Source of the DNA: Flammulina velutipes
Taxonomy: Eukaryota; Basidiomycota; Agaricomycetes; Agaricales; Physalacriaceae
Length of the DNA: 64,000 nt
Direction: 5' to 3'
Assembly (NCBI GenBank): GCA_011800155.1
Contig: CM022375.1
Coordinates: 1,984,001 to 2,048,000, forward strand
Shown here: positions 1-64,000 of the stretch, piece by piece
Numbering within the stretch: position 1 is the first letter of the stretch
Layout of the letters: the number at the start of each line of letters is the position of its first letter
Notes under the pieces: model-generated
What the model was told of the DNA's origin: nothing
Seen by the model: only the letters and a program-made list of their open reading frames with translations
The model's database searches: none
Made by a program: the position numbers and the translations under genes

Positions 1-219
1 TTTCATGGTTGTTAAGTGAGAAGGCCATTGAAACGAAGATTTACGGGATGAAGAGTCGGATGAACTGGGAGCAATACGAGGATGGATACTCGACGAGGGC
101 GATGTGGGAGGCGACGACGACCAAGGCGGTGAGGACGACGACGACGACGAGTAGGAATAGTAACCACGGCCGAGTGCACTGTTGGCAGACCAAAATCCTT
201 CACTTCGAGAGGAGGTCAT
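1..219 (-). CDS. 5' end of a Ser-rich protein (partial)
   Basis: An ATG at 217-219 on the minus strand, in an ACC-ATG-A context, opens a frame that runs without a stop to the window edge (73 codons). The peptide starts MTSSRSEGFW and then becomes a Ser/Pro-rich low-complexity tract, typical of fungal regulatory or kinase-type N-termini. No domain is visible in the part that lies here, so no function is assigned. A CACGTG palindrome lies about 25-35 bp upstream (near 246-251). A plus-strand frame also covers this stretch, but it is only the complement of the biased tract. Confidence is limited by length and low complexity. Confidence 0.42.
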   Translation of the reverse strand, partial: MTSSRSEGFWSANSALGRGYYSYSSSSSSSPPWSSSPPTSPSSSIHPRIAPSSSDSSSRKSSFQWPSHLTTMK

Positions 220-452
220 GGTGGTTCTGTTGATAGGAGGACAGATCACGTGCGACAACGCGTCACAATCAACGCGTTTCATTTCGGGCGGAGTGTAAAT
301 CTACTTTAGCCGGGTCTAGATTTTGTTGATCTGCCCCTGAAAGTGCGCCACACAGTTATATGTGGCGCAACATATCATTAAATTGCCCAATAAAAAAGTT
401 CAAAGGCAACAAAGTTAGTTATATAATACTGTATGTATCAAGTCCAAGGTAG

Positions 453-2288
453 CTAAGTCGTAAGGGCAGCCATCAATGCCATAAAACCCGTTAACACTAC
501 AGGAGCACTCAATGACAACGCGCCAGAGTCGCTCGAATTGGATCCCAAGCTTGAGCCAGACGTCGAACCCGAGCTGGAGCTCGACTCTGAGCTGGAGCTG
601 GAGCTGGAACCAGACCCATCCGACTGAGACTGAGATCCAGAGGTGCCATCGTCACTACCACTACCACTGTCATCGCCGCCCGTGAAATCAGCAGGATCGT
701 AGGGGAATGATGTGTTGGTGTTGGTCTCGCGGTAGAGGTCAGACGTCGGTATTTTATTGCATTGGCCAATGGGTAGGAGCTATTCTCACGTCAGTCTGGA
801 AGCACAGAGCGAAGAGAAACTTCGACGTACAGTGAACGCGGGATCGTAATGTTGGGCCGTCTCGAGGTTGTACCCGATGGCGAGGTCTACGGTTATTTCG
901 AAAAGGTCGTGCTCCAGGACGATGAATCTGCCGTCGTGTTAGGATTATTAGTGGCGGAGGATACACGAGCGACTGACCCGGTGTCGAGTTGAGTAGCGTT
1001 GCCGATGATGTTGTTGAAAGATTGCACACAGGTCTCGCCATTGACGAGGCCTCCGGCAACATTCCAATCTATCTTTAAATTAATAATGCCGTGAGCAGAA
1101 GTGAGATCACTTGCCGTTCGTGTCGAAAGCAACACCGTTACCCACGGTCCAGAGAATCGGGATGAGTCCCATGGCCAGTGAGATGGCACGGACGCGATCG
1201 TCTGTATGATTTCTTAGTCAGAGTTCGAAGATTAGAAAAAGAGTAATTTACCAATGTCACCGTACGGAGGACGCATCGTAGTAGGTGTAACGCCCAGTAC
1301 GTCCTTGATAGCCTGGCGAGTCCATCCAAGCTCCGCAACGATTTCTTCGTTCGTCTTGGTGGTGAGATGCTAAAAGAGAACGTCAGCTCAGACATCGAGC
1401 AAATAAGAGCCACTTACAGGATGAGACCATGTATGAACACTGATTTCATGGCCGCTCATGAACTCCTCCCGGAGAAGGTCAGGATACTGGATGACCCGCG
1501 AGCCCACAACGAAGAACGTCGCGTGAATATCCTTCTCCGTGAGATAGTCCAAAAGCTTCCTATATAGATTGTTGTCAGAACGGTGAGAATGGCGAGATGC
1601 ACATGTAAGTTGCGAACCCAGCTATACAAATAATCAGATCTGTCCCATAAAGTTTTCACTTAATGAACTTACTATAATCAGATGGTCCATCGTCGAAGCT
1701 GACACCCCAGGTGTATTTGTCGTTGCAAACCGTAATGTCCGTGTCCCGGGTATGGTGTCCGCACGACCACCAGCCACGGTTTTCCGCGTCAGCCTCCATA
1801 TCTGGGTCGCTGGCGCAGGTACCGTCGGTCGTTGGTTCGAGGTCGGGAATATCGTGGCCATCGAGCTCTTTCATCCATTCGGCAACTTGGTCGGAATCTG
1901 CAGATAGGATCAGCGTCGATAGCACCTGTAAAGATCGGATCAACGTACCAACAGGCGGCGTCTTGTCCATAGTGGGATACACGCCGGGCGCAAACGCGAC
2001 TATTTATGGGTCAGTGCACAAGATTGACGCATGGTAAGGACACAGACATGCGGGGAGTGAGGCGCCAGACAGCTCGGAGGCGGTGGGTGCTGCACCTTCG
2101 GCGTACGTAGTTGTCGCAGCATAGGTCGTCCCAGCGGGCATACCGAGGCTTATCGCACTGAGAGGAGGGACACCTTCAACAGTAGCTGCCTGCGTAGCTG
2201 AGGGAGATGTCGGAGGGTCTTGCCGTTTTTCAGCATTTGCCGAAGCGGCTGCCAGAACAAGAGCAAGAAAAGAGGAAGTGAACTGCAT
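453..2288 (-). CDS. Chitin deacetylase, secreted and GPI-anchored (polysaccharide deacetylase / NodB, CE4)
   Basis: It removes acetyl groups from cell-wall chitin to give chitosan. A signal peptide (MQFTSSFLALVLAAASANA) opens exon 1. The NodB motifs appear in order across the spliced exons: SFDDGP (metal and base Asp), HTWSHP (metal His), RPPYGD, DTND-W and FIVLEHD. The C-terminus is a long Ser/Gly linker followed by a hydrophobic tail ending ALMAALTT, the pattern of a GPI-anchor signal, so the enzyme should sit at the plasma membrane or wall. The gene has several introns of about 50 bp, including a small exon between the SFDDGP and KLLDYL segments. The intron at about 1069-1114 fits only as GC-AG (donor GCAAGT), and it restores the DTNDW motif. 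A TATA-like TATTTTTATA lies at about 2424-2433 on the gene strand. All catalytic motifs are intact. Confidence 0.93.
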
Positions 2289-2889
2289 CGTACTAGTAAA
2301 AGAGTGAAAGACGGCGCTCGCGAGGCCGGGAAATGTAGTTGGCGTGAGATGGTGGTCAAGAGAGAGAAAACGATGGGGGAGTCGTCAAACAATTTTAACC
2401 AGTGGAGTTGGGCCTTTCAGCCGTATAAAAATAGGTGACACTGCGGCTTATTTTTGGACCACAACGAGGACAGGGCGCCGCCAGACGGCATTGGATGACC
2501 ATAGGCCAAACTGCCGGAAATATAGAGCCGGTATATCTAGTGTGGCGGACTCTGAAGAACTGTATAGGGAATCAGATGAAATGAAGCTTCCTGAAGAGAA
2601 GATCACTTGCACGTGTGGTGAAGGAGGACCGGTAACGTCAGACCATAGAATTTTCTTTGGCCATTGTATAGTATAAATGGTTGCTATTGCTGCATAGCCG
2701 AAAGGCTGTCAGACTAGTTTCACGAATCACATTTCGCTGAATTGCAATTGGAAAACATACGAGCATCCATATATAGGCATCAACGCCACGTGTTTTCTCA
2801 ACAAGGACCGAATTCGGAACCTTCGTCAACAAACAACAACAGCTGTCGTCGCTGTCACGGACGACGAGCAGGAGCCACTTTCTTTGATA
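2289..2889. promoter_or_regulatory. Divergent promoter region between the chitin deacetylase and zinc-finger genes
   Basis: About 600 bp between two divergently read genes. It holds a TATA-like tract near 2424-2433 (oriented for the chitin deacetylase) and a CACGTG near 2611. A 110-codon plus frame (2344-2676) crosses it but has no recognisable domain and no downstream continuation, so I treat it as non-coding. Confidence 0.5.
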
Positions 2890-4081
2890 ATGTCGCGCTC
2901 GCCGTCGCCGATGGGGGCGCTCATGACAGGGCACATCGAGGACACTGAATCGTCCTCCGAAGACGAAGAGATATCTGAAGAGTCTGGGTCGCAGAACACG
3001 GCGAACAAGGACGAAGAGACAGCAACCTGCCTCTGGGGAGACTGCGGACAGTTGTTTCACCATCTGCCGTCGTTGATAGAGCACATCCACACCGGTGAGC
3101 ACCCGTATATACTCCAAGTTGAAAGCAACAGCTGAACGGCGTAGAACACGTCGGTGTGAACAAATCCAATTACTTTTGCGACTGGTCGACATGCAGCCGC
3201 CGCGGAATACCGCAGACGTCGCGCTTTGCATTGACCTCTCATTTGCGTTCGCATACAAAGGAGAAACCATTCGTTTGTTCGCTGCCAGGTGCGTGCGTTG
3301 TCCACGTCGTCGTCCTCGACAGCTCAATGAACTTGGACTAGAATGCGACAAGTCATTTACACGGTCGGACGCACTGGCCAAGCATCTACGGCACCAGCAC
3401 AACAAATCGCCGCCAGCGCCAGGACGTGGTGGATCGCGCAAACGCAAAAGGTTACCCGGCGACATCGAAGTCACTGCCATTCCTTCCACTCGTTCGCTTA
3501 CGCCGACCCTCAGCACGTTTGCCTTTGCGCTTAATCCCGACGGTGAGCTCATGGATTTCAATAATCATGCGAGGAGTACGAGGTCGAGGTCGCCGTCGCC
3601 GGTGCGTGGTCGACCACACGAGGAGGACGAAGGCTACGTGCCGGCGCCAGCGCCGTTGATGTACGATGTCATTCCCACCCAGCTTTGGCCCTTCCAGGAT
3701 CCTTCTACTGGCAAAATACACGGTCGTTCGCAGTCCCAGGTCTTGTATCTCTTAATGAAGGCCAAGCATGCCTTCGCGATGCAAGAACGAGAGCGGTTAA
3801 AGATCGAGCTGGAGCACGCTCAAGAGCAGATGCAGGCCGAGCGTACTAAGAAGGAGGTTATGGTGGATCGTGTCTTGTACCATTTATACGGGTACGTTTG
3901 CATTTTTCACTTGCCGATCATAGGCATCCGTTTAACTGGCGCGTGCAGAGCAAATGCAGAACCATTCATACGCCCTATCACCCCTCCTCCTAGCATGATC
4001 TCGCAAACGTCGACCCCTTCGTTGGTAGACGGTAGCAGCACCAATGGAAAGTCCAAGGCTCCTTCCACGCCACATCTGTAA
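2890..4081 (+). CDS. iec1: C2H2 zinc-finger protein, INO80-complex Iec1-like
   Basis: Spliced product of four exons: 2890-3094, 3145-3288, 3342-3891 and 3949-4081, with GT-AG introns of 50-57 bp. Three zinc-finger-like segments follow an acidic Ser-rich N-terminus: C-L-W-G-D-C...H..H; C-D-W-S-T-C-S-R-R-G...H..H ending in RSHTKEKPF; and C-DKSFTRSDALAKH..H. The order of a divergent first finger, a CxxxxCxRxG second finger with SRFALTSHLRSHT, and an ECDKSFTRSDAL third finger matches fungal Iec1-type INO80 subunits. That assignment is from family knowledge. A basic stretch (RKRKR), an SPSP tract and a predicted coiled-coil (ERERLKIELEHAQEQMQ) follow. A nuclear role in chromatin remodelling or transcription is inferred. 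The last intron is in frame, so retention would lengthen but not break the protein. The general zinc-finger call is firm; the Iec1 identity is moderate. Confidence 0.8.
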
Positions 4082-4297
4082 TCATTTGTACTTACCGCCC
4101 GTTGTACTTTTATCCCGGTGGGCTCCCCGGCGCGTCATCTGTAACATGGAAAGGCATTATACGCTGCTAATGTATTATCTACCTAATGTTTTATGGTGAT
4201 GCTTTGTTTACAGTTCTCCTTGCCGTGCACCTTTCTCTGTTCCTACTCTATTCAATCATTCAATGAATCATTAGTTTTTGAAGCCCGACTAAGTGTT

Positions 4298-6366
4298 TTA
4301 TGCCGGCCAAAGATCCAGCCATTTCTTGATATACCCATCTCCTTCCATTTCAAGTTCGTAAGGCTCGCTCGAGATCATTACCGTAACACCAGTGGTATCG
4401 GTATCCGCAACTGCCATTCGGCCGCGCGCTTGAAGATTATCTTCAAGGTGAGCCAATACGGTCACCCCGTGGTATGGATCGTCTGGGGAGCAAATTTCAG
4501 TGGCGTTCAAGATTGAATTCGAGCACTCACTCTTCTCATTCAAGTACACTGCCCTTTTCGGCCATTTATTTGGAAGCCCATACTGTCTATTCGTCTTCTC
4601 AACCTGCGGGTCGATTCCCCTCCGATACTTACCAGGGAAGTAGTTCTGGCAGATTCTCTGATGACAATGTCAATCGGAATGTTCAAGAAATGAGTGCGCC
4701 TACCTCTTCACGATCCAGGTTCAAAGTCAACGAAACAATACGTTGTGAGTGTAACGGGGCGGTCTGACAAAAGAGATGGATAGATATAAGACTTGGAGTA
4801 AGTCAAGAAATGACTTACCTGGAACCAGCCAAACCTCATGCACCTGCCGGAGTCAACTCAAATACAGTGTAAGGGTGTACAACTCACTTTAACCAATTTA
4901 ACACACGGGCCCGTGAAAATTTAGAAGATGGGCGGATGTCAGTATATTTTGGCACATTCGGGTCATGTGTCGTCCATAACTCACTGTGTAAGTCTAAGTG
5001 ATCTCACATGAACAGTCGACAGAATGACTCACTTCGTGTCATTGCCATACTTCTGCTCATTATAAACCCCCCATTCTCTCAAGATCCCACCTATGGCATC
5101 TCTCTTATGGGCACCATCGGATAGAGCCTCGCAGAACATCGTTAGCGAAGCCTCATTCATCGGCATATTCAGAGTCCTGATTGATGACGAAACTAGTTGA
5201 GGGCAGAAACATTAGAAATCTCAACCTCGTTACAAGATAGGACGATGACATACGAACGAACGCCACATCATCGAAATGGAAGATTTTCTGTAATCCTAGC
5301 ATATCTCTAAGTTGGTGCTGCCCCACGGCGTCTTTGGTTTCTACTGTTTTGTCAACAGATAATATGGCTATACCAATATTCTTTGCACATTCTTGAGGCA
5401 TTGCCTTTGCGACATCGCGCCAGTATTGAGAGAAATCTCTGGGGAACAAGGGGATTAGCATACTGGTCCTAGAACAGCGGAACATTCGAACATACAACGT
5501 CGCGTGAACCATTCCAGACAAAGAGTAGCCTGCCCAAAATACTTGTGGATCTCTGTAATTGAAATTGGTGGTTAGTACTATGCATTGTTCTTGAATGATC
5601 CACACCGCTCACCTGGTCAACGCCCAGTGCACAATTCCACCTAAATTGTGAGCCGCTAGCCTCCCTCAAGCATGAACTAACCAACCTGCATATCCGGACC
5701 CTATGAGAACCCATGGAACACGATGAGACTCTAATCCACTGTTCAGTCCTCTCAGAGCAAATTGCTCTAGATCACCGATGACTTGGGATATTGTCAAGTA
5801 CTCGAGATTCTTCTCTGAAAGGTCGTCAACGGGGAAGCTTTTCCCAAAATATCGGTGCTCTAATAGGACCATCATTCCCCCGTTTTTTCGCGCCAGCCGA
5901 TCGCATGTAGATTCCTCGCCAAGTAGGCTCGGAGCAGCGACTGGGAAGGCAATAAAATCAACACCACTAGACCACTGGACAAGAAATACGGAAATCGAAC
6001 CTTCTGCATCGACGTCACCTCCAATTACCAAGAAGACAGGACCGTCTAAGAAGAGACATCAGCTCAGTTGGCCCGCAGTAAGATAGGTCCGTACGCCTAA
6101 CCTTCTCGATAATGTGTATCCTTGACCCAGTAGCGCTGTGAGAAGACTTGTGGTCGATCTTCCTCTTCTTGGTCTATTGCTTGTTCATGATAGAAGGACC
6201 CTTGGATGCCCTCGGACGTCCCGCCGGGAAACTTATATATCGGTAGTCCTCGTTTTATTCTTCCTCTGAGCAGTACATCAGCTGACTTGACATCAGAAAT
6301 CGGTTTTGCGGCGACCAAGTGACTAGCAATAAGGGTACAGAGGAATAGGATAGCCTTGAGGCTCAT
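4298..6366 (-). CDS. Secreted S28-family peptidase homologue lacking the catalytic Ser and His (paralogue A)
   Basis: Peptidase S28 (Pro-Xaa carboxypeptidase) fold, multi-exon. A signal peptide (MSLKAILFLCTLIASHLVAA) is followed by the family landmarks QRYWVKDTHY, GPVFLVIGG, LEHRYFGKSFP, VPWVLIGSGYAG, GIVHWAL, FWAGYSLSGMVHA, a helical YWRDVAKAMP segment and the C-terminal DDPYHG. The active-site consensus is G-G-S-Y-x-G; here it reads G-S-G-Y-A-G, so the nucleophile position is Gly. The C-terminal HHxxDx motif that carries the catalytic His is also absent: the region reads ISSEPYELEMEG. The Asp of DDPY remains. The protein is therefore predicted to be secreted but inactive as a serine peptidase. 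It is the tandem twin of the next gene, with long stretches of near-identical DNA. TATA at 6406-6413 and a shared element at 6445-6458. Confidence 0.88.
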
Positions 6367-6405
6367 GTTCAGCGATCTTCAAGGGAAGGGTGACTTGATT
6401 GCCAT

Positions 6406-6413
6406 CTTTATAG
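6406..6413 (-). promoter_or_regulatory. TATA box of S28 paralogue A
   Basis: CTATAAAG on the gene strand, 40 bp upstream of the ATG. The same position is occupied in every full-length S28 gene of this window. Confidence 0.65.
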
Positions 6414-6444
6414 ATGAAACGAAATGATGAACTGCAAGGAAGAC

Positions 6445-6458
6445 TGTCGGTGGAGACC
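6445..6458 (-). promoter_or_regulatory. Shared upstream element, S28 paralogue A
   Basis: Gene-strand GGTCTCCACCGACA, 79-92 bp upstream of the ATG. Related sequences stand at nearly the same distance before paralogues B, G, H and I. Confidence 0.4.
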
Positions 6459-6632
6459 ATCGCGTGCTGTGCGTAGCGTAGATTTATGATGAATGAGTAT
6501 CAATGGCAATGGTACGAGTTGGCAAGACGAACGCTACATGTACAACGGGCCGACGCACCTTATATTACGTAATGATGTGTGTCAAGGCGATGTCTTTGTG
6601 TAGGGAATCGGAATCTCTTAAGCACTAATTAT

Positions 6633-8730
6633 TTAGTAGACCGGAGGGTTCTCTCTATACCAGACGTTCAACCATTTTTTGATATACTTGTCTCCTTCCT
6701 CATCATATATTTCTTGGTCCTCTTTCGTCACTACAGTAATACCACTGGTATCCACAATCGCCATTCGGCCTTTCACTTCAAATTTATTTTGGAGGTGAGC
6801 CAATACGGTCACCCCATGGTACGGATCATCTGGGGAGCAAGTTTCAGTGGCGTCCCAAGATTGAATATAAGCACTCACTCTCCTCGTTCAAGTACACTGC
6901 CCTTTTCGGCCACTTATCTGGGGGCCCATACTCACTATTCGTTCTCTCAACCTGCGGGTCGATTCCCCTTCGATACTTGCCAGGGAAGTAGTTCTTGCAA
7001 ATTCTCTGATGACAATGTCAGTCGGAATGCTAACGAAGTGAGTGCACCTACCTCTTCACGATCCAAGTTCAACTGCAACGAAACAATACGATGTGGGCGC
7101 TGCGGGGCAGTCTAGAATATAGATGTATATAAGAGACGAGCACTCAGAATCAAGAAAGAACTTACCTGGAACCAACCAAGCCTCATACACCTGCCGGGGT
7201 CAATCCAAGTACTTTATAAGGTGTGCGCCGCTCACTTTAACCAATGGAACACCCGCGGCGACACAGGAGATAGGCGGATGTCAGTATATGTCGGCACGTT
7301 CCGGTCATATGTCGTCCATTTTTCACTGTAGATAGCCCAATAAGTTACTTCACATTGACAGTCAACAAGATAACTCACTCGGTGTCATTGCCATACTTCT
7401 GCTCGTTATAAATCCCCCATTCTCTCAAGATCCCACCTATGGCATCTCTCTCATGGGCACCATCGGATAGAGCCTCGCAGAACATCGTTAACGAAGACTC
7501 TTTTCTAGGCTTGTCCAGAGTCCTAATTCCTGCTGACACTAGTCGAGGGCAGAAAGATTAGATATCTCAACCTCGTTACAAGGTAGGACGATGACATACG
7601 AACGGACGCCACATCATCGAAATGGATGATTTGCTGTAATCCTAGTGCATCTCTGAGATCGATCATCCGCCCAGGGTCTCTGGATTCGATTGTGTCGTCA
7701 AAAAATAACACGGCCCTACCAACATTGTCCGCACATTCTGGGGGCATCCCTTTTGCGACATCGCGCCAGTATTCGGAGAAATCCCTGGAGAACAAGAGGA
7801 TCAGCAAACTGGTCCTATAGCAACGGAGCATTGAAACATACAACGTCGCGTGAACCATTCCAGACAAAGAGTAGCCTGCCAAAAACAGTCCGTGATCTCT
7901 GATTGTGGCGGTTAGTACCGTGTGCTATTTTTAACGATCACGTCACTCACCTAGCCAGCTCCCAGTGCACAATTCCACCTATATAGTGAGCTACTGGCGT
8001 TATTTATCACGAATCGACTCACCCGCATATCCAGACCCTATTAAAATCCATGGAACCCGGGCCTTTCTACCAGGCCGTAATTCTTCGAACTTGCCGTTCA
8101 GTCCTCTCAAAGCAAACTGCTCTATATCACCCAGGACTTGCGTTATCTTCAAGTACCTGAGATTCTTCTCTGAAAGGTCCTCAACGGGGAAGCTTTTCCC
8201 GAAGTATCGGTGCTCTAACAGGACCATCATCCCCCCGTTCTTTCGCGCCAGCCGTTCGGATACTGAATTCTCGCCAAGGAGTCTCGGAACAGCGGCTTAG
8301 AGGGAGACAAATTCAGCGCCACTAAACCACTATAAGAGTAGTACAGAAATCGAACCTTCTGCGTCAACTTCACCTCCAACGACTAAGAAGACAGGACCTT
8401 CTAAGAAAGGGACATGAGATAAGTCACAGTAAAAGACGTTCGTGCACTACTTTCTTGATAGTGCGTATCCTTGACCCAGTAGCGCTGGAAGAAGGTTTGT
8501 GGTCGATCTTCCTCTTCTTGGTCTATCGCTTGTGCATAATAGAAAGGCCCTTGGATGCCCTCGGACGTCCTGCCGGGAACAAACTTGTATATCGGTAGTT
8601 CTCGTTTTATTCTTCCTCTGAGCAGTATATCAGTTGACTTGTCACCGGGAACCAGTCCTGCGGAGATCGACTGGCTAGAGAGGAGGGTACAAATGAAGAT
8701 GATAGCCTTCAAGTTGAGGCTCATATGCAT
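6633..8730 (-). CDS. Secreted S28-family peptidase homologue lacking the catalytic Ser and His (paralogue B)
   Basis: Tandem duplicate of paralogue A. Start options are 8730 (MHMSLNLK) or 8724 (MSLNLK); a signal peptide follows either. Landmarks are QRYWVKDTHY, GPVFLVVGG, LEHRYFGKSFP, PWILIGSGYAG, GIVHWEL, YSLSGMVHA, an EYWRDVAKGMP helix and DDPYHGV. As in A, the nucleophile position is Gly (IGSGYAG) and no HHxxD motif is present near the end (TKEDQEIYDEEG), while the Asp is kept. The usual FWAG is FLAG here. Introns sit at the same places as in A, and intron sequences also align, which suggests recent duplication. Predicted to be a secreted pseudo-enzyme. TATA (CTATAAAG) at 8771-8778 and the shared element at 8810-8823. 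Confidence 0.88.
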
Positions 8731-8770
8731 GCTGGGTGATGTTTGTATTGAAGGACTGTTTGCTTATCGT

Positions 8771-8778
8771 CTTTATAG
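8771..8778 (-). promoter_or_regulatory. TATA box of S28 paralogue B
   Basis: CTATAAAG on the gene strand, 41 bp upstream of the first ATG. Confidence 0.65.
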
Positions 8779-8809
8779 ACGAGACGAGATGTTGAGGAAC
8801 CAGATAGAT

Positions 8810-8823
8810 TGTCAGTGGAAACC
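8810..8823 (-). promoter_or_regulatory. Shared upstream element, S28 paralogue B
   Basis: Gene-strand GGTTTCCACTGACA, 80-93 bp upstream of the ATG; it differs from the copy before A at only two bases. Confidence 0.4.
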
Positions 8824-9247
8824 ATTGTCGTGATGTGCGTAGTGTGAATATACGAGTATTGTGTGAGTTGGTAACTTGGTAAGTATCAAACCCAACAGGC
8901 TGATCTTCAGTTACGTAATCGCAATAGGCGATGCTGTATTACGATGATACGACCTTTGCATAGGAATACCACCATCTCCAGCACCACCAGCAAAGTTACC
9001 GTAGACGAAGTACCCGATTTGAAGCCTCATACAAGCCATACGGGTGACCGGCATCTATTTTCAGAACGGCATCTTGAAAATACCTGTATAATCGTTGTAG
9101 CTCATTGCTCGAAGGCTGATTTTATCCAGATACCATTCTGCTACTATCACAGAAACTCCCCTCAACGTGATCGTTGAGTTTATGTTGAACGTCAAGCTCA
9201 ACCATTCTTGACTCGGCAATCAGCGGATATCTTTCTTTCTCACCATC
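8824..9247. other. Intergenic region between S28 paralogue B and the HNH gene
   Basis: About 420 bp between divergent genes. I see no gene or clear repeat; it presumably holds the 5' region of the HNH gene. Confidence 0.4.
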
Positions 9248-10654
9248 ATGCCTACCCCTTCCCTTCCTTCTATTTCATCGGTCAATTTCGACACAGAGGG
9301 ATCAAACGTTTGGAACATGTTACTCAATGCCGAGAAGGAAGCACTAAGCTCGTCGAATGGATCGTCTCACCTCAGCCATTACAACGACAATCTCGTAGCA
9401 GTCCGTGTGCTAGGTTTCTTCTTAAAGGACTCCTGGGACTATCGGCACCGCCATCCCTTTGGACTTACTCCGTACAAGCATCTCATTCATGAGCTGAATT
9501 CTTGTGCCCGCTTCGAGGAAGTAGTTGATGGAAGCGACGAGCCACAGACTCAGAACGCCAAGGTTTACAAACTAGGTAATGACTATCGGTATCACCTTAT
9601 GCGTCTTTGTGGGTGCTTCTGCGCACCCTCAATTTATATAACTGACCATGTCCCCAGATCGTTCAAATGAAGGGCCCTTCCCACCACCGTCAGCTCACGT
9701 TTCCCCTCCATGTTGGGATCAGTTTAAGAGGAGTACGATAACTGCTATGGCCAAAGCCCCGACTACCAAGAAAGATGCCAAAAACCAGGTACGTCGTGTT
9801 GCGCCACGCATATCGCAAAACGACTTCTCTTCGCTCCTCCAGGCTCTATGTCGTGACGGATACAAGTGCATGGTTTCGGATATTTACGACCAGAGCTCAT
9901 GCTATATATATTCCGAGCTTCTTGCGCGTGCTATAGCTGAAGGTCGAGTCGTCGGAGCTACGCAGGTTACCCACCTATTTTCCGAATCGGCGCAGGAAAA
10001 TGAGGTGATTCCACCCTTCGTTTCTTTAGCTCTTTTCTAGTCACTAAAAGTATCAAGTCTCCGAGACACGCGGGTGCTGTTGCGATATTCAAGATGTTCG
10101 GAGTAAATCCCAACAAACTTCTCAGTGGTCAACCCAATGACCTCCGCAACGTCATGACCATGACCATGAACCTGCACTATTTGTTCGACAACTTCTCCTT
10201 CTGGCTCGAAGTAGATCCTCATGAGGTGATTTTTTTTTTGCAACGCGAGTCTTTCTATAACTAACTTGAATATATTTCGCTTTAGCCGCATACTTATGAA
10301 GTTTGTTCCAACAAACCGCATTTCTTTGATCTGACGGCGGATCGTCCACCAAGACGAGTCACATTCCAGGTTGATCCTGACGTGGTAGTAGCTTGGGAAG
10401 TCAATCCTCCCAAAGACAACGAGGGTAACATCATTCCACTTCCTTCCTTGCCCGATCCAGGTCTCATCGCCATCCGTGCTGCTTGTGCGCGTGTCGCACA
10501 CCTGTCCGGCACTGCCGAGCAAGCTGAACAGCTGCTTGAAGACCGGGAGGATACCAATGTCATGGCAGTTAACGGCGATACAGCAAGTCTCCTTTCATCT
10601 CTACTACTTCGGACACAGTACTGGGAGACCAGAGGAAAGATCTTCTCACATTGA
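9248..10654 (+). CDS. HNH-endonuclease-domain protein, Agaricomycete type
   Basis: The exon series 9248-9575, 9658-9788, 9843-10004, about 10041-10225 and 10287-10654 gives a protein of the HNH_2 type that is expanded in mushrooms. Recognisable blocks are FDTEGSNVWNMLLNAEKEAL at the N-terminus, ALCRDGYKCMVSDIYD (start of the HNH domain), ATQVTHLFSES (where other family members have an AHI-type His), NDLRNVMTMTMNLHYLFDNF (the Asn and His of the domain) and the C-terminal AACARVAHLSGTAEQAE signature. The role of the family is unknown. Exons 1 to 3 join cleanly. The exon 3/4 junction does not: the donor at 10005 is phase 0, but no AG gives the right frame for the next block, so a one-base frameshift or unusual splice is likely. 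It may be a decaying copy. Confidence 0.72.
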
Positions 10655-10875
10655 ATCGTTTGGGCGCAACCAATTGGGCGACAACCTAGAGCTCCCTTAG
10701 CCGCACCATATTCCGTAAACCGAAAGTTAAATTCAGTTCAAATCCACGATAAGAGCGTTATAACATGAATGATCAAATGCGAGTAATGTAAGGCAATGAG
10801 GTATCGAGAGGAAAGTAAAACCAGGAAAGGAGGACAAGAGGTATATACGATACCCGCGGTTTTCAGAGACAGAGT

Positions 10876-12754
<1,879 letters not shown>

Positions 12755-13876
12755 GCTGCAAAGAAGAAAGTCAAATCGCGCTCAATGTCGGAAAAGGACT
12801 GAAATGATACGACACTGGACACGCGGTGCAAAGAGCGCGTTGATGGTGCCATATCGCTGGGAAACGGCTCGTCGACGTCGCGAACGACGAGCAGACAGGA
12901 CGAGAATGCCACCTACACTGAAGATTATCGTGGAAAGAGGAGAGAAAGAGGTTGGGTTGCTGGAGGCACAACGACGAAGGGTCAAAGGAAATCGAAAAAT
13001 GAACCGGATGTCGGAGCTTCAAATATTCAAGGTCCGACTCTTCTCACGCAGGTTCGCTTCCGTACACGTTCCCTCATTATTCCATGTCATTGCCTTGAAA
13101 TACAGCCCTGTACAGACGTGTTAGTACGTCCTGTATAATGTAATAGGTGCGCCACCAATTATTGTAAAACCACTAACTCTATGTCATAGTAGCCGAAATC
13201 ACATCCGCGCCACCGACCCGACGCTAATTTTGACATGAGGGACTTTCGTTGGCGAGCAAGCTCCAGTGACTATCTGTCCTCGATTCAAGGACCGTCGAAG
13301 TCGTAGTGCTTAACAGATGACTTGGGAACAAAGGAGGACTCTTGTCCAACATTTTCATCCTGTACGCTTCGATTTACTGGCGATAAGACCGCTTCAACTC
13401 GATGTCATTATGGTCCCGTCATAGCGTTCCACGATGTCGCGAAACAGTGGCAGCTGACATTTTCCAAAGCTAAGTTTTCACAGCTGATATCGTGTCATAT
13501 TGCTCTCTGTGCATCTCCGTTGGTTTGACTTTCTACTTCGTCATTGAACATTGTTCCCCTCTTCGAAGACACTATAACCTACTGTCTGGTGTTTCTACGG
13601 CTTATGTATCTCAACCCATGGACGCGCAAACCCTTGCTCGTGTATTCTTGGATTCTACTTTGTGATTCGTCGAACACCAGATGAGCGATGATATCGCCTA
13701 GCCAGTAAGGATATTTCCCATAAACCTCTCCAATATCTATATAAGCTCTTCCCACTTTCGTAGTTCAACCAGCAACCCATCTAGCCCATCCTCAGGTAAA
13801 TCCTCCTTCTCTTCTCACTATCCTACGCAGCCACCTAACTCCTGTTCAATTAGTTCATATCGTCTCACCACCCATC
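12755..13876. promoter_or_regulatory. Divergent region between beta-tubulin and FIP genes
   Basis: About 1.1 kb. A TATATAAG box at about 13738-13746 lies roughly 130 bp before the FIP start codon and is followed by pyrimidine-rich tracts, as expected for a strongly expressed fungal gene. Several small frames near the tubulin start are shadows of low-complexity sequence. No other gene was recognised. Confidence 0.5.
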
Positions 13877-14221
13877 ATGTCCGCCACGTCGCTCACCTTC
13901 CAGCTCGCCTACCTGGTGAAGAAGATTGATTTCGACTACACCCCCAACTGGGGCCGTGGTACCCCAAGCAGCTACATCGACTACGTTTCCTTCCCCAAAG
14001 TGCTCACCGACAAGAAATACGCTTACCGCGTCGTCGTCAACGGCGATGACCTTGGCGTCGAGAACTTCCCAGTCTTGTCCGCCGGAGGGCAGTTCGTCAA
14101 CTTCCTCCAGTACAACAGGGGGTATGGCATCGCTGACACTAAAACGATCCAAGTTTTTGTTGTTATTCCAGACACCGGCAACTCGGAGGAGTACATCATC
14201 GCTGAATGGAAGAAGACTTGA
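13877..14221 (+). CDS. Fungal immunomodulatory protein (FIP, LZ-8/Fve family)
   Basis: Single-exon gene of 114 codons. The family (Pfam Fve) comprises small proteins of about 110 residues with an N-terminal dimerisation helix and a fibronectin-III-like beta-sandwich; known members from mushrooms bind sugars on animal immune cells and stimulate cytokine release. The sequence carries the family landmarks in order: an amphipathic helix ([19 protein letters not shown]), then [66 protein letters not shown] and a terminal EWKKT. There is no signal peptide or Cys, as is usual in the family. The native role in the fungus is not established; fruiting-body storage or defence is inferred. It lies convergent with a hydrophobin gene. 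It should be functional: no missing segment. Confidence 0.95.
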
Positions 14222-14686
14222 TTGATCTATCCCACCAGTTACTCTTAGGCGCATTCGTTACTCCATATCCACTTCTTCTTTTTCTCCTTTTCCTTCAGCT
14301 TTACTTTACTGTTACGTTTGTTTTGTGACGACTCAGAGTTGGTAGAAAAAAAAATGTATGTTTGAAAATGTATCGGAGACCGGTACCATGTCGACTGCGT
14401 GTCCTAGCACCTAGGAAATCTATCAAGCTATTACCACGAACATCTGCTATTGAGGAGGTCATTTCACTTAACAGAAACGATAGTAAACCACGGGAAAGAG
14501 ATCAACATTGGGCACCACACACAACAGGTAGAGAATAAAATGTTATGTAACAGCGAAGTACGAACGAATACTACAGCTACATATCAGTCCTAAATGCATT
14601 TGTATATAAAGTTTCCAGAGCATTTTTGAAAGTTACGAAGAAAATGACGAGCTCGCGAGGCTAAAAGCAATCGGTGGCGCCGTACA
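14222..14686. other. Convergent 3' region between FIP and hydrophobin
   Basis: About 465 bp holding the two 3' untranslated regions. No gene seen. Confidence 0.4.
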
Positions 14687-15224
14687 CTAGAGGGCGACGT
14701 TGAGAGGGGAGCATCCCAAATTAATGAGACCATTCTAGACAGCCAAAGGAAATAAGCAATTAAACGACACGACAAGCCCATTGACGTACGAAGGTGTTGC
14801 CGGTGCAGCAGACAGCCTGGCTGTTGCAGTTGTTACCTCCAAGGCCAAGGACCGTGATGGGGTTGCAAGTCAAACCACTGGAGGGATAGAAATTCAAGTT
14901 AAACTCTGATGATTACGGGCCCGAGACGATGAACTTACACAAGACCAGTGATAGCCCCGAGGTCAATCCCCAAGAGTCCAGTGATTACGGAGAGGGGGAA
15001 AGGCAAGGGGGTCGTCTGGAGCATTCGGTCAATTCCCATCTCTAGTGGGAGGGACGACGGGATGGGCTCACGTTAGATTGGGTGCTGTTGCAGCATTGAG
15101 CTTGGCCAGAGGTGGTCGATCCACAGGAAGCACCGGTACTGCCAGTGCGGGGCAAGACGCTGGCGGACGCAAGGATAGGCAGCGCCAACATGATTACAGA
15201 AAGCTTGGAGATGGAGAGTCTCAT
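14687..15224 (-). CDS. Class I hydrophobin
   Basis: Small secreted amphipathic protein that coats aerial hyphae and fruiting bodies. Splicing of four exons gives a signal peptide ([21 protein letters not shown]) and the eight-Cys pattern: C in TGASCG, CC in AQCCNS, C in GLTCNP, C in GNNCNS, CC in AVCCTG and the last C in [10 protein letters not shown]. The end [10 protein letters not shown] is typical of class I basidiomycete hydrophobins, as is the spacing between the CC doublet and the third block. Introns are about 15071 down to the segment [10 protein letters not shown], one after ITGLV, and one after CCTGNTF. A TATAAAG box (plus-strand cctttata, about 15318-15325) lies some 95 bp upstream of the ATG. 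All eight Cys are present, so the gene looks functional. Confidence 0.96.
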
Positions 15225-15317
15225 GATGAGCGAGTTATAAAGACGAAGTTGGTCGAGGTGAGAGTGGGAGATCTGCTGGAGGGAAGAGCTGATGAGTTTA
15301 CCAGCAATACCCAGGCG

Positions 15318-15325
15318 CCTTTATA
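15318..15325 (-). promoter_or_regulatory. TATA box of the hydrophobin gene
   Basis: TATAAAGG on the minus strand, about 95 bp before the start codon. Confidence 0.6.
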
Positions 15326-16364
15326 CTCAAAATTCTCGTGTGGAGCGAACAGCAGGAATGACAGTTCAGGAAGCATGAGGGGGGAAGAAAATGAGTATAG
15401 TTTCACCACTTGGTCACGGTGGCGCGAATATAAAGTTTCCTCGTTTCCGAGGACTTCGCAGGCCAGAAGTTCCTCGCTTTTAATGCCCAAAACAGCGATT
15501 AAGTTCTCTAGTTCACCGCCTTGGAGCATATGTCCAAGCCACGTTGTTACCGACGTCGAAGTACGACTTCGTAAATTCCGAGTTTGGACTTTTCTTGCCG
15601 CTTCTATGACTCCCTTGCGTGGCTGGGCCCTGCCAGACTGTTTTACATTGCATGATGAGCATGCGACGTACATTTTTGGAGTTCAGCCAACACATCTATC
15701 CCGATATGGGTGGATACGCCTACCCAGAAAGGAAGGGTATGAATGCCGGCAGGTCACACGCAAATCGAAAGATCATCCCTTGCATACTCCGCACACCCAT
15801 GCATAGGTATGCGGACTATAGATTTTTCTGTGGACTTGTACTACTATATATGGGTATGGATATGATTAGGTTCTGTAATGGTGGCAGTTTGTGGTATTTT
15901 CAGAGACAATAGATATGAACTAGCAGGAGTTACCAAGCGATAACTCATGTCTAGCACATTATAGCAAATAAATATTAAGAACGCCTGGTTATCTTTGGGT
16001 CGCGATGGGGCCTCGAAATCATAGGCGCTGGAGGAGATACGCTGAAATCAATGTGACGAAGTCTCTGTCCGTAGGATTTTTGGTCCCAGCCGTTCGTGAA
16101 AGTTCGAGGCCCGATGGATAGTCGAGCTAGGCTTCGAGCGGGATCATAACGACTCACTTGCGTGGCTAGACCTCAATAGACCATTCAGTATTCCACGACC
16201 AGCATACGCCGCACCATTGGACGCGCTAAAACTTGCTTCTCGTGCATCGGACCAGAATAGAAAGGTGATTGTCACTTTAAAGATACAAATCAAGATCAGC
16301 GCGAGAACATCTAAATTAAAGTCCGTGTAGTAAAGCAAACATATTAATACACACAAAGTTCCAA
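15326..16364. other. Intergenic region upstream of hydrophobin
   Basis: About 1 kb. Overlapping frames on both strands have no recognisable domain. A 74-codon minus frame (16144-16368) begins at an ATG overlapping the stop codon of the next gene and encodes one hydrophobic stretch; I do not support it as a gene. Confidence 0.4.
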
Positions 16365-18908
16365 TCATAACGGATCGTAAGGTGTCTTGAGAGGCATTCC
16401 TCTCCAGGGGGGATATCCCGCTGCAGCTTGTTGTGCCGCTTCTGTCGACGTCGTCGCGGTCATTACAGAGACAGATGACATCCGCATGTGTCTCTGATTA
16501 CCCCCTTTGCCATAGCCCAATAATGACTGCATAGCATCATCTCTTCCATCTCCACTGTGCTCCGCAGTGACGGCGTCTTCGTCTTCAGCAACTATAGCAC
16601 CTGTCCGGTCATCTAGCCGGAATTTCAATCCTTTCAATTTCTCCTCGATCATCAGCTCTGAATCGTACGGAACCAACAGCTGTCCAAAGCCAGAATGCGA
16701 GGTCATTGATACGATGCCGGCGATAGATCCCGGTGGCGACGCCATGAAGAGATGTCGACGCTGACGACGATTAATGATGTGCAGGAATGTGCCAATAAAC
16801 CCTATGATGAAGAGAAGGAATGCAAGGCCATGACCAGCAAGAGGACTACGGAGCATTAGAGTTATACCGATGGATAATATTAATGAAGCCACATACGCGA
16901 TCCATAAGCGGGGGACAAACGACTCAATCTCGCCAGCAAGGGTGGTGTTTTCCGCCACGAAATAGATGTTCTTCGCCGTTAGCGCCAGGTGTTGTGACTA
17001 CGAAGGCGAAGTCAGTCCACAATCTTAATATCGGGTATCGACTTCGCGCACATAAACGTTGCTGGTAATATCAAGGAATCCATTCGGTAAGTCAAAAGTA
17101 GACTGCGGTCCATTTTCCAGCTGAGAAGCGAAGCGAAAGATGGCGCCAGGTACACCGATATTCGTCGCAGTGGCGCGAGCTTGGATAAACGGGTTGTCGT
17201 TTGGGGGGAAGACGACTCTATTGGTGACATTAGCTCTATATTACGGGAGTCATACAATTATAACGAACCCATTGTATGCTCTACCGTTCAGAGGCGCTCC
17301 AGTGACATTGTTCTGCGAGGTTAGATCATCCGTAGGTTTGCATTCTGCCATATCCTTTGACTGCAGCCAGGCCTGGGCTCGGACTTTGAAGGTCTTGATG
17401 GTGGGTGCGCAAAAGACTGTTCTTGCTTCCCATTGGCTAGTGTCCGGTCGTTCATGGAGGTACCTAAGCATAATATTCATGGCCTGTCTCCCAAAGGGGC
17501 AAGAAAACCTACCAGAACATCACTGGCTGCAAGGATATATCCAGTGCCGCCGCATCGCCACAGTCTGTATGAACCACGCCATATTGAATATCAGACGACT
17601 ATGTTCGTGAGCTTCGGTGACTTTGGGTATACAGAGCATAACTCACGCTGGTATTGATAGGAACAGATACTTGGCAACCGTCAACACTCGAAGAGTCGAT
17701 GGAAACGACTCCGCTTCGTTCTTTCATCTCGACGCTTCTTGGGTTGTCACAGTTTGTCTTGGTTTGGATGCCTGTTGTGTGCACAGTGACAGTCGAGTTC
17801 ATCCCCTGGTTGTCGGGTATGTCAAACTCCGCAGTGGCCCACCCTTTTGTGATAAATGGAGGGTCGTCCAGCTTGTTTGAGACTGCGGCGTCAGCGAATC
17901 CGGCGGCTGCTACGAAGGCGTTGAGCTCCCCGACGTCTGGAACGAGCCCTATGGAACGGATGCTCGTAATAGTGGTATCTAGGGATCATGAGCAGGGGTG
18001 GATGCAAGTAAAGTAAACCGACTCACTTGTGAGAATCGACCTCTGCTGAATGGAAAATATAGAACTCGCTACTCGGGATGTTAGCTGCCTGCAGCAAAAA
18101 TCTGCACCTTACACGCACCAAGAGGTTGAAGCATGTACGTCGCCGTAGCAGTTAGAGCAGACCAGAAGACAACTCTATGTTTCCATTTGGTGGCGTGGAA
18201 CAAGGCGTAGAATGGGCCTAATGAGATATAGTCCAACAGAAGACCCTCTTCCGCTGATGCATTGCCTCGTTGGAGGACGACGTATGGCTATTGTATCGTA
18301 AGAAAGCTATAGTAATGAGTTGAGACAACACCGCACCTGATACCAGCGAAGATACCAGTCAAGTTCTCGCCATAAGAAGGCAACGGGAATGATGAACCTA
18401 GTGCGCGGTGAGTGAAGAGTATTCCAGAAGGCTTATGACACGGACAATGTCGGCACGAAGGACTGACTGGAATCAGTGGCATATCACACGAGGACAAAAC
18501 TGGACGTACGAGTAGAAACTGGCCAGAAGCAAATGATAACGCATTTCTCTCCGGGACAGAAAAACCTGCTTGTGGTCAGCCTATCGAGCATATTCAGACA
18601 GCATCTTTATACCTTGATTGCGCCCAGATATAACGACCCCGACCTCAAGCGCTACACCAAGCGCCAGCATGCTTAGCGGTGTTCCAATCACCACGGGCAG
18701 CCATAGTGCTAATGGTTTCTGTTACCATGAAATGTGAGTCTTCCTCTACCCAGAGATACGCAAAACGCACGAATCGTTTATCTTCCGCCACCCGCGAAGG
18801 TATCAAATGTGTAGATTCATGAAATTGGCTTGTCCGCGAGGTCCTCGAAGATTGGGTCCGAAATGTTGTGTCCGAATCAAGGAAGGATGGTGATTTTAAC
18901 GTAGACAT
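16365..18908 (-). CDS. Large multi-pass membrane protein, DUF3433-like
   Basis: A multi-exon gene. The N-terminus is a Ser/Thr-rich cytosolic-type segment (MSTLKSPSFLDSDTTFRTQS). After a 50-bp intron comes the first transmembrane helix, FKPLALWLPVVIGTPLSMLA, continuing into ALEVGVVISGRNQG. The last exon (16365 to about 16958) has two helices (LWIAYVASLILSIGITLML and GLAFLLFIIGFIGTFLHII), then a basic RRQRRH, the block PPGSIAGIVSMTSHSGFGQLLVPYD and a cytosolic tail. This N-terminal FKP-helix layout and the PPGSIA/GFGxLLxPYD tail resemble DUF3433 proteins of fungi, whose function is unknown. The middle exons are crowded with introns and I did not resolve every junction. The family name is tentative; the gene itself is well supported. 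Confidence 0.68.
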
Positions 18909-19428
18909 TGGCGCTCAGCGTCAGTCTGTATGAGCTCGAGGGACATGTAACTTTTATGCAGCGCCTGGTGGTATAAGTACAACGTTTCTAAGGCTGTTCC
19001 GGCGGTGTAATTCATCAACCGAACAATAGAATCGGTCGCTGATGGGCCATGTGGCTGAACAAGATCGACGACGTTCGCACCTCCACAGACCCTCGGTACG
19101 AAGCCAGAAAGCGAGACTACGGGAGGCTACGATGATTTTAAGAGTGCTAGTAGGTACTTGTTTTCTTCCTTACTCCTTCCTTCCGCGACTAATGCTCAGC
19201 TAGTGTGCCAGTAGTGTGCCCACCAGGGTTTGATATTTGGGCGGTCACCGATAATGCCGCAAACTTCGGGCCGATTCCGCATATTCACAGTCTGAGTTTG
19301 TCGTGTGTCGAAGAGCACTCGGGAGATGTTGTATGACAAGTAGAAAGCCAAAGAGTAATTGATATATTTTGTCTAGACTCATTCTAAGTCAATACGGGAC
19401 GAGGACATGGAAACCTCCACCATGGCAT
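18909..19428. other. Intergenic region
   Basis: About 520 bp between the 5' end of the membrane-protein gene and the 3' end of the split S28 gene. No feature recognised. Confidence 0.4.
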
Positions 19429-20738
19429 TTACTGTAACTTTTGCCATTCGTCCAACCACTCTGTAATCAATCCCTGGACACCATCCTGGACACTGTACAT
19501 CTCTCGCCCCACGGGATCTACAAAGTCGCTCATATGGTGGCCATTTTCTGTGTAAAACACTGGGGCGTCAAGGAGAACGGATGAGTCAACCTCCATTGCC
19601 TTGAAGGTCACACCGAGATACGGATCCTCTAATGATGCAGCTTTAATTAGTCCATTGAACACTGACCGCGATGAGTAGTTTAACTCACTTCCACCTGTAG
19701 TGAAGACTACTTTCTTTGCTCGCCGATCCCAACCACCATATACTCCATTGGTCGCGTTGATGGCGGGGCTAGCAGTCAGATTTCTATAGCGTTTAGGAAA
19801 GTAAAGCGAGCACACTCTCTACAAGTATTGGCGTCAGTTCGGCTAAGGCCCAGAGAATATGCGGAGCACGTACAAGTTCGCGCTCTAGTGTAATGAGTTG
19901 TGACACGACTGGATCCTTGTCCGGCGACGGAGCGGTCTACAGGACAATGTCAGCAAATAGAGATAATAACAACGATGGTCGACACTGACAAAGAACCAAC
20001 CATATTCAGTACATCTGTACATTATTGTCAGTCGCCCGTTTAAGTTTCGTTATCGTGCGGCACACTCACTGTAACCACTTCCAAACTCGTCTATTGTCTC
20101 GATTCAAGTCCTGATATATGGTCACGTTGGGATTATGTGTAGTCCAGGAGTCGCTAATATAGCGTAGAGGTAAGCAGAGGAGCGCAATTTATGAAGGCAA
20201 CTTACTCAACGTCATGCTCATACTCTCTCAAATTCCACCTCCTCCATGCATTCACCAAATGATGTGTGTTCCTCCTTCTTGGAGGCACTCTTTCCCCCTT
20301 CTTGTCCTGCCCGAGCGTGTTGCACAATTTATCGAACCTAGTATATTTTTTCGGCCGAACCATGTAATCAACCTGCGACCAGTGAGCAACATCGAATGCC
20401 ACTAATTCTCACATTAGAAGTTGTATAACATAGACGTGCGCGTCTACGTACTGATTCCAGCGACATCATCAATATGTTCAATCTGCGGAAGCCCCAAAAC
20501 TTCTTTGAGTTTTGTGAGTTCCCCCTCATCGTGAGAGAAAGCGTGAGAGTCGAAGTACTTCACGACCTTTTGGATGTCACGAGCACAGTCCAATGGCATT
20601 TTTCGGGCAGTGTCGTCAAAGAATTGCCAGAAATCCCTACGAGACAAAATGCCATTAAAATCAGAATGATGGAAAGGAATTTAACGGTACATCTTCGCCT
20701 GGACCATTCCAGAAGATGAGTATCCTGCCCATAATATA
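19429..20738 (-). pseudogene. 3' half of an S28 peptidase gene, cut off by the Helitron (paralogue C/D)
   Basis: Exons read from the Helitron junction: LWAGYSSSGMVQAKM, then DFWQFFDDTARKMPLDCARD, FDSHAFSHDEGELTKLKEVL, GLPQIEHIDDVAG, AFDVAHWSQVDYMVRPKKYT, and the C-terminal exons VYGGWDRRAKKVVF, TGGSE, EDPYLGVTFKAME, GHHMSDFVDPVG and a final LITEWLDEWQKLQ. The catalytic Asp (DPYLG) and His (GHHMSDF) are present. No internal stop was seen in these exons, so the damage is the insertion alone. The missing N-terminal half, with the intact nucleophile motif, is found beyond the Helitron at 28932-29741. Together they match the layout of the intact paralogue E. Confidence 0.87.
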
Positions 20739-20740
20739 TC

Positions 20741-20757
20741 CCCTTGCTGGACAAGGG
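20741..20757. repeat. Hairpin at the Helitron 3' end
   Basis: CCCTTG-ctgga-CAAGGG: a perfect 6-bp stem with a 5-nt loop, a few bases inside the border. Helitrons terminate with such a 3' hairpin. Confidence 0.75.
20742..20753 (+). repeat. Subterminal inverted repeat of the Helitron, 3' side
   Basis: CCTTGCTGGACA; exact inverted complement of 28891-28902. Confidence 0.7.
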
Positions 20758-21375
20758 TTCTCCACTTGTGATATTTGTCGCACTTTTCGTTGCATACAGT
20801 ACATACATGCAAACAACGAGCACTGCATTATTTCGCCTGTCTGTTTTCTCTTTGGGCCATACTATACACTTACTTTGGGCAACCGTCGGAAGCTTTCAAT
20901 TTTTTTACGGTGTGTCCTATGTTCCACGAGTCCCGACCCATGCTTAAGGAGTCTGCAAATATTGAACGTCCGATATTATTGTTGTCACTAAGGGTTATTG
21001 TCACGATATTTCGACACCCTCGATGCAGGTTCGACGTCCGACACTGCCTCCTTCGCCCGCCATCGACTGTGGGAATACTTCTGGCTCAGAATTTCTCCCA
21101 CGCGGCTTACAGTGTGTCGTTCAAATGTGGTCGCTCGCTAGCGCTCACTCACAACCTCCCATTTCAAAATGGTCGTGCTCAGGCTCCTGGTCTTACATCA
21201 CAATGCCGCGAGACAATGCTCGAAAATTACATGGTATGCTTTAATTTCTATATGCATTGCTGCACTTCTCAATCCCTTCAGTCATCGTTTAACTTCAAGA
21301 TTTAGACAACTATGCCAGGTCGACATGTCTACGCGCTTCAAACCCCGATTGTACAACATTTATTTCTTTGTCTAC
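20758..21375. other. Non-coding 3' part of the Helitron
   Basis: About 620 bp between the terminal hairpin and the stop codon of the Rep-helicase. Frames here have no recognisable domain. Confidence 0.4.
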
Positions 21376-24300
21376 CTATATCGACATTCTACACCACCAT
21401 TCGCGTGTTCGGTCATTTAAACCTTCCAATCTATCGTCTTCTTCCAACAACTCTGGCTTGTGAGGGCCCCTCAACGTCTCCTCATCCACGTCGCGTATCA
21501 GCCTGATTGTCTCTCTCCCGGAACTCCTCGACAACGCGACGTACATGTTGAATAATGACAATCTTCCCGAGGGAGGCTTTCCGACGTCGACCATGACTGT
21601 GGTGATTGTTTGCCCTTGCGACCTGTAGTCTGTGAAAGCGTAGGCGGGTGTTATGGGATACTGAACGCGAGTCACGGTGCGTGTCTTCCACTTCCTCTGT
21701 CCGATCGGCACACTGACCCGCATCCTTTGCGTCACAGGCCGTATTGGCACCACCCGCTCTTCCAATCCCTGTAATTTGCCTACCCGTGACTGCTTCAACT
21801 TGACGAGGATATATGCTGGAGGATATCTGAGGTGGACAACTTCTGAGCCTTGCGCGCCAGTCTCTTCTCGTCCATCTAAAACTACATCGACTATCTCCCC
21901 TCGAGCACCATTGGCGACGTCGAGATCAGTTTCGACATTTTGTGTCACAAGGACCTTCGCGCCCACAGCAATTTCTACTGTTTCCGGGAGGTCTTTCCGT
22001 TTCCTTTTCCTCTTTCCCTCAACTGGTCTCCTGCAAGCTATCCCGTAGCGTTCCTTCAATGATAATGGTCGCCCGCCTATATGGTCCCAGGCGCGACAGA
22101 CATACAACCGCTGGTGCGATGTTCGACAGTGCTTTCGAATCGCCTCATGGTTCCACTCTTGTCGCACGGCATGTCTAGGTGTCACCAGCACCATATCTCT
22201 CCACTGTGTATCATCGAAATCCACAGGCTCATCCTGCCGGTCGACGACCAGGCCACGGAGCATCTGAATGTCTTTGTCTTCCACTTTCCCATATCGCAGG
22301 TGTGTCAGAAAAGATTGCCATTCCGTGTCCGTCACTCTCATCTGATCTTTCAAGATCACCACTGTCGAAAACTCCTCGTAGATTGTTCGTCCAATCTGTT
22401 GTTCTGATGTGTCCCGTGCAAGACTCGGTGGCTGGTAAAGGAAGTCGCGAGGGCCGCATGCAACAGGAGGAAATTGGTGAAGGTCACCAGCCAGTATAAC
22501 ACTTATTCCCCCGAAGGAACTTCTTGGAGCCGCTTCTCCTCTTTGCTCCTTCCCAATGGAAATATTTTTCGATAATTGTGCCAGGAATGACTTGGAGATC
22601 ATGGAGAATTCGTCAATGATCAGGTATGAAATGTCCTTCCAAAACAACTGAAGCTTTGCCTTGACATCATCACTCATCGTAGCCTCTCGTCCGCTCTCCA
22701 CTGGAATATGCCCAATGACGTGAAGTGTTTTCCCATTGATCAAAGATGCCGCGATACCAGTGTATGCAGCCTTCAACAACAACCCAGGACATCCTCTCTG
22801 AGCGAATGTTTTCGTCACTGTCTGTATCACTCGAGATTTCCCAGTCCCTCCCTCTCCGTACAAGATCATCCGAAGCGGAGGTGGTGACCGTCCAGCCAAT
22901 GTTTGGTCGAGATGCCATATGATGATGTCGTACGCTCGTCGTTGGTCAGGTCGCAACCTCTCGAGGTCTATGCTTGACAGTGCCTTCTCAGACTCGTTCT
23001 CACCTATTTGGATCCGCCTCGCTGTTGCCACTCCTCTACCCTCCTCGTCCCGTAACTGCTCAACCACTGGATCTCTCAATCGCTCTTGATCCGAAGCACC
23101 AGAACCTGTCTTCGCCAACGAGTTCTGTGCGTCGACTGCTTTCTCCATCTGTGCTTCCCACAATAAAAGCTTCCTCGTATCTTCTTCTGTCGCTTTTCTC
23201 GGCAGTGAGCTACCATTTGTTGACCATGACTCGTTCGTCGCTGAAAAAATCCTAGCTGCCTTGGCTGTCTCCACCGCCAACCGGCCATGCAATATTTCAC
23301 GCATTGGCAACTGTGCTGCTTTTTCGGCTTCGATATCCTCCTCTGTCACTTCAAATGGATAACGATCATCATCATCAACGTCCTCCATGTCGATGTCTTC
23401 GTCTCCATTAAAGTGCCCCCGAGCAGGTGGTTCATAGGTACTGTCTTCTCTTCTGCGCTCTGTTTCTGCTGCTGATCGACATTCGTAGTAGTATTGAATG
23501 CCGGTCACGATATCGCGATTGCGTTTCGAGGTGCTATCGTAAAACTCTGTGAACGCTTCCGACCATGTCTCTGTCGGTAACTTGAGGTCTGTTTGTATGT
23601 TTCGCCAGGGCTTCAACAGCATTAACATGCTCGCGCAGAAAAAGCTGTACGTCTTTGCATCGTCTGTGTCCCGTCGCGGGAAATAACGTCCGATAAAGTT
23701 TGGGAGGGTATGGTGACCTTGAGTTCGCATAACGCGAACCTTCGTTTTCGAGCTGGGATGACTGGAGAGGTACGGAACACGGGTACTGGCTTGGCGTCCA
23801 GGTCGGCGGGCTGTGTCACCAATGTCGTCTTCTTCTTCTTCACCACGCTCTACGTCTTCGTGATCCACTCCTTCTCGTCGTACTTTGTTTCGTGCTGACA
23901 CACTTTCCTCCCAGGTATTCGTGAAGAACTCCACGACATTCATCGACCAAAACTCTTCCCCTCGGCACCGGTAATCTGTTATCTGGCATCGAGGAAGCAC
24001 ACAACCTTCATGGTCGGTCTCCAACGTCACAAGATCTTCTCTGTCCTACGCTCGACCAGTGAGCTATACTTATCGAGATTATCATTTTCGGTGCTAACCT
24101 CTTCATTTTCAGGTGGATCGCTATCACTTGTAACACTATTGTCTTCGCCTTGCTGCTCTGCTGGAAAACTTTGCTCTGTCTCGTCTTCAGTGGCGCTTTG
24201 AGGCCTACCATTAAAAATTAGTATCTCATAATGTGACACAGAATATATGTGTACCTCCTCAAGTCTTCGTGGTGTTCCAGAAGATGTCCAACAAAAGACG

Positions 24301-27300
24301 ACCAGTATACTGGACTGTACCTGTGTGAACGATATGTGTCACCCCAGCCCATTAGTAGGCTGTTTATCATGGGTCCACCCAACTCTTGCTCTCGATTGAC
24401 TGCATGACACAGCCGGAACAACAATAGACGTTGCTGTTCTTCGATATCCATTGCATACTGCGGAGGGAGGTGGTCAAGATGAAATGCGTGACCGCGTGCC
24501 ATTATTGCGGAGAGGTTGTAGTTTTTTCCCTGTTTCTTTGCAGCGTATCCAGTAACGTAGTAGCTGCAACTCCGAGTTTCTGCACCATTTGTCAATAATT
24601 TTCCATCATTGTTACAGCGAGCATTGATTGAAATTCCTGGCACCCAACCATTGATGTTCCCACACTCTCTTCGACTTGCCCAATCACCATCTTCTGCAAC
24701 GAAGTCGTCGGACGAGCATCGGAATGGGCACCGTCTTTTGCACTTGTATACTCCATTCTTGTCTGGAACCAGACATCGACGCGGCTGGCAGCTATGATAC
24801 TGCTTAGCACATACGACACGTCGTTCAAAGTCGACTAGGTCTGTGCTGTATGTCGGAGAGTCTGGGTTCGGTGGCCGAGAGTACGCAATATCTTGCTCCT
24901 TTGGAATAGCTTTGACAGATTCGCTAGACTCGAGACCTGGGACATACGCTCGAAGGTTCGCTCTGATGAACTCGCGAACACGTTGACGAAACGCCTCCGA
25001 CTTCAACATCTCCATCATCTCTTCATATGTTGGTGCATTGGCCAACCATATCAGCATATGCAGATGCAGGCTGCCCCGTCCTTGTGATTCCACTGTTCCA
25101 AAGTATGCCTGCACTTTGCCAAATATCCCAATTCCATTCTTCACACGATAGTTCGTAGATTCAACACCAAACAACGTCTCCAGGATTGCACGGATTATGA
25201 AGTGGAAAAACTTGGCCGCAGCATAGGGATCGTCGGATATGTTCTGAGCGCGTTTATCCTTGTCGGGCCCAGCTGTAGACAAAAAAGCGTCTAGATCGAT
25301 GTCCTCTCCCGCGAAAATCTGAGCGATAGGGTCATGAAGGTCGCAGGGGTTAATGGTGATCCAGAGAGACGGTGTGTTGAGCATGATGGAGGTTGACCAG
25401 ATCTGACTTCGCAGTCGATAGCGTCCAGCATCGGTAGACATGATGCGCCCAGAGGTGGTATGCACATGTGAACGCAGCAGTTTAATAGCTGGATCTGTGA
25501 TAGGTACGTTGGCGTCCTCCTGTAGCTGTGCCTCTGCTAATTTCTCCGGGGTGATAGTTGACAATATACGTGCGTCCCGGTGAAAAGTTTTCCGCCGCAT
25601 TTGTAAGCGGGCAGAATAGAGAGCCTCTCGACGCTGCGCAATTCCGAACACAACGAATGGGAACGTCTCGTGTCTTCGAAAGCGCCTATCATGGTACCGC
25701 AATGCCCAACGTGCATGCTCCCGAAACTCGACATCGACGTAATGTGATGCTTCGATACACCCTCGACCATATGGGAAAAGCACTGGGAATGCACGAGCAA
25801 AAAAGTTTGGACGGTTGGAGCCCTCGTTTCCGTCTCCAGCTGTACGACATCGGCCAAAGTCGCTGACTGGGCATCCACCATGTCGCACTGCATACGCACC
25901 TTCTGGCTGGTGCTTCCACAAGTTCAGCAGGCCCCACTGCATCATCTCGTTTGCAGATAATCCACTGAGATCTGTGTCAATGGTGCCAGATACTTTGAGT
26001 GGAATCACGTCCGGTTCGTCATTGTTATTGAGGTTGTCTGAACATTAGCTAAATCACGTCCAAACAAAACAAAGAACATACACACCAATATTGTCAAGCT
26101 CCATAGGTGTCTCCTCAGCCCTCTCAGCCTGAGCAGATGTCAGACCTATCAACGGTAAATAATCGAAATTGCTATCATGATGGTTGACCTCACTCACCGT
26201 CGTCTTCCGTTGTAGGCACATAATTGTCGTCCTCTTGTTCAATAATCCCAGTATCCGTTGACTGTCGCACTGTGCTGACAATTTCGTCTGGCACGTCATC
26301 AACTGGAAGAGCTTCCAATCGCTCCCTGTCTATTACGATGTCACCGAAATTGTCTGGGTTGTTCTCCTTCGCCCATTCCAATGCCTCTGCAACAAACTGA
26401 CGCCTGACTCGAAACGTTGAACGTAGCCAGTTCTTCGGCAACTTTCCAACACCGATAAACGTGACTGAGATAACTGAGGCAAGAACAGCGGGAGGCCGGG
26501 GCATCAAGTTTCCTTCCACCATTGACGAGATGCCCTGCATGTCAAGCTCGTAGCTGGTGACGTTGCCACGCATGCCTCTTTGGAGGTGATCGGTATCGCG
26601 AATACCACCCTTTGGCCATAGCTTGAAGACGTAGGCACGCGGGTAGTACCGGCCCAAAAGCAACTGCTCGGCAAACGACAGTCGCCTGTAGACCGCTGGA
26701 ATTTCCCCAATCCACATCTCGTTCACGAGCGATAGTCTCGGTGGTGCCTCCTTGCTTGTGCACAGAGATTCTGAACACTCTGAACAAACCCGGATCTCTG
26801 TCTGTCCACGTCTTCCTTCTACGATCCCTGCCTTCTCCAATAACATTCCCTCGTGCAACTGCATAGCAGGATGTATGTTTGTTGGCTTTAATCGGTGACC
26901 GTTGGGAATATTATGCAAATTGTACCGCCGCATGGACCTCATATTGGATAAGTTCGACGGTAATGATGGTTCGCAACCACACACTGCACATATCTCTACC
27001 AATACCTTGCTCTTCGCTGTCACTTCGTAATATTTCCTATAGCAATTGTGCACTTCCTTCTCACTCGGCGCTCTCAAGAAGTTCTCCTTCTTCTCTTCTC
27101 GATATTGCTTCTCCTTTCCTTCTTCAATACGACGAGCAACTCTCCGTGCGGACGTCTCTTCGGCACGTTTCCTCTTCTGGGCATCTCGTTTCCCATTGTT
27201 AGTGCTCTCTCGTTCCACCGCCTTTCTACGCAAATTACAAAGGACGTCGAAGGGAGCATGAGCAACAATAAACTGCACAAGATCTGCCTTGCAACGGGAG

Positions 27301-27395
27301 GTGATTCCTGGAACCGTAACTATTTTCCTTGTGTCTTTCAGAAGCTCCTTGACTGAAAGTGCAGACAGTGTTTCGACGAGATCTGTGCAATCCAT
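21376..27395 (-). CDS. Helitron Rep-helicase (HUH Rep + Pif1-like helicase)
   Basis: Five exons join in frame into one protein of roughly 1,930 residues. Exon 1 (from 27395) has an SAP-like N-terminus, a Lys/Arg-rich coiled segment, paired Cys motifs (CAVCGC, CSECSESLC) and a DUF6570-like region. A short exon and then the exon to about 24250 carry the Rep domain: HUH-type GRGSLHLHMLIWL, and the tyrosine motif SCSYYVTGYAAKKQGKN. After a 50-bp intron, a linker exon ends PPENEE and joins by a 53-bp intron to DREDLVTLETD. The last exon is the SF1 Pif1-like helicase with Walker A GEGGTGKS, the DEFSM Walker B, and a late YVALSRSSGRETIRL block. The protein nicks and unwinds DNA for rolling-circle transposition. 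No stops or frameshifts were found, so it may be active. Confidence 0.93.
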
Positions 27396-27629
27396 AGTAT
27401 ATGGCGGTGGATGCAGAAATTGGCTCGGCTATAGTCAACCGTGATTATGGCACATGCCTCACGCTCTCCGTTCTCTCTCCATTCTCTACTGCTTTGTTTG
27501 GTAGTGTCAAAGCATTCTCTGACGCCCATATTTCGTCACAGTCCCTTCATTAACTCACGCACAGACCAATACTGCGGCCTATAACTGGACCTCACTTCGA
27601 CTACCCTTGCTTTCTCTCTACCTCCTTGA

Positions 27630-28802
27630 ATGGATACACTATTGCTCACACAGCGGCGTGAAGAATATCGTTCTTCATCTGACGTTATATATCTTGGCAA
27701 TAAAGATGTCCTGTCTTCAGTTCACTGGGAGAAGGACCGTCGAGCGGACGTTCTTGTTCGTGGAATTGTCACAGAAGACGTTCGAGAGAGACTCAAGAAT
27801 GGCGGTGCGCTCTTCTTTCGTCTCGAGTATTTATCATTTTCTCTAACATCATGTAGAGCATGTTACCTTTGATCCAGCTGAGCTTCTAGTGGTTGTAAAG
27901 CTCACAGAGGATGGATTCTGGATGGCGCCAGATGGCTTCTTTCGAGGAGAATCTATTTACACGAAGACCTTTGCCGATGTCAAACTCTCTTGCTTAGGCT
28001 CTGCGCCTGACAGCGCAAGCCCTGCTTCGATGTTCACACCTGATTGGGCCCATGTTATTGCAAATGTCGACCATCTTCGAAATGCTATCGCCACCACTGG
28101 ATCACTCAAACAAGGGCTCCTCACTGCATCAAACTCAAACTCGTCAATTAAAATGAAGTTTACGCACAAACTCTTCGAGGTATGTTCTTTCTGCTTCGTT
28201 TTATGCTTTGGCCTTATGTATTGCAGCCAAAGACTTCGGCTCTTAACACGGATGACGATGACAATGGATCTGATTCCACTGGTACTGATCGTTTCTTTCT
28301 TTCACTTCCATGATTAACTGACCACACGTTCACAGCAAAGACTCATGAATCTGAGTCCGAGTGGACTCTCAACAACTGGCCTGTAAAAACTACGGAGGCT
28401 AGACAAGCACTGGACGCCATGATCGAGGGTCAGACCCACGACGTCATTCCGTTCCCCGCCTACAACACGAAGGGGCGCCTCATTCCTCCTACAGAATATC
28501 GTGATGCGCTACAGAATGCGACCGTTGCCGTTCGTTTCTCCTTGACGCACTACAAAATTGATGATTCCAACAAGGAGGTTGCTGCTGTTGATAAACAAGC
28601 TTCGCATCACAGTAGCGGGAGTAATTCTGAAAAGAAGACTGGTCGTGTCAAAGACGTCTTCGCCACGACCATCCTTGACATGAAGGTATTGTTGGCTCCG
28701 CCTCCGCCGGCGGTCTCTGCTTCGCCTCGCAAGAGGAAGCCACCTCCAGCGAAGTACTCCGATATGTCTCCAACCAAGAAGGGAAGAACCAGCTCATCGT
28801 AA
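27630..28802 (+). CDS. Helitron accessory protein, unknown function
   Basis: Four exons with ordinary GT-AG introns give about 330 residues. It begins MDTLLLTQRREEYRSSSDVI and includes the blocks EHVTFDPAELLVVVKLTEDG, PDWAHVIANVDHLRNAI, EWTLNNWPVKTTEARQALDA and a C-terminal Lys/Arg/Pro-rich tail (SPRKRKPPPAKYSDM) that looks like a nuclear signal. I do not recognise a family. It lies inside the Helitron, head to head with the Rep-helicase with only about 235 bp between start codons, so the two probably share a promoter. It could be a captured host gene or a standard partner of fungal Helitrons. The intact frame and splice sites argue that it is or was recently expressed. Confidence 0.75.
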
Positions 28803-28890
28803 TCAGAATTGTAGTATACAAAAAGAAGAAAATGTACTTTTATACTTGGAATATCTTCAAACATATCAATGCACAAGAACACGCAATATC

Positions 28891-28902
28891 TGTCCAGCAA
28901 GG
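28891..28902 (+). repeat. Subterminal inverted repeat of the Helitron, 5' side
   Basis: TGTCCAGCAAGG; inverted complement of 20742-20753. Confidence 0.7.
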
Positions 28903-28907
28903 GTTCC

Positions 28908-28923
28908 GCCGACGTCAGTCGGC
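28908..28923. repeat. Hairpin at the Helitron 5' end
   Basis: GCCGAC-gtca-GTCGGC: a perfect 6-bp stem with a 4-nt loop, about 8 bp inside the border. A hairpin at the 5' end is not a standard feature of canonical Helitrons. Confidence 0.6.
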
Positions 28924-28931
28924 ATTTTCCC

Positions 28932-29741
28932 AGTAGGGATACCTGCGTGGCATATAAGTCTTAGCAATTGGTGTTACGTAGAAGTAAGACTTTCATAAGC
29001 CTAGCCCAGTTCACCAGCCCGCCTAGGTGAACCAATTGAATCACATTCCTTTCTGCTCCTCATTGTTGGGCACTGACCTGGAAAGCTGCCCCCGATGAGA
29101 ACCCACGGCACCATACTAGCTCTGAGAGGAGGCCGGTTCATTCCAGTCTTCGCAAAAAATGCAATGTCACCTAGTAATTGTCTCGTTGTCAAATATTTGA
29201 GGTCGTCCTCCGAAAGATCGTCGACGGGAAAACTCTCCCCATGATACCGAAGCTCGAGGATGACCATCATTCCTCCGTTTTGTTTGGCCATTTCATTGAA
29301 CATCGATATTGAGCTGAACATAATCTGATGGTCTGTTTGGTGATGTCAGATACCTCAAAGAATGAGAAAGCACGACGGACCATCTGCTATATCAGAGATG
29401 AGCAAAAATATTGGACCACCTACAAGGAAGCGAGATGAGTAAGATCTTTCCATATAAACAGTAGTCATATACATACTTTGAACATAATGAGCGTCATTCA
29501 CCCAATAACGTTGTTTGAACGTTTGTCGCGCGTCGTCGTGGTCGATCCACTGGCTAAAATAGAACGGTCCTTTAGCAAGACCATTCATGGACTGTAAGAA
29601 GTCTCCGTCGTATTCATCATGTCGTGGAGAAAGAAATCGCTTCCTAGAGCTCCGAGTTATCGAATCACTAGAGATCAAGGTGGCGGAGATGACAAGCCCA
29701 GAGAGAATTAGCCAGAGCAGCCGTATATGTTTGGAGGTCAT
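28932..29741 (-). pseudogene. 5' half of the S28 peptidase gene split by the Helitron (paralogue C/D)
   Basis: Starts with a signal peptide (MTSKHIRLLWLILSGLVISA), then GPFYFSQWIDHDD, FKQRYWVNDAHY, GGPIFLLISD, ILELRYHGESFPVDDLSEDD, and PWVLIGGSFPG with the catalytic Ser in place. The next exon reads GLVNWARL, and the last codons before the Helitron are YPY. The order and intron positions match paralogue E, and both have ELRYHG where the Ser-less members have EHRYFG. With the 19429-20738 half, this was a complete, probably active secreted peptidase before the insertion. Transcription from its own TATA box (29776-29783) would now run into the Helitron. Confidence 0.88.
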
Positions 29742-29775
29742 TGATTTGTGAGCTACGAGCTACAGGTCGTCGATG

Positions 29776-29783
29776 TTATATAG
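29776..29783 (-). promoter_or_regulatory. TATA box of the split S28 gene
   Basis: CTATATAA on the gene strand, 35 bp upstream of the ATG. Confidence 0.6.
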
Positions 29784-29949
29784 TGTGCCATTGAATTCGT
29801 TCGGCCAAGTAATGGTGTATTATGGCCGGGCCATGAGTGGTTGAATCTGTTGTCGCATGAAGAAATGTGCATGCAGTGCATAGTTGAGCAGCAGTGTTAG
29901 TCTGGTGATCAATGGCAGTGTTCGGCGTAGGTCCTGGTATGTTGCGAGG

Positions 29950-30180
29950 GTTACATTATGCCCAGTAGCGTTAATGGAAGCGAGGAGACTCTGTAGGGTC
30001 TACATTTTGCATGAATCGGAAAGGCCTTTGAACTTTGTCAGTCATCTTTGTGTCTTTGAGCGTACTGATAATCTGTGGATACGGCTCGTTGGGGCATCCG
30101 GCGCCGCATGCGCCAGAGAAAGCCGACTCTGCAGCGACGAGCTGGACCAGGATGGAATAACACAGGAATTGGAGGCGTGT
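29950..30180 (-). pseudogene. Relic of an S28 gene N-terminus
   Basis: The minus strand reads LQFLCYSILVQLVAAESAFS, a signal-peptide remnant close to those of paralogues G and H, then KVQRPFRFMQNVD and RFH-stop-RYWA-stop. These match the family blocks VQGPF-Y-xQ-x-DH and F-x-QRYWVND, with two stop codons. Nothing of the rest of the gene remains next to it. The 102-codon plus-strand frame over this stretch is only its complement. Confidence 0.75.
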
Positions 30181-31236
30181 GAGTTTTTTTGAGCGCGAAA
30201 TCTACAATGAAATCACACTCACCAGCCCTATTTATGGTTTAAACAAGGCGATAGCGCGGGCTTGTAGATAAGAGACCGAGAACGTCACAACGCAGTCCAT
30301 CCTGCGAGACACTTATTTCAAGACGATCCCATACGCTAAGAGTCGATGATTCTTTGTGTGACGACGCCACCTTGATGTTGATCCCGATTCTCGAGGTGAG
30401 AAACTTGGCCGGGTGGCATTACTTACAGTAGTACATTCCGAACAAGACAATGCAATGCACGAGTAGCGAGACATCCATGTCGGATCTGTAATAGTATTAT
30501 GAATAGTAAGAGCCTACGACTCTACGTTCACCTAGAAACAGATGCTGATGGACTCAACGGATGACTTGCGTGGCAGTGAGACCAGTTGATGCCTCTAGCT
30601 GGGATCTGTATTCGACATTCGTGCTGGGGGGGAAATTGTCGACAGTGGCGGCACTGATGGAGAACGATGCTGAAGCCTGCGGAACGCGCCTAGTAGTAGA
30701 GATTACAAGGGTATAATGAGTTATTTTACAAGCTGGAGGGAAAAAAGTTCACATTAACATAGTATTTCATAGGGATGTTTTAGTAATCACCCACTGTAAT
30801 TGCTATCCGAGCGTGGTTCAAATAGTATTGACGACTCATGAGAAAACACCTGCGAGCGGTTAAGACTGAGCTTTTCATGGTACGATGTTGTGCAATTCTC
30901 CTTCTGATTTTCGTCGAATGTGACGGAGAAAAGAGAGGGAGGAGGTCAAGAGGCGGTCGTGGTTTGAAGGAAAGAAACCGGACCGATCATCCAGGCTTCG
31001 CATGAATAGAGGTCTATCGTTACAGCAGATGACAAGCCTGTCATATTGTTCATTACAATGGCAATTGTGCATAGTATGGGCCCAATATATCTTTAGCGCA
31101 AGCAATAAGAGAAGCATAGTGGCGCCGCCACTCTACAGCATGTGATGATGATGTGGCTGTGCATTTGCCAACAAGGATCGTTTGCGCGCTTTGTTTTCGA
31201 AACAGGCCTTGTCCTTCTACCTTCACCATCGTCGCT
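30181..31236. repeat. Decayed copy of an S28 upstream region
   Basis: Two blocks here match the region upstream of paralogue G at similar spacing from the start codon: about 30523-30590 with 43725-43790 (around GAAACAG...ACTCAACGG), and about 30930-31010 with 44155-44240 (around CCGATCATCC). The S28 relic therefore came from a duplication that carried about 0.8 kb of upstream DNA. The right part also holds the NC2-alpha promoter. Confidence 0.6.
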
Positions 31237-31941
31237 ATGAAGAACAAGAACAGGCCGACGAAATTTCCTGTGGTACGCCAGCTGCCCAAGGGATGCGAAA
31301 GACTCACGGACGACGTCAACAGGCTCGGATAAAACGAATAATGCAAAAAGACGAAGAAGTGGGCAAGGTTGCGCAGGCGACACCGGTAGTGATCTGTGCG
31401 TCGTTGTGCTCATCTTATGGCCACTAATCTGACTTTGGATTCAGCCAAAGCGCTGGAATTATTCCTGGCGCTCATCATCGAAGAGGCTCATAAAGTCACA
31501 TCGGAGCGAGGAGCCAAGAAAGTCGAGGCATATCATCTGTGCGTGCGTGATCTTTGGATTCATTCGGCATTTCTCATCGCCACTAGGAAGCACGCAGTAG
31601 AGACGACGGAGATGCTCGATTTTCTCAAGGAAATAGTACAAGCGGTGCCGGATCCATCTGCTGGTGGCACAATTGACCTCGAAGCCGAGGCAGCGGCGAA
31701 CGCAAGGAAGAAACGCAAGAGCAAGCGCGCAGCCAAGGCTGCAGAGGCAGCCGACGGTGGCGACGGTCCAGCGCCCAAGAGACGTCGGAAGAAGAAGAGC
31801 GAAGAGGAGGTCAAGTCCGAGGTCGAGGAGGAGAACGGCCAGGCGACAGCCAACGACGACGACGACGATGGCAATATGTCGGCGCCGTCAAATGGACATA
31901 AACAGGACGACGACGAGGACTACGACGAGGACGATTCATAA
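31237..31941 (+). CDS. BUR6: NC2-alpha / DRAP1, histone-fold transcription repressor subunit
   Basis: Negative cofactor 2 alpha pairs with NC2-beta and binds TBP on DNA to block or modulate preinitiation complexes. Exon 1 is 31237-31272 (MKNKNRPTKFPV). Joining through short introns gives FPV-ARIKRIMQKDEEVGKVAQ, TPVVI-SKALELFLALIIEEAHK, VTSERGAKKVEAYHL and KHAVETTEMLDFLKEIV, the complete H2A-like histone fold of DRAP1/Bur6. The C-terminal third is low complexity: Lys/Arg-rich (KRRRKKKSEEE) then acidic (Asp runs), as often in fungal homologues. Four exons. SLD5 starts only about 100 bp downstream on the same strand. Intact. Confidence 0.93.
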
Positions 31942-32041
31942 CCTGGACGATAAATCTTTATTAGTGTATATCATTTGTAGCTGTACAACATGAGAATGTC
32001 GAAACTGATCGTATCTTTCATCTTATCCTCTTACCACCATC

Positions 32042-33050
32042 ATGCTCAGCTGGGATGAAGAATACGAGGCTCTCAGAGGCGCAAGTACTAGCGCGCATGG
32101 CTTCAGCTCACCACGTCGAGCAGCCTCGCCGTCGCGTCTGGACGATGATCTCGATGCCGCCGCCCTCCTCGACATTCCCGTCGAGAGAACACCACTGGAG
32201 CAGCTCATGAGCCACTGGATGAACGAGCGACACGCGCCAGCTATTTTACCTGCACAAGAGCATCTTCTGGGACGGCTATTGGATCACATACGGCGACAAG
32301 TGCGTCCATGTTCGGCGCAATGCCTACCGCGTCCTTATCAGCAACACAGACAGATACTGTTCAAGCGCTACGAGGTGACCCATCCACGTCGGAGGAGGAA
32401 CATATACGCATCATGCTCGTTCAAACCGAAGTCGAACGCGTCAAGTTCGTCGTCAGGTCGTACATTCGTACGCGTCTGTTCAAGGTGCGCCACAATCAAT
32501 TTTGCTTGACGTCCTTCAGCTGACTGAGATTCTAGTAGATTGAAAAATACGCGCGATTCATTCGAACAAACGAGGAGGCTCAGAGAATGCTCACCACTGC
32601 CGAACGCAAGTTTGCGACGAGGTATGTCCGACCCACGATCGTATCCACAATCTCATGTAATCTCAGCCATGCCCAAAACACCGACCAGCACTTCCATTAT
32701 ACTGTACTGCAGTCGTTGCCGCAACCTCAGGCGCATTTAGATGCCCACCATGCATTCGAACCGGCGATGAGTAAATCCACTTCCTCCGCCTCCTCATCCT
32801 GAGTGGTAGCTGATCGACAAGGGTTTTAGCTACGCAACCAGATATTACTCGCGCCGTATTTGCATTTGCGTTGAAGAACTGCCCGCCTGTGGAACTTCCA
32901 GGGTATGTCTGGACGCTCACTCTCCTCTGAGCTGACTTCAACTCTTCTCACAGTGGAAAAACGATGTCCATTGCGAAGAATCAGCTCTCTTTGGTCCCCT
33001 ACTATGTTGTAGAACAGCTTGTTCTCAGAGGAGATGTCGAGTTGGTGTAA
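32042..33050 (+). CDS. SLD5: GINS complex subunit Sld5
   Basis: Subunit of the four-protein GINS complex, part of the CMG replicative helicase. The spliced product has the N-terminal LLDIPVERTPLEQLMSHWMN (alpha-helical domain), IRIMLVQTEVERVKFVVRSY, TRLFKIEKYARFI and ERKFATSHAQNTDQHFHYTV, and ends with the small beta domain: VVEQLVLRGDVELV-stop. Six short introns can be placed; the first uses the acceptor CAACACAG, because the nearer AG would break the frame. The length (about 240 residues) is normal for the family. The gene looks intact and is single-copy here. Confidence 0.9.
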
Positions 33051-33849
33051 TCTCACGCGACAGGCAAGCAAAATCACCTAGCCGTAGTATTTCACACGCT
33101 GACTGTCTAAAAGCTTTCTTCCATCCGTTTTGAAACGTTTCAAAGATGTTGATTTGGTGAGATCTGGTCAACAGATAAGCAATAGCACCTATATGATTGG
33201 TGTGTAACCGTAGTACGCCACACGTCGATAGGTTTGTATATATATAGACTACTTATACCTTGCCATACATCCTGAAACGAATTGAACATAGTTAACAAAA
33301 TATGCGCCGCTGGTTTGCTATCATGTACTGCCTAAATTTTGCTTGTTCACGGGAGGTATTTACTGCTTGTTGCCGACCTGTGGGGCTGACGGCTTGCCGT
33401 CGGCTGTTTCCACCACCACCACCACGAGTGACGAAACAACATGTCAAAAACAGAGTTCGGATGGTCGGTCCGCATCTTTCCCTTGAGCCACAACCACCTG
33501 GCCTCATTTGTGAGCCCTGTGCTCCCTAAAGCTCCTGAAAGCTCAAACGGACGTGACTCGATCGTACCTGGACAAGCTTACAGACACCGCATTCCTGCGA
33601 CTGAGACTATACGCCACACACACAAAGCTTCATCATCAATACTGTCGCGACAGCCTACTATCCGACGACTCAGCGCCCTGCTGTGACTCATACATATGAT
33701 ACTGCCAATCCGCCTGGTAACGAAACAAACGGCAGTGGACACTCATACCCTTGATGAGCCTCAAAAGTTTCAACCTAACAACGAGGCAAATACTCGCTGA
33801 TAAGTATAGCTAATTTCGCGTCCAGCGGGACGGCACAGCCCCTTCGTAG
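33051..33849. other. Intergenic region
   Basis: About 800 bp. It holds a TATATATATAG tract near 33236 and a poly-purine/pyrimidine stretch near 33411. Small frames at 33302-33529 and 33441-33686 have no recognisable domain. Confidence 0.35.
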
Positions 33850-34280
33850 AGCTGATAGGGATCCTATGGGTTCTCATCGGGGGCGGCTTTCCAGGCCGGT
33901 ACCCGATAACGAGAAGTAGAACCGAATCATGTTGAATCGGCTTTCCTGGGTGGTGGGCATGCGAATCGGGCTAGGCTTATGCAAGTGTTTTCTTTATGTG
34001 GCGGCACTTACTACTACCAGGACTAACGGATTGTGCAGATATCCCTATATATTTTGGGCAGGATATTCGTCCTCTGAAATGGTACAGGCGAAGGCGTATG
34101 TACCATCAAATTCAAGGTCATTCCAACACTAACGGCCACTTTTTCGTAGCAATTTCTGGCAATTCTTTGACGATACTGCGTGCAAAATGTCATGAGACGT
34201 CTGCCGAAGGAGATGGCGCCAACAGGGATTCGAAGGAAAGAGTTCGCGCATCACGTGTCCGTCAAAGACAGTTCCAATTC
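33850..34280 (+). pseudogene. S28 pseudogene fragment (paralogue F)
   Basis: The plus strand gives LWVLIGGGFPG, a mutated NWARL exon, YPYIFWAGYSSSEMVQAK and NFWQFFDDTACKMS-stop. DNA similarity to the split gene C/D is high over the same stretch, including the intron between the first two blocks. The N-terminal third and C-terminal half are missing. The nucleophile position is Gly (GGGFPG). The region 34281-34850 that follows has no recognised gene and contains the promoter of paralogue E. Confidence 0.8.
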
Positions 34281-34808
34281 AAAAGTTGAACTCATGCTCG
34301 TTCCGAACTCTTACCACCACAATGAATCTTGCGCCTCTCTGAAACGCCGAGGACATCAGCAGTGTGCTGTCGACTCAATCTGTGCAGGACGGATACCGGG
34401 CATTTGTTTGCCGAATACGACAACACATCTACATGATACTACGTACATGGTTCACGCATCACCATAAGTCTAAGGACTACACTGGTTACAAAGGTGTGAC
34501 AAACAGTTTTCTTTCGTTCGTCGCGTGCTAAATGTGAGCCTTATAGAGTACAAAAGCAATTCAGGGGGTCTGACTGCCGTGGCAGTCTTTCGCCGTAACC
34601 ATGCGCCACATTTCCATCTCATCAGTTATATTGTGATAGCAAGTCCAAAAATACCACATTGGCAGTACTTGGATACTTCCCGTGAGCAAGTACACATTCC
34701 GTTGGTTCCTCACTCACACTGCAACAAACTCACAGCCTCCCGGGAGTTGCTATAGCTAACAAGGAACCATGAGCTCTTTTAACGAAAGAATTGACACTGG
34801 ATGTTTTG

Positions 34809-34816
34809 CTATATAG
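34809..34816 (+). promoter_or_regulatory. TATA box of S28 paralogue E
   Basis: CTATATAG, 35 bp upstream of the ATG at 34851; same position as in the split gene C/D. Confidence 0.6.
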
Positions 34817-34850
34817 CATCTACAATGCACATTGCCTTGCTCAGCATTAC

Positions 34851-36968
34851 ATGGAATTCCGACCCACAATAGTTCAGCTATTCTGGCTTGCCCTCGCTTG
34901 CCAGCTCATCGCGGCCAACCCTATTTCTAACAACTGGATGAACGAAAAACGCTTGCTCAAGTCACGCTACGGTAGAAACGAAGAATACGACGGCGACTAC
35001 CGTGCCCGCACCGATTCACCCTATAAAGGGCCTTTTTATTACGCGCAGAAGTGGAATCACGACAGCCAATCAGAAGTGCCATTTAGATTCGAACAGCGTT
35101 ATTGGGTTAGAGATTCACATTACGCCCACGGTACGTGCAGAAAATTCATCGATCAGGCTAACTAACTCAGTTCGATCTAGGCGGCCCAATCTTCTTGATC
35201 ATCTTGGAAATGGCAGACGGTTCGTCCATCCCACTCTTTTGGTACTTCCCCTGTAACGGACATAGACTTGAAGACCATTTTCGATGAGCGTTCGATGTTT
35301 GTCAGCATGGCTACACGCCACAAGGGAATGCTAGTCGCTCTAGAACTTCGGTATCATGGGAAGAGCCATCCCGGCGACCTTGACAATGACAGGCTCACGG
35401 AGAATGAACTAGATGTGGCCATGACAACGCGACAAATGCTCGAAGACTTAGCAGCGTTTGCGAAATCTGGAATGAAAAATTATGATTTCACACCCTATGC
35501 GGCACCATGGGTCCTCGTTGGGGGTAGTATTTCAGGTGAGGAATTGACAAATGGGCCCTGATCGATTTCACTTCAACTTACTCGCAGGCTCGTTGGTGAA
35601 CTGGGCGAGACTTCGGTTAGTCTCTTTCGATACCCTTCTCGCGCTGAAGCTCTAGAACGCGCCACACAGATATCCAAACCTATTTTGGGCGGGATATGCA
35701 TCTTCTGCGATGGTTCAGGCGAAGCTGTACGTAGCATTAGATACTTTGACGTCGCTATGCTGATAACCCATTTGTGATACAGTGATTTTTGGGAATTCTT
35801 CGACTCTACCGGTAAAAAAATACCAGCAACCTGCGCAAATGATATCAAACGCGTGATATCTTACTTCGACCATGAAATTGCCAACAGAAGAGAGTCGAAG
35901 CTAAAAGAAACCCTAGGGCTCTCACAAATCGAACATATCGATGATGTTGCTTGGATCAGTACGTCGTCGCGTGCATTCAGCCTTCGCTGCTTCTAATCTG
36001 AATTCTAGTGGCGCATGACGTTGCCTTTTGGCTCGAGGTTGATTATATCAATCGGCCCTCCGCGAACAATAGATTTGATCGATTATGCGACATGCTCGCG
36101 TTGGATAGCAAAGGAGCTCGGGTACCGGCAGACAAGAGGACGTTAGATCAGTTGCTGACCGCTTGGAAGGTGTGGAATCTGAAGATACATGGGAATGAGA
36201 CAGAGTAAGTTGTTCTGAATCTCTATGCTGTTGCTTATAACTAGACTGTAGCGATACTTGGACTTCGCATGATCGCGACGCATCCAGATTTAAGGACTTG
36301 AAGATGAGTGATTGGCGAAGATGGAGATGGCTACAGTGAGTTTCCATTCATGTTCATCGTAGCTGGTCGCCTGATGTCGAATGTTCAGATGTACTGAATA
36401 TGGCTGGTTCTATGTTAGTGTTCTTAATTGTCTGTTTCAGCTCTATATATTGATAATACCATTGCGTAGACAGCCCCACCGAAAAGCATGGACCCAATTG
36501 TCTCTCAACAGCTGACACTCAAGCGTGAATTGGTGCATTCTTTCTCTCATGTCTTTCTCTTCAGCTCGGCTGATCAGTGATTACAGAGGATGTGCTCGTA
36601 TTACTTTCCAGAGACGTACAGTAAGCCTACCTTTATGGGTCCAGAAATCTCCAAGACGAATATGGAGTATGGTGGCTGGGGTTCCAAACGGGCGAAGAGA
36701 GTGTTTTTTGCAAATGGAGGAAGTAAGCATTCTACCAAGTGTTGTATGCATGGGCTGAATGTGGGCAGGGGATCCATATCTCGGTGCGAGTGTCATGGCC
36801 GAGAACTCTGGATATGTGCCTCTTGAAGGTAGCCCAGTGGTTCTAAAGAAAGATGGGCACCACATGAGTGATTTTTACAATGAAGTGGGTGGAAAGATGT
36901 CTGATATACAGGAAGCTGGACAGCGCTTTATTACACGGTGGCTGGCAGAATGGAAGGAACTTCATTAG
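34851..36968 (+). CDS. Secreted S28-family serine peptidase, catalytic residues intact (paralogue E)
   Basis: The only uninterrupted S28 gene here with a normal active site. The ATG at 34851 begins a signal peptide (MEFRPTIVQLFWLALACQLI). Landmarks: GPFYYAQKWNHD, FEQRYWVRDSHY, GGPIFLIILEMAD, LELRYHGKSHP, PWVLVGGSISG (nucleophile Ser), SLVNWARL-RYPNLFWAGY, SSAMVQAK, DFWEFFDSTGKKIP, IEHIDDVA, HDVAFWLEVDYINRPS, then YGGWGSKRAKRVFFANGGS, DPYLGASVMAE (Asp) and GHHMSDFYNEVGGKMS (His), ending RWLAEWKELH. Family members cleave Pro-Xaa bonds of peptides in the lysosome or outside the cell; secretion is inferred from the signal peptide. Multi-exon with about 50-bp introns. Groups with the split gene C/D by ELRYHG and TATA position. 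Confidence 0.92.
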
Positions 36969-37201
36969 TGTTTGTCTCCAACGTCCACATAGAATTACAC
37001 TTTGACTCGGCTCGACTAGGTTGTCCCCTGGGGTAGCGTGGAGGAAAAAACCCCACATCATTGACCAAACCACTTATTTACATGTTTTCAATGGTTTTCT
37101 CTTCCTCCCCACCCTAGGGTTTAACCTCCTACTTATTATAAGTAGTCTACTGTATATGATCTATGTAGGTCTTCAGAATACACTACACTTCCCGACGAAT
37201 A

Positions 37202-39004
37202 CTATTCCTCGTCCGATTCAGTCTCATACCCATCATCATCCACTTTCTCCATACTACTCCTCCGACTCACTTCCAGCTTCTCTACAATCAACTGCCCGCC
37301 ATCCTTCAAACACGGAATTTCCCCCAGCTTCACATGAGGTGACCACGGAACCTCCGCACGCGGATACGCCGCCACCAACTTGAAGCCCCACCAATCCCTC
37401 TTCCCGCCCATGGCATCTATAACATCCTCCACGTCCCCTGCCCTAGGCGCCGTCGAAGGATCATCTTTCGTGGCCACGTTGGCAGGAATGAACTCCGCAT
37501 CGACAAAAGCATATAAAACCGTCAACGTCGCCTCCGGAGAAAACTTTCGCATCAACCTCGCCCCACTTGGCAGACGAATCGCAACACGCAGCTTATCCGT
37601 GGGACTCTCAGCAGGGATGAGAGACCGTCGCGCCCAACGTCTCCAGATCATACGCTCCTCGGCGATCCGCTCTTTTTCATCCACCTCGCGCTGTCTTTGG
37701 AGTTCCTCTTGAGCCAAACGACGCGTCTCCGCTCGTCGCTCTTCCTCTGCGGCCTTTTCCTGAGCCATCTTGGCTCGGATTCGCTCCGTATCGCGCCTTG
37801 CGGAATCTTGGAATGCCTGGTCCTGCTGCTGGCGAAGCGTACGGTCGCGTTCCAGGGCTCGTTGGGCATTGAGAAGCCGCTCCAGGTATGGCTGCACACG
37901 CGGTAACAGGTTACCAGTCAAGTGCTCGACAAGCTTTGTCGGACTCGTGTTGGCTGCACCGTGATGTCTTGACAATACAGTAAGCGTAGGCGTTTGGGAA
38001 GAAGAAGAACGGGTTGGCTGATTGGCGACGAAGGCGATGAAGGGATAAGTGGTTGCTTGTAGCTTTTCGGAGGCGGCGTAGGGTTCGAAGTCACGCACAT
38101 CACCTCCCCACACTATGGAGTTGCTATCTGTGAGAAGATTCACAAACGTGGGATCTGTGAGTGTAGTCCTGGACGAGAGTTAGCACAGACATGCGAAAGA
38201 CATGCGGAAAGCTTACCGTTTGAACTCGTTGTCGTCGTCGTGTTCCTCGCTGACAAGGATGATGCACCCAATTCTATTCTCTCTCTGACAGCGGCGGAGG
38301 GTTTCTTCGTATGTCCCGACTACAAAGTTAGGGAGATGCTTTTGTGTTTGACCTCTGTGCGAGAGCGTGGTAGACGGTCCTGCAACGCCTGATGCGGCAT
38401 TTGTCGAAGTGCGGCCAATACAAAGAGCACCAGTCTCATCTTCCAGTTCACGAATCCAGCTGTCAATACCCCTCGAGCTTGCCCGTCGCGGTCTGGTGGG
38501 CTGATAGAAGTTGAGGGATAGGAAAGGCAGATGCGGGATAGGAATGCGAAGCACTGAGAATATGAAGCGAAAGATGGAAGACAGGAAGTGGAAGGGGTAG
38601 CTGAGGAGCGATAGGATAGCAGACGGCCTAGGATTTAAAGGAAATTCATTGCCATTTCTCTGTAGGCTGTCAGTCATAAAATTGTAGTTGATAAACTGGC
38701 CTACCTGGTTGAGGCCATCTACAACACCTTGTTCAGAGTCGTCTATTTCGAACTGTTCAATGCGCCGAGAGGGAGGCGACGGTGGCGCTGGCTGAGATGG
38801 AACGGAAGGACCGGTGCCGAATATCATGTCTGCTGCTCGCTGTGTATAGTCAGTGATGATTTTCGATTAATACCACCAGATACGCACCTCCATATTCCAG
38901 TCAACACTCGAAAGGATGCCAATATTGACTTCGTCGTCGCCGCCATTGGTGAGATCCCGAAGTTGAATGACTGCGTCGCGCTGTGTAACGGTCAAACCAT
39001 CCAT
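37202..39004 (-). CDS. UBX-domain protein, FAF2/UBXD8-like (ERAD)
   Basis: Recruits Cdc48/p97 to ubiquitinated proteins at the ER membrane. The ATG at 39002-39004 starts a UBA-like domain (LTVTQRDAVIQLRDLTNGGD ... SSVDWNMER). A hydrophobic hairpin-type segment follows (LSLLSYPFHFLSSIFRFIFS), consistent with UBXD8 membrane insertion. Then come a UAS thioredoxin-like region (GCIILVSEEHDDDNEF, FVNLLTDSNSIVWGGDVRDF, YPFIAFVA), a long Glu/Arg coiled-coil (AQEKAAEEERRAETRRLAQE) and a C-terminal UBX domain (LRVAIRLPSGARLMRKF, GGFK-type WWGFKLVAAYPR). The domain order is UBA, membrane hairpin, UAS, coiled-coil, UBX. The tail is acidic. Shares a short bidirectional promoter with delta-COP. Confidence 0.9.
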
Positions 39005-39193
39005 TCTGTTGTTCACTGCTCGTTCAGCCTGCTAGAGAGCGTCCTTTATCACTGGATACGCTTTACTTGCTCTCAAAGACGCGCTCTACAGCGGCGGACG
39101 GTGATGGTAATGAAGAGAGGAGTATAACCCTAACCCTAGGGTATTGACACGTTCTTCTTCTTACCACCACCATCGTTCTCGTTCTCTAGCAAA
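39005..39193. promoter_or_regulatory. Bidirectional promoter with telobox between UBX gene and delta-COP
   Basis: Only 189 bp separate the two divergent start codons. At 39128-39141 it contains CCCTAACCCTAGGG, two telomere-type CCCTAA units meeting an inverted GGG. Telobox/AACCCTAA elements are known promoter sites in plants and fungi for housekeeping and translation-related genes; the protein bound here is unknown. A TTCTTCTTCTTACC pyrimidine tract follows toward delta-COP. Confidence 0.55.
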
Positions 39194-41103
39194 ATGGCAA
39201 GCTGAAGACGCAGATGCCCTTGATTTTACTCATTAAACGCTTCTAGGTCGTGCTAGCAGCGTCAATTTGTACAAAAGGCGGCAAAGGTACGTTCCCATGC
39301 GCGAAGAAATCGCTAAAGTAACCAACTATACAGCCGTTATTTCCCGCCAGTTTCGCGACATGTCGAGGACTCGGATTGAATCTTTGCTGGCGTCGTTCCC
39401 CAAGCTGATTCCGACGGGCACCCAGCACACGACGGTCGAAACAGCGGACGTGCGCTATGTCTACCAACCGCTGGAGGATCTATACATCCTCTTGATCACG
39501 AATAAAGCATCCAACATCCTTCAGGACATTGACACTCTTCACCTTTTTGCGCGCGTTGTCTCCGACCTCTGCCGCTCTGCAGACGAACGCGAAATTCTCA
39601 CCAAAGCGTTTGAGATCCTCGGTGCATTCGACGAGGTTGTCAGTCTTGGCTACAGGGAAAATGTTACCTTGCTTCAGGTCCGCAGTGTCCTCGAAATGGA
39701 AAGTCACGAAGAGAAAATCCAGGAGATCATCGCCAGAGTGAGTTTCTCACATACTGCCATGTCTACCAGGCTTATCGTCGACAGAACAAAGAAGCTGAGG
39801 CCAAAGAAGAACTCAAACGACGCGCCAAACAACTCGAGATGCAGCGCAGGGAGCAGCAGCGTCGAACGGCATCTGGTACGGGTGGCATGGGCGGTTACAT
39901 GGGCGGGATGGGTAGTGGAAATGCGTACTCTCAAGTTCCCCGCTTCGAGCCTGCGGAGCCGACTCTTTCACGTCTCACTTCCTCGTCTCCTGCGCCGACG
40001 TCTTCGCGAGCTCCGGCCTTCAAGGGCTCTGGTATGAAATTGGGAAGCAAAAAGACGAGACAGGCGGATCTCTTGGACGCGCTCGGCGGTGAAGCGATTC
40101 CCTCGCCTTTGCCTAAGCTCTCTGCTCCTTCTACGCCCGCTGTGGGCCATGCTCCAGCATTGACCAGAGATACGGGCCGAGGAAATGTACCAGAGGTCGA
40201 AGTTGAGAGGTGAGTAAACTCAATCACCTGGAAATTTCTTCCTAACTCTCCCTCTCAGCGTTCACGTTGTTATTAAGGAACAGCTTACCCTCAGCATCTT
40301 CCGCGATGGAGGTGTAGAAGCCATGGAACTCAAGGGCGACATGATACTCAATATCACCGATGAATCTGTCGCCCATGTCAAGCTTACGCTCGCTGCCCCG
40401 CCAACAGACTTTGGTGGCCACGCTCTGCAGTTCAAGAATCACCCCAACACGAACAAATTCACTTCCACCCAATCGGATAAAGTTATTGCCCTCAAAGATT
40501 CTGCGAAACCATTCCCACTCAACCATGGTATTGGTGTATTGAAGTGGCGCTATGCGGGTACGGAAGAGGACAATGTTCCTCTTTCTAGTAAGTCGAATAG
40601 TCCATCCAGTTTCTGTTTGCTCAATCCAACCCCTAGTCAACTGCTGGCCTTCCCTTTCTGGTGACGGAACGTGCGAAGTGAGCATAGAGTACGAGTTGGA
40701 GAATGCAAATGTCACTCTTTACGACTTGGTAATCTCTATTCCTCTCCCGTCAGTGACTTTTTTTCTCTCGTTGACAGTCTGGCTTACTGACGATTACTCT
40801 AGTGATGGCTCGTACCCTACCGTATCATCACATACCGGAGCATGGTCTCTGGAGCCGTCCTCGCATTCGTTGGCATGGTCTGTGCCCATAGTTTCGCCCA
40901 CAGATGATACCCGTTCGGGGTCTATGGTCTTCAACGTCGGCGGGGACGACGTCGAAGCCTTCTTCCCCGTTCAGGCCAAGTTTGTTGGACAAGGCAGCTT
41001 AGCGGGCGTGGAGATTGAGTCGGTGCAGACGACGACTGGGGATGATGAAGTTCCGTTCTCAGTTGATGCGACGGTCGTTGCAGAGAAGTATACTGTCGTA
41101 TGA
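39194..41103 (+). CDS. RET2: Coatomer subunit delta (delta-COP)
   Basis: Subunit of the COPI coat that drives retrograde Golgi-to-ER vesicles. The family begins M-V-x-L-A-A-x-x-CTK-x-G-K. Here VVLAASICTKGGK starts at 39247 after an acceptor, and the initiator is supplied by an ATG-only first exon (39194-39196) followed by a GC-AG intron (39197-39246). Next come AVISRQFRDMSRTRIESLLA (longin domain), the DLYILLITNKASNILQDIDT helix, a coiled-coil (AEAKEELKRRAKQLEMQRRE), a Gly/Met linker, a conserved ADLLDALGGE segment, and the C-terminal mu-homology domain (LTLSIFRDGGVEAMELKGDM, VLKWRYAG, CEVSIEYELENANVTLYDL), ending AEKYTVV. Full length; the gene appears intact. Confidence 0.93.
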
Positions 41104-41310
41104 TGCGTAGACGGCATTGGCAAATGGATATTGATGATACATGCATCGAAAAGTCACCGCTCATTCGCTGGTTCCAACATGGGTAGTTGGCCTTCCTTCT
41201 CTTTTCTAGCTTCTTTTCTCTAGATCTTAGTGCTGAGTCCTCAGAATCCGAATATTCTTGCTCTGAATTTTGTGATTCGAACAACTGAGTACTTATCCTC
41301 TCCATCGTCC

Positions 41311-43451
41311 TATTTCTGCTTATACCAGTTATCTACCCAGACTCTGATGTATCCCTCGGCCCTTAGTTGAAAAGAGTTCATGGGGCCATCTGGCACTTCA
41401 CTCGCAAAATCACTGAGGTGGTGCGCCTCTTCCACGAACACCACAACGGATCCTCTCCTCTTGACGGGTTCGGATTTACCCTCCATAGTTAAGCCAATGT
41501 TTGGATCGTCTGGGTAGAGATTTCAATACCGTCCGAGGATTGAGCACTGACACTCACTACCGCCAATCATGTATACTACTCTTCTCGGTATCTTGGAAGA
41601 GCCCCCATAAAAGAAATTCGTTTTATCGGTATCCGGGCCCCCTTTTCCCTTTAGTTTAGGGAAGTAGTTTTTGCAGATAGTCTGAGAGAACATTGCATAT
41701 CAATCAGCCCGTTCAATAAATGAGATGCTGGAGGTCATACCCATTCGCGATTGGAGGTCAATTGCTTCGATACGATCTTCTTAACCCCTTTACGATCGTG
41801 TTGGCGAGTCTACAGACATTAGGGTGGTACCATACACAGTTAGAATATATCGTACTTACCTTGAACCAACCAAGCTCGTTGCATCTATCCCAGTAAATCA
41901 ATGTCGTCGGTGAATCAACATTGTGCAACTCACTGTAACCACTTAATCACACGTTGTCCTTGGCCGCTATATAACTGAATATCGGTATACTCTGCACGGC
42001 GCGGATCATGGCTACTCCATTGATCACTACAATATGCCTATCAGTTTACCGTGGATGAATCTGGCGGTGGGACAGCACACCTGGTCATATTCCCATATGT
42101 TTCCGTATTCCAACGCCCCCATGCTCTCAAGGCCCGGCTCCGATGGTCTTTACCTCCCTCGTCTCGTTCGAGTGCATTGCAAAATTTTTCAAATCGATAT
42201 TTTTCATTGTGTGGCAATGGGGTCAGGTAATCAACTTTCAGCCAGGTTGCGATGTCAGCAGAAACTAGAAGTTGGCGTTAGAAACACAGACAATTTGGAT
42301 GTGCTTATATCGCGACATACGAATTTCAGCAATGTCATCCAGATGTTCGAACTGTGACAGTCTCAGCTTCATTACTACCTCTTCGATCTCCGCTTTGCCA
42401 TGATCGGCAACTACGTCGTCGAAGTACTCTACGACTGCAGCGACATTTTTCGCACAGGATTTGGGCATCTTGTTGGCTACGGAGTCCCAGTATGCCCTGA
42501 AGAAACTAAAGAAATGTAATGAGGATACTGCCGATTTGGTCACTGACACAAACACACACTCCTTGGCTTTAACCATTGCAGAGGAGGCGTAGCCGGCCCA
42601 AAATATCTCTGGGTATCTGTGAAAAGAAGTAGCAGGGTTTGTGGGCCGTCCCATAACGACTGCACTCACTTATTCATGGCCCAATGCACGACCCCACCTG
42701 ATGGTTAATCCCCTAAGTCACTGCTCCGATGTAGATGTGTCGACTGACCTGAATAACCGCCGCCTATTAGAACCCACGGGACTGTGCCTCTGTTACCAAG
42801 AGAGCCAGCACTTAGGGCTCCGTTGTTCATTCCAGTTGAGGCGAAACGTCGTAGATCGTTCAGGACTTGGCCTATCGTCAGGTACTCCAGATTCTCCTCC
42901 GAAAGATCAGCGATATTGGGGAAACTTTCCCCGAAGTACCGATGCTCGAGAACGACAAGCATTCCGCTATTCTTCATTGCCATGCGGTTGAACATTGAAT
43001 TACTATCCAGCATATTCAGGATGTCTAAAAACGGCAGTAATATCAGCATCACGAAGAGAAAAGAAAAGTGAAAGTTGCTAACTTTCCGCATTGGTTTCGC
43101 CGGAAACAACCAAGAAGACGGGACTGCCTAAAGGCGGAAATGAGAGACAGAAGAATACGTCTATATATATGTACCTTGCCTATAATGCATATTTTTGACC
43201 CAGTAGCGTTGATAAAAGAGCGGAGATCCTGGTACGGTACCTCTGTGGTCCAATTTTTGGGGAAAGAAGAAAGGGCCTTGAGTCTCATTAGTTGATACCG
43301 TAAATTCGTTGTGCCTATACTGTGAGGATGCTTCTCGTTGGGATATCCTGAGCCGTATGAGCCTTGGACTGCTAGTAGAAACCAGTTTGGCAGCCACCAG
43401 TTGAACAACGAGGATGAAATGCCATAAGAATGGAAAGCCTCGAAATTTCAT
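41311..43451 (-). CDS. Secreted S28-family peptidase homologue without catalytic Ser (paralogue G)
   Basis: Signal peptide MKFRGFPFLWHFILVVQLVAA, then QGPFFFPQKLDHRG, FYQRYWVKNMHY, GSPVFLVVSGE, VVLEHRYFGESFP, PWVLIGGGYSG, YPEIFWAGYASSAMVKAK, AYWDSVANKMPKSCAKN, the C-terminal DDPNIG, AHHLSDFASEVPD and RVWVDNWYKQK. The catalytic Asp and His motifs are both present, but the nucleophile position in GGGYSG is Gly. The following Ser is two residues downstream and does not occupy the nucleophile position. Predicted to be secreted and inactive as a serine peptidase, though possibly still able to bind peptides. TATA-like CTATAAG at 43494-43500; shared element at 43529-43545. Convergent with delta-COP (about 210 bp between stops). 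Confidence 0.88.
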
Positions 43452-43493
43452 GGTGCGCTAGATCTGCACGAAAAGCCCACCCTGCCAGCCATT

Positions 43494-43500
43494 CTTATAG
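43494..43500 (-). promoter_or_regulatory. TATA-like box of S28 paralogue G
   Basis: CTATAAG on the gene strand, 43 bp upstream of the ATG. Confidence 0.55.
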
Positions 43501-43528
43501 TTACACCGAGATGTCAGAGTGCGCGAAA

Positions 43529-43545
43529 GTCCGTCGACAGAGACC
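43529..43545 (-). promoter_or_regulatory. Shared upstream element, S28 paralogue G
   Basis: Gene-strand GGTCTCTGTCGACGGAC, 78-94 bp upstream of the ATG; closest to the copy before paralogue I. Confidence 0.4.
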
Positions 43546-43724
43546 AGGAAATTTGCAGACTGCTGTGCGTGCGGTAACAATTTGATCGAAAAGGCAATGC
43601 CTGACGCCGATATCGTCAACGATCCTTGGATTGAGTCCTGACGACACGGTATATATAGTTGATATCTGATGGTTGCAAGTTGATTGAGGGCGATCGGTGA
43701 GTTCTGTTGTGTTGGAGTTAGCGG

Positions 43725-44240
43725 TTCACGTTCACGTAGAAACAGGTTTCGATGCACTCAACGGTTCCCATTGCTTCGTGGCGATCAGATCCATGGGATT
43801 TACATTGAGGCAAAACTCTTCTGAACAACCGCAGAGAGTGCTTACTGACTAGCTGGGCGACGGATTGAGGCTGTATAGGCGGAGATAGATAAAATTGATT
43901 ATAATATGCGCCACAATGGTGCTATTTTATTTTCTATCTAAAAGTCCATGTTCATAGGATATTTGGGTTAGTATAACGAAGGTTTACTCACCAACAGTAC
44001 TTAGTGTTAATGCCCGAGCTCAGTTCAAATGCTATTACCCTCGGGCCTCAACGACCCCCGGAAGCCTGTTTGTTGCGGAACCATCTGGTCGAAGTAATTT
44101 CGGCTTCCCTTGAGAGTTGTACAGTAGGTGTTTATAGAGTACTGATGGTGTCGAGGTCGAAGGAGGAAGGAGAAGGAGAGCGGTCGTTGGTCGTTGTGGT
44201 TTGAGGTAAAGATGCCGGGCCGATCATCCGTGAATACAAT
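43725..44240. repeat. S28 upstream region duplicated at 30.5-31.0 kb
   Basis: Two blocks (about 43725-43790 and 44155-44240) match DNA upstream of the S28 relic at 29.95-30.18 kb with similar spacing. No gene seen in this interval. Confidence 0.55.
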
Positions 44241-44302
44241 CCATTTTCTTCCCCCGTTGTCTTACTCTTCAGAGCTTCAGCCTACAATAACAATGAATAG
44301 TA

Positions 44303-46439
44303 TCATCTAGAATACCATTCATCCACCCAAATTTTGATATTCGCTTCGCCATGGCGTTGAAATCTATCCATCGACCCTCCGATTCTAGTCCTCAGATCAC
44401 CCATATGATACCCCTCCTTTGCATATCCAAACTGTCCACCAGGATCGTTCCTGAGTTCTGGAGCCATAAAAGTCACGTCAATGTACGGATCCTCTTGAGG
44501 AGCAAGATTCAGTGACATTCACGTTGATTAGGTTCGAGTATGAACACTCACTACCGCCATTCATGTAATACACCCTATTCGCCGGCCCATTCCAGCCACC
44601 ATACATCTCGTTTATCACGTCGGTATTGGGGCGAGCTGTGGCGTCCCGATATCGCTGGGGGAAGAAGTTTTCGCAAATTCTCTGCGAGCAATGTTCCAAG
44701 GGAGAATAGATGATAGATCAAGTGGAGCTTACTAATTCACGCACGAAGGTCAACTGTTCCGAAACAACAGTGAAACCTCTAGTTATCTTCCTGCTGCGCT
44801 CCGGGGCTGTCTAGGTAGTATGTGAGATGCTGATTTCAGGTTGGTTGAAGTCAAGAGGGAACTCACCCGAAACCAACCAAGCTCGTTACAGCTGTCATTG
44901 TCAGTCAATACGTACCGGTACACCTACATAATGTGGTCACTCACTGTAACCAATGGACTGTACGCGGCGACACGGCAAACATTCTGATGTCAGTGTATTC
45001 CGATCTATGCTTGTCGTGACTACTCCAACCTTCACTATAATCAACTTGTCAAAAGTCCTTTCCGATCGCAAAAGATGATAAACTTACTTGGGGATTATAT
45101 CTCTGTTACGTACCTTATTCCAATCATTCCAACCTGAGAGTACTTGGGTAAGTGTTCCATGGGAGATTGCTTCGCAGAACCTAGCGAACACCTGCGTCTT
45201 TTCATACTCGACGAACTCGTTACCTACATTTAAGAAGTCCACCATGTCGTCCGATACTGGTTCCGAGGGTTAGGAATGTGGGACCACTAAAATGTAGGAT
45301 GCGTCGACGTACATACACGTGCGATATCATCTGTGTGTTCAATCTGTGATAATCCCAACCTACGTCTGAATTCTTTCAATGTATCGTCGTTAACGAGCAG
45401 TGTCCCATCAAACTCTTTTGCAGTTGTCGCAATAGCTTCGGCACAGGGTTCGGGAATTATTCGTGACATTCTGTGCCAGAATTGCCAGAAGTCTCTAGGA
45501 GACATAGCACCAACATGAGTATAGGTTGTTGCGATGATGAGTAACGTAAATCATACCCCTTTGCTCGAACCAATCCGGAGGACGAATAGCCAGCCCAAAA
45601 TAAGGATGGGTACCTGTAAGACTGTGTTATCATCATGCTGTGTGCTGTGTCAATCCGCCCTTACTTACTTATTCTTTGCCCAGTGTACCAGTCCACCTAC
45701 ACAGACGAAATGAGTTGACATTCAACCCCGCGTACATGGACCAACTGACCTGCATAACCGCCACCTACTAGAACCCATGGGACATCTTTGGCCCGCAATG
45801 CTTCATTGTCCATTCCATTCGAGGCAAATTGATATATGTCGCCCAGAACTTGACCTACTGTCAGATACTCAAGATTCTTCTCCGAGAAGTCCTCGACGGG
45901 AAAGCTATCCCCGAAGTATCGATGTTCGAGGAGGACAAGCATTCCCTTGTTTTCCTTTGCCATGCGATATAACATTGATTTATTGCCTAGGAGTCCCAAT
46001 TGATCTAGAAAGATAGCCACCAAATCAGCACCACTGTAAGTATTATGGGGATTAAGGAAAGAGATTGACCGGGTTGACTAGCATCCACCATGCCCCCAAT
46101 AATCAAGAAGACAGGACCATCTATTGGACGAAAATATGGCATTTAATCATGAGTATTCAGCAAGTCTCAGGACTCACTGTGCGCATGGTAGTAGTCATAG
46201 ACCCAATAACGCTGGCGGAAAGCGGCCGGTATCTTTCTTTTGCTGCCGTGGTTTACCTTCTGCCAAAAATCAAAAGGCCCTTGGACTTCGCGGGTCCTTG
46301 TGTACCTGTCATATCGGTAGCTGGATGGGGCTTGTCGCTGCATATTTTTGGCCTTGCCACCACTGAAAACGAATCCTGCGACGATTAAGTGACTAGAGAG
46401 GAGAAGATGACAGAGGAATTGAATAGTTTTGAGTTTCAT
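44303..46439 (-). CDS. Secreted S28-family peptidase homologue without catalytic Ser (paralogue H)
   Basis: The ATG at 46437-46439 gives the signal peptide MKLKTIQFLCHLLLSSHLIVAG; an upstream in-frame ATG at 46475 would put 12 extra residues before it and is less likely. Landmarks: VQGPFDFWQKVNHG, FRQRYWVYDYYH, DGPVFLIIGGM, VLLEHRYFGDSFP, PWVLVGGGYAG, GLVHWAKN, LFWAGYSSSGLVRAK, DFWQFWHRMSRIIP, IEHTDDIAR, YGGWNGPANRVYYMNGGSE, EDPYIDVTF and EGYHMGDLRTRIGG. Asp and His motifs are kept (YHMGD), and the nucleophile position is Gly (GGGYAG). TATA-like sequence at 46482-46489 and a weaker copy of the shared element at 46520-46534. Confidence 0.87.
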
Positions 46440-46481
46440 GAGTGATGAGACGTGTACCCGATATCTCGACTTCACCTGGCA

Positions 46482-46489
46482 TACTATAT
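46482..46489 (-). promoter_or_regulatory. TATA-like box of S28 paralogue H
   Basis: ATATAGTA on the gene strand, 43 bp upstream of the ATG. Confidence 0.5.
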
Positions 46490-46519
46490 GGTCGAAACGG
46501 GCTGTCAGGTTGGGCCAAA

Positions 46520-46534
46520 GTCCGTTGGCAGCGG
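46520..46534 (-). promoter_or_regulatory. Shared upstream element (weak), S28 paralogue H
   Basis: Gene-strand CCGCTGCCAACGGAC, 81-95 bp upstream of the ATG. It keeps the ACGGAC half seen before paralogue G but has lost the GGTCTC half. Confidence 0.3.
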
Positions 46535-48175
46535 TTGGTAGATTACATTGTGCACTTGCCGATGAGTGGAGCCAGCTACGAGGGAATCGGCCGTCGATTC
46601 AGATATCAACGGTCACGAAGCGACGATAGCATACCCAGCGGTGGTAGCTACGCAAAATCCGGCGATGAGAATACATCCGTTGGCGTGCTTGGATACGAGG
46701 AATTGGGGATTGTACTGCCTCGAATGGCGTAGACATACTTGAGCTGGTCGCTAGAGGTCTCCAGCGGAGTTTTGGAAGATATTCTGCGTATCTGTTTCGA
46801 GTATCGTACACCGTCTGTTTCACAAGGTTGAAGGCAAAATGCGTAGTTTTCTTGATCATACAATAAACAATGCGCGTCCGGAACACTTTGACTGCCCTAG
46901 GATCCATGTAGCCAAAAAGTCGTGATACCAATGAAGGTGTCAGTGAATACGACATTGAATCAGCGCGCTTTATACCTTGTGGATGGTAAAACGGATTGCG
47001 TCAACACAGTCTTACTGTCAATGCTAGCACATACTGTGAGCAGGATAGAGGTCAAAGAGTTAGAGGACGCACTATATCACCAGCAATAAGCAATAAATAT
47101 AGCAGAATATAGCCTTGACTTTGGACGCGTCAAGATACTGTCCTGTCGCGGGGATCTCCTAGTAATGCAACAAATCGTCAAATTAATCAATGCCACGCTC
47201 AACGAATGAATACGCACTATATTTTGTCTACTATCGCTACCGATGAGCCTGTCGCGGTGCTTGGTGACAAGGACCAGTTCCAGTTATTCTTTCGCAGCAC
47301 GGTCAGTCACTTGGTACTCGGCGCACAATGTCGAGCTCGGCAGACGAAAGAAAGGACATGGTGGTGGGAGGGAAAGATGTCGTAACGGGATCGTCCAGGA
47401 TGATTTATTCGTGCTGCTCTTTCCTTCCTACCATCAACGTGAAGGAAATTATTTCGCCTTGCTGCTCGCGCAATCCAACATCTACGACGAAGCGCAGACT
47501 GAAGCGTATCTCGAAGGAAAGCAAGAGCAACCGTCCTGGAGAGGGCGCAGGTTGAAAAACGCAGGGGTGCGTCTCCAGTCGTATTTCTTCTGGATTTACT
47601 GTCTGATTCTTATGCAGACCTCTTGAGGCTCCAGCTGGGGCAATTACGAGGCCACAGAGGCTATACAGACATTGAATGCGTTGCTAGACGCACCTATGGA
47701 CGGAATACGGCATCCCAGGCCCAACTTGCTCTATGACACCGTCTTAATCTCTCGCAGCGACGCATAATGAAACCTACCAGCTTGTAGTCTATCATCTGGT
47801 CAATCTCGTCCCCCCTACTACCCATGACCTATCCGATACCTGCAATAAATCTCTACTCCCGCATAGGTCAGCGTTCCGACTGCGTAAGTCTCTGTTATCA
47901 TTATCTTACTAGCTAGGAATCAATGCTCACGTTGTGCAGTGAAGTGGCCCTACCCATAGGCTTGTCCAAGATGGAACAAAGACCAGCAATTTGTTCTCCG
48001 ACAATGACAACGCGCGTGCTATTGTTCTCCGATTTTAACAATGCAGCCCAAATCGGTCTTGGGATCTTCTTTTGTTATCAGCGGCTATTATAAGGACGTG
48101 CACGACCGCGATTCTAACCTTTTTCTCACAACATCCACCACCCCCATCACCACTGACAGCAATAGGCAACAACGA
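46535..48175. other. Intergenic region with no confident gene
   Basis: About 1.6 kb. The largest plus frame (47243-47626, 127 codons) and a minus frame (46599-46955) show no recognisable domain, and I could not extend either by splicing. The part before 48176 contains the promoter of the acidic repeat protein. Confidence 0.35.
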
Positions 48176-51100
48176 TGAGAGCAATCAAGCGATTCGATTT
48201 TGAAGACATGGAGGATGAGGAGACTGTATTGGCGCTCGCCGAGGTATGAATTTCCATCTTGGTGTCCAACTCAAATGACTGACAATCTACACCAGGCGTA
48301 TATGGTCCCGCCGATTCGCACGTCTGAAGGGCTTCCCGACAACATTGAGATAGCGGACATGATCTACCGCAACCGACAAGGCTTGGAACGTATGAGCATA
48401 CCGTCGCTTCTCCACGGCGTTGTGGTTGATCGCTTCTCTGGCCTGGCATCCTGGCCAGACGAACCTCCCGATGAAGAGTCTCCCGTCCCAGTGCCAACGG
48501 ACGCGGACGTGGAGCCAATGATCACAGCAACGTCTACGATGGCCGACGTCCAGTGTATCATCAATGCCGAGATGAAGCACTTCGATGACGAAGAGAAGGG
48601 CTTCCGAGCAGACGCAGGAGAGGTAGCCATAGACCTCATGTCTGCTGCTCATCGCATCGCAACAGCAGGGATGAAAACGCAGAATCTGATAGAGCTGGTC
48701 AGGAATGTGATAGGAGATGCTGATGCGAAGGCGTTAGGATTTCCGATCAGAGGGCCTGAAGATGAAGAAGACAGCGAGGAAGAGGAGGAAGACCAGAATG
48801 GTGGCGAAGACGACGACGGAGACGGGAACGGCGCTCAAGGTCCAGACGATGGTAATGACCACGGAAAACGCCAGGAAGATAGCTCGGAGGATGAAAACGA
48901 TGAAAACCAGCCACCTCAAACCCAATCTCACACCGGTCCTCTGTTCGCCCTTCCCGAACTGCAATTGCGCGGTCAAATCAACCAATCGGACGCTAGCGAC
49001 GACCAAGGGGAGAACCCAGCTGAAGATGATAGGAACAAAGAGGACAGAGAAGACACCCCATCGGACGGCGGGGACGAGAATGACGAGAACCAGCCACCTC
49101 CATCCCAACCGTCTATGGTCCTCCTCGGACTGCAATCGCATGCCGAGATCATTGAATCAGCCGCGAGCGATGAAGACAGCCCAGGAAACGACGCTCGACT
49201 TCACGGTGAAGGTTTTGGGGACGAGAACGACGAGAATCAGCCACCCGTGTTCACCCTTCCCGAAATTCCATTACGCGATGAAGCCGTCGAATCGGACGCT
49301 GGCGACGAAGAATACAGCGTGAAAGTAGATGCAGAGGGAGAAGAGCAGGAGGGCACCGCGGAAGAGGATGCATATGAAGAGGACAAGGAACACACCCCAG
49401 AGAGGAACGACGAAAGCCGCGAAGACATGTCGGGAGACGAAGAGAGACCAGGAGCTGACGAGATTTCGGACGAGGATAACTCTCAGTGCGAGGCGAATGA
49501 AGTGGCGAACCAGACGGCTGGAGCTGAAGACGAGGACGAACTTGAGTTGACAGAAGGGGAAGCTCGTTTCGTCGCCTCTCTTCACGCTTCGAACGACGTC
49601 CTGGATAGCGATGCCTCGTCCGAATCGAGCGAAGATGACTCGGGAAAAGGGTAAGTGACATCTTCTCAGATCCAAAGGCTTAAGATTTCTGATTTGATTC
49701 CAGGCAGAGGATATTCCGTGTTTCGTTTTCTGGTCCAACTGAGTCCCCTCGGAGTACGTTCCGCAGGGAGGCTACACCAGGACTTGCGCTTTACCGTAGG
49801 GAATCACCAGAGGTCGACGATCGAGAGACAGGACGTCCTCGACCGGCAACTTCTCCTGGTAGCAACTCCTCGAACGATGATGAGGAAGAAGACAAGAAAA
49901 CGAACGAGTAAGTGTCATCATCTTATAAAAAGACTAAATTTTCTAACTAAGTTTTCTAGGCGAGAGATATCCCGTATTTCGTTCTCTGGCCCGACGGACA
50001 GGTTCCCTAGACAAGCTACGCCTCTGCCTCGACGCAGACTCTCTCGCAAGGAAACACCGAGAGAGAGAGGCCGTGTTTCATTCCCAGGGTTAATGGAATC
50101 TCCTCTTAACATGTTACGAAGGCAAGCCACACCCGGACCTGGACGCAGACTCAACCGAGATGAATCACCAGAGGTCGTCGAGGGATCACTAGCGGTCGTC
50201 GAGAGGAATACAGGACGTGTTTCGTTCCCTGGAGCAGTTGCCTCTCCTCACAATACATTGAGGAGACAGGCTACGCCTGGACCAGGAAAGCGCATTCGCG
50301 AGGAAACCGAGGACGAGGACGATGAACCGCCGTCGAAGCGTTCACGAAAAGAAGATTCTCCTCCTGCGCCAGTCGTGGAATCGGAGAGGGTACCGAAACG
50401 GCCCCGCGAGAACGACGACGACCAAGAACCATCCACCGTTAACAAGCGATCGAGGTTGATCAGTGGTTTAAGGGAGAGCATGGGCTACATCTCGAGCTGG
50501 ATGCCCAGTTTGTCAGCAGTGACAGCACCCGCTCAATCACCTTCAGCACCAGCGCCAGCAGCTCCTATGCCTGTACCAGCTACCCAACAACCCCCAGCTA
50601 GGCCCCCTTCCGTGGCTGGCACGGCTATTCCACCGCGTACAGCCAGACGCCGTACTCCCCATCCGGGCCAACTACCTTGGGAACCAGAACCCCGTAACTT
50701 CAACTTCAACTTCAACCTCCCAGCTCGGCCTCCTCCAGATCAACCTCGTGTTCCACCACCCGACTTTGTCCTCCGTCCCACCGAATGGGACTGCCTTCGT
50801 CCCATTCCCCAGCCTTACTGGCCCCGTGGCGCTGTATTGCTCACCCAAGAAGATATCGATATCGAGCGCCGTCTTCAAGACACTGAACACATGTATCGTG
50901 AACGGCAAAGAGCCGGATTATTGGCTGGAAGAAATCCTATGCCCCGGCAGAGGGGGTTCCATCCTAGCCAGAGGCCGCTGAGTGGACCGAGCGATCAGGT
51001 CGAAGCGGAACGTAGTGGGTTCCCGTGGCCACCACCGACCGGGAGGGCGGCGTACGATGCTATTCGACGGATCTATGGCGATGATAGGGCGAATCCTGCG

Positions 51101-51388
51101 TTGCTTCGCGAGGAGAATGCTATTGCTGGACCTTCGACTTTTGCTACTTCATCCAATGCGCGAAGTGTCTCTGAGCTTCCGCTGGGACCGCCGCGTCCTC
51201 TTGCCATTCCTCGTATGTCGACCCCGCCGCGCGATCCACAGCGTTCAACTACGACGAACACATCGAGGTCCATGTTCGGGCCAGCGGGCTTCCAGATCGA
51301 TCCTTCGCTACCGAGAAGGAAGCGTGCACTGGGTGGGGGCAAGGGCAAGGGAAAAGCAAAGGAGGACTCAGAGAAGGAAGAACGATGA
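48176..51388 (+). CDS. Acidic, repeat-bearing protein of unknown function
   Basis: Four exons (introns after LALAE, after DDSGKG and after DDEEEDKKTNE) give roughly 1,000 residues. The N-terminal 150 residues are mostly helical and not recognised (TMADVQCIINAEMKHFDDEE; AGMKTQNLIELVRNVIGDAD). A long acidic region follows with three copies of DENDENQPP, two followed by (A/T)LPE(L/I)xLR and an (S/A)SD-rich stretch. After the second intron there are four repeats of about 35-40 residues, of the form R(V/I)SF(S/P)G ... R(R/Q)(E/Q)ATP...R, each with basic residues before Ser/Thr-Pro, so likely phosphorylation sites. A Pro-rich and Arg-rich C-terminus with nuclear-signal-like KRPREN and PRRKRALGGGKGKGKAK follows. 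A nuclear, phosphorylated, largely disordered protein is inferred; no known domain was found. Confidence 0.83.
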
Positions 51389-51587
51389 TTCATTGTCGTT
51401 TGCGTTGTACATATGATATACATACCTCTATCTATCTGGACTCGCGATTGCTGTATTACTTTTACCTTGCATTCACTTATATCACATGATATCTCTACTT
51501 TGGCGGAGACTGCACCAATATAATTCCTTGAAGCACGACGTATACCTGAAGATACGGTAGGAATATTATAACGAGAACACCGTGTTC

Positions 51588-53759
51588 TTAGTCTGAGTCC
51601 GTGCTGAGTGAATCCAAACGATACCATTGATCCACCCATCGTTCGATATATTCAAAGCCTTTCTTTGTTGCCTCATCCATGGCCCCATGCTCCCCTTCCG
51701 ATGATATGAAATCCTGCAGATGTCTTGCCCTTTCAACAACTTGAAGTTGGTCGCCCGCAGGATTCTTGTCCGGGCTGCGATTAGGATTGAACGACAGGCC
51801 GATGAATGGATCGTCTGGGAAAGATTGGGTGCCAGAGTCATGAATTCACCACACGTACTCACCGGCGCCATGTATGTAGAATACCGTCTTTGCAGGGCCC
51901 TCATGCCAACCTCCGTAAGTTTTGCTCACCGTCTTGGTATGTGGCATACTACTTTCTCCTTTATATCTCTTTGGGAAATAATTCTTGCAGATTGACTGAG
52001 CGGAAAGATAGATGAGAATGCTCAAAGAATGTGTTATCAACGAAGCTCACCCGTTCGCGATCTATGGACAAGAGTTTCGACACAATAGGCTTTTCTACTT
52101 CTCGGTGCTTTGCACTGGTCTGCTATAATATAAGGCTTTGATGTATAGAATCCGAGGACACTGTGCTGACCTTGAACAAGCCAAGTTCATTGCATCTATT
52201 GTCTTCGCGTTGAGTGTATGATGTGCCAGGTAATCCAGCGCTCACTTTAACCACCGAATTGCACGCGGTTGTCCTGGCCGATCGATATCAGTGTATTTCG
52301 GCTGGTTTGGGTTGTAGCTAGTCCATTGAGCGCTGTAACCATGTCAGTAGCAAATCGATGCACGTGGGACAACTCACTCGGTATTATTTCCATATACCCT
52401 TTCGTTCCACTTCCCCCATGTTTTCCGGGCCAAATCGAGTCTATCCACCTCGCCGACGGTTCCCCGACGTGCCTTTTTCAGTGCGTTGCAGAATTTTTCT
52501 ACTTTCAGAGGATATAACGCGTAGTCTATAGTGCGTGACACTGATAGACTCGTTAGGAATAAGGGCGTGGATATTGTGGCGACATACAAATCTCAGCAAT
52601 ATCGTCTGCATGTTTGATTTGGTTTAATCCAAATGCTCGTCCAATCTGTGTTCCCATGTCATCCTTTTTCGAGTAGTCATCAAATTCAGCCACGACGTTC
52701 GCGACATCGTTTACACAGTCCGCGTCCATTAACCGTGCGACATCCTCCCAGTATTCCCAATGGTTCCTAGGTAATCAGGCTGTGAGCATATGTATCCATT
52801 GACGAGTCCAAGTCGATGCGTACTCCTTTACTTGAACCATTGCAGACGAGGAGTAGCCAGCCCGAAAAACATTTGGACGATTTTGCACACTGCAGGACCA
52901 CAATGAGTGCCGGTGCGCTTCGTTTTGCAACAATTCATAGCACTTACTTCCTCATCGTCCAGTGCACCAGTGAACCTGAAAAGCAGTGGGCAACGTGAGC
53001 TGCTTTTCTCCATAATCGTGTACAGGTGCCAACTCACCTGCATATCCTCCACCTATCAAGACCCACGGGACGTACTCTTTTCCTGATCTGGGACGAGACG
53101 CAGCAATCAAACCCCGATTGCCCATTCCTGACTGAGCAAAACTTTGGAGATCGGCCAGGGCTTGCCCTACAGTTAGGTACTGTAGATTATCCTCTGAAAG
53201 GTCGTTGACAGGAAAGCTTTCGCCGAAGTATCGATGTTCGAGAACGACCAGCATACCCTGAGTTCGTTCTGCTAGACGAACAAATCTAGATTTGAATGTT
53301 TGGTCACTACCTAGTAGTCTTAAGCTATCTGTCGGGACGCCAATTACATCAGTACGGCAGCTGTGAGGGTGAGTGAAGACGTACTGCCAGCGGGCTCCAT
53401 ATTTGAAATCATCAAGAAGACAGGACCGCCTATGAGAAAGAGAATTAAGATTGCCCGGCGAATCATGGCTGAACGCTCAAACACTTACCATGTTGGTAGT
53501 GTTCGTCATTGACCCAGTACCGTTGGTCAAACAAATATTTGCCTGAATTATTAATGAAGTGGTCTATGTGCTGCTCGTAGTAAAAAGGTCCTTGAACGCC
53601 CTTGGTGACACGATTGCGGTGGTAGGAATATACGCCTTGGGATGCTCTTTTGCTCCCCGGTATGCCATCTATCTCACTGCTAGAAACCGGCCCTGCGGCA
53701 ATCGAGCGAGTAGCGAGGATGATAGAGAGTAGCAGTAGCGGAGTCGTTTTGAGGTTCAT
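51588..53759 (-). CDS. Secreted S28-family peptidase homologue without catalytic Ser (paralogue I)
   Basis: Signal peptide MNLKTTPLLLLSIILATRSIAA, then VQGPFYYEQHIDHFIN, FDQRYWVNDEHYQHG, GGPVFLMIS, VVLEHRYFGESFPVNDLSED, PWVLIGGGYAG, VFRAGYSSSAMVQVK, YWEDVARLMDADCVNDVANV, IKHADDIAEI, a C-terminal DDPFIGLSF, ERARHLQDFI and ERWVDQWYRLD. The Asp and His (ARHLQDF) motifs are present; the nucleophile position in GGGYAG is Gly. The usual FWAG reads FRAG. Predicted to be secreted and inactive as a peptidase. TATA at 53801-53808 and the shared element at 53837-53853. Confidence 0.88.
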
Positions 53760-53800
53760 GGCAGTGGATGAGTCAACAGGCTGAGCTACAGGTCCTACTG

Positions 53801-53808
53801 TTATATAT
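53801..53808 (-). promoter_or_regulatory. TATA box of S28 paralogue I
   Basis: ATATATAA on the gene strand, 42 bp upstream of the ATG. Confidence 0.6.
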
Positions 53809-53836
53809 TCGTAAACGAGTTGTCTCAAGTAGGAAA

Positions 53837-53853
53837 GACCGGAGACAGAGACC
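53837..53853 (-). promoter_or_regulatory. Shared upstream element, S28 paralogue I
   Basis: Gene-strand GGTCTCTGTCTCCGGTC, 78-94 bp upstream of the ATG; same distance as before paralogue G. Confidence 0.4.
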
Positions 53854-54681
53854 GGTAAGTCCTGCTGTGTATGCGTCAACGATTGGCGAAAGCAGTCGCG
53901 TACTTATGGCGTAGACCGGCGGGGACTGTAGAAAGTCGTCTAGTCAACTGTGCGGTGCATGTATCGACGATTAGTGGAAGGCCCCGCAGATCTGTCGGAC
54001 TGGATCAACGGTTCCCCTACAACTTTGTGGTAAATCGACATTGGCACAGTCCGGTTGGGATGACGGTCATAGAACAGCGATGTGGTTTTAGATGATGGTG
54101 CCGGTCGGGGTGGTAGAAAATACGAGAAAATTATTTGTTTAGTGCTTGTTGCATTAATGGATGCCCAGGTTATGCGCCATAATCGATTTTCAGCGACCCA
54201 GCAGAAAAGGCTGCCGCGCGTGGTTAGTGTTTTGGACATGTTCGGAATGTGGAAAAGCTCTTAGGGTATAATATATCACATACACGATAGGAGAGGCCAG
54301 AATGAAGACATGACGGAGGCAAGGAGCAAGGTGGGTTATTGCGCCACAGTGCCAAACAACGACGCACATACCCACGTGACGGGATCGCTCCTTCTTTCCT
54401 CCCACCACCATGGCGCTTTCCCCGTCAACGCTGCAGCTGCAATTCAGATTCATTTATTCATGCCTCGGGCTAGTCTTTCTCCGCGTACGAGATGGAGCAT
54501 CCGGACCGTTCACTAGGCGAAAAAATCATGAAAACCCAACAACCTCAGCATGTATGGCGACCATAAAAGGCGCTATAACGAGTGCGTTTGCATGCAGCAT
54601 AGTGCGGGACTGAGAAGCATGACTTCGGGAGTTTTCGCCCTATCAAAAGCGAGGTAAATGTCCAGCTGATATCGTTACAAA
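53854..54681. other. Intergenic region between S28 paralogue I and the thiamine-diphosphate enzyme
   Basis: About 830 bp between divergent genes. A CACGTG lies near 54373. No gene recognised. Confidence 0.35.
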
Positions 54682-56700
54682 ATGCTCACGACGTCCACAG
54701 TGTTTCTTCAATCGCTCGTTTCCGCAGGTATAACGCATGCGTTTGTCAACTGGGGCTCTGACCATCCTGGCATGTTGGAGGAACTCGAACGACAGAGGCT
54801 CGAGGACGGCAAGACTGCCTTGACAATCGTGACCGCTCCAAATGAAATGGTGGCTTTGAGCGCAGCACAGGGATACGCGCAAGTGACGGGCAAGCCAGCT
54901 GCAGTGATAGTCCATGTCGATGTAGGAACTCAGGTTAGTCTCATGCTCACTCGAACGGAAGAGGCATTAATCGTCTTTCAGGCTTTGGCGGGTGCCGTTC
55001 ACAACGTCGATAGATCGCACACACCTGTGCTCATCTATGCCGGGGCATCCCCGTTCAGCAGTAACGGCGAGCTACCGGGCTCGCGCAACGAATGGATCAT
55101 GTGGATTCAAGGTATTCTCGTTCTCTGCCAAGCTATGCTCTACCCGCTAAAGAACCTCCAGATATTCCCGACCAGAGCGCCATTGTTCGACAGTACATGA
55201 GATTTACAGCCCAGCTTCAGAGCCCTTTGACTGTGCCAGAGGTCGTCAACCGATCGGTTCAGATGTACGCAACAACGTTTATGCTCTATGCCTGTGGTTC
55301 ATCTTCTGTACAGTGCAACCAGTGCTCCAAAGGGACCCGTATACCTGTGGGCTCGGAGGGAAGTCATGGAAGCGCAGATTGAAGGTGCTCTGCCGTCGTC
55401 GAGCATCGACAAATGGCCCACAGTCGATGTTATGGCCTTATCGCCCCCAGCAGTCGCCCGGATAGCAACAGCACTGACGACGGCAAGAAAGCCTCTCATT
55501 ATCACCTCTCATCTGGGACGCAATACAGACGCAGTTGCCCCCCTCGTTGGTCTAGCTACGCTGCTTGCCATTCCGGTCTACTGCTCCTGCCCATCAGCAG
55601 TCAACATTCCCTTTTCTCATCCTTCTTTTGTTGGCGTATCTTATCTTCCTCCTGGGGCCACACGCCGCTTCTCGCCACGGCAGATGTTGTCCTGGTGCTG
55701 GAGTGCGACGCGCCATGGATTCCTTCGGACCAGTTACTCGCTCCCAGCCCTGATGCACGCATCTTCATCGTCAACTCGGGAGATCCACTCAAGGCTCGAG
55801 AGATGGGGTTGTGGCATATCCCTGCGGAAATGATATGCCGTGCCGATGCGGAACTCGCCCTCATCCAGCTGTCTGACGCAGTCAGGCAAGGAGCAAGCGT
55901 GGATGAGAATGCGCTCGTTACTCAGCGGAGGCAGGATCTGGAAAGGAGGCACGTTGAGTATGTCGCGGCGCTGGATGCTCGAGAGTCTGTGCTCGCTCCA
56001 GGCCATTTGTCGACGGCAAACCTAGTAGGAGCCTTGCGGAAGGTCCTTGACGTAGAGGGCATAAAGGCCATCTTGTTGAACGAAAGTATCACCAACTTCC
56101 CGTTGGTGTGGGAGCACATGAGGCCTGACGTTCCAGGGAGCATGATAACATCGGGTGGTTCGTCGTTGGGATGGGCGTTGGGTGCAGCTGTTGGCGTATC
56201 GCTGGCGAAAACTGCTCACGACATCATTGTCGCCGTCGTCGGAGATGGCTCGTATATGTTTGGGGTCCCTAGTTCGGCGTATTGGATGGCGAGGCGGTAT
56301 GACACGGTGTGTCTTTTCCTCGCTTTCCTTGTACCCCAGCTGATGATTGTTCCCTCAGCCATTTCTTACAATCGTCCTGAATAACGGAGGATGGAAGGTA
56401 CGTTGGTCCCTATTGACAACATCATTCTGCTGACTCGATTTGTAGGCACCGAAGATGTCCTTGCTTGGCGTGCATCCGTCTGGGCTCGCTTCTCAGTCGA
56501 ACGGAGATCGTTTGACGACGGGTTTCGGGCCTCATCCGCCAGATTATGCTGGGATTGCTATTGCGGCGTCTGCTGGCTGGGCATGGGGCAAGAAGGTCAC
56601 TGTTGGGGCGGACTTGCAAGCTACTGTGAAGGAAGCAGTGGATATGGTACTCAAGGAGAAGAGATGCGCTGTCTTGGATGTTGTTCTTGAACCTTTCTAA
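54682..56700 (+). pseudogene. Thiamine-diphosphate-dependent enzyme (acetolactate synthase / benzoylformate decarboxylase family), one apparent frameshift
   Basis: Three-domain ThDP enzyme. The N-terminal Pyr domain has the catalytic Glu (TAPNEMVALSAAQGYAQVTG). A central domain follows (RKPLIITSHLGRNTDAVAPL). The C-terminal PP domain has the ThDP/Mg motif GDGSYMFG ... IVLNNGGW. Introns after VDVGTQ, in IQ-EPPDIPDQ, in SVQ-IATSAPKGPV, after RRYDT and after GGWK all join correctly. Between SFVGVSYLPPG and HTPLLATADVVLVLECDAP the frame changes by one base at a run of four G at about 55650-55653, and no splice pair repairs it. Either the gene is recently broken or the sequence has a one-base error. 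The reaction cannot be fixed from sequence; 2-oxoacid decarboxylation or carboligation is the family role. Confidence 0.85.
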
Positions 56701-57324
56701 CTTACGTTGGAGGGTAGGAACGCCTTTCCTGCTCTGTGATAATCTGAACATCCATTTTATCAGTGTATTACCGTGGCAGAAATGTCAACCACCAACTGGT
56801 CCTGGCGGGAGAACAGTTCAGTAAAGCTATCGCTGTACCGATTCAAGCCCTCTTCAGCGTATTCCTCACACCTTTGGACATTGGCCAATTCAAATTTGTA
56901 CAGAAACCCGCCGTTCCTTTGGTCGTTGGTGATGCAAGGAAAGATTTTCATCCTCGTTCTCGTCAGAATCGGCAGTCCCGTTATCCTTTTGTGCGTCATT
57001 CGCTGTCAACTTGTCAGAAGTACTTACCTTGGAGCTCCAGTTAAGTACCGCTGTGGCAATAAATCGATTGACGAGGAGATTATTTCCTCTCCATTGCTAG
57101 ACCAAGATATGTAGGGGGAAACGCTCGCTTTCTGGCGCATACGACTCCCACGGCATTCTCTCCAATGAATCACTGAATTTATCGTGTGGCGTTATGTAAA
57201 TATGCTCGCCCGAGAAGCCCGCAGCCTAAACGGATCGACAGGTCGGTGTACCTAGACACAATATAAGGAGGCGTGGCGTGAATCTAAACCTCCGCACTTC
57301 CTTCCTTTCCCCTCATCTCATCGA
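56701..57324. other. Intergenic region
   Basis: About 620 bp. Overlapping frames at 56760-57114 on both strands show no domain. TATA-like ATATAAGG near 57261-57268, some 60 bp before the next start codon. Confidence 0.4.
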
Positions 57325-59344
57325 ATGTCCAGCGCAGGCAAAGCAGAGCGTTCTGGAGCGCAATTTTTCCTCGACGTGAAGTATTCACCCAAGAAATCGC
57401 CCAAAATTCGGGTCAGATTCGTTCTCTGGTTCAATGCATACAAGTGCGTACCCCGTTGCGACGTCACCCTCCATTCCTCTAAGTAATCGCAGACGTTTCT
57501 TCACGTTATGTTTTCTGTTCAACCTCATTATTTTGCTGTGTGCTGCCAGTGGAGCGTGGCGCTATCCGCGTGATTACGCGGGCGCGTGGGTCCTGGGAAA
57601 TCTTCTTGTCGCGATCCTCGTTCGTACGGAGCTGTTCGGGAGGATTCTGTATGCTGTGCTCATTGCGATGTTTGCAAAGGTGCGTATACTGTCTTGTATA
57701 CCCCACATTACTGACATTCGACTAGTGGTCCCCGCTTTGGTTCCGGTTGAGCATATCCTCTACACTGCAACACTTGGGCGGGATTCATTCCGGATGCGCG
57801 TCGGCCGCAGTGATATGGCTCATCTTCCGGGTCATGCTCGTATTTGAACCAACTCTACACACTGCTATCTTGGTCATTGCCGTTTTAACGAACGTCACGG
57901 TGGCTGCAGCGATGGTGGCGGCATTCCCCTGGGTGCGAAATAATCATCACAAGTGAGTGTTAATGATTGTCGTGCTACAGTGGGACGTGTGCTGATTATG
58001 GCTTTAAAGTGTATTCGAAAGGATGCACAGATTTCTTGGATGGTACGTTCTATCCGATACCCTCTTTGCTTCCGACTGACGTCGACAAGGTTAGGCCTAG
58101 TTTTCAGTGAGTGATACCTGATCATTTTATTCAGTAGAGGATCTCATCTTCGTTCAGCTTGGATCTTCGTCATCCTTAGTGACAGTTACGATTTAAAGAC
58201 GAGGTCATTCTTTCCCAGTCGCGTCCTCCATCAACAAGATTTCTGGTTCTGCGTTTTTATGACAATCTTGTACGTATGGCATCCATATCCATGATCGAAA
58301 CGAACTAAATTACAGTAGAATTTTGTGCCCCTGGCTCACTATTCGCCGTGTTCCTGTCCAGATTACCATTGTGCGCCTTGATCTTCTATATCATGACAAT
58401 AAACCACTCACTTGTCACTCCAGCCATCGTCGAAGGTGGCGATCATCAAGTTTCCACGAGGCATGCAGCAAGGCTTACTTACAAGAATTTCGCTTGGACC
58501 ATTGTGGGAGTTTCACACATTGTAAGATGATTTCCTTTTGTGTTGTTACTTTCTAACGATATCGCTTTCAGCGGTACGGTCAGTGTGGGAATCCACGCCA
58601 AAGAACACTACCTCATTGCAGGCGTCCAGGGAGATGTGTGTTTCATCACTTGCACTCAATCGACTAAAATGCCGATACATAATGCCCATTAGTTTACTCG
58701 AGGATTGGTAGACAACCCGCCAACCCACCTATGGACTCGGCAGCTCAAGGTCCGCTTTTTTTAATCCCGCATGAAAGATGCCGAATTAAAGCTCGCATTA
58801 CAGCTTGCCGCCATCGGAAACAGCTCATCGTTATACAAGCGAGGTGTCCGTGTATGCACCGGAACTGGCCTCGGCTCGGCTTTGTCTACCTGTATTCAGG
58901 TGGGTATCACATCTATTTTTCAAGCTGACGCACACCATCTGAGCTATATTCCACAGAATGACGGCTGGTACCTGATATGGATGGGCTCAGACCAAGAAAA
59001 GACCTTTGGACCCATAATCTCCGACCTCATATCTAAGCATCTCGTCCCACAAAATCGCGTCACACTTTGGGATTCCAAAGCTCGGGGAACCAGACCAGAT
59101 TCCGTACAGCTCGTGAAGGATGTTGTCCGTGCTTGGGGTGCGTGTTTTAACCTTGGACTTATGAACGACTCATTTATCCTCTTGAAGGTGCGGAAGTCGT
59201 GATGATCACGAGCAATTTCAAAGGTAACAAGGACTTGATGGAGGGTCTTACGGAGGCGCATATTCCCTGCTTTGTACGTCGTGGTACCACCTTTATGATT
59301 ATAATTAAACCTCTTGATATTAGGGAACACTTTGGGACTTTTGA
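57325..59344 (+). CDS. Multi-pass membrane protein, TmpA-like family
   Basis: Exon 1 starts MSSAGKAERSGAQFFLDVKY and is spliced within NAY-K to RFFTLCFLFNLIILLCAASG, the first transmembrane helix. Further helices are AWVLGNLLVAILVRTELFGR, HLGGIHSGCASAAVIWLIFR and a run ending in HTAILVIAVLTNVTVAAAMV. Later exons give VFERMHRFLGW, SPSPK-type linkers, SVWESTPKN, GLVDNPPTHLWTRQLK and a C-terminal soluble part: GVRVCTGTGLGSALSTCIQ, MGSDQEKTFGPIISDLISK, VTLWDSKARGTRPDSVQLVK, VVMITSNFKGNKDLMEG and the end FGTLWDF. This layout of helices plus a nucleotide-fold-like tail resembles fungal TmpA-type membrane proteins, some fused or linked to NRPS-like reductases. The name is tentative and not all junctions were resolved. 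Function unknown. Confidence 0.72.
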
Positions 59345-59452
59345 TTGGGACACTGGCCGCAAATGGTCTTGAGAGGATTCACAGGGCGAAAGGATTCATG
59401 GACTCAAGGTTCTACTACGCACTGTCAACATTTATTTTGGTTCTTCTTTCCA

Positions 59453-60366
59453 TTACACGAGCCCATGGAATTCAGCGAATGGATCATCGTCTTCCTCACG
59501 TTCAGCTATTTCAACCTGTCCTCGAAGGAAGCGCTCCAGCTTGTCGCCACCAAGGTGTGCTACAAATGCCAGAGCCATATCACTTCCTACCGAGCAGTTC
59601 AAGAATCTTCTTCATATGATCAATGCATTGTCTCACCTGCAGTAACGCCTGAGCTCGTCCAGACATTCCCGTCCACGACCCAGCGCGCCTTGCGTACCCA
59701 CTGGATGTCCTTTGGCGTCATATTCTAGACATGCTCGTCAGTGCATCTGAGGCGATAGCGACCAGATAGAAATCTACCTCGATTGTCCGCAGCATCATCT
59801 TATTCGTCGTAGCTTTCTTCCCACTCAACACACCAGCCGCAGCCAAAATCGCACTCCCAGCACAGACAGACAGCACATACTTCGCTTTGGGTGCCTGCGC
59901 CTTGATGAAATCGATCTCAGCCTGAGGCGTCCTGTCCGCCCCAGTGGTAGGATCAGGAAGAGGACCTTTCGATTTCGACGTTAATGTTTGAATGAAGAAA
60001 ATGATGGCGTCACGGACCAGCAGGAACCCAAAGTACATCGTACTGAATGCCCTCTTTCAGAGCCTCCTCGTACGACTTTGTCGGGTTGAGAGTAGGCCCG
60101 TTCGGCGCCGCGATACTCTTGACAGGTTCCTTTGTGGGTGCAAGGAAGTCAAACTTCACTCTGTACGGAACGTCCTTGAACTCGGGAGAGCCTATGAACG
60201 GGACGTCTGCCAGGTTGATGCCTATCGATGAATTAGACAAAGGATATAAAACGCAGAGGATGGTTTAGGTAGACCAACCGGCGAGAATTTCGGAAGGTGT
60301 TATGAAGTCTGACAATGTCACTTCATCGCAAAGGCAGAAGGCAAATTGGAGAATCTGGGGAGCCAT
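59453..60366 (-). CDS. DJ-1/PfpI family protein (class I glutamine amidotransferase-like)
   Basis: The ATG at 60364-60366 begins [20 protein letters not shown]. Blocks: [50 protein letters not shown], the nucleophile-elbow motif [20 protein letters not shown] with the conserved Cys, KKATTNK, then by a clean intron [33 protein letters not shown] and [14 protein letters not shown], ending [12 protein letters not shown]. The Cys, the AGS turn and the SSGVTAG block are those of the DJ-1/PfpI superfamily, which includes glyoxalase III, chaperone-like and isonitrile-hydratase-type members; the exact activity is not decided here. Intact. Convergent with the membrane-protein gene, with about 110 bp between stops. 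Confidence 0.9.
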
Positions 60367-61280
60367 GGTGGTTGGATGGTATGATCTCGTCTTCTCTGGG
60401 TATTATATACTAATCTCGAGCCGAGGGTCCGTAACGACGCGTAAGATCTCCAGACTAATCGGAGAAGCGTGATGGATGCGATTGAGTAGTACGTATGGAA
60501 CTGATCTTGCGCAGTTCATGGGGGTCCGATGGGCAGTAATGGCCACAACCATTAACGTAACACAATTCTATTTGAACGAGGAGAAACAGTAGAATTAACG
60601 CATAAAGGTTGAAGGTTGATGTAGTTGATGTCCAATGGTCTACTCGCCGAAGGTCTCATCTGTTCACTCAAATGGGTAGTCGATCGAGCAGAGAAAGAAA
60701 GAAAACAGACGTGTGGTTAATCTGACAGCGCTGATAGTAATCGGTCTGCATACGCTTAAATGAACACCTGGTAAGTACATACGGACCACGAATCAGATGC
60801 TGACGCTAGATCGCCTAACGATTTGACCTTGGTCAGAGCTTGATCAGTGATTATAAGTTAATAGATCGAACAACAATAGACATACAGTACTTAACACCAC
60901 CCCGCCCACAAGTTTACACTTCCCAACTTGTAGCAGCTGAATTCGAAAGACAACATTGGGTGGGTGAGGAGGCCGTAGGCACCATGCACAAGGTACCTGA
61001 ACCTCGCCAAGGGCCAACATAATCTCAGAAGACCAAGGATTGGAGCCAATAGAATCCTGAGATACCTTCAACTTCTTGAGAACGGTGCGGACGCCTATCC
61101 TGACAATGCGGTGGACGGTGGCGCAAATGCGAAAACGAATACCCGCCCTCACGTGACCCGGAGACATACCAGTCCCCAAGGAATCTTATCTTCCGTTCCT
61201 AACGATCGTTCCGAGCGACAGGTGCCGGAACGAGTGCAGTACAAAACCCGCGACACAAACTCCCATCTCTCCAATCGACG
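60367..61280. other. Intergenic region before the aldolase gene
   Basis: About 910 bp between divergent genes. Frames seen on both strands have no recognisable domain. Confidence 0.35.
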
Positions 61281-62249
61281 ATGTCTGAGTGGGCCAACAA
61301 CCGAACAATGCAAATCCTAGCCGCCGCAGAAAAGGGCGGCTACGGAATCCTCGCCCAGACATGCTACGACGCGCACTCGGTCATTGGTCTTGTCCGTTCA
61401 GCAGAACGAACCAACTCCCCCGCTATCCTGCAGCTTTTCCCCATTACTCTCGAGTACGGCAAAGGTCCTTTCTTGCAGTTCTGTTTGAACGCAGCGCACG
61501 GCGCGAAAGTCCCTATCTCCGTTCATCTAGACCACGCGACGAGCAAGGAGCACTTGGAGCTTGCCGTTGGACTCGCCGAGCAGGGTATCGCGTTTGACTC
61601 TATCATGGTAGATGCCAGCCATGCCGATACCGACGAAGAGAACATCGCGGAGGCCAAGCCTTGGGTTGAGCGGTGCAGGAAGGCTGGTGTCGCGGTAGAG
61701 GTCGAGCTGGGACGCCTGGAGGGCGGCGAGGCGGGTCTTCGCATGATCAGCGGCGCAAAGTTGACGGATCCCAAGAAGGCGGATGATTTTATCAAAGGGT
61801 GAGTGATGTTCAGGAATGTGTTACCTCCGACTTACATTCACTGCAGAACTGGTGCTACCATCCTTGCTCCTTCTATCGGCAACTTGCATGGCTCGTATAT
61901 CAACCCACCGAACTTCAACCAGGACATCCTACGCGACCTTCGCAAGACTTTCGCTGGTCGTGGAATTCCTGTATGTCTGCATGGGACGGACGAGCTGCCG
62001 GACGAGCTCTTCAAGGAGTGCGTGAAGAGTGGAGTGACCAAGGTGAGATGTGCCGCGCATTGCCCGTTACCGTGCTAACGTTACCGTCAGTTCAATGTGA
62101 ACTCTTGGGCCCGCGATCCGTACGTGAAGGAACTAGTTGCTGGCCTACAGAACAAGTCCTTCCCGGAGGCGGTAGAGGACGCAACAGAGACGTTCGCCAA
62201 AGTCTGCGACCGCTTTATCTACTTGTTTGGTAGTGACGGCAAGGCATAG
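61281..62249 (+). CDS. Class II (zinc) ketose-bisphosphate aldolase, short bacterial-like type
   Basis: Three exons (61281-61798, 61847-62042, 62091-62249) encode 290 residues, shorter than the yeast glycolytic Fba1 (about 360) and close to GatY/KbaY-type aldolases. Motifs: ILAQTCYDAHSVIGLVRSAE, HLDHATSKEH (zinc His), DSIMVDASHADTDEENI, EVELGRLEGGEAG (Glu), GTGATILAPSIGNLHGSY (His), ICV-type PVCLHGTDELPDE (His), FNVNSWARDPYVKEL. It splits a ketose 1,6- or 1-phosphate to DHAP plus an aldehyde, or the reverse. It sits about 600 bp upstream of dihydroxyacetone kinase on the same strand, which suggests a shared DHA/DHAP pathway. Substrate is not fixed by the sequence. Intact. Confidence 0.93.
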
Positions 62250-62864
62250 TTAGTAGTGTTCTATTCACTGTCAGTTTGAATCGTCATGGAGGAATAGCAA
62301 AATCATATCAAATGTTGTACAAACCTAGCATCTCAATACTATGGACTTTCCATGCTGAGCATACGGCGGCGAAGATGTGGCGCAGCTTAAATGGTCGTGG
62401 TCATGGTAAGAAAACCAAAAAGGGAATGATCTAATCTTGCAACCTTTCCGGTCAGAAGGCTGGTGACCAGTACTAAAAGAGTGAGTTAGCTCCCAGAATT
62501 GCGAGACCAATTCACTGCCCTTCTGCAGTAGCATTAATTCAACACATAGTGAGCGACCTGTGTGTGGCGCGACTTATGATGATCGGCCCGGGCATCCGGC
62601 TCGTTTGATTTGCGGCCACGTTTACTCCCTGTTTGCTTCCTACTTTCATCCAGGTTCCAATACGCCTCAACCTATGCTAGTTCATGTCAGAGCCATCCTG
62701 CGGCCCCTCGCGCGGTGCCGTAAAACGAAGTATTGTCCCGTGGACGGTCTCGCGCTCAATTCCGCCCGGATGAAATACCGCACGGAAACATATAGCCCCG
62801 TTCATTATCACTCTTGCGTTCAATATAACTCTTGCTCTCTGTCAGAGAAACTGAAGACTTTCTA
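62250..62864. other. Intergenic region between aldolase and dihydroxyacetone kinase
   Basis: About 615 bp. No gene recognised. Small frames (62325-62534, 62560-62865) show no domain. Confidence 0.4.
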
Positions 62865-64000
62865 ATGGATCGCCACATATTCTCTGACCACCAAACGCTC
62901 GTGCTACGCTCTCTGAAAGGTCTCGTCGCGTCCCATCCCTCCTTGTCTCTCATCCCGAACACCAAGACTGTCATCAATGCTGCCCACGATCCCACGAAAG
63001 TCTCTCTGATATGTGGAGGTGGCGCAGGTCACGAACCAGGCTCTACTGGTTTCGTCGGACGCGGTTTCCTCTCTGCGTCCGTTAGCGGGGACACCTTTGC
63101 TAGCCCCTCCGCCAAGCAGGTCTATACCGCTCTCAAAGCCGTTCCCTCCACAGCCGGCACTATCCTCATCATCACCAACTACACCGGCGACAACCTTCAC
63201 TTTGGTCTAGCCTGTCAACAGGCGCGCGCGAACGGTATCGATAACATCGCCATCTTACCCGTATGTGACGATGTGTCGGTAGGGCGCACCAAGGGCGCGC
63301 TGGTTGGAAGGCGCGCGATGGCGGGTACGATTCTGGTGTGCAAGATTCTGGGCGCCGCTTCAGAGGCAGATTATACCTTCCCCACCACGTTGTCCCTCGG
63401 GAAAGCAGTGACAGACGGTCTCCTATCCATTGGCTGCACACTTGGACATTGCCATGTTCCTGGTCGCGATAATTCCAAGTACGGCGTGATCGAGGACGAT
63501 ACCATTGAAATCGGACTGGGACTGCACAATGAGCCGGGTGTCTATGTCGTTAGACCTCAGCCACCTTCGGACAAACTCATCGAGAGGATGCTCGACTTGA
63601 TGCTGAAGCAGGACGATCCCGAGAGGACGTTTGTTCCCTTCCGGGAGAACGACGGCGTCGTCTTATTTGTGAACAACATGGGTGGGATGAGCACACTGGA
63701 GATGTACGCTGTTGTGGATGAAGTTACGAATCAGCTTGGTGAGTTGGACTGTTCTTTCTCCTTTGACTTTCTGACCTTTCACCGTAGAGCAACATTACCT
63801 AAAGCCTCGTATTCTCCGGACACATTGCGGCTCCTTCATGACCTCACTCAATGCTCCTGGGTTCTCGATCACGCTTCTCAATGTCACACATACCGCTCGC
63901 GTTTTTGATAGTGGGAAAGGCGAGCAAGAGATCCTGGACTTAATCGATGCGCCTCAAGCCAGCGCTGCATGGCCTGGAAGCAGCTTTACCTCTATACCGG
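62865..64000 (+). CDS. DAK1: Dihydroxyacetone kinase (DAK), 5' part
   Basis: ATP-dependent kinase that turns dihydroxyacetone (and glyceraldehyde) into its phosphate. The ATG at 62865 gives MDRHIFSDHQTLVLRSLKGL. Exon 1 (62865-63738) has VSLICGGGAGHEPGSTGFVG, the ITNYTGDNLHFGLACQQAR segment, and LGLHNEPGVYVVRP with the His that binds the substrate carbonyl. A 49-bp intron leads to exon 2 (from 63788): YLKPRILRTHCGSFMTSLNA, PGFSITLLNV and a run to the window end. The N-terminal DhaK-type domain is complete; the ATP-binding DhaL-type domain lies beyond the edge. Start choice follows the ATG after a stop-free 5' stretch and family alignment. Intact so far. Confidence 0.96.

Follow-up and report, generated by a model that had tools for sequence, protein, structure and literature searches.

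Fungal prolyl endopeptidases of the AnPEP type belong to the S28 peptidases and are represented by AnPEP itself (PDB 8b57/7wab) and by FV-PEP from Flammulina velutipes; these enzymes carry a Ser-Asp-His triad. The human S28 enzymes PRCP and DPP7 also have a complete triad, which in PRCP consists of Ser179, Asp430 and His455, with Trp432 in the S1 pocket. A passage of PMC7706225 describes Ecm14 as a secreted, conserved fungal pseudopeptidase of family M14 with undetectable activity. In neuroligins and other cholinesterase-like proteins, as reported in part of PMC8526735, an extracellular alpha/beta-hydrolase domain without the active-site Ser serves binding, and an excerpt of PMC11878206 presents CGI-58/ABHD5 as an alpha/beta hydrolase without catalytic Ser that acts as a cofactor of active enzymes. 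In a large survey of fungal serine proteases, to judge from a section of PMC5567314, likely inactive homologues were dismissed, and for this reason families of such proteins may be overlooked. Another survey, PMC8469457, indicates that inactive homologues of proline-specific peptidases are missing from the fungi studied there; it nowhere contains the string S28, and the family may not have been covered.

The window, that is, the whole stretch of 64,000 nucleotides of F. velutipes DNA analysed here, contains seven S28 genes, one of which is split by a Helitron, and two remnants, and both this count and the nucleophile motifs given by a previous sequence-only reading were recovered. Gene A (4298-6366, minus strand, 12 exons, 460 aa) and gene B (6633-8724, minus strand, 11 exons, 470 aa) are intact homologues with the motif GSGYAG; their nucleophile codon is GGA (5693-5695 and 8030-8032, respectively), and both keep the Asp and have lost the catalytic His region. 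Gene G (41310-43451, 12 exons, 484 aa, GGGYSG, codon GGT at 42756-42758), gene H (44303-46439, 12 exons, 472 aa, GGGYAG, codon GGT at 45757-45759) and gene I (51588-53759, 12 exons, 485 aa, GGGYAG, codon GGA at 53045-53047) are all intact, lie on the minus strand and keep both Asp and His, the latter as had been claimed. Gene E (34851-36968, plus strand, 13 exons, 458 aa) is intact, has a Ser codon AGT (35526-35528) within GGSISG, and keeps Asp and His. In the split gene, the motif GGSFPG, with Ser codon AGC, is found in the 5' half (29076-29744, minus strand), and Helitron frames lie between this and the 3' half (19414-20797, minus strand, located by tblastn; also C8:2003684-2004653). The remnants are pseudogene F (33800-34387, plus strand), which is a decayed S28 fragment with GGGFPG, and a weak one at 29959-30295 (minus strand, E 0.002) that resembles an S28 N-terminal exon. 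Gly is present at the nucleophile in five of the six intact genes of the window, in agreement with what had been proposed. The TATA boxes said to be kept were found in four of these six genes, as TATAWA at 41-53 bases upstream of ATG; in the other two, no exact TATAWA match is present within the 200 bases before ATG.

The claim of five Gly genes understates the scale. Genome-wide, exon matches over the Pfam cut-off gave 21 places of S28 (PF05577) genes, and for 20 of them a complete model could be spliced together that has no internal stop and no frameshift, the remaining one being the Helitron-split gene; two additional genome searches, which are to be taken as lower bounds, revealed no further S28 gene. 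The nucleophile is Gly in 16 of the 20 intact genes and Ser in 4, so that there are four presumably dead copies for every live one. The intact Ser genes (C4, C5, C1_3517185 and E) have the nucleophile Ser of G-x-S-Y-x-G, but E has Ile in place of Tyr. The Gly genes are homologous to fungal prolyl endopeptidases of the AnPEP type; four full-length Gly models out of the 16 matched the PF05577 profile with E values from 6e-44 to 2e-51.

In a phmmer search with the exon of gene I, GGGYAG was aligned to GGSYSG of PDB 8b57/7wab and to GGSYGG of PRCP (3n2z). The predicted placement of the Gly at the catalytic Ser position of the solved S28 enzymes is confirmed by this alignment, which puts no other Ser at the nucleophile; moreover, the neighbouring elbow positions show no conserved Ser in the alignment of the 16 Gly genes. 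Among the database relatives, 21 extend over the site; Ser occupies it in 20 of these, Leu in one and Gly in none, and the small number of fungal matches suggests that the database contains few fungal S28 proteins.

We infer, with a probability of about three in four, that the Gly genes encode secreted S28 pseudopeptidases which act by non-catalytic binding and form a family that is lineage-specific and evolves fast. The encoded proteins would be exported and would adopt a fold like that of the S28 enzymes, and an acyl-enzyme could not form on the usual residue, so that peptide bonds would not be cut. Binding would take place through the S28 groove or surface, and the most likely role would be to recognise or sequester proteins or peptides outside the cell. 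As catalysis is not needed, the Gly may have persisted as the residue that fits best into the tight nucleophile elbow. A hydrophobic N-terminus is seen in 15 of the 16 Gly genes (Kyte-Doolittle and inspection), a count that depends on start codons selected by hand, partly with signal-like N-termini as a guide.

The same proteins might instead be partners of the active S28 enzymes of this fungus (C4, C5, E and C1_3517185), influencing how these fold, how active they are or how substrate reaches them. We consider this unlikely. In its favour are the facts that the genome has, besides the 16 Gly genes, four intact Ser genes whose triads are complete, that PRCP forms a crystallographic dimer via the hydrolase domain in agreement with solution data (part of PMC2893456), and that CGI-58, which lacks the Ser, is a lipase cofactor (excerpt of PMC11878206). 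However, fast evolution and expansion to 16 genes fit poorly with a conserved subunit.

In Gly clades of six and eight genes, omega was 0.382 and 0.431, respectively, and omega = 1 was rejected (2dlnL about 225); the two sets comprise 14 of the 16 Gly genes, with the corrected C8_2056604 model, while C8_2087956 and C1_3120378 are in neither. An omega near 0.4 is on the high side, and the family is fast-evolving. All four Gly codons are used at the nucleophile (GGA 7, GGT 3, GGC 3, GGG 3), with at least three silent changes in each of two clades (at least six in total) and no replacement. Most Gly genes appear to be kept intact by selection although the cutting residue is always Gly, and binding is therefore a likelier function of their products than cleavage. 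A dN/dS near 1, named beforehand as the mark of plain pseudogenes, was observed in only one of eight pairs, namely C7_2922674 / C1_3120378, whose omega of 0.83 is not different from 1 (pairwise values were calculated with C8_2056604 before its C-terminus correction, and columns before 130 were dropped for the C1_3120378 pair). The signal exon of C1_3120378 is also lost, and this copy may be in decay.

It is very improbable that the Gly genes in general are ordinary decaying duplicates, on their way from enzymes to pseudogenes after loss of the Ser. The raised omega, the single pair not different from 1, the missing signal exon of C1_3120378, and the Helitron-split gene with remnants nearby would agree with such a drift, but the 16 copies, only 37-72% identical within the two main clades, show neither stops nor frameshifts, omega is still about 0.4, and the Gly is invariant despite silent codon change. 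Pure decay of the family is rejected by reading frames, omega and codon pattern; it is not rejected for C1_3120378.

Much of the S28 scaffold is conserved in the Gly genes; erosion is seen at the His, at the S1 Trp and at the position that precedes the nucleophile. Cys at four columns and the Tyr following the nucleophile are present in 16 of 16 (per-column counts made with the C8_2056604 model before its C-terminus correction). The catalytic Asp is kept in 13 Gly genes (Asn in two, Glu in one) and the catalytic His in 6, the two occurring together in 5 of 16 as compared to 4 of 4 Ser genes (Fisher p 0.026). Loss affected 4 of 6 active-site columns vs. 12 of 44 other canonical-invariant columns, and this enrichment is not significant (p 0.074). 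The S1-pocket Trp, corresponding to PRCP Trp432, is found in 7 of the 16 Gly genes, all of the C1 group, and is gone in the nine Gly genes of the C8 group. Because of this distribution, binding of Pro-peptides would be plausible mainly for the C1 group, which is located outside the window. Of what the sequence-only reading had put forward, a secreted pseudo-peptidase family kept by selection is supported; the peptide-binding or decoy role is conjectural.

The retention of both Asp and His in five Gly genes, the invariant Tyr and the existence of Ser-independent members of the alpha/beta hydrolase fold (part of PMC11878206) could point to a changed chemistry, in which the proteins would still catalyse by means of the Asp-His dyad or of a nucleophile that has migrated, like those lyases of the alpha/beta hydrolase fold that work without Ser. 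This is very improbable, since Asp or His is missing in 11 of the 16 genes, and the residue preceding the nucleophile may be G, S, A, V or N, with no conserved migrated Ser there. A Ser that had moved to the adjoining position, as GSGYAG might suggest, was rejected because this position is variable among Gly genes. RNA editing back to Ser was also considered; the known A-to-I editing of fungi runs in the direction opposite to that needed for restoring Ser. Finally, an artefact of gene models, alignment or assembly is hardly credible: the models were self-built from genomic sequence alone and two C-termini needed correction, but in gene H one and the same exon holds the nucleophile codon and EHRYFG, introns at shared positions stand on either side of the nucleophile exon, and four different Gly codons occur among the 16 copies.

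Eight intron positions are common to 17-20 of the 20 intact S28 genes. Splice-site counts hold by construction, because the aligner admits only GT/GC donors and AG acceptors, and the splice dinucleotides are therefore no evidence; the models contained 223 introns in total before and 221 after the C-terminus correction of C8_2056604. When four close pairs were compared, introns were more alike than coding sequence in C7_2922674 / C1_3120378 (87% vs. 79% identity) and in C8_2050801 / C8_2056604 (76% vs. 71%, or 73% vs. 71% in the whole-gene alignment); the usual direction was observed in A/B (74% in introns and 82% in coding sequence) and in C7_2922674 / C1_3113136 (64% and 75%). NG86 dS exceeded intron divergence in all four pairs, with a slight excess in A/B. 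Conceivable causes of such a pattern are gene conversion, constraint on the introns or accelerated evolution of the exons.

A single clade of all 16 Gly genes was rejected with a constrained tree (AU p 1.7e-6). A clade containing only the nine Gly genes of the C8 group was not rejected (AU p 0.166), which together with the C1 clade makes two origins. The Ser/Gly state has changed at least twice, through repeated loss or through loss and regain; on the tree, three losses cost the same as one loss plus two regains, and because both scenarios need equal steps, parsimony leaves the direction unsettled. Support is weak (84.4/67 and 87.6/66) for some of the nodes between Ser genes and Gly genes. The trees and the AU test were built with the C8_2056604 model before C-terminus correction; P0011 and P0012, which do not reach the site, were left out of both trees, and P0017 and P0023 of the support-bearing tree. 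It is a tentative idea, to which we give less than even weight, that the change from Ser to Gly was itself adaptive and that, within one fungal lineage, two or three paralogous branches underwent it in parallel; the scaffold of a digestive prolyl peptidase would thereby have become a large family of secreted recognition proteins that evolves fast.

As regards the known systems, the Gly genes share with the AnPEP-type enzymes the sequence family, the Cys columns and the EHRY(F/Y/W)G motif, but they have no Ser and are 26-36% identical to C4 and AnPEP. AnPEP-type sequences, including C4, which has a signal-like N-terminus, adjoin the expanded clade in the tree (94.2/94 is the support of the expanded clade itself). 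The triad positions and one S1-pocket position of PRCP and DPP7 map onto the Gly-family genes, which, unlike these two enzymes, lack a complete triad. P0002, an S28 homologue (source 'lgn', GTLYAG), is also without Ser, but has Leu rather than Gly, and groups with P0019/P0020, far from the Gly-family clade. Neuroligins have a Gly at the position of the active-site Ser; they differ from the Gly family in being membrane-anchored proteins of the animal synapse that belong to another hydrolase family. CGI-58/ABHD5 differs as a lipase cofactor of yet another hydrolase family (excerpt of PMC11878206). Ecm14 is, like the Gly proteins, a secreted fungal peptidase homologue, but according to the passage cited above it belongs to an unrelated metallocarboxypeptidase family and is encoded by one gene in S. 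cerevisiae. While single pseudopeptidases are already known, a clustered family with 20 intact genes, of which 16 have Gly, and never another residue, in place of the lost nucleophile, is a natural series, suited to asking to what uses a peptidase fold is put after catalysis is gone. Since Flammulina mushrooms can be cultivated and an active S28 enzyme of the genus, FV-PEP, has been characterised, it is practical to compare dead with live paralogues.

The genome (38.1 Mb, 23 contigs), in which the window occupies C8:1984001-2048000, was searched with the Pfam S28 profile, which gave 22 exon matches corresponding to 21 S28 gene places. Searches with family proteins led to exons of these genes and to the distal half of a split gene, and found no additional place; these counts are lower bounds. 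Gene models were built with a purpose-written spliced protein-to-DNA aligner and then refined by a family profile, and 20 genes gave full models from ATG to stop without internal stop or frameshift, the C-termini of C5_2408563 and C8_2056604 (genes are named by contig and position) being set right by inspection. Eight intron positions are common to 17–20 of the 20 genes. Of 223 introns, 212 are GT-AG and 11 GC-AG, counts that prove nothing by themselves, as the aligner admits just these dinucleotides. The 21st gene lies in the window as a 5' half at 29076-29744 and a 3' half at 19414-20797. The halves are separated by Helitron frames on the minus strand (PIF1-helicase and Helitron_like_N, 21376-26044), and the Helitron open frames inside the gene, with DUF6570 included, span 21376-27428 on the same strand.

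In the exon of gene I (51588-53759, minus strand), GGGYAG aligns with GGSYSG of AnPEP (PDB 8b57, 7wab) and with GGSYGG of PRCP (3n2z). The PRCP triad is Ser179, Asp430 and His455; its putative oxyanion hole is formed by backbone amides (Tyr180, Gly181), and Trp432 lines the proline pocket (PMC2893456). In the multiple alignment the Ser position is Gly in 16 of the 20 intact genes; Ser is found in the C4 and C5 genes, C1_3517185 and gene E (34851-36968, plus strand). The sequence-only reading had reported S28 homologues with a Gly nucleophile in the window, an observation that is confirmed here and extended to the whole genome. The Gly genes retain the Asp in 13 of 16 cases, the His in six and both in five, as against both residues in all four Ser genes (Fisher p 0.026). 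The pocket Trp is retained in seven Gly genes, every one from the C1 group, one of the two clades that hold Gly genes. The residue just ahead of the nucleophile varies in the Gly genes (G, S, A, V or N), whereas all 12 canonical sequences in the first alignment have Gly there. All 16 keep the four Cys columns and R136, G139, S141, D163, W188, G192, Y195, G197 and D282 (C4 numbering). Losses at active-site columns (4/6) were not in significant excess over those at other canonical-invariant columns (12/44; p 0.074), a result that counts against a clean story.

In a larger tree of 41 sequences, 18 intact genes, together with the split gene as represented by its 5' half, form an expanded clade (support 94.2/94), beside which stand the fungal AnPEP-type enzymes, C4 among them. 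Inside the expanded clade, the C1 group consists of seven Gly genes (96.6/99). The C8 group (100/100) contains eight Gly genes (98.3/96), the Gly gene C8_2087956 and, as Ser members, gene E, the split gene and the basal C1_3517185; its weak nodes are the one that unites C8_2087956 with gene E (87.6/66) and the one that links this pair with the eight Gly genes (84.4/67). A single clade of all 16 Gly genes was rejected (cost 86 log units, AU p 1.7e-6), whereas forcing together the nine Gly genes of the C8 group was not (p 0.166). Therefore, at least two changes between Ser and Gly took place at this site. One loss followed by regains is an alternative, but repeated losses of Ser are the simpler reading, considering that the Ser genes retain Asp and His.

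The one-ratio codon model gave an omega of 0.382 for six C1-group genes (C1_3120378 excluded); for the eight main genes of the C8 group it was 0.431. Tested against omega = 1, the two sets gave 2dlnL of 226 and 224, respectively. With C1_3120378 included and C8_2056604 uncorrected, omega was 0.409 and 0.420. Pairwise omega ranged from 0.33 to 0.83, and omega = 1 was rejected in seven of eight pairs (threshold 3.84), the exception being C7_2922674 / C1_3120378. In C1_3120378, an inverted repeat (C1:3120963-3121281, L015:4664-4982; 91-base arms, 96% complementary, 137 bases apart) spans exon 1 and the upstream flank and replaces the signal exon, and the N-terminus is not signal-like; this gene may be decaying. 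In two close pairs the introns are more similar than the coding sequence (87% vs. 79% for C7:2921241-2923337 and C1:3118910-3121097; 76% vs. 71% for C8:2050363-2052600 and C8:2056140-2058416), and dS exceeds intron divergence in both; two other close pairs show the usual order, with coding sequence closer than introns.

The glycine itself is encoded by GGA in seven genes and by GGT, GGC and GGG in three each. Either clade shows at least three silent changes at this codon, and in neither did a change lead to a different residue. As a change in a Gly codon is a replacement in two cases out of three, the chance of six silent changes at an unconstrained site is about (1/3)^6 = 0.0014, assuming independent changes and equal rates. 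In alpha/beta hydrolases the nucleophile elbow is under steric strain, and this may be the reason why glycine was retained.

The earlier proposal of a secreted pseudo-peptidase family stands in part: Ser was lost and the scaffold retained under selection, as computed here, whereas secretion, folding, inactivity and binding we infer. The Gly proteins are probably secreted pseudopeptidases working by binding. C1-group proteins, which retain the pocket Trp and whose models carry, by eye, a Lys-rich C-terminal tail, may still hold proline peptides; C8-group proteins, having lost this Trp, more likely use their surface. The strongest rival is that the Gly proteins are partners of active S28 enzymes. 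In the Gly gene C8_2056604 (C8:2056140-2058416) the C-terminal tail is acidic and Asp/Glu/Ser-rich, which sets it apart from its sister C8_2050801 and from the Lys-rich tails of the C1 group.

The window also contains, at 13745-14221 on the plus strand, an exon that encodes a fungal immunomodulatory protein (PF09259), identical to FIP-fve (PDB 1osy) in 100 of 114 aligned columns; this points to Flammulina or a close relative as the source of the genome. Between S28 genes H (44303-46439, minus strand) and I lie two neighbouring long open frames (48179-51388, plus strand; 491 and 577 codons), the first acidic and the second Pro/Arg-rich, with no Pfam match and no second genome copy found by DNA search.

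Homologue searches gave 23 distinct proteins (the weakest, P0023, with E 0.12), and the nucleophile site, covered by 21, is Ser in 20 and Leu in one (P0002). The few fungal matches suggest that fungal coverage of the database is thin, so the absence of Gly elsewhere is weak evidence. P0002 and P0011 have the source 'lgn', taken to denote assembled public reads. With C8_1974907 as query, P0011 matches at 80% over 23% of the length, and by eye the first 92 residues differ at a single position, so this gene seems to be present in another strain or close relative; P0011 stops short of the nucleophile site. The distant homologue P0002 has GTLYAG, without the nucleophile Ser, and a Ser in the His column, which suggests that S28 pseudoenzymes occur elsewhere.

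Judged by titles and abstract openings, the open-licence literature gave no S28 family with a Gly nucleophile. A survey of fungal serine proteases set aside likely inactive homologues (PMC5567314). Another, which covered the proline-specific peptidases of 42 fungal genomes, reports inactive homologues to be missing from the fungi studied, although the string S28 appears nowhere in it (PMC8469457). As for known systems, three S28 peptidases are described in Aspergillus niger (PMC7804941) and, in Flammulina velutipes, FV-PEP, an active S28 prolyl endopeptidase (PMC8541236).
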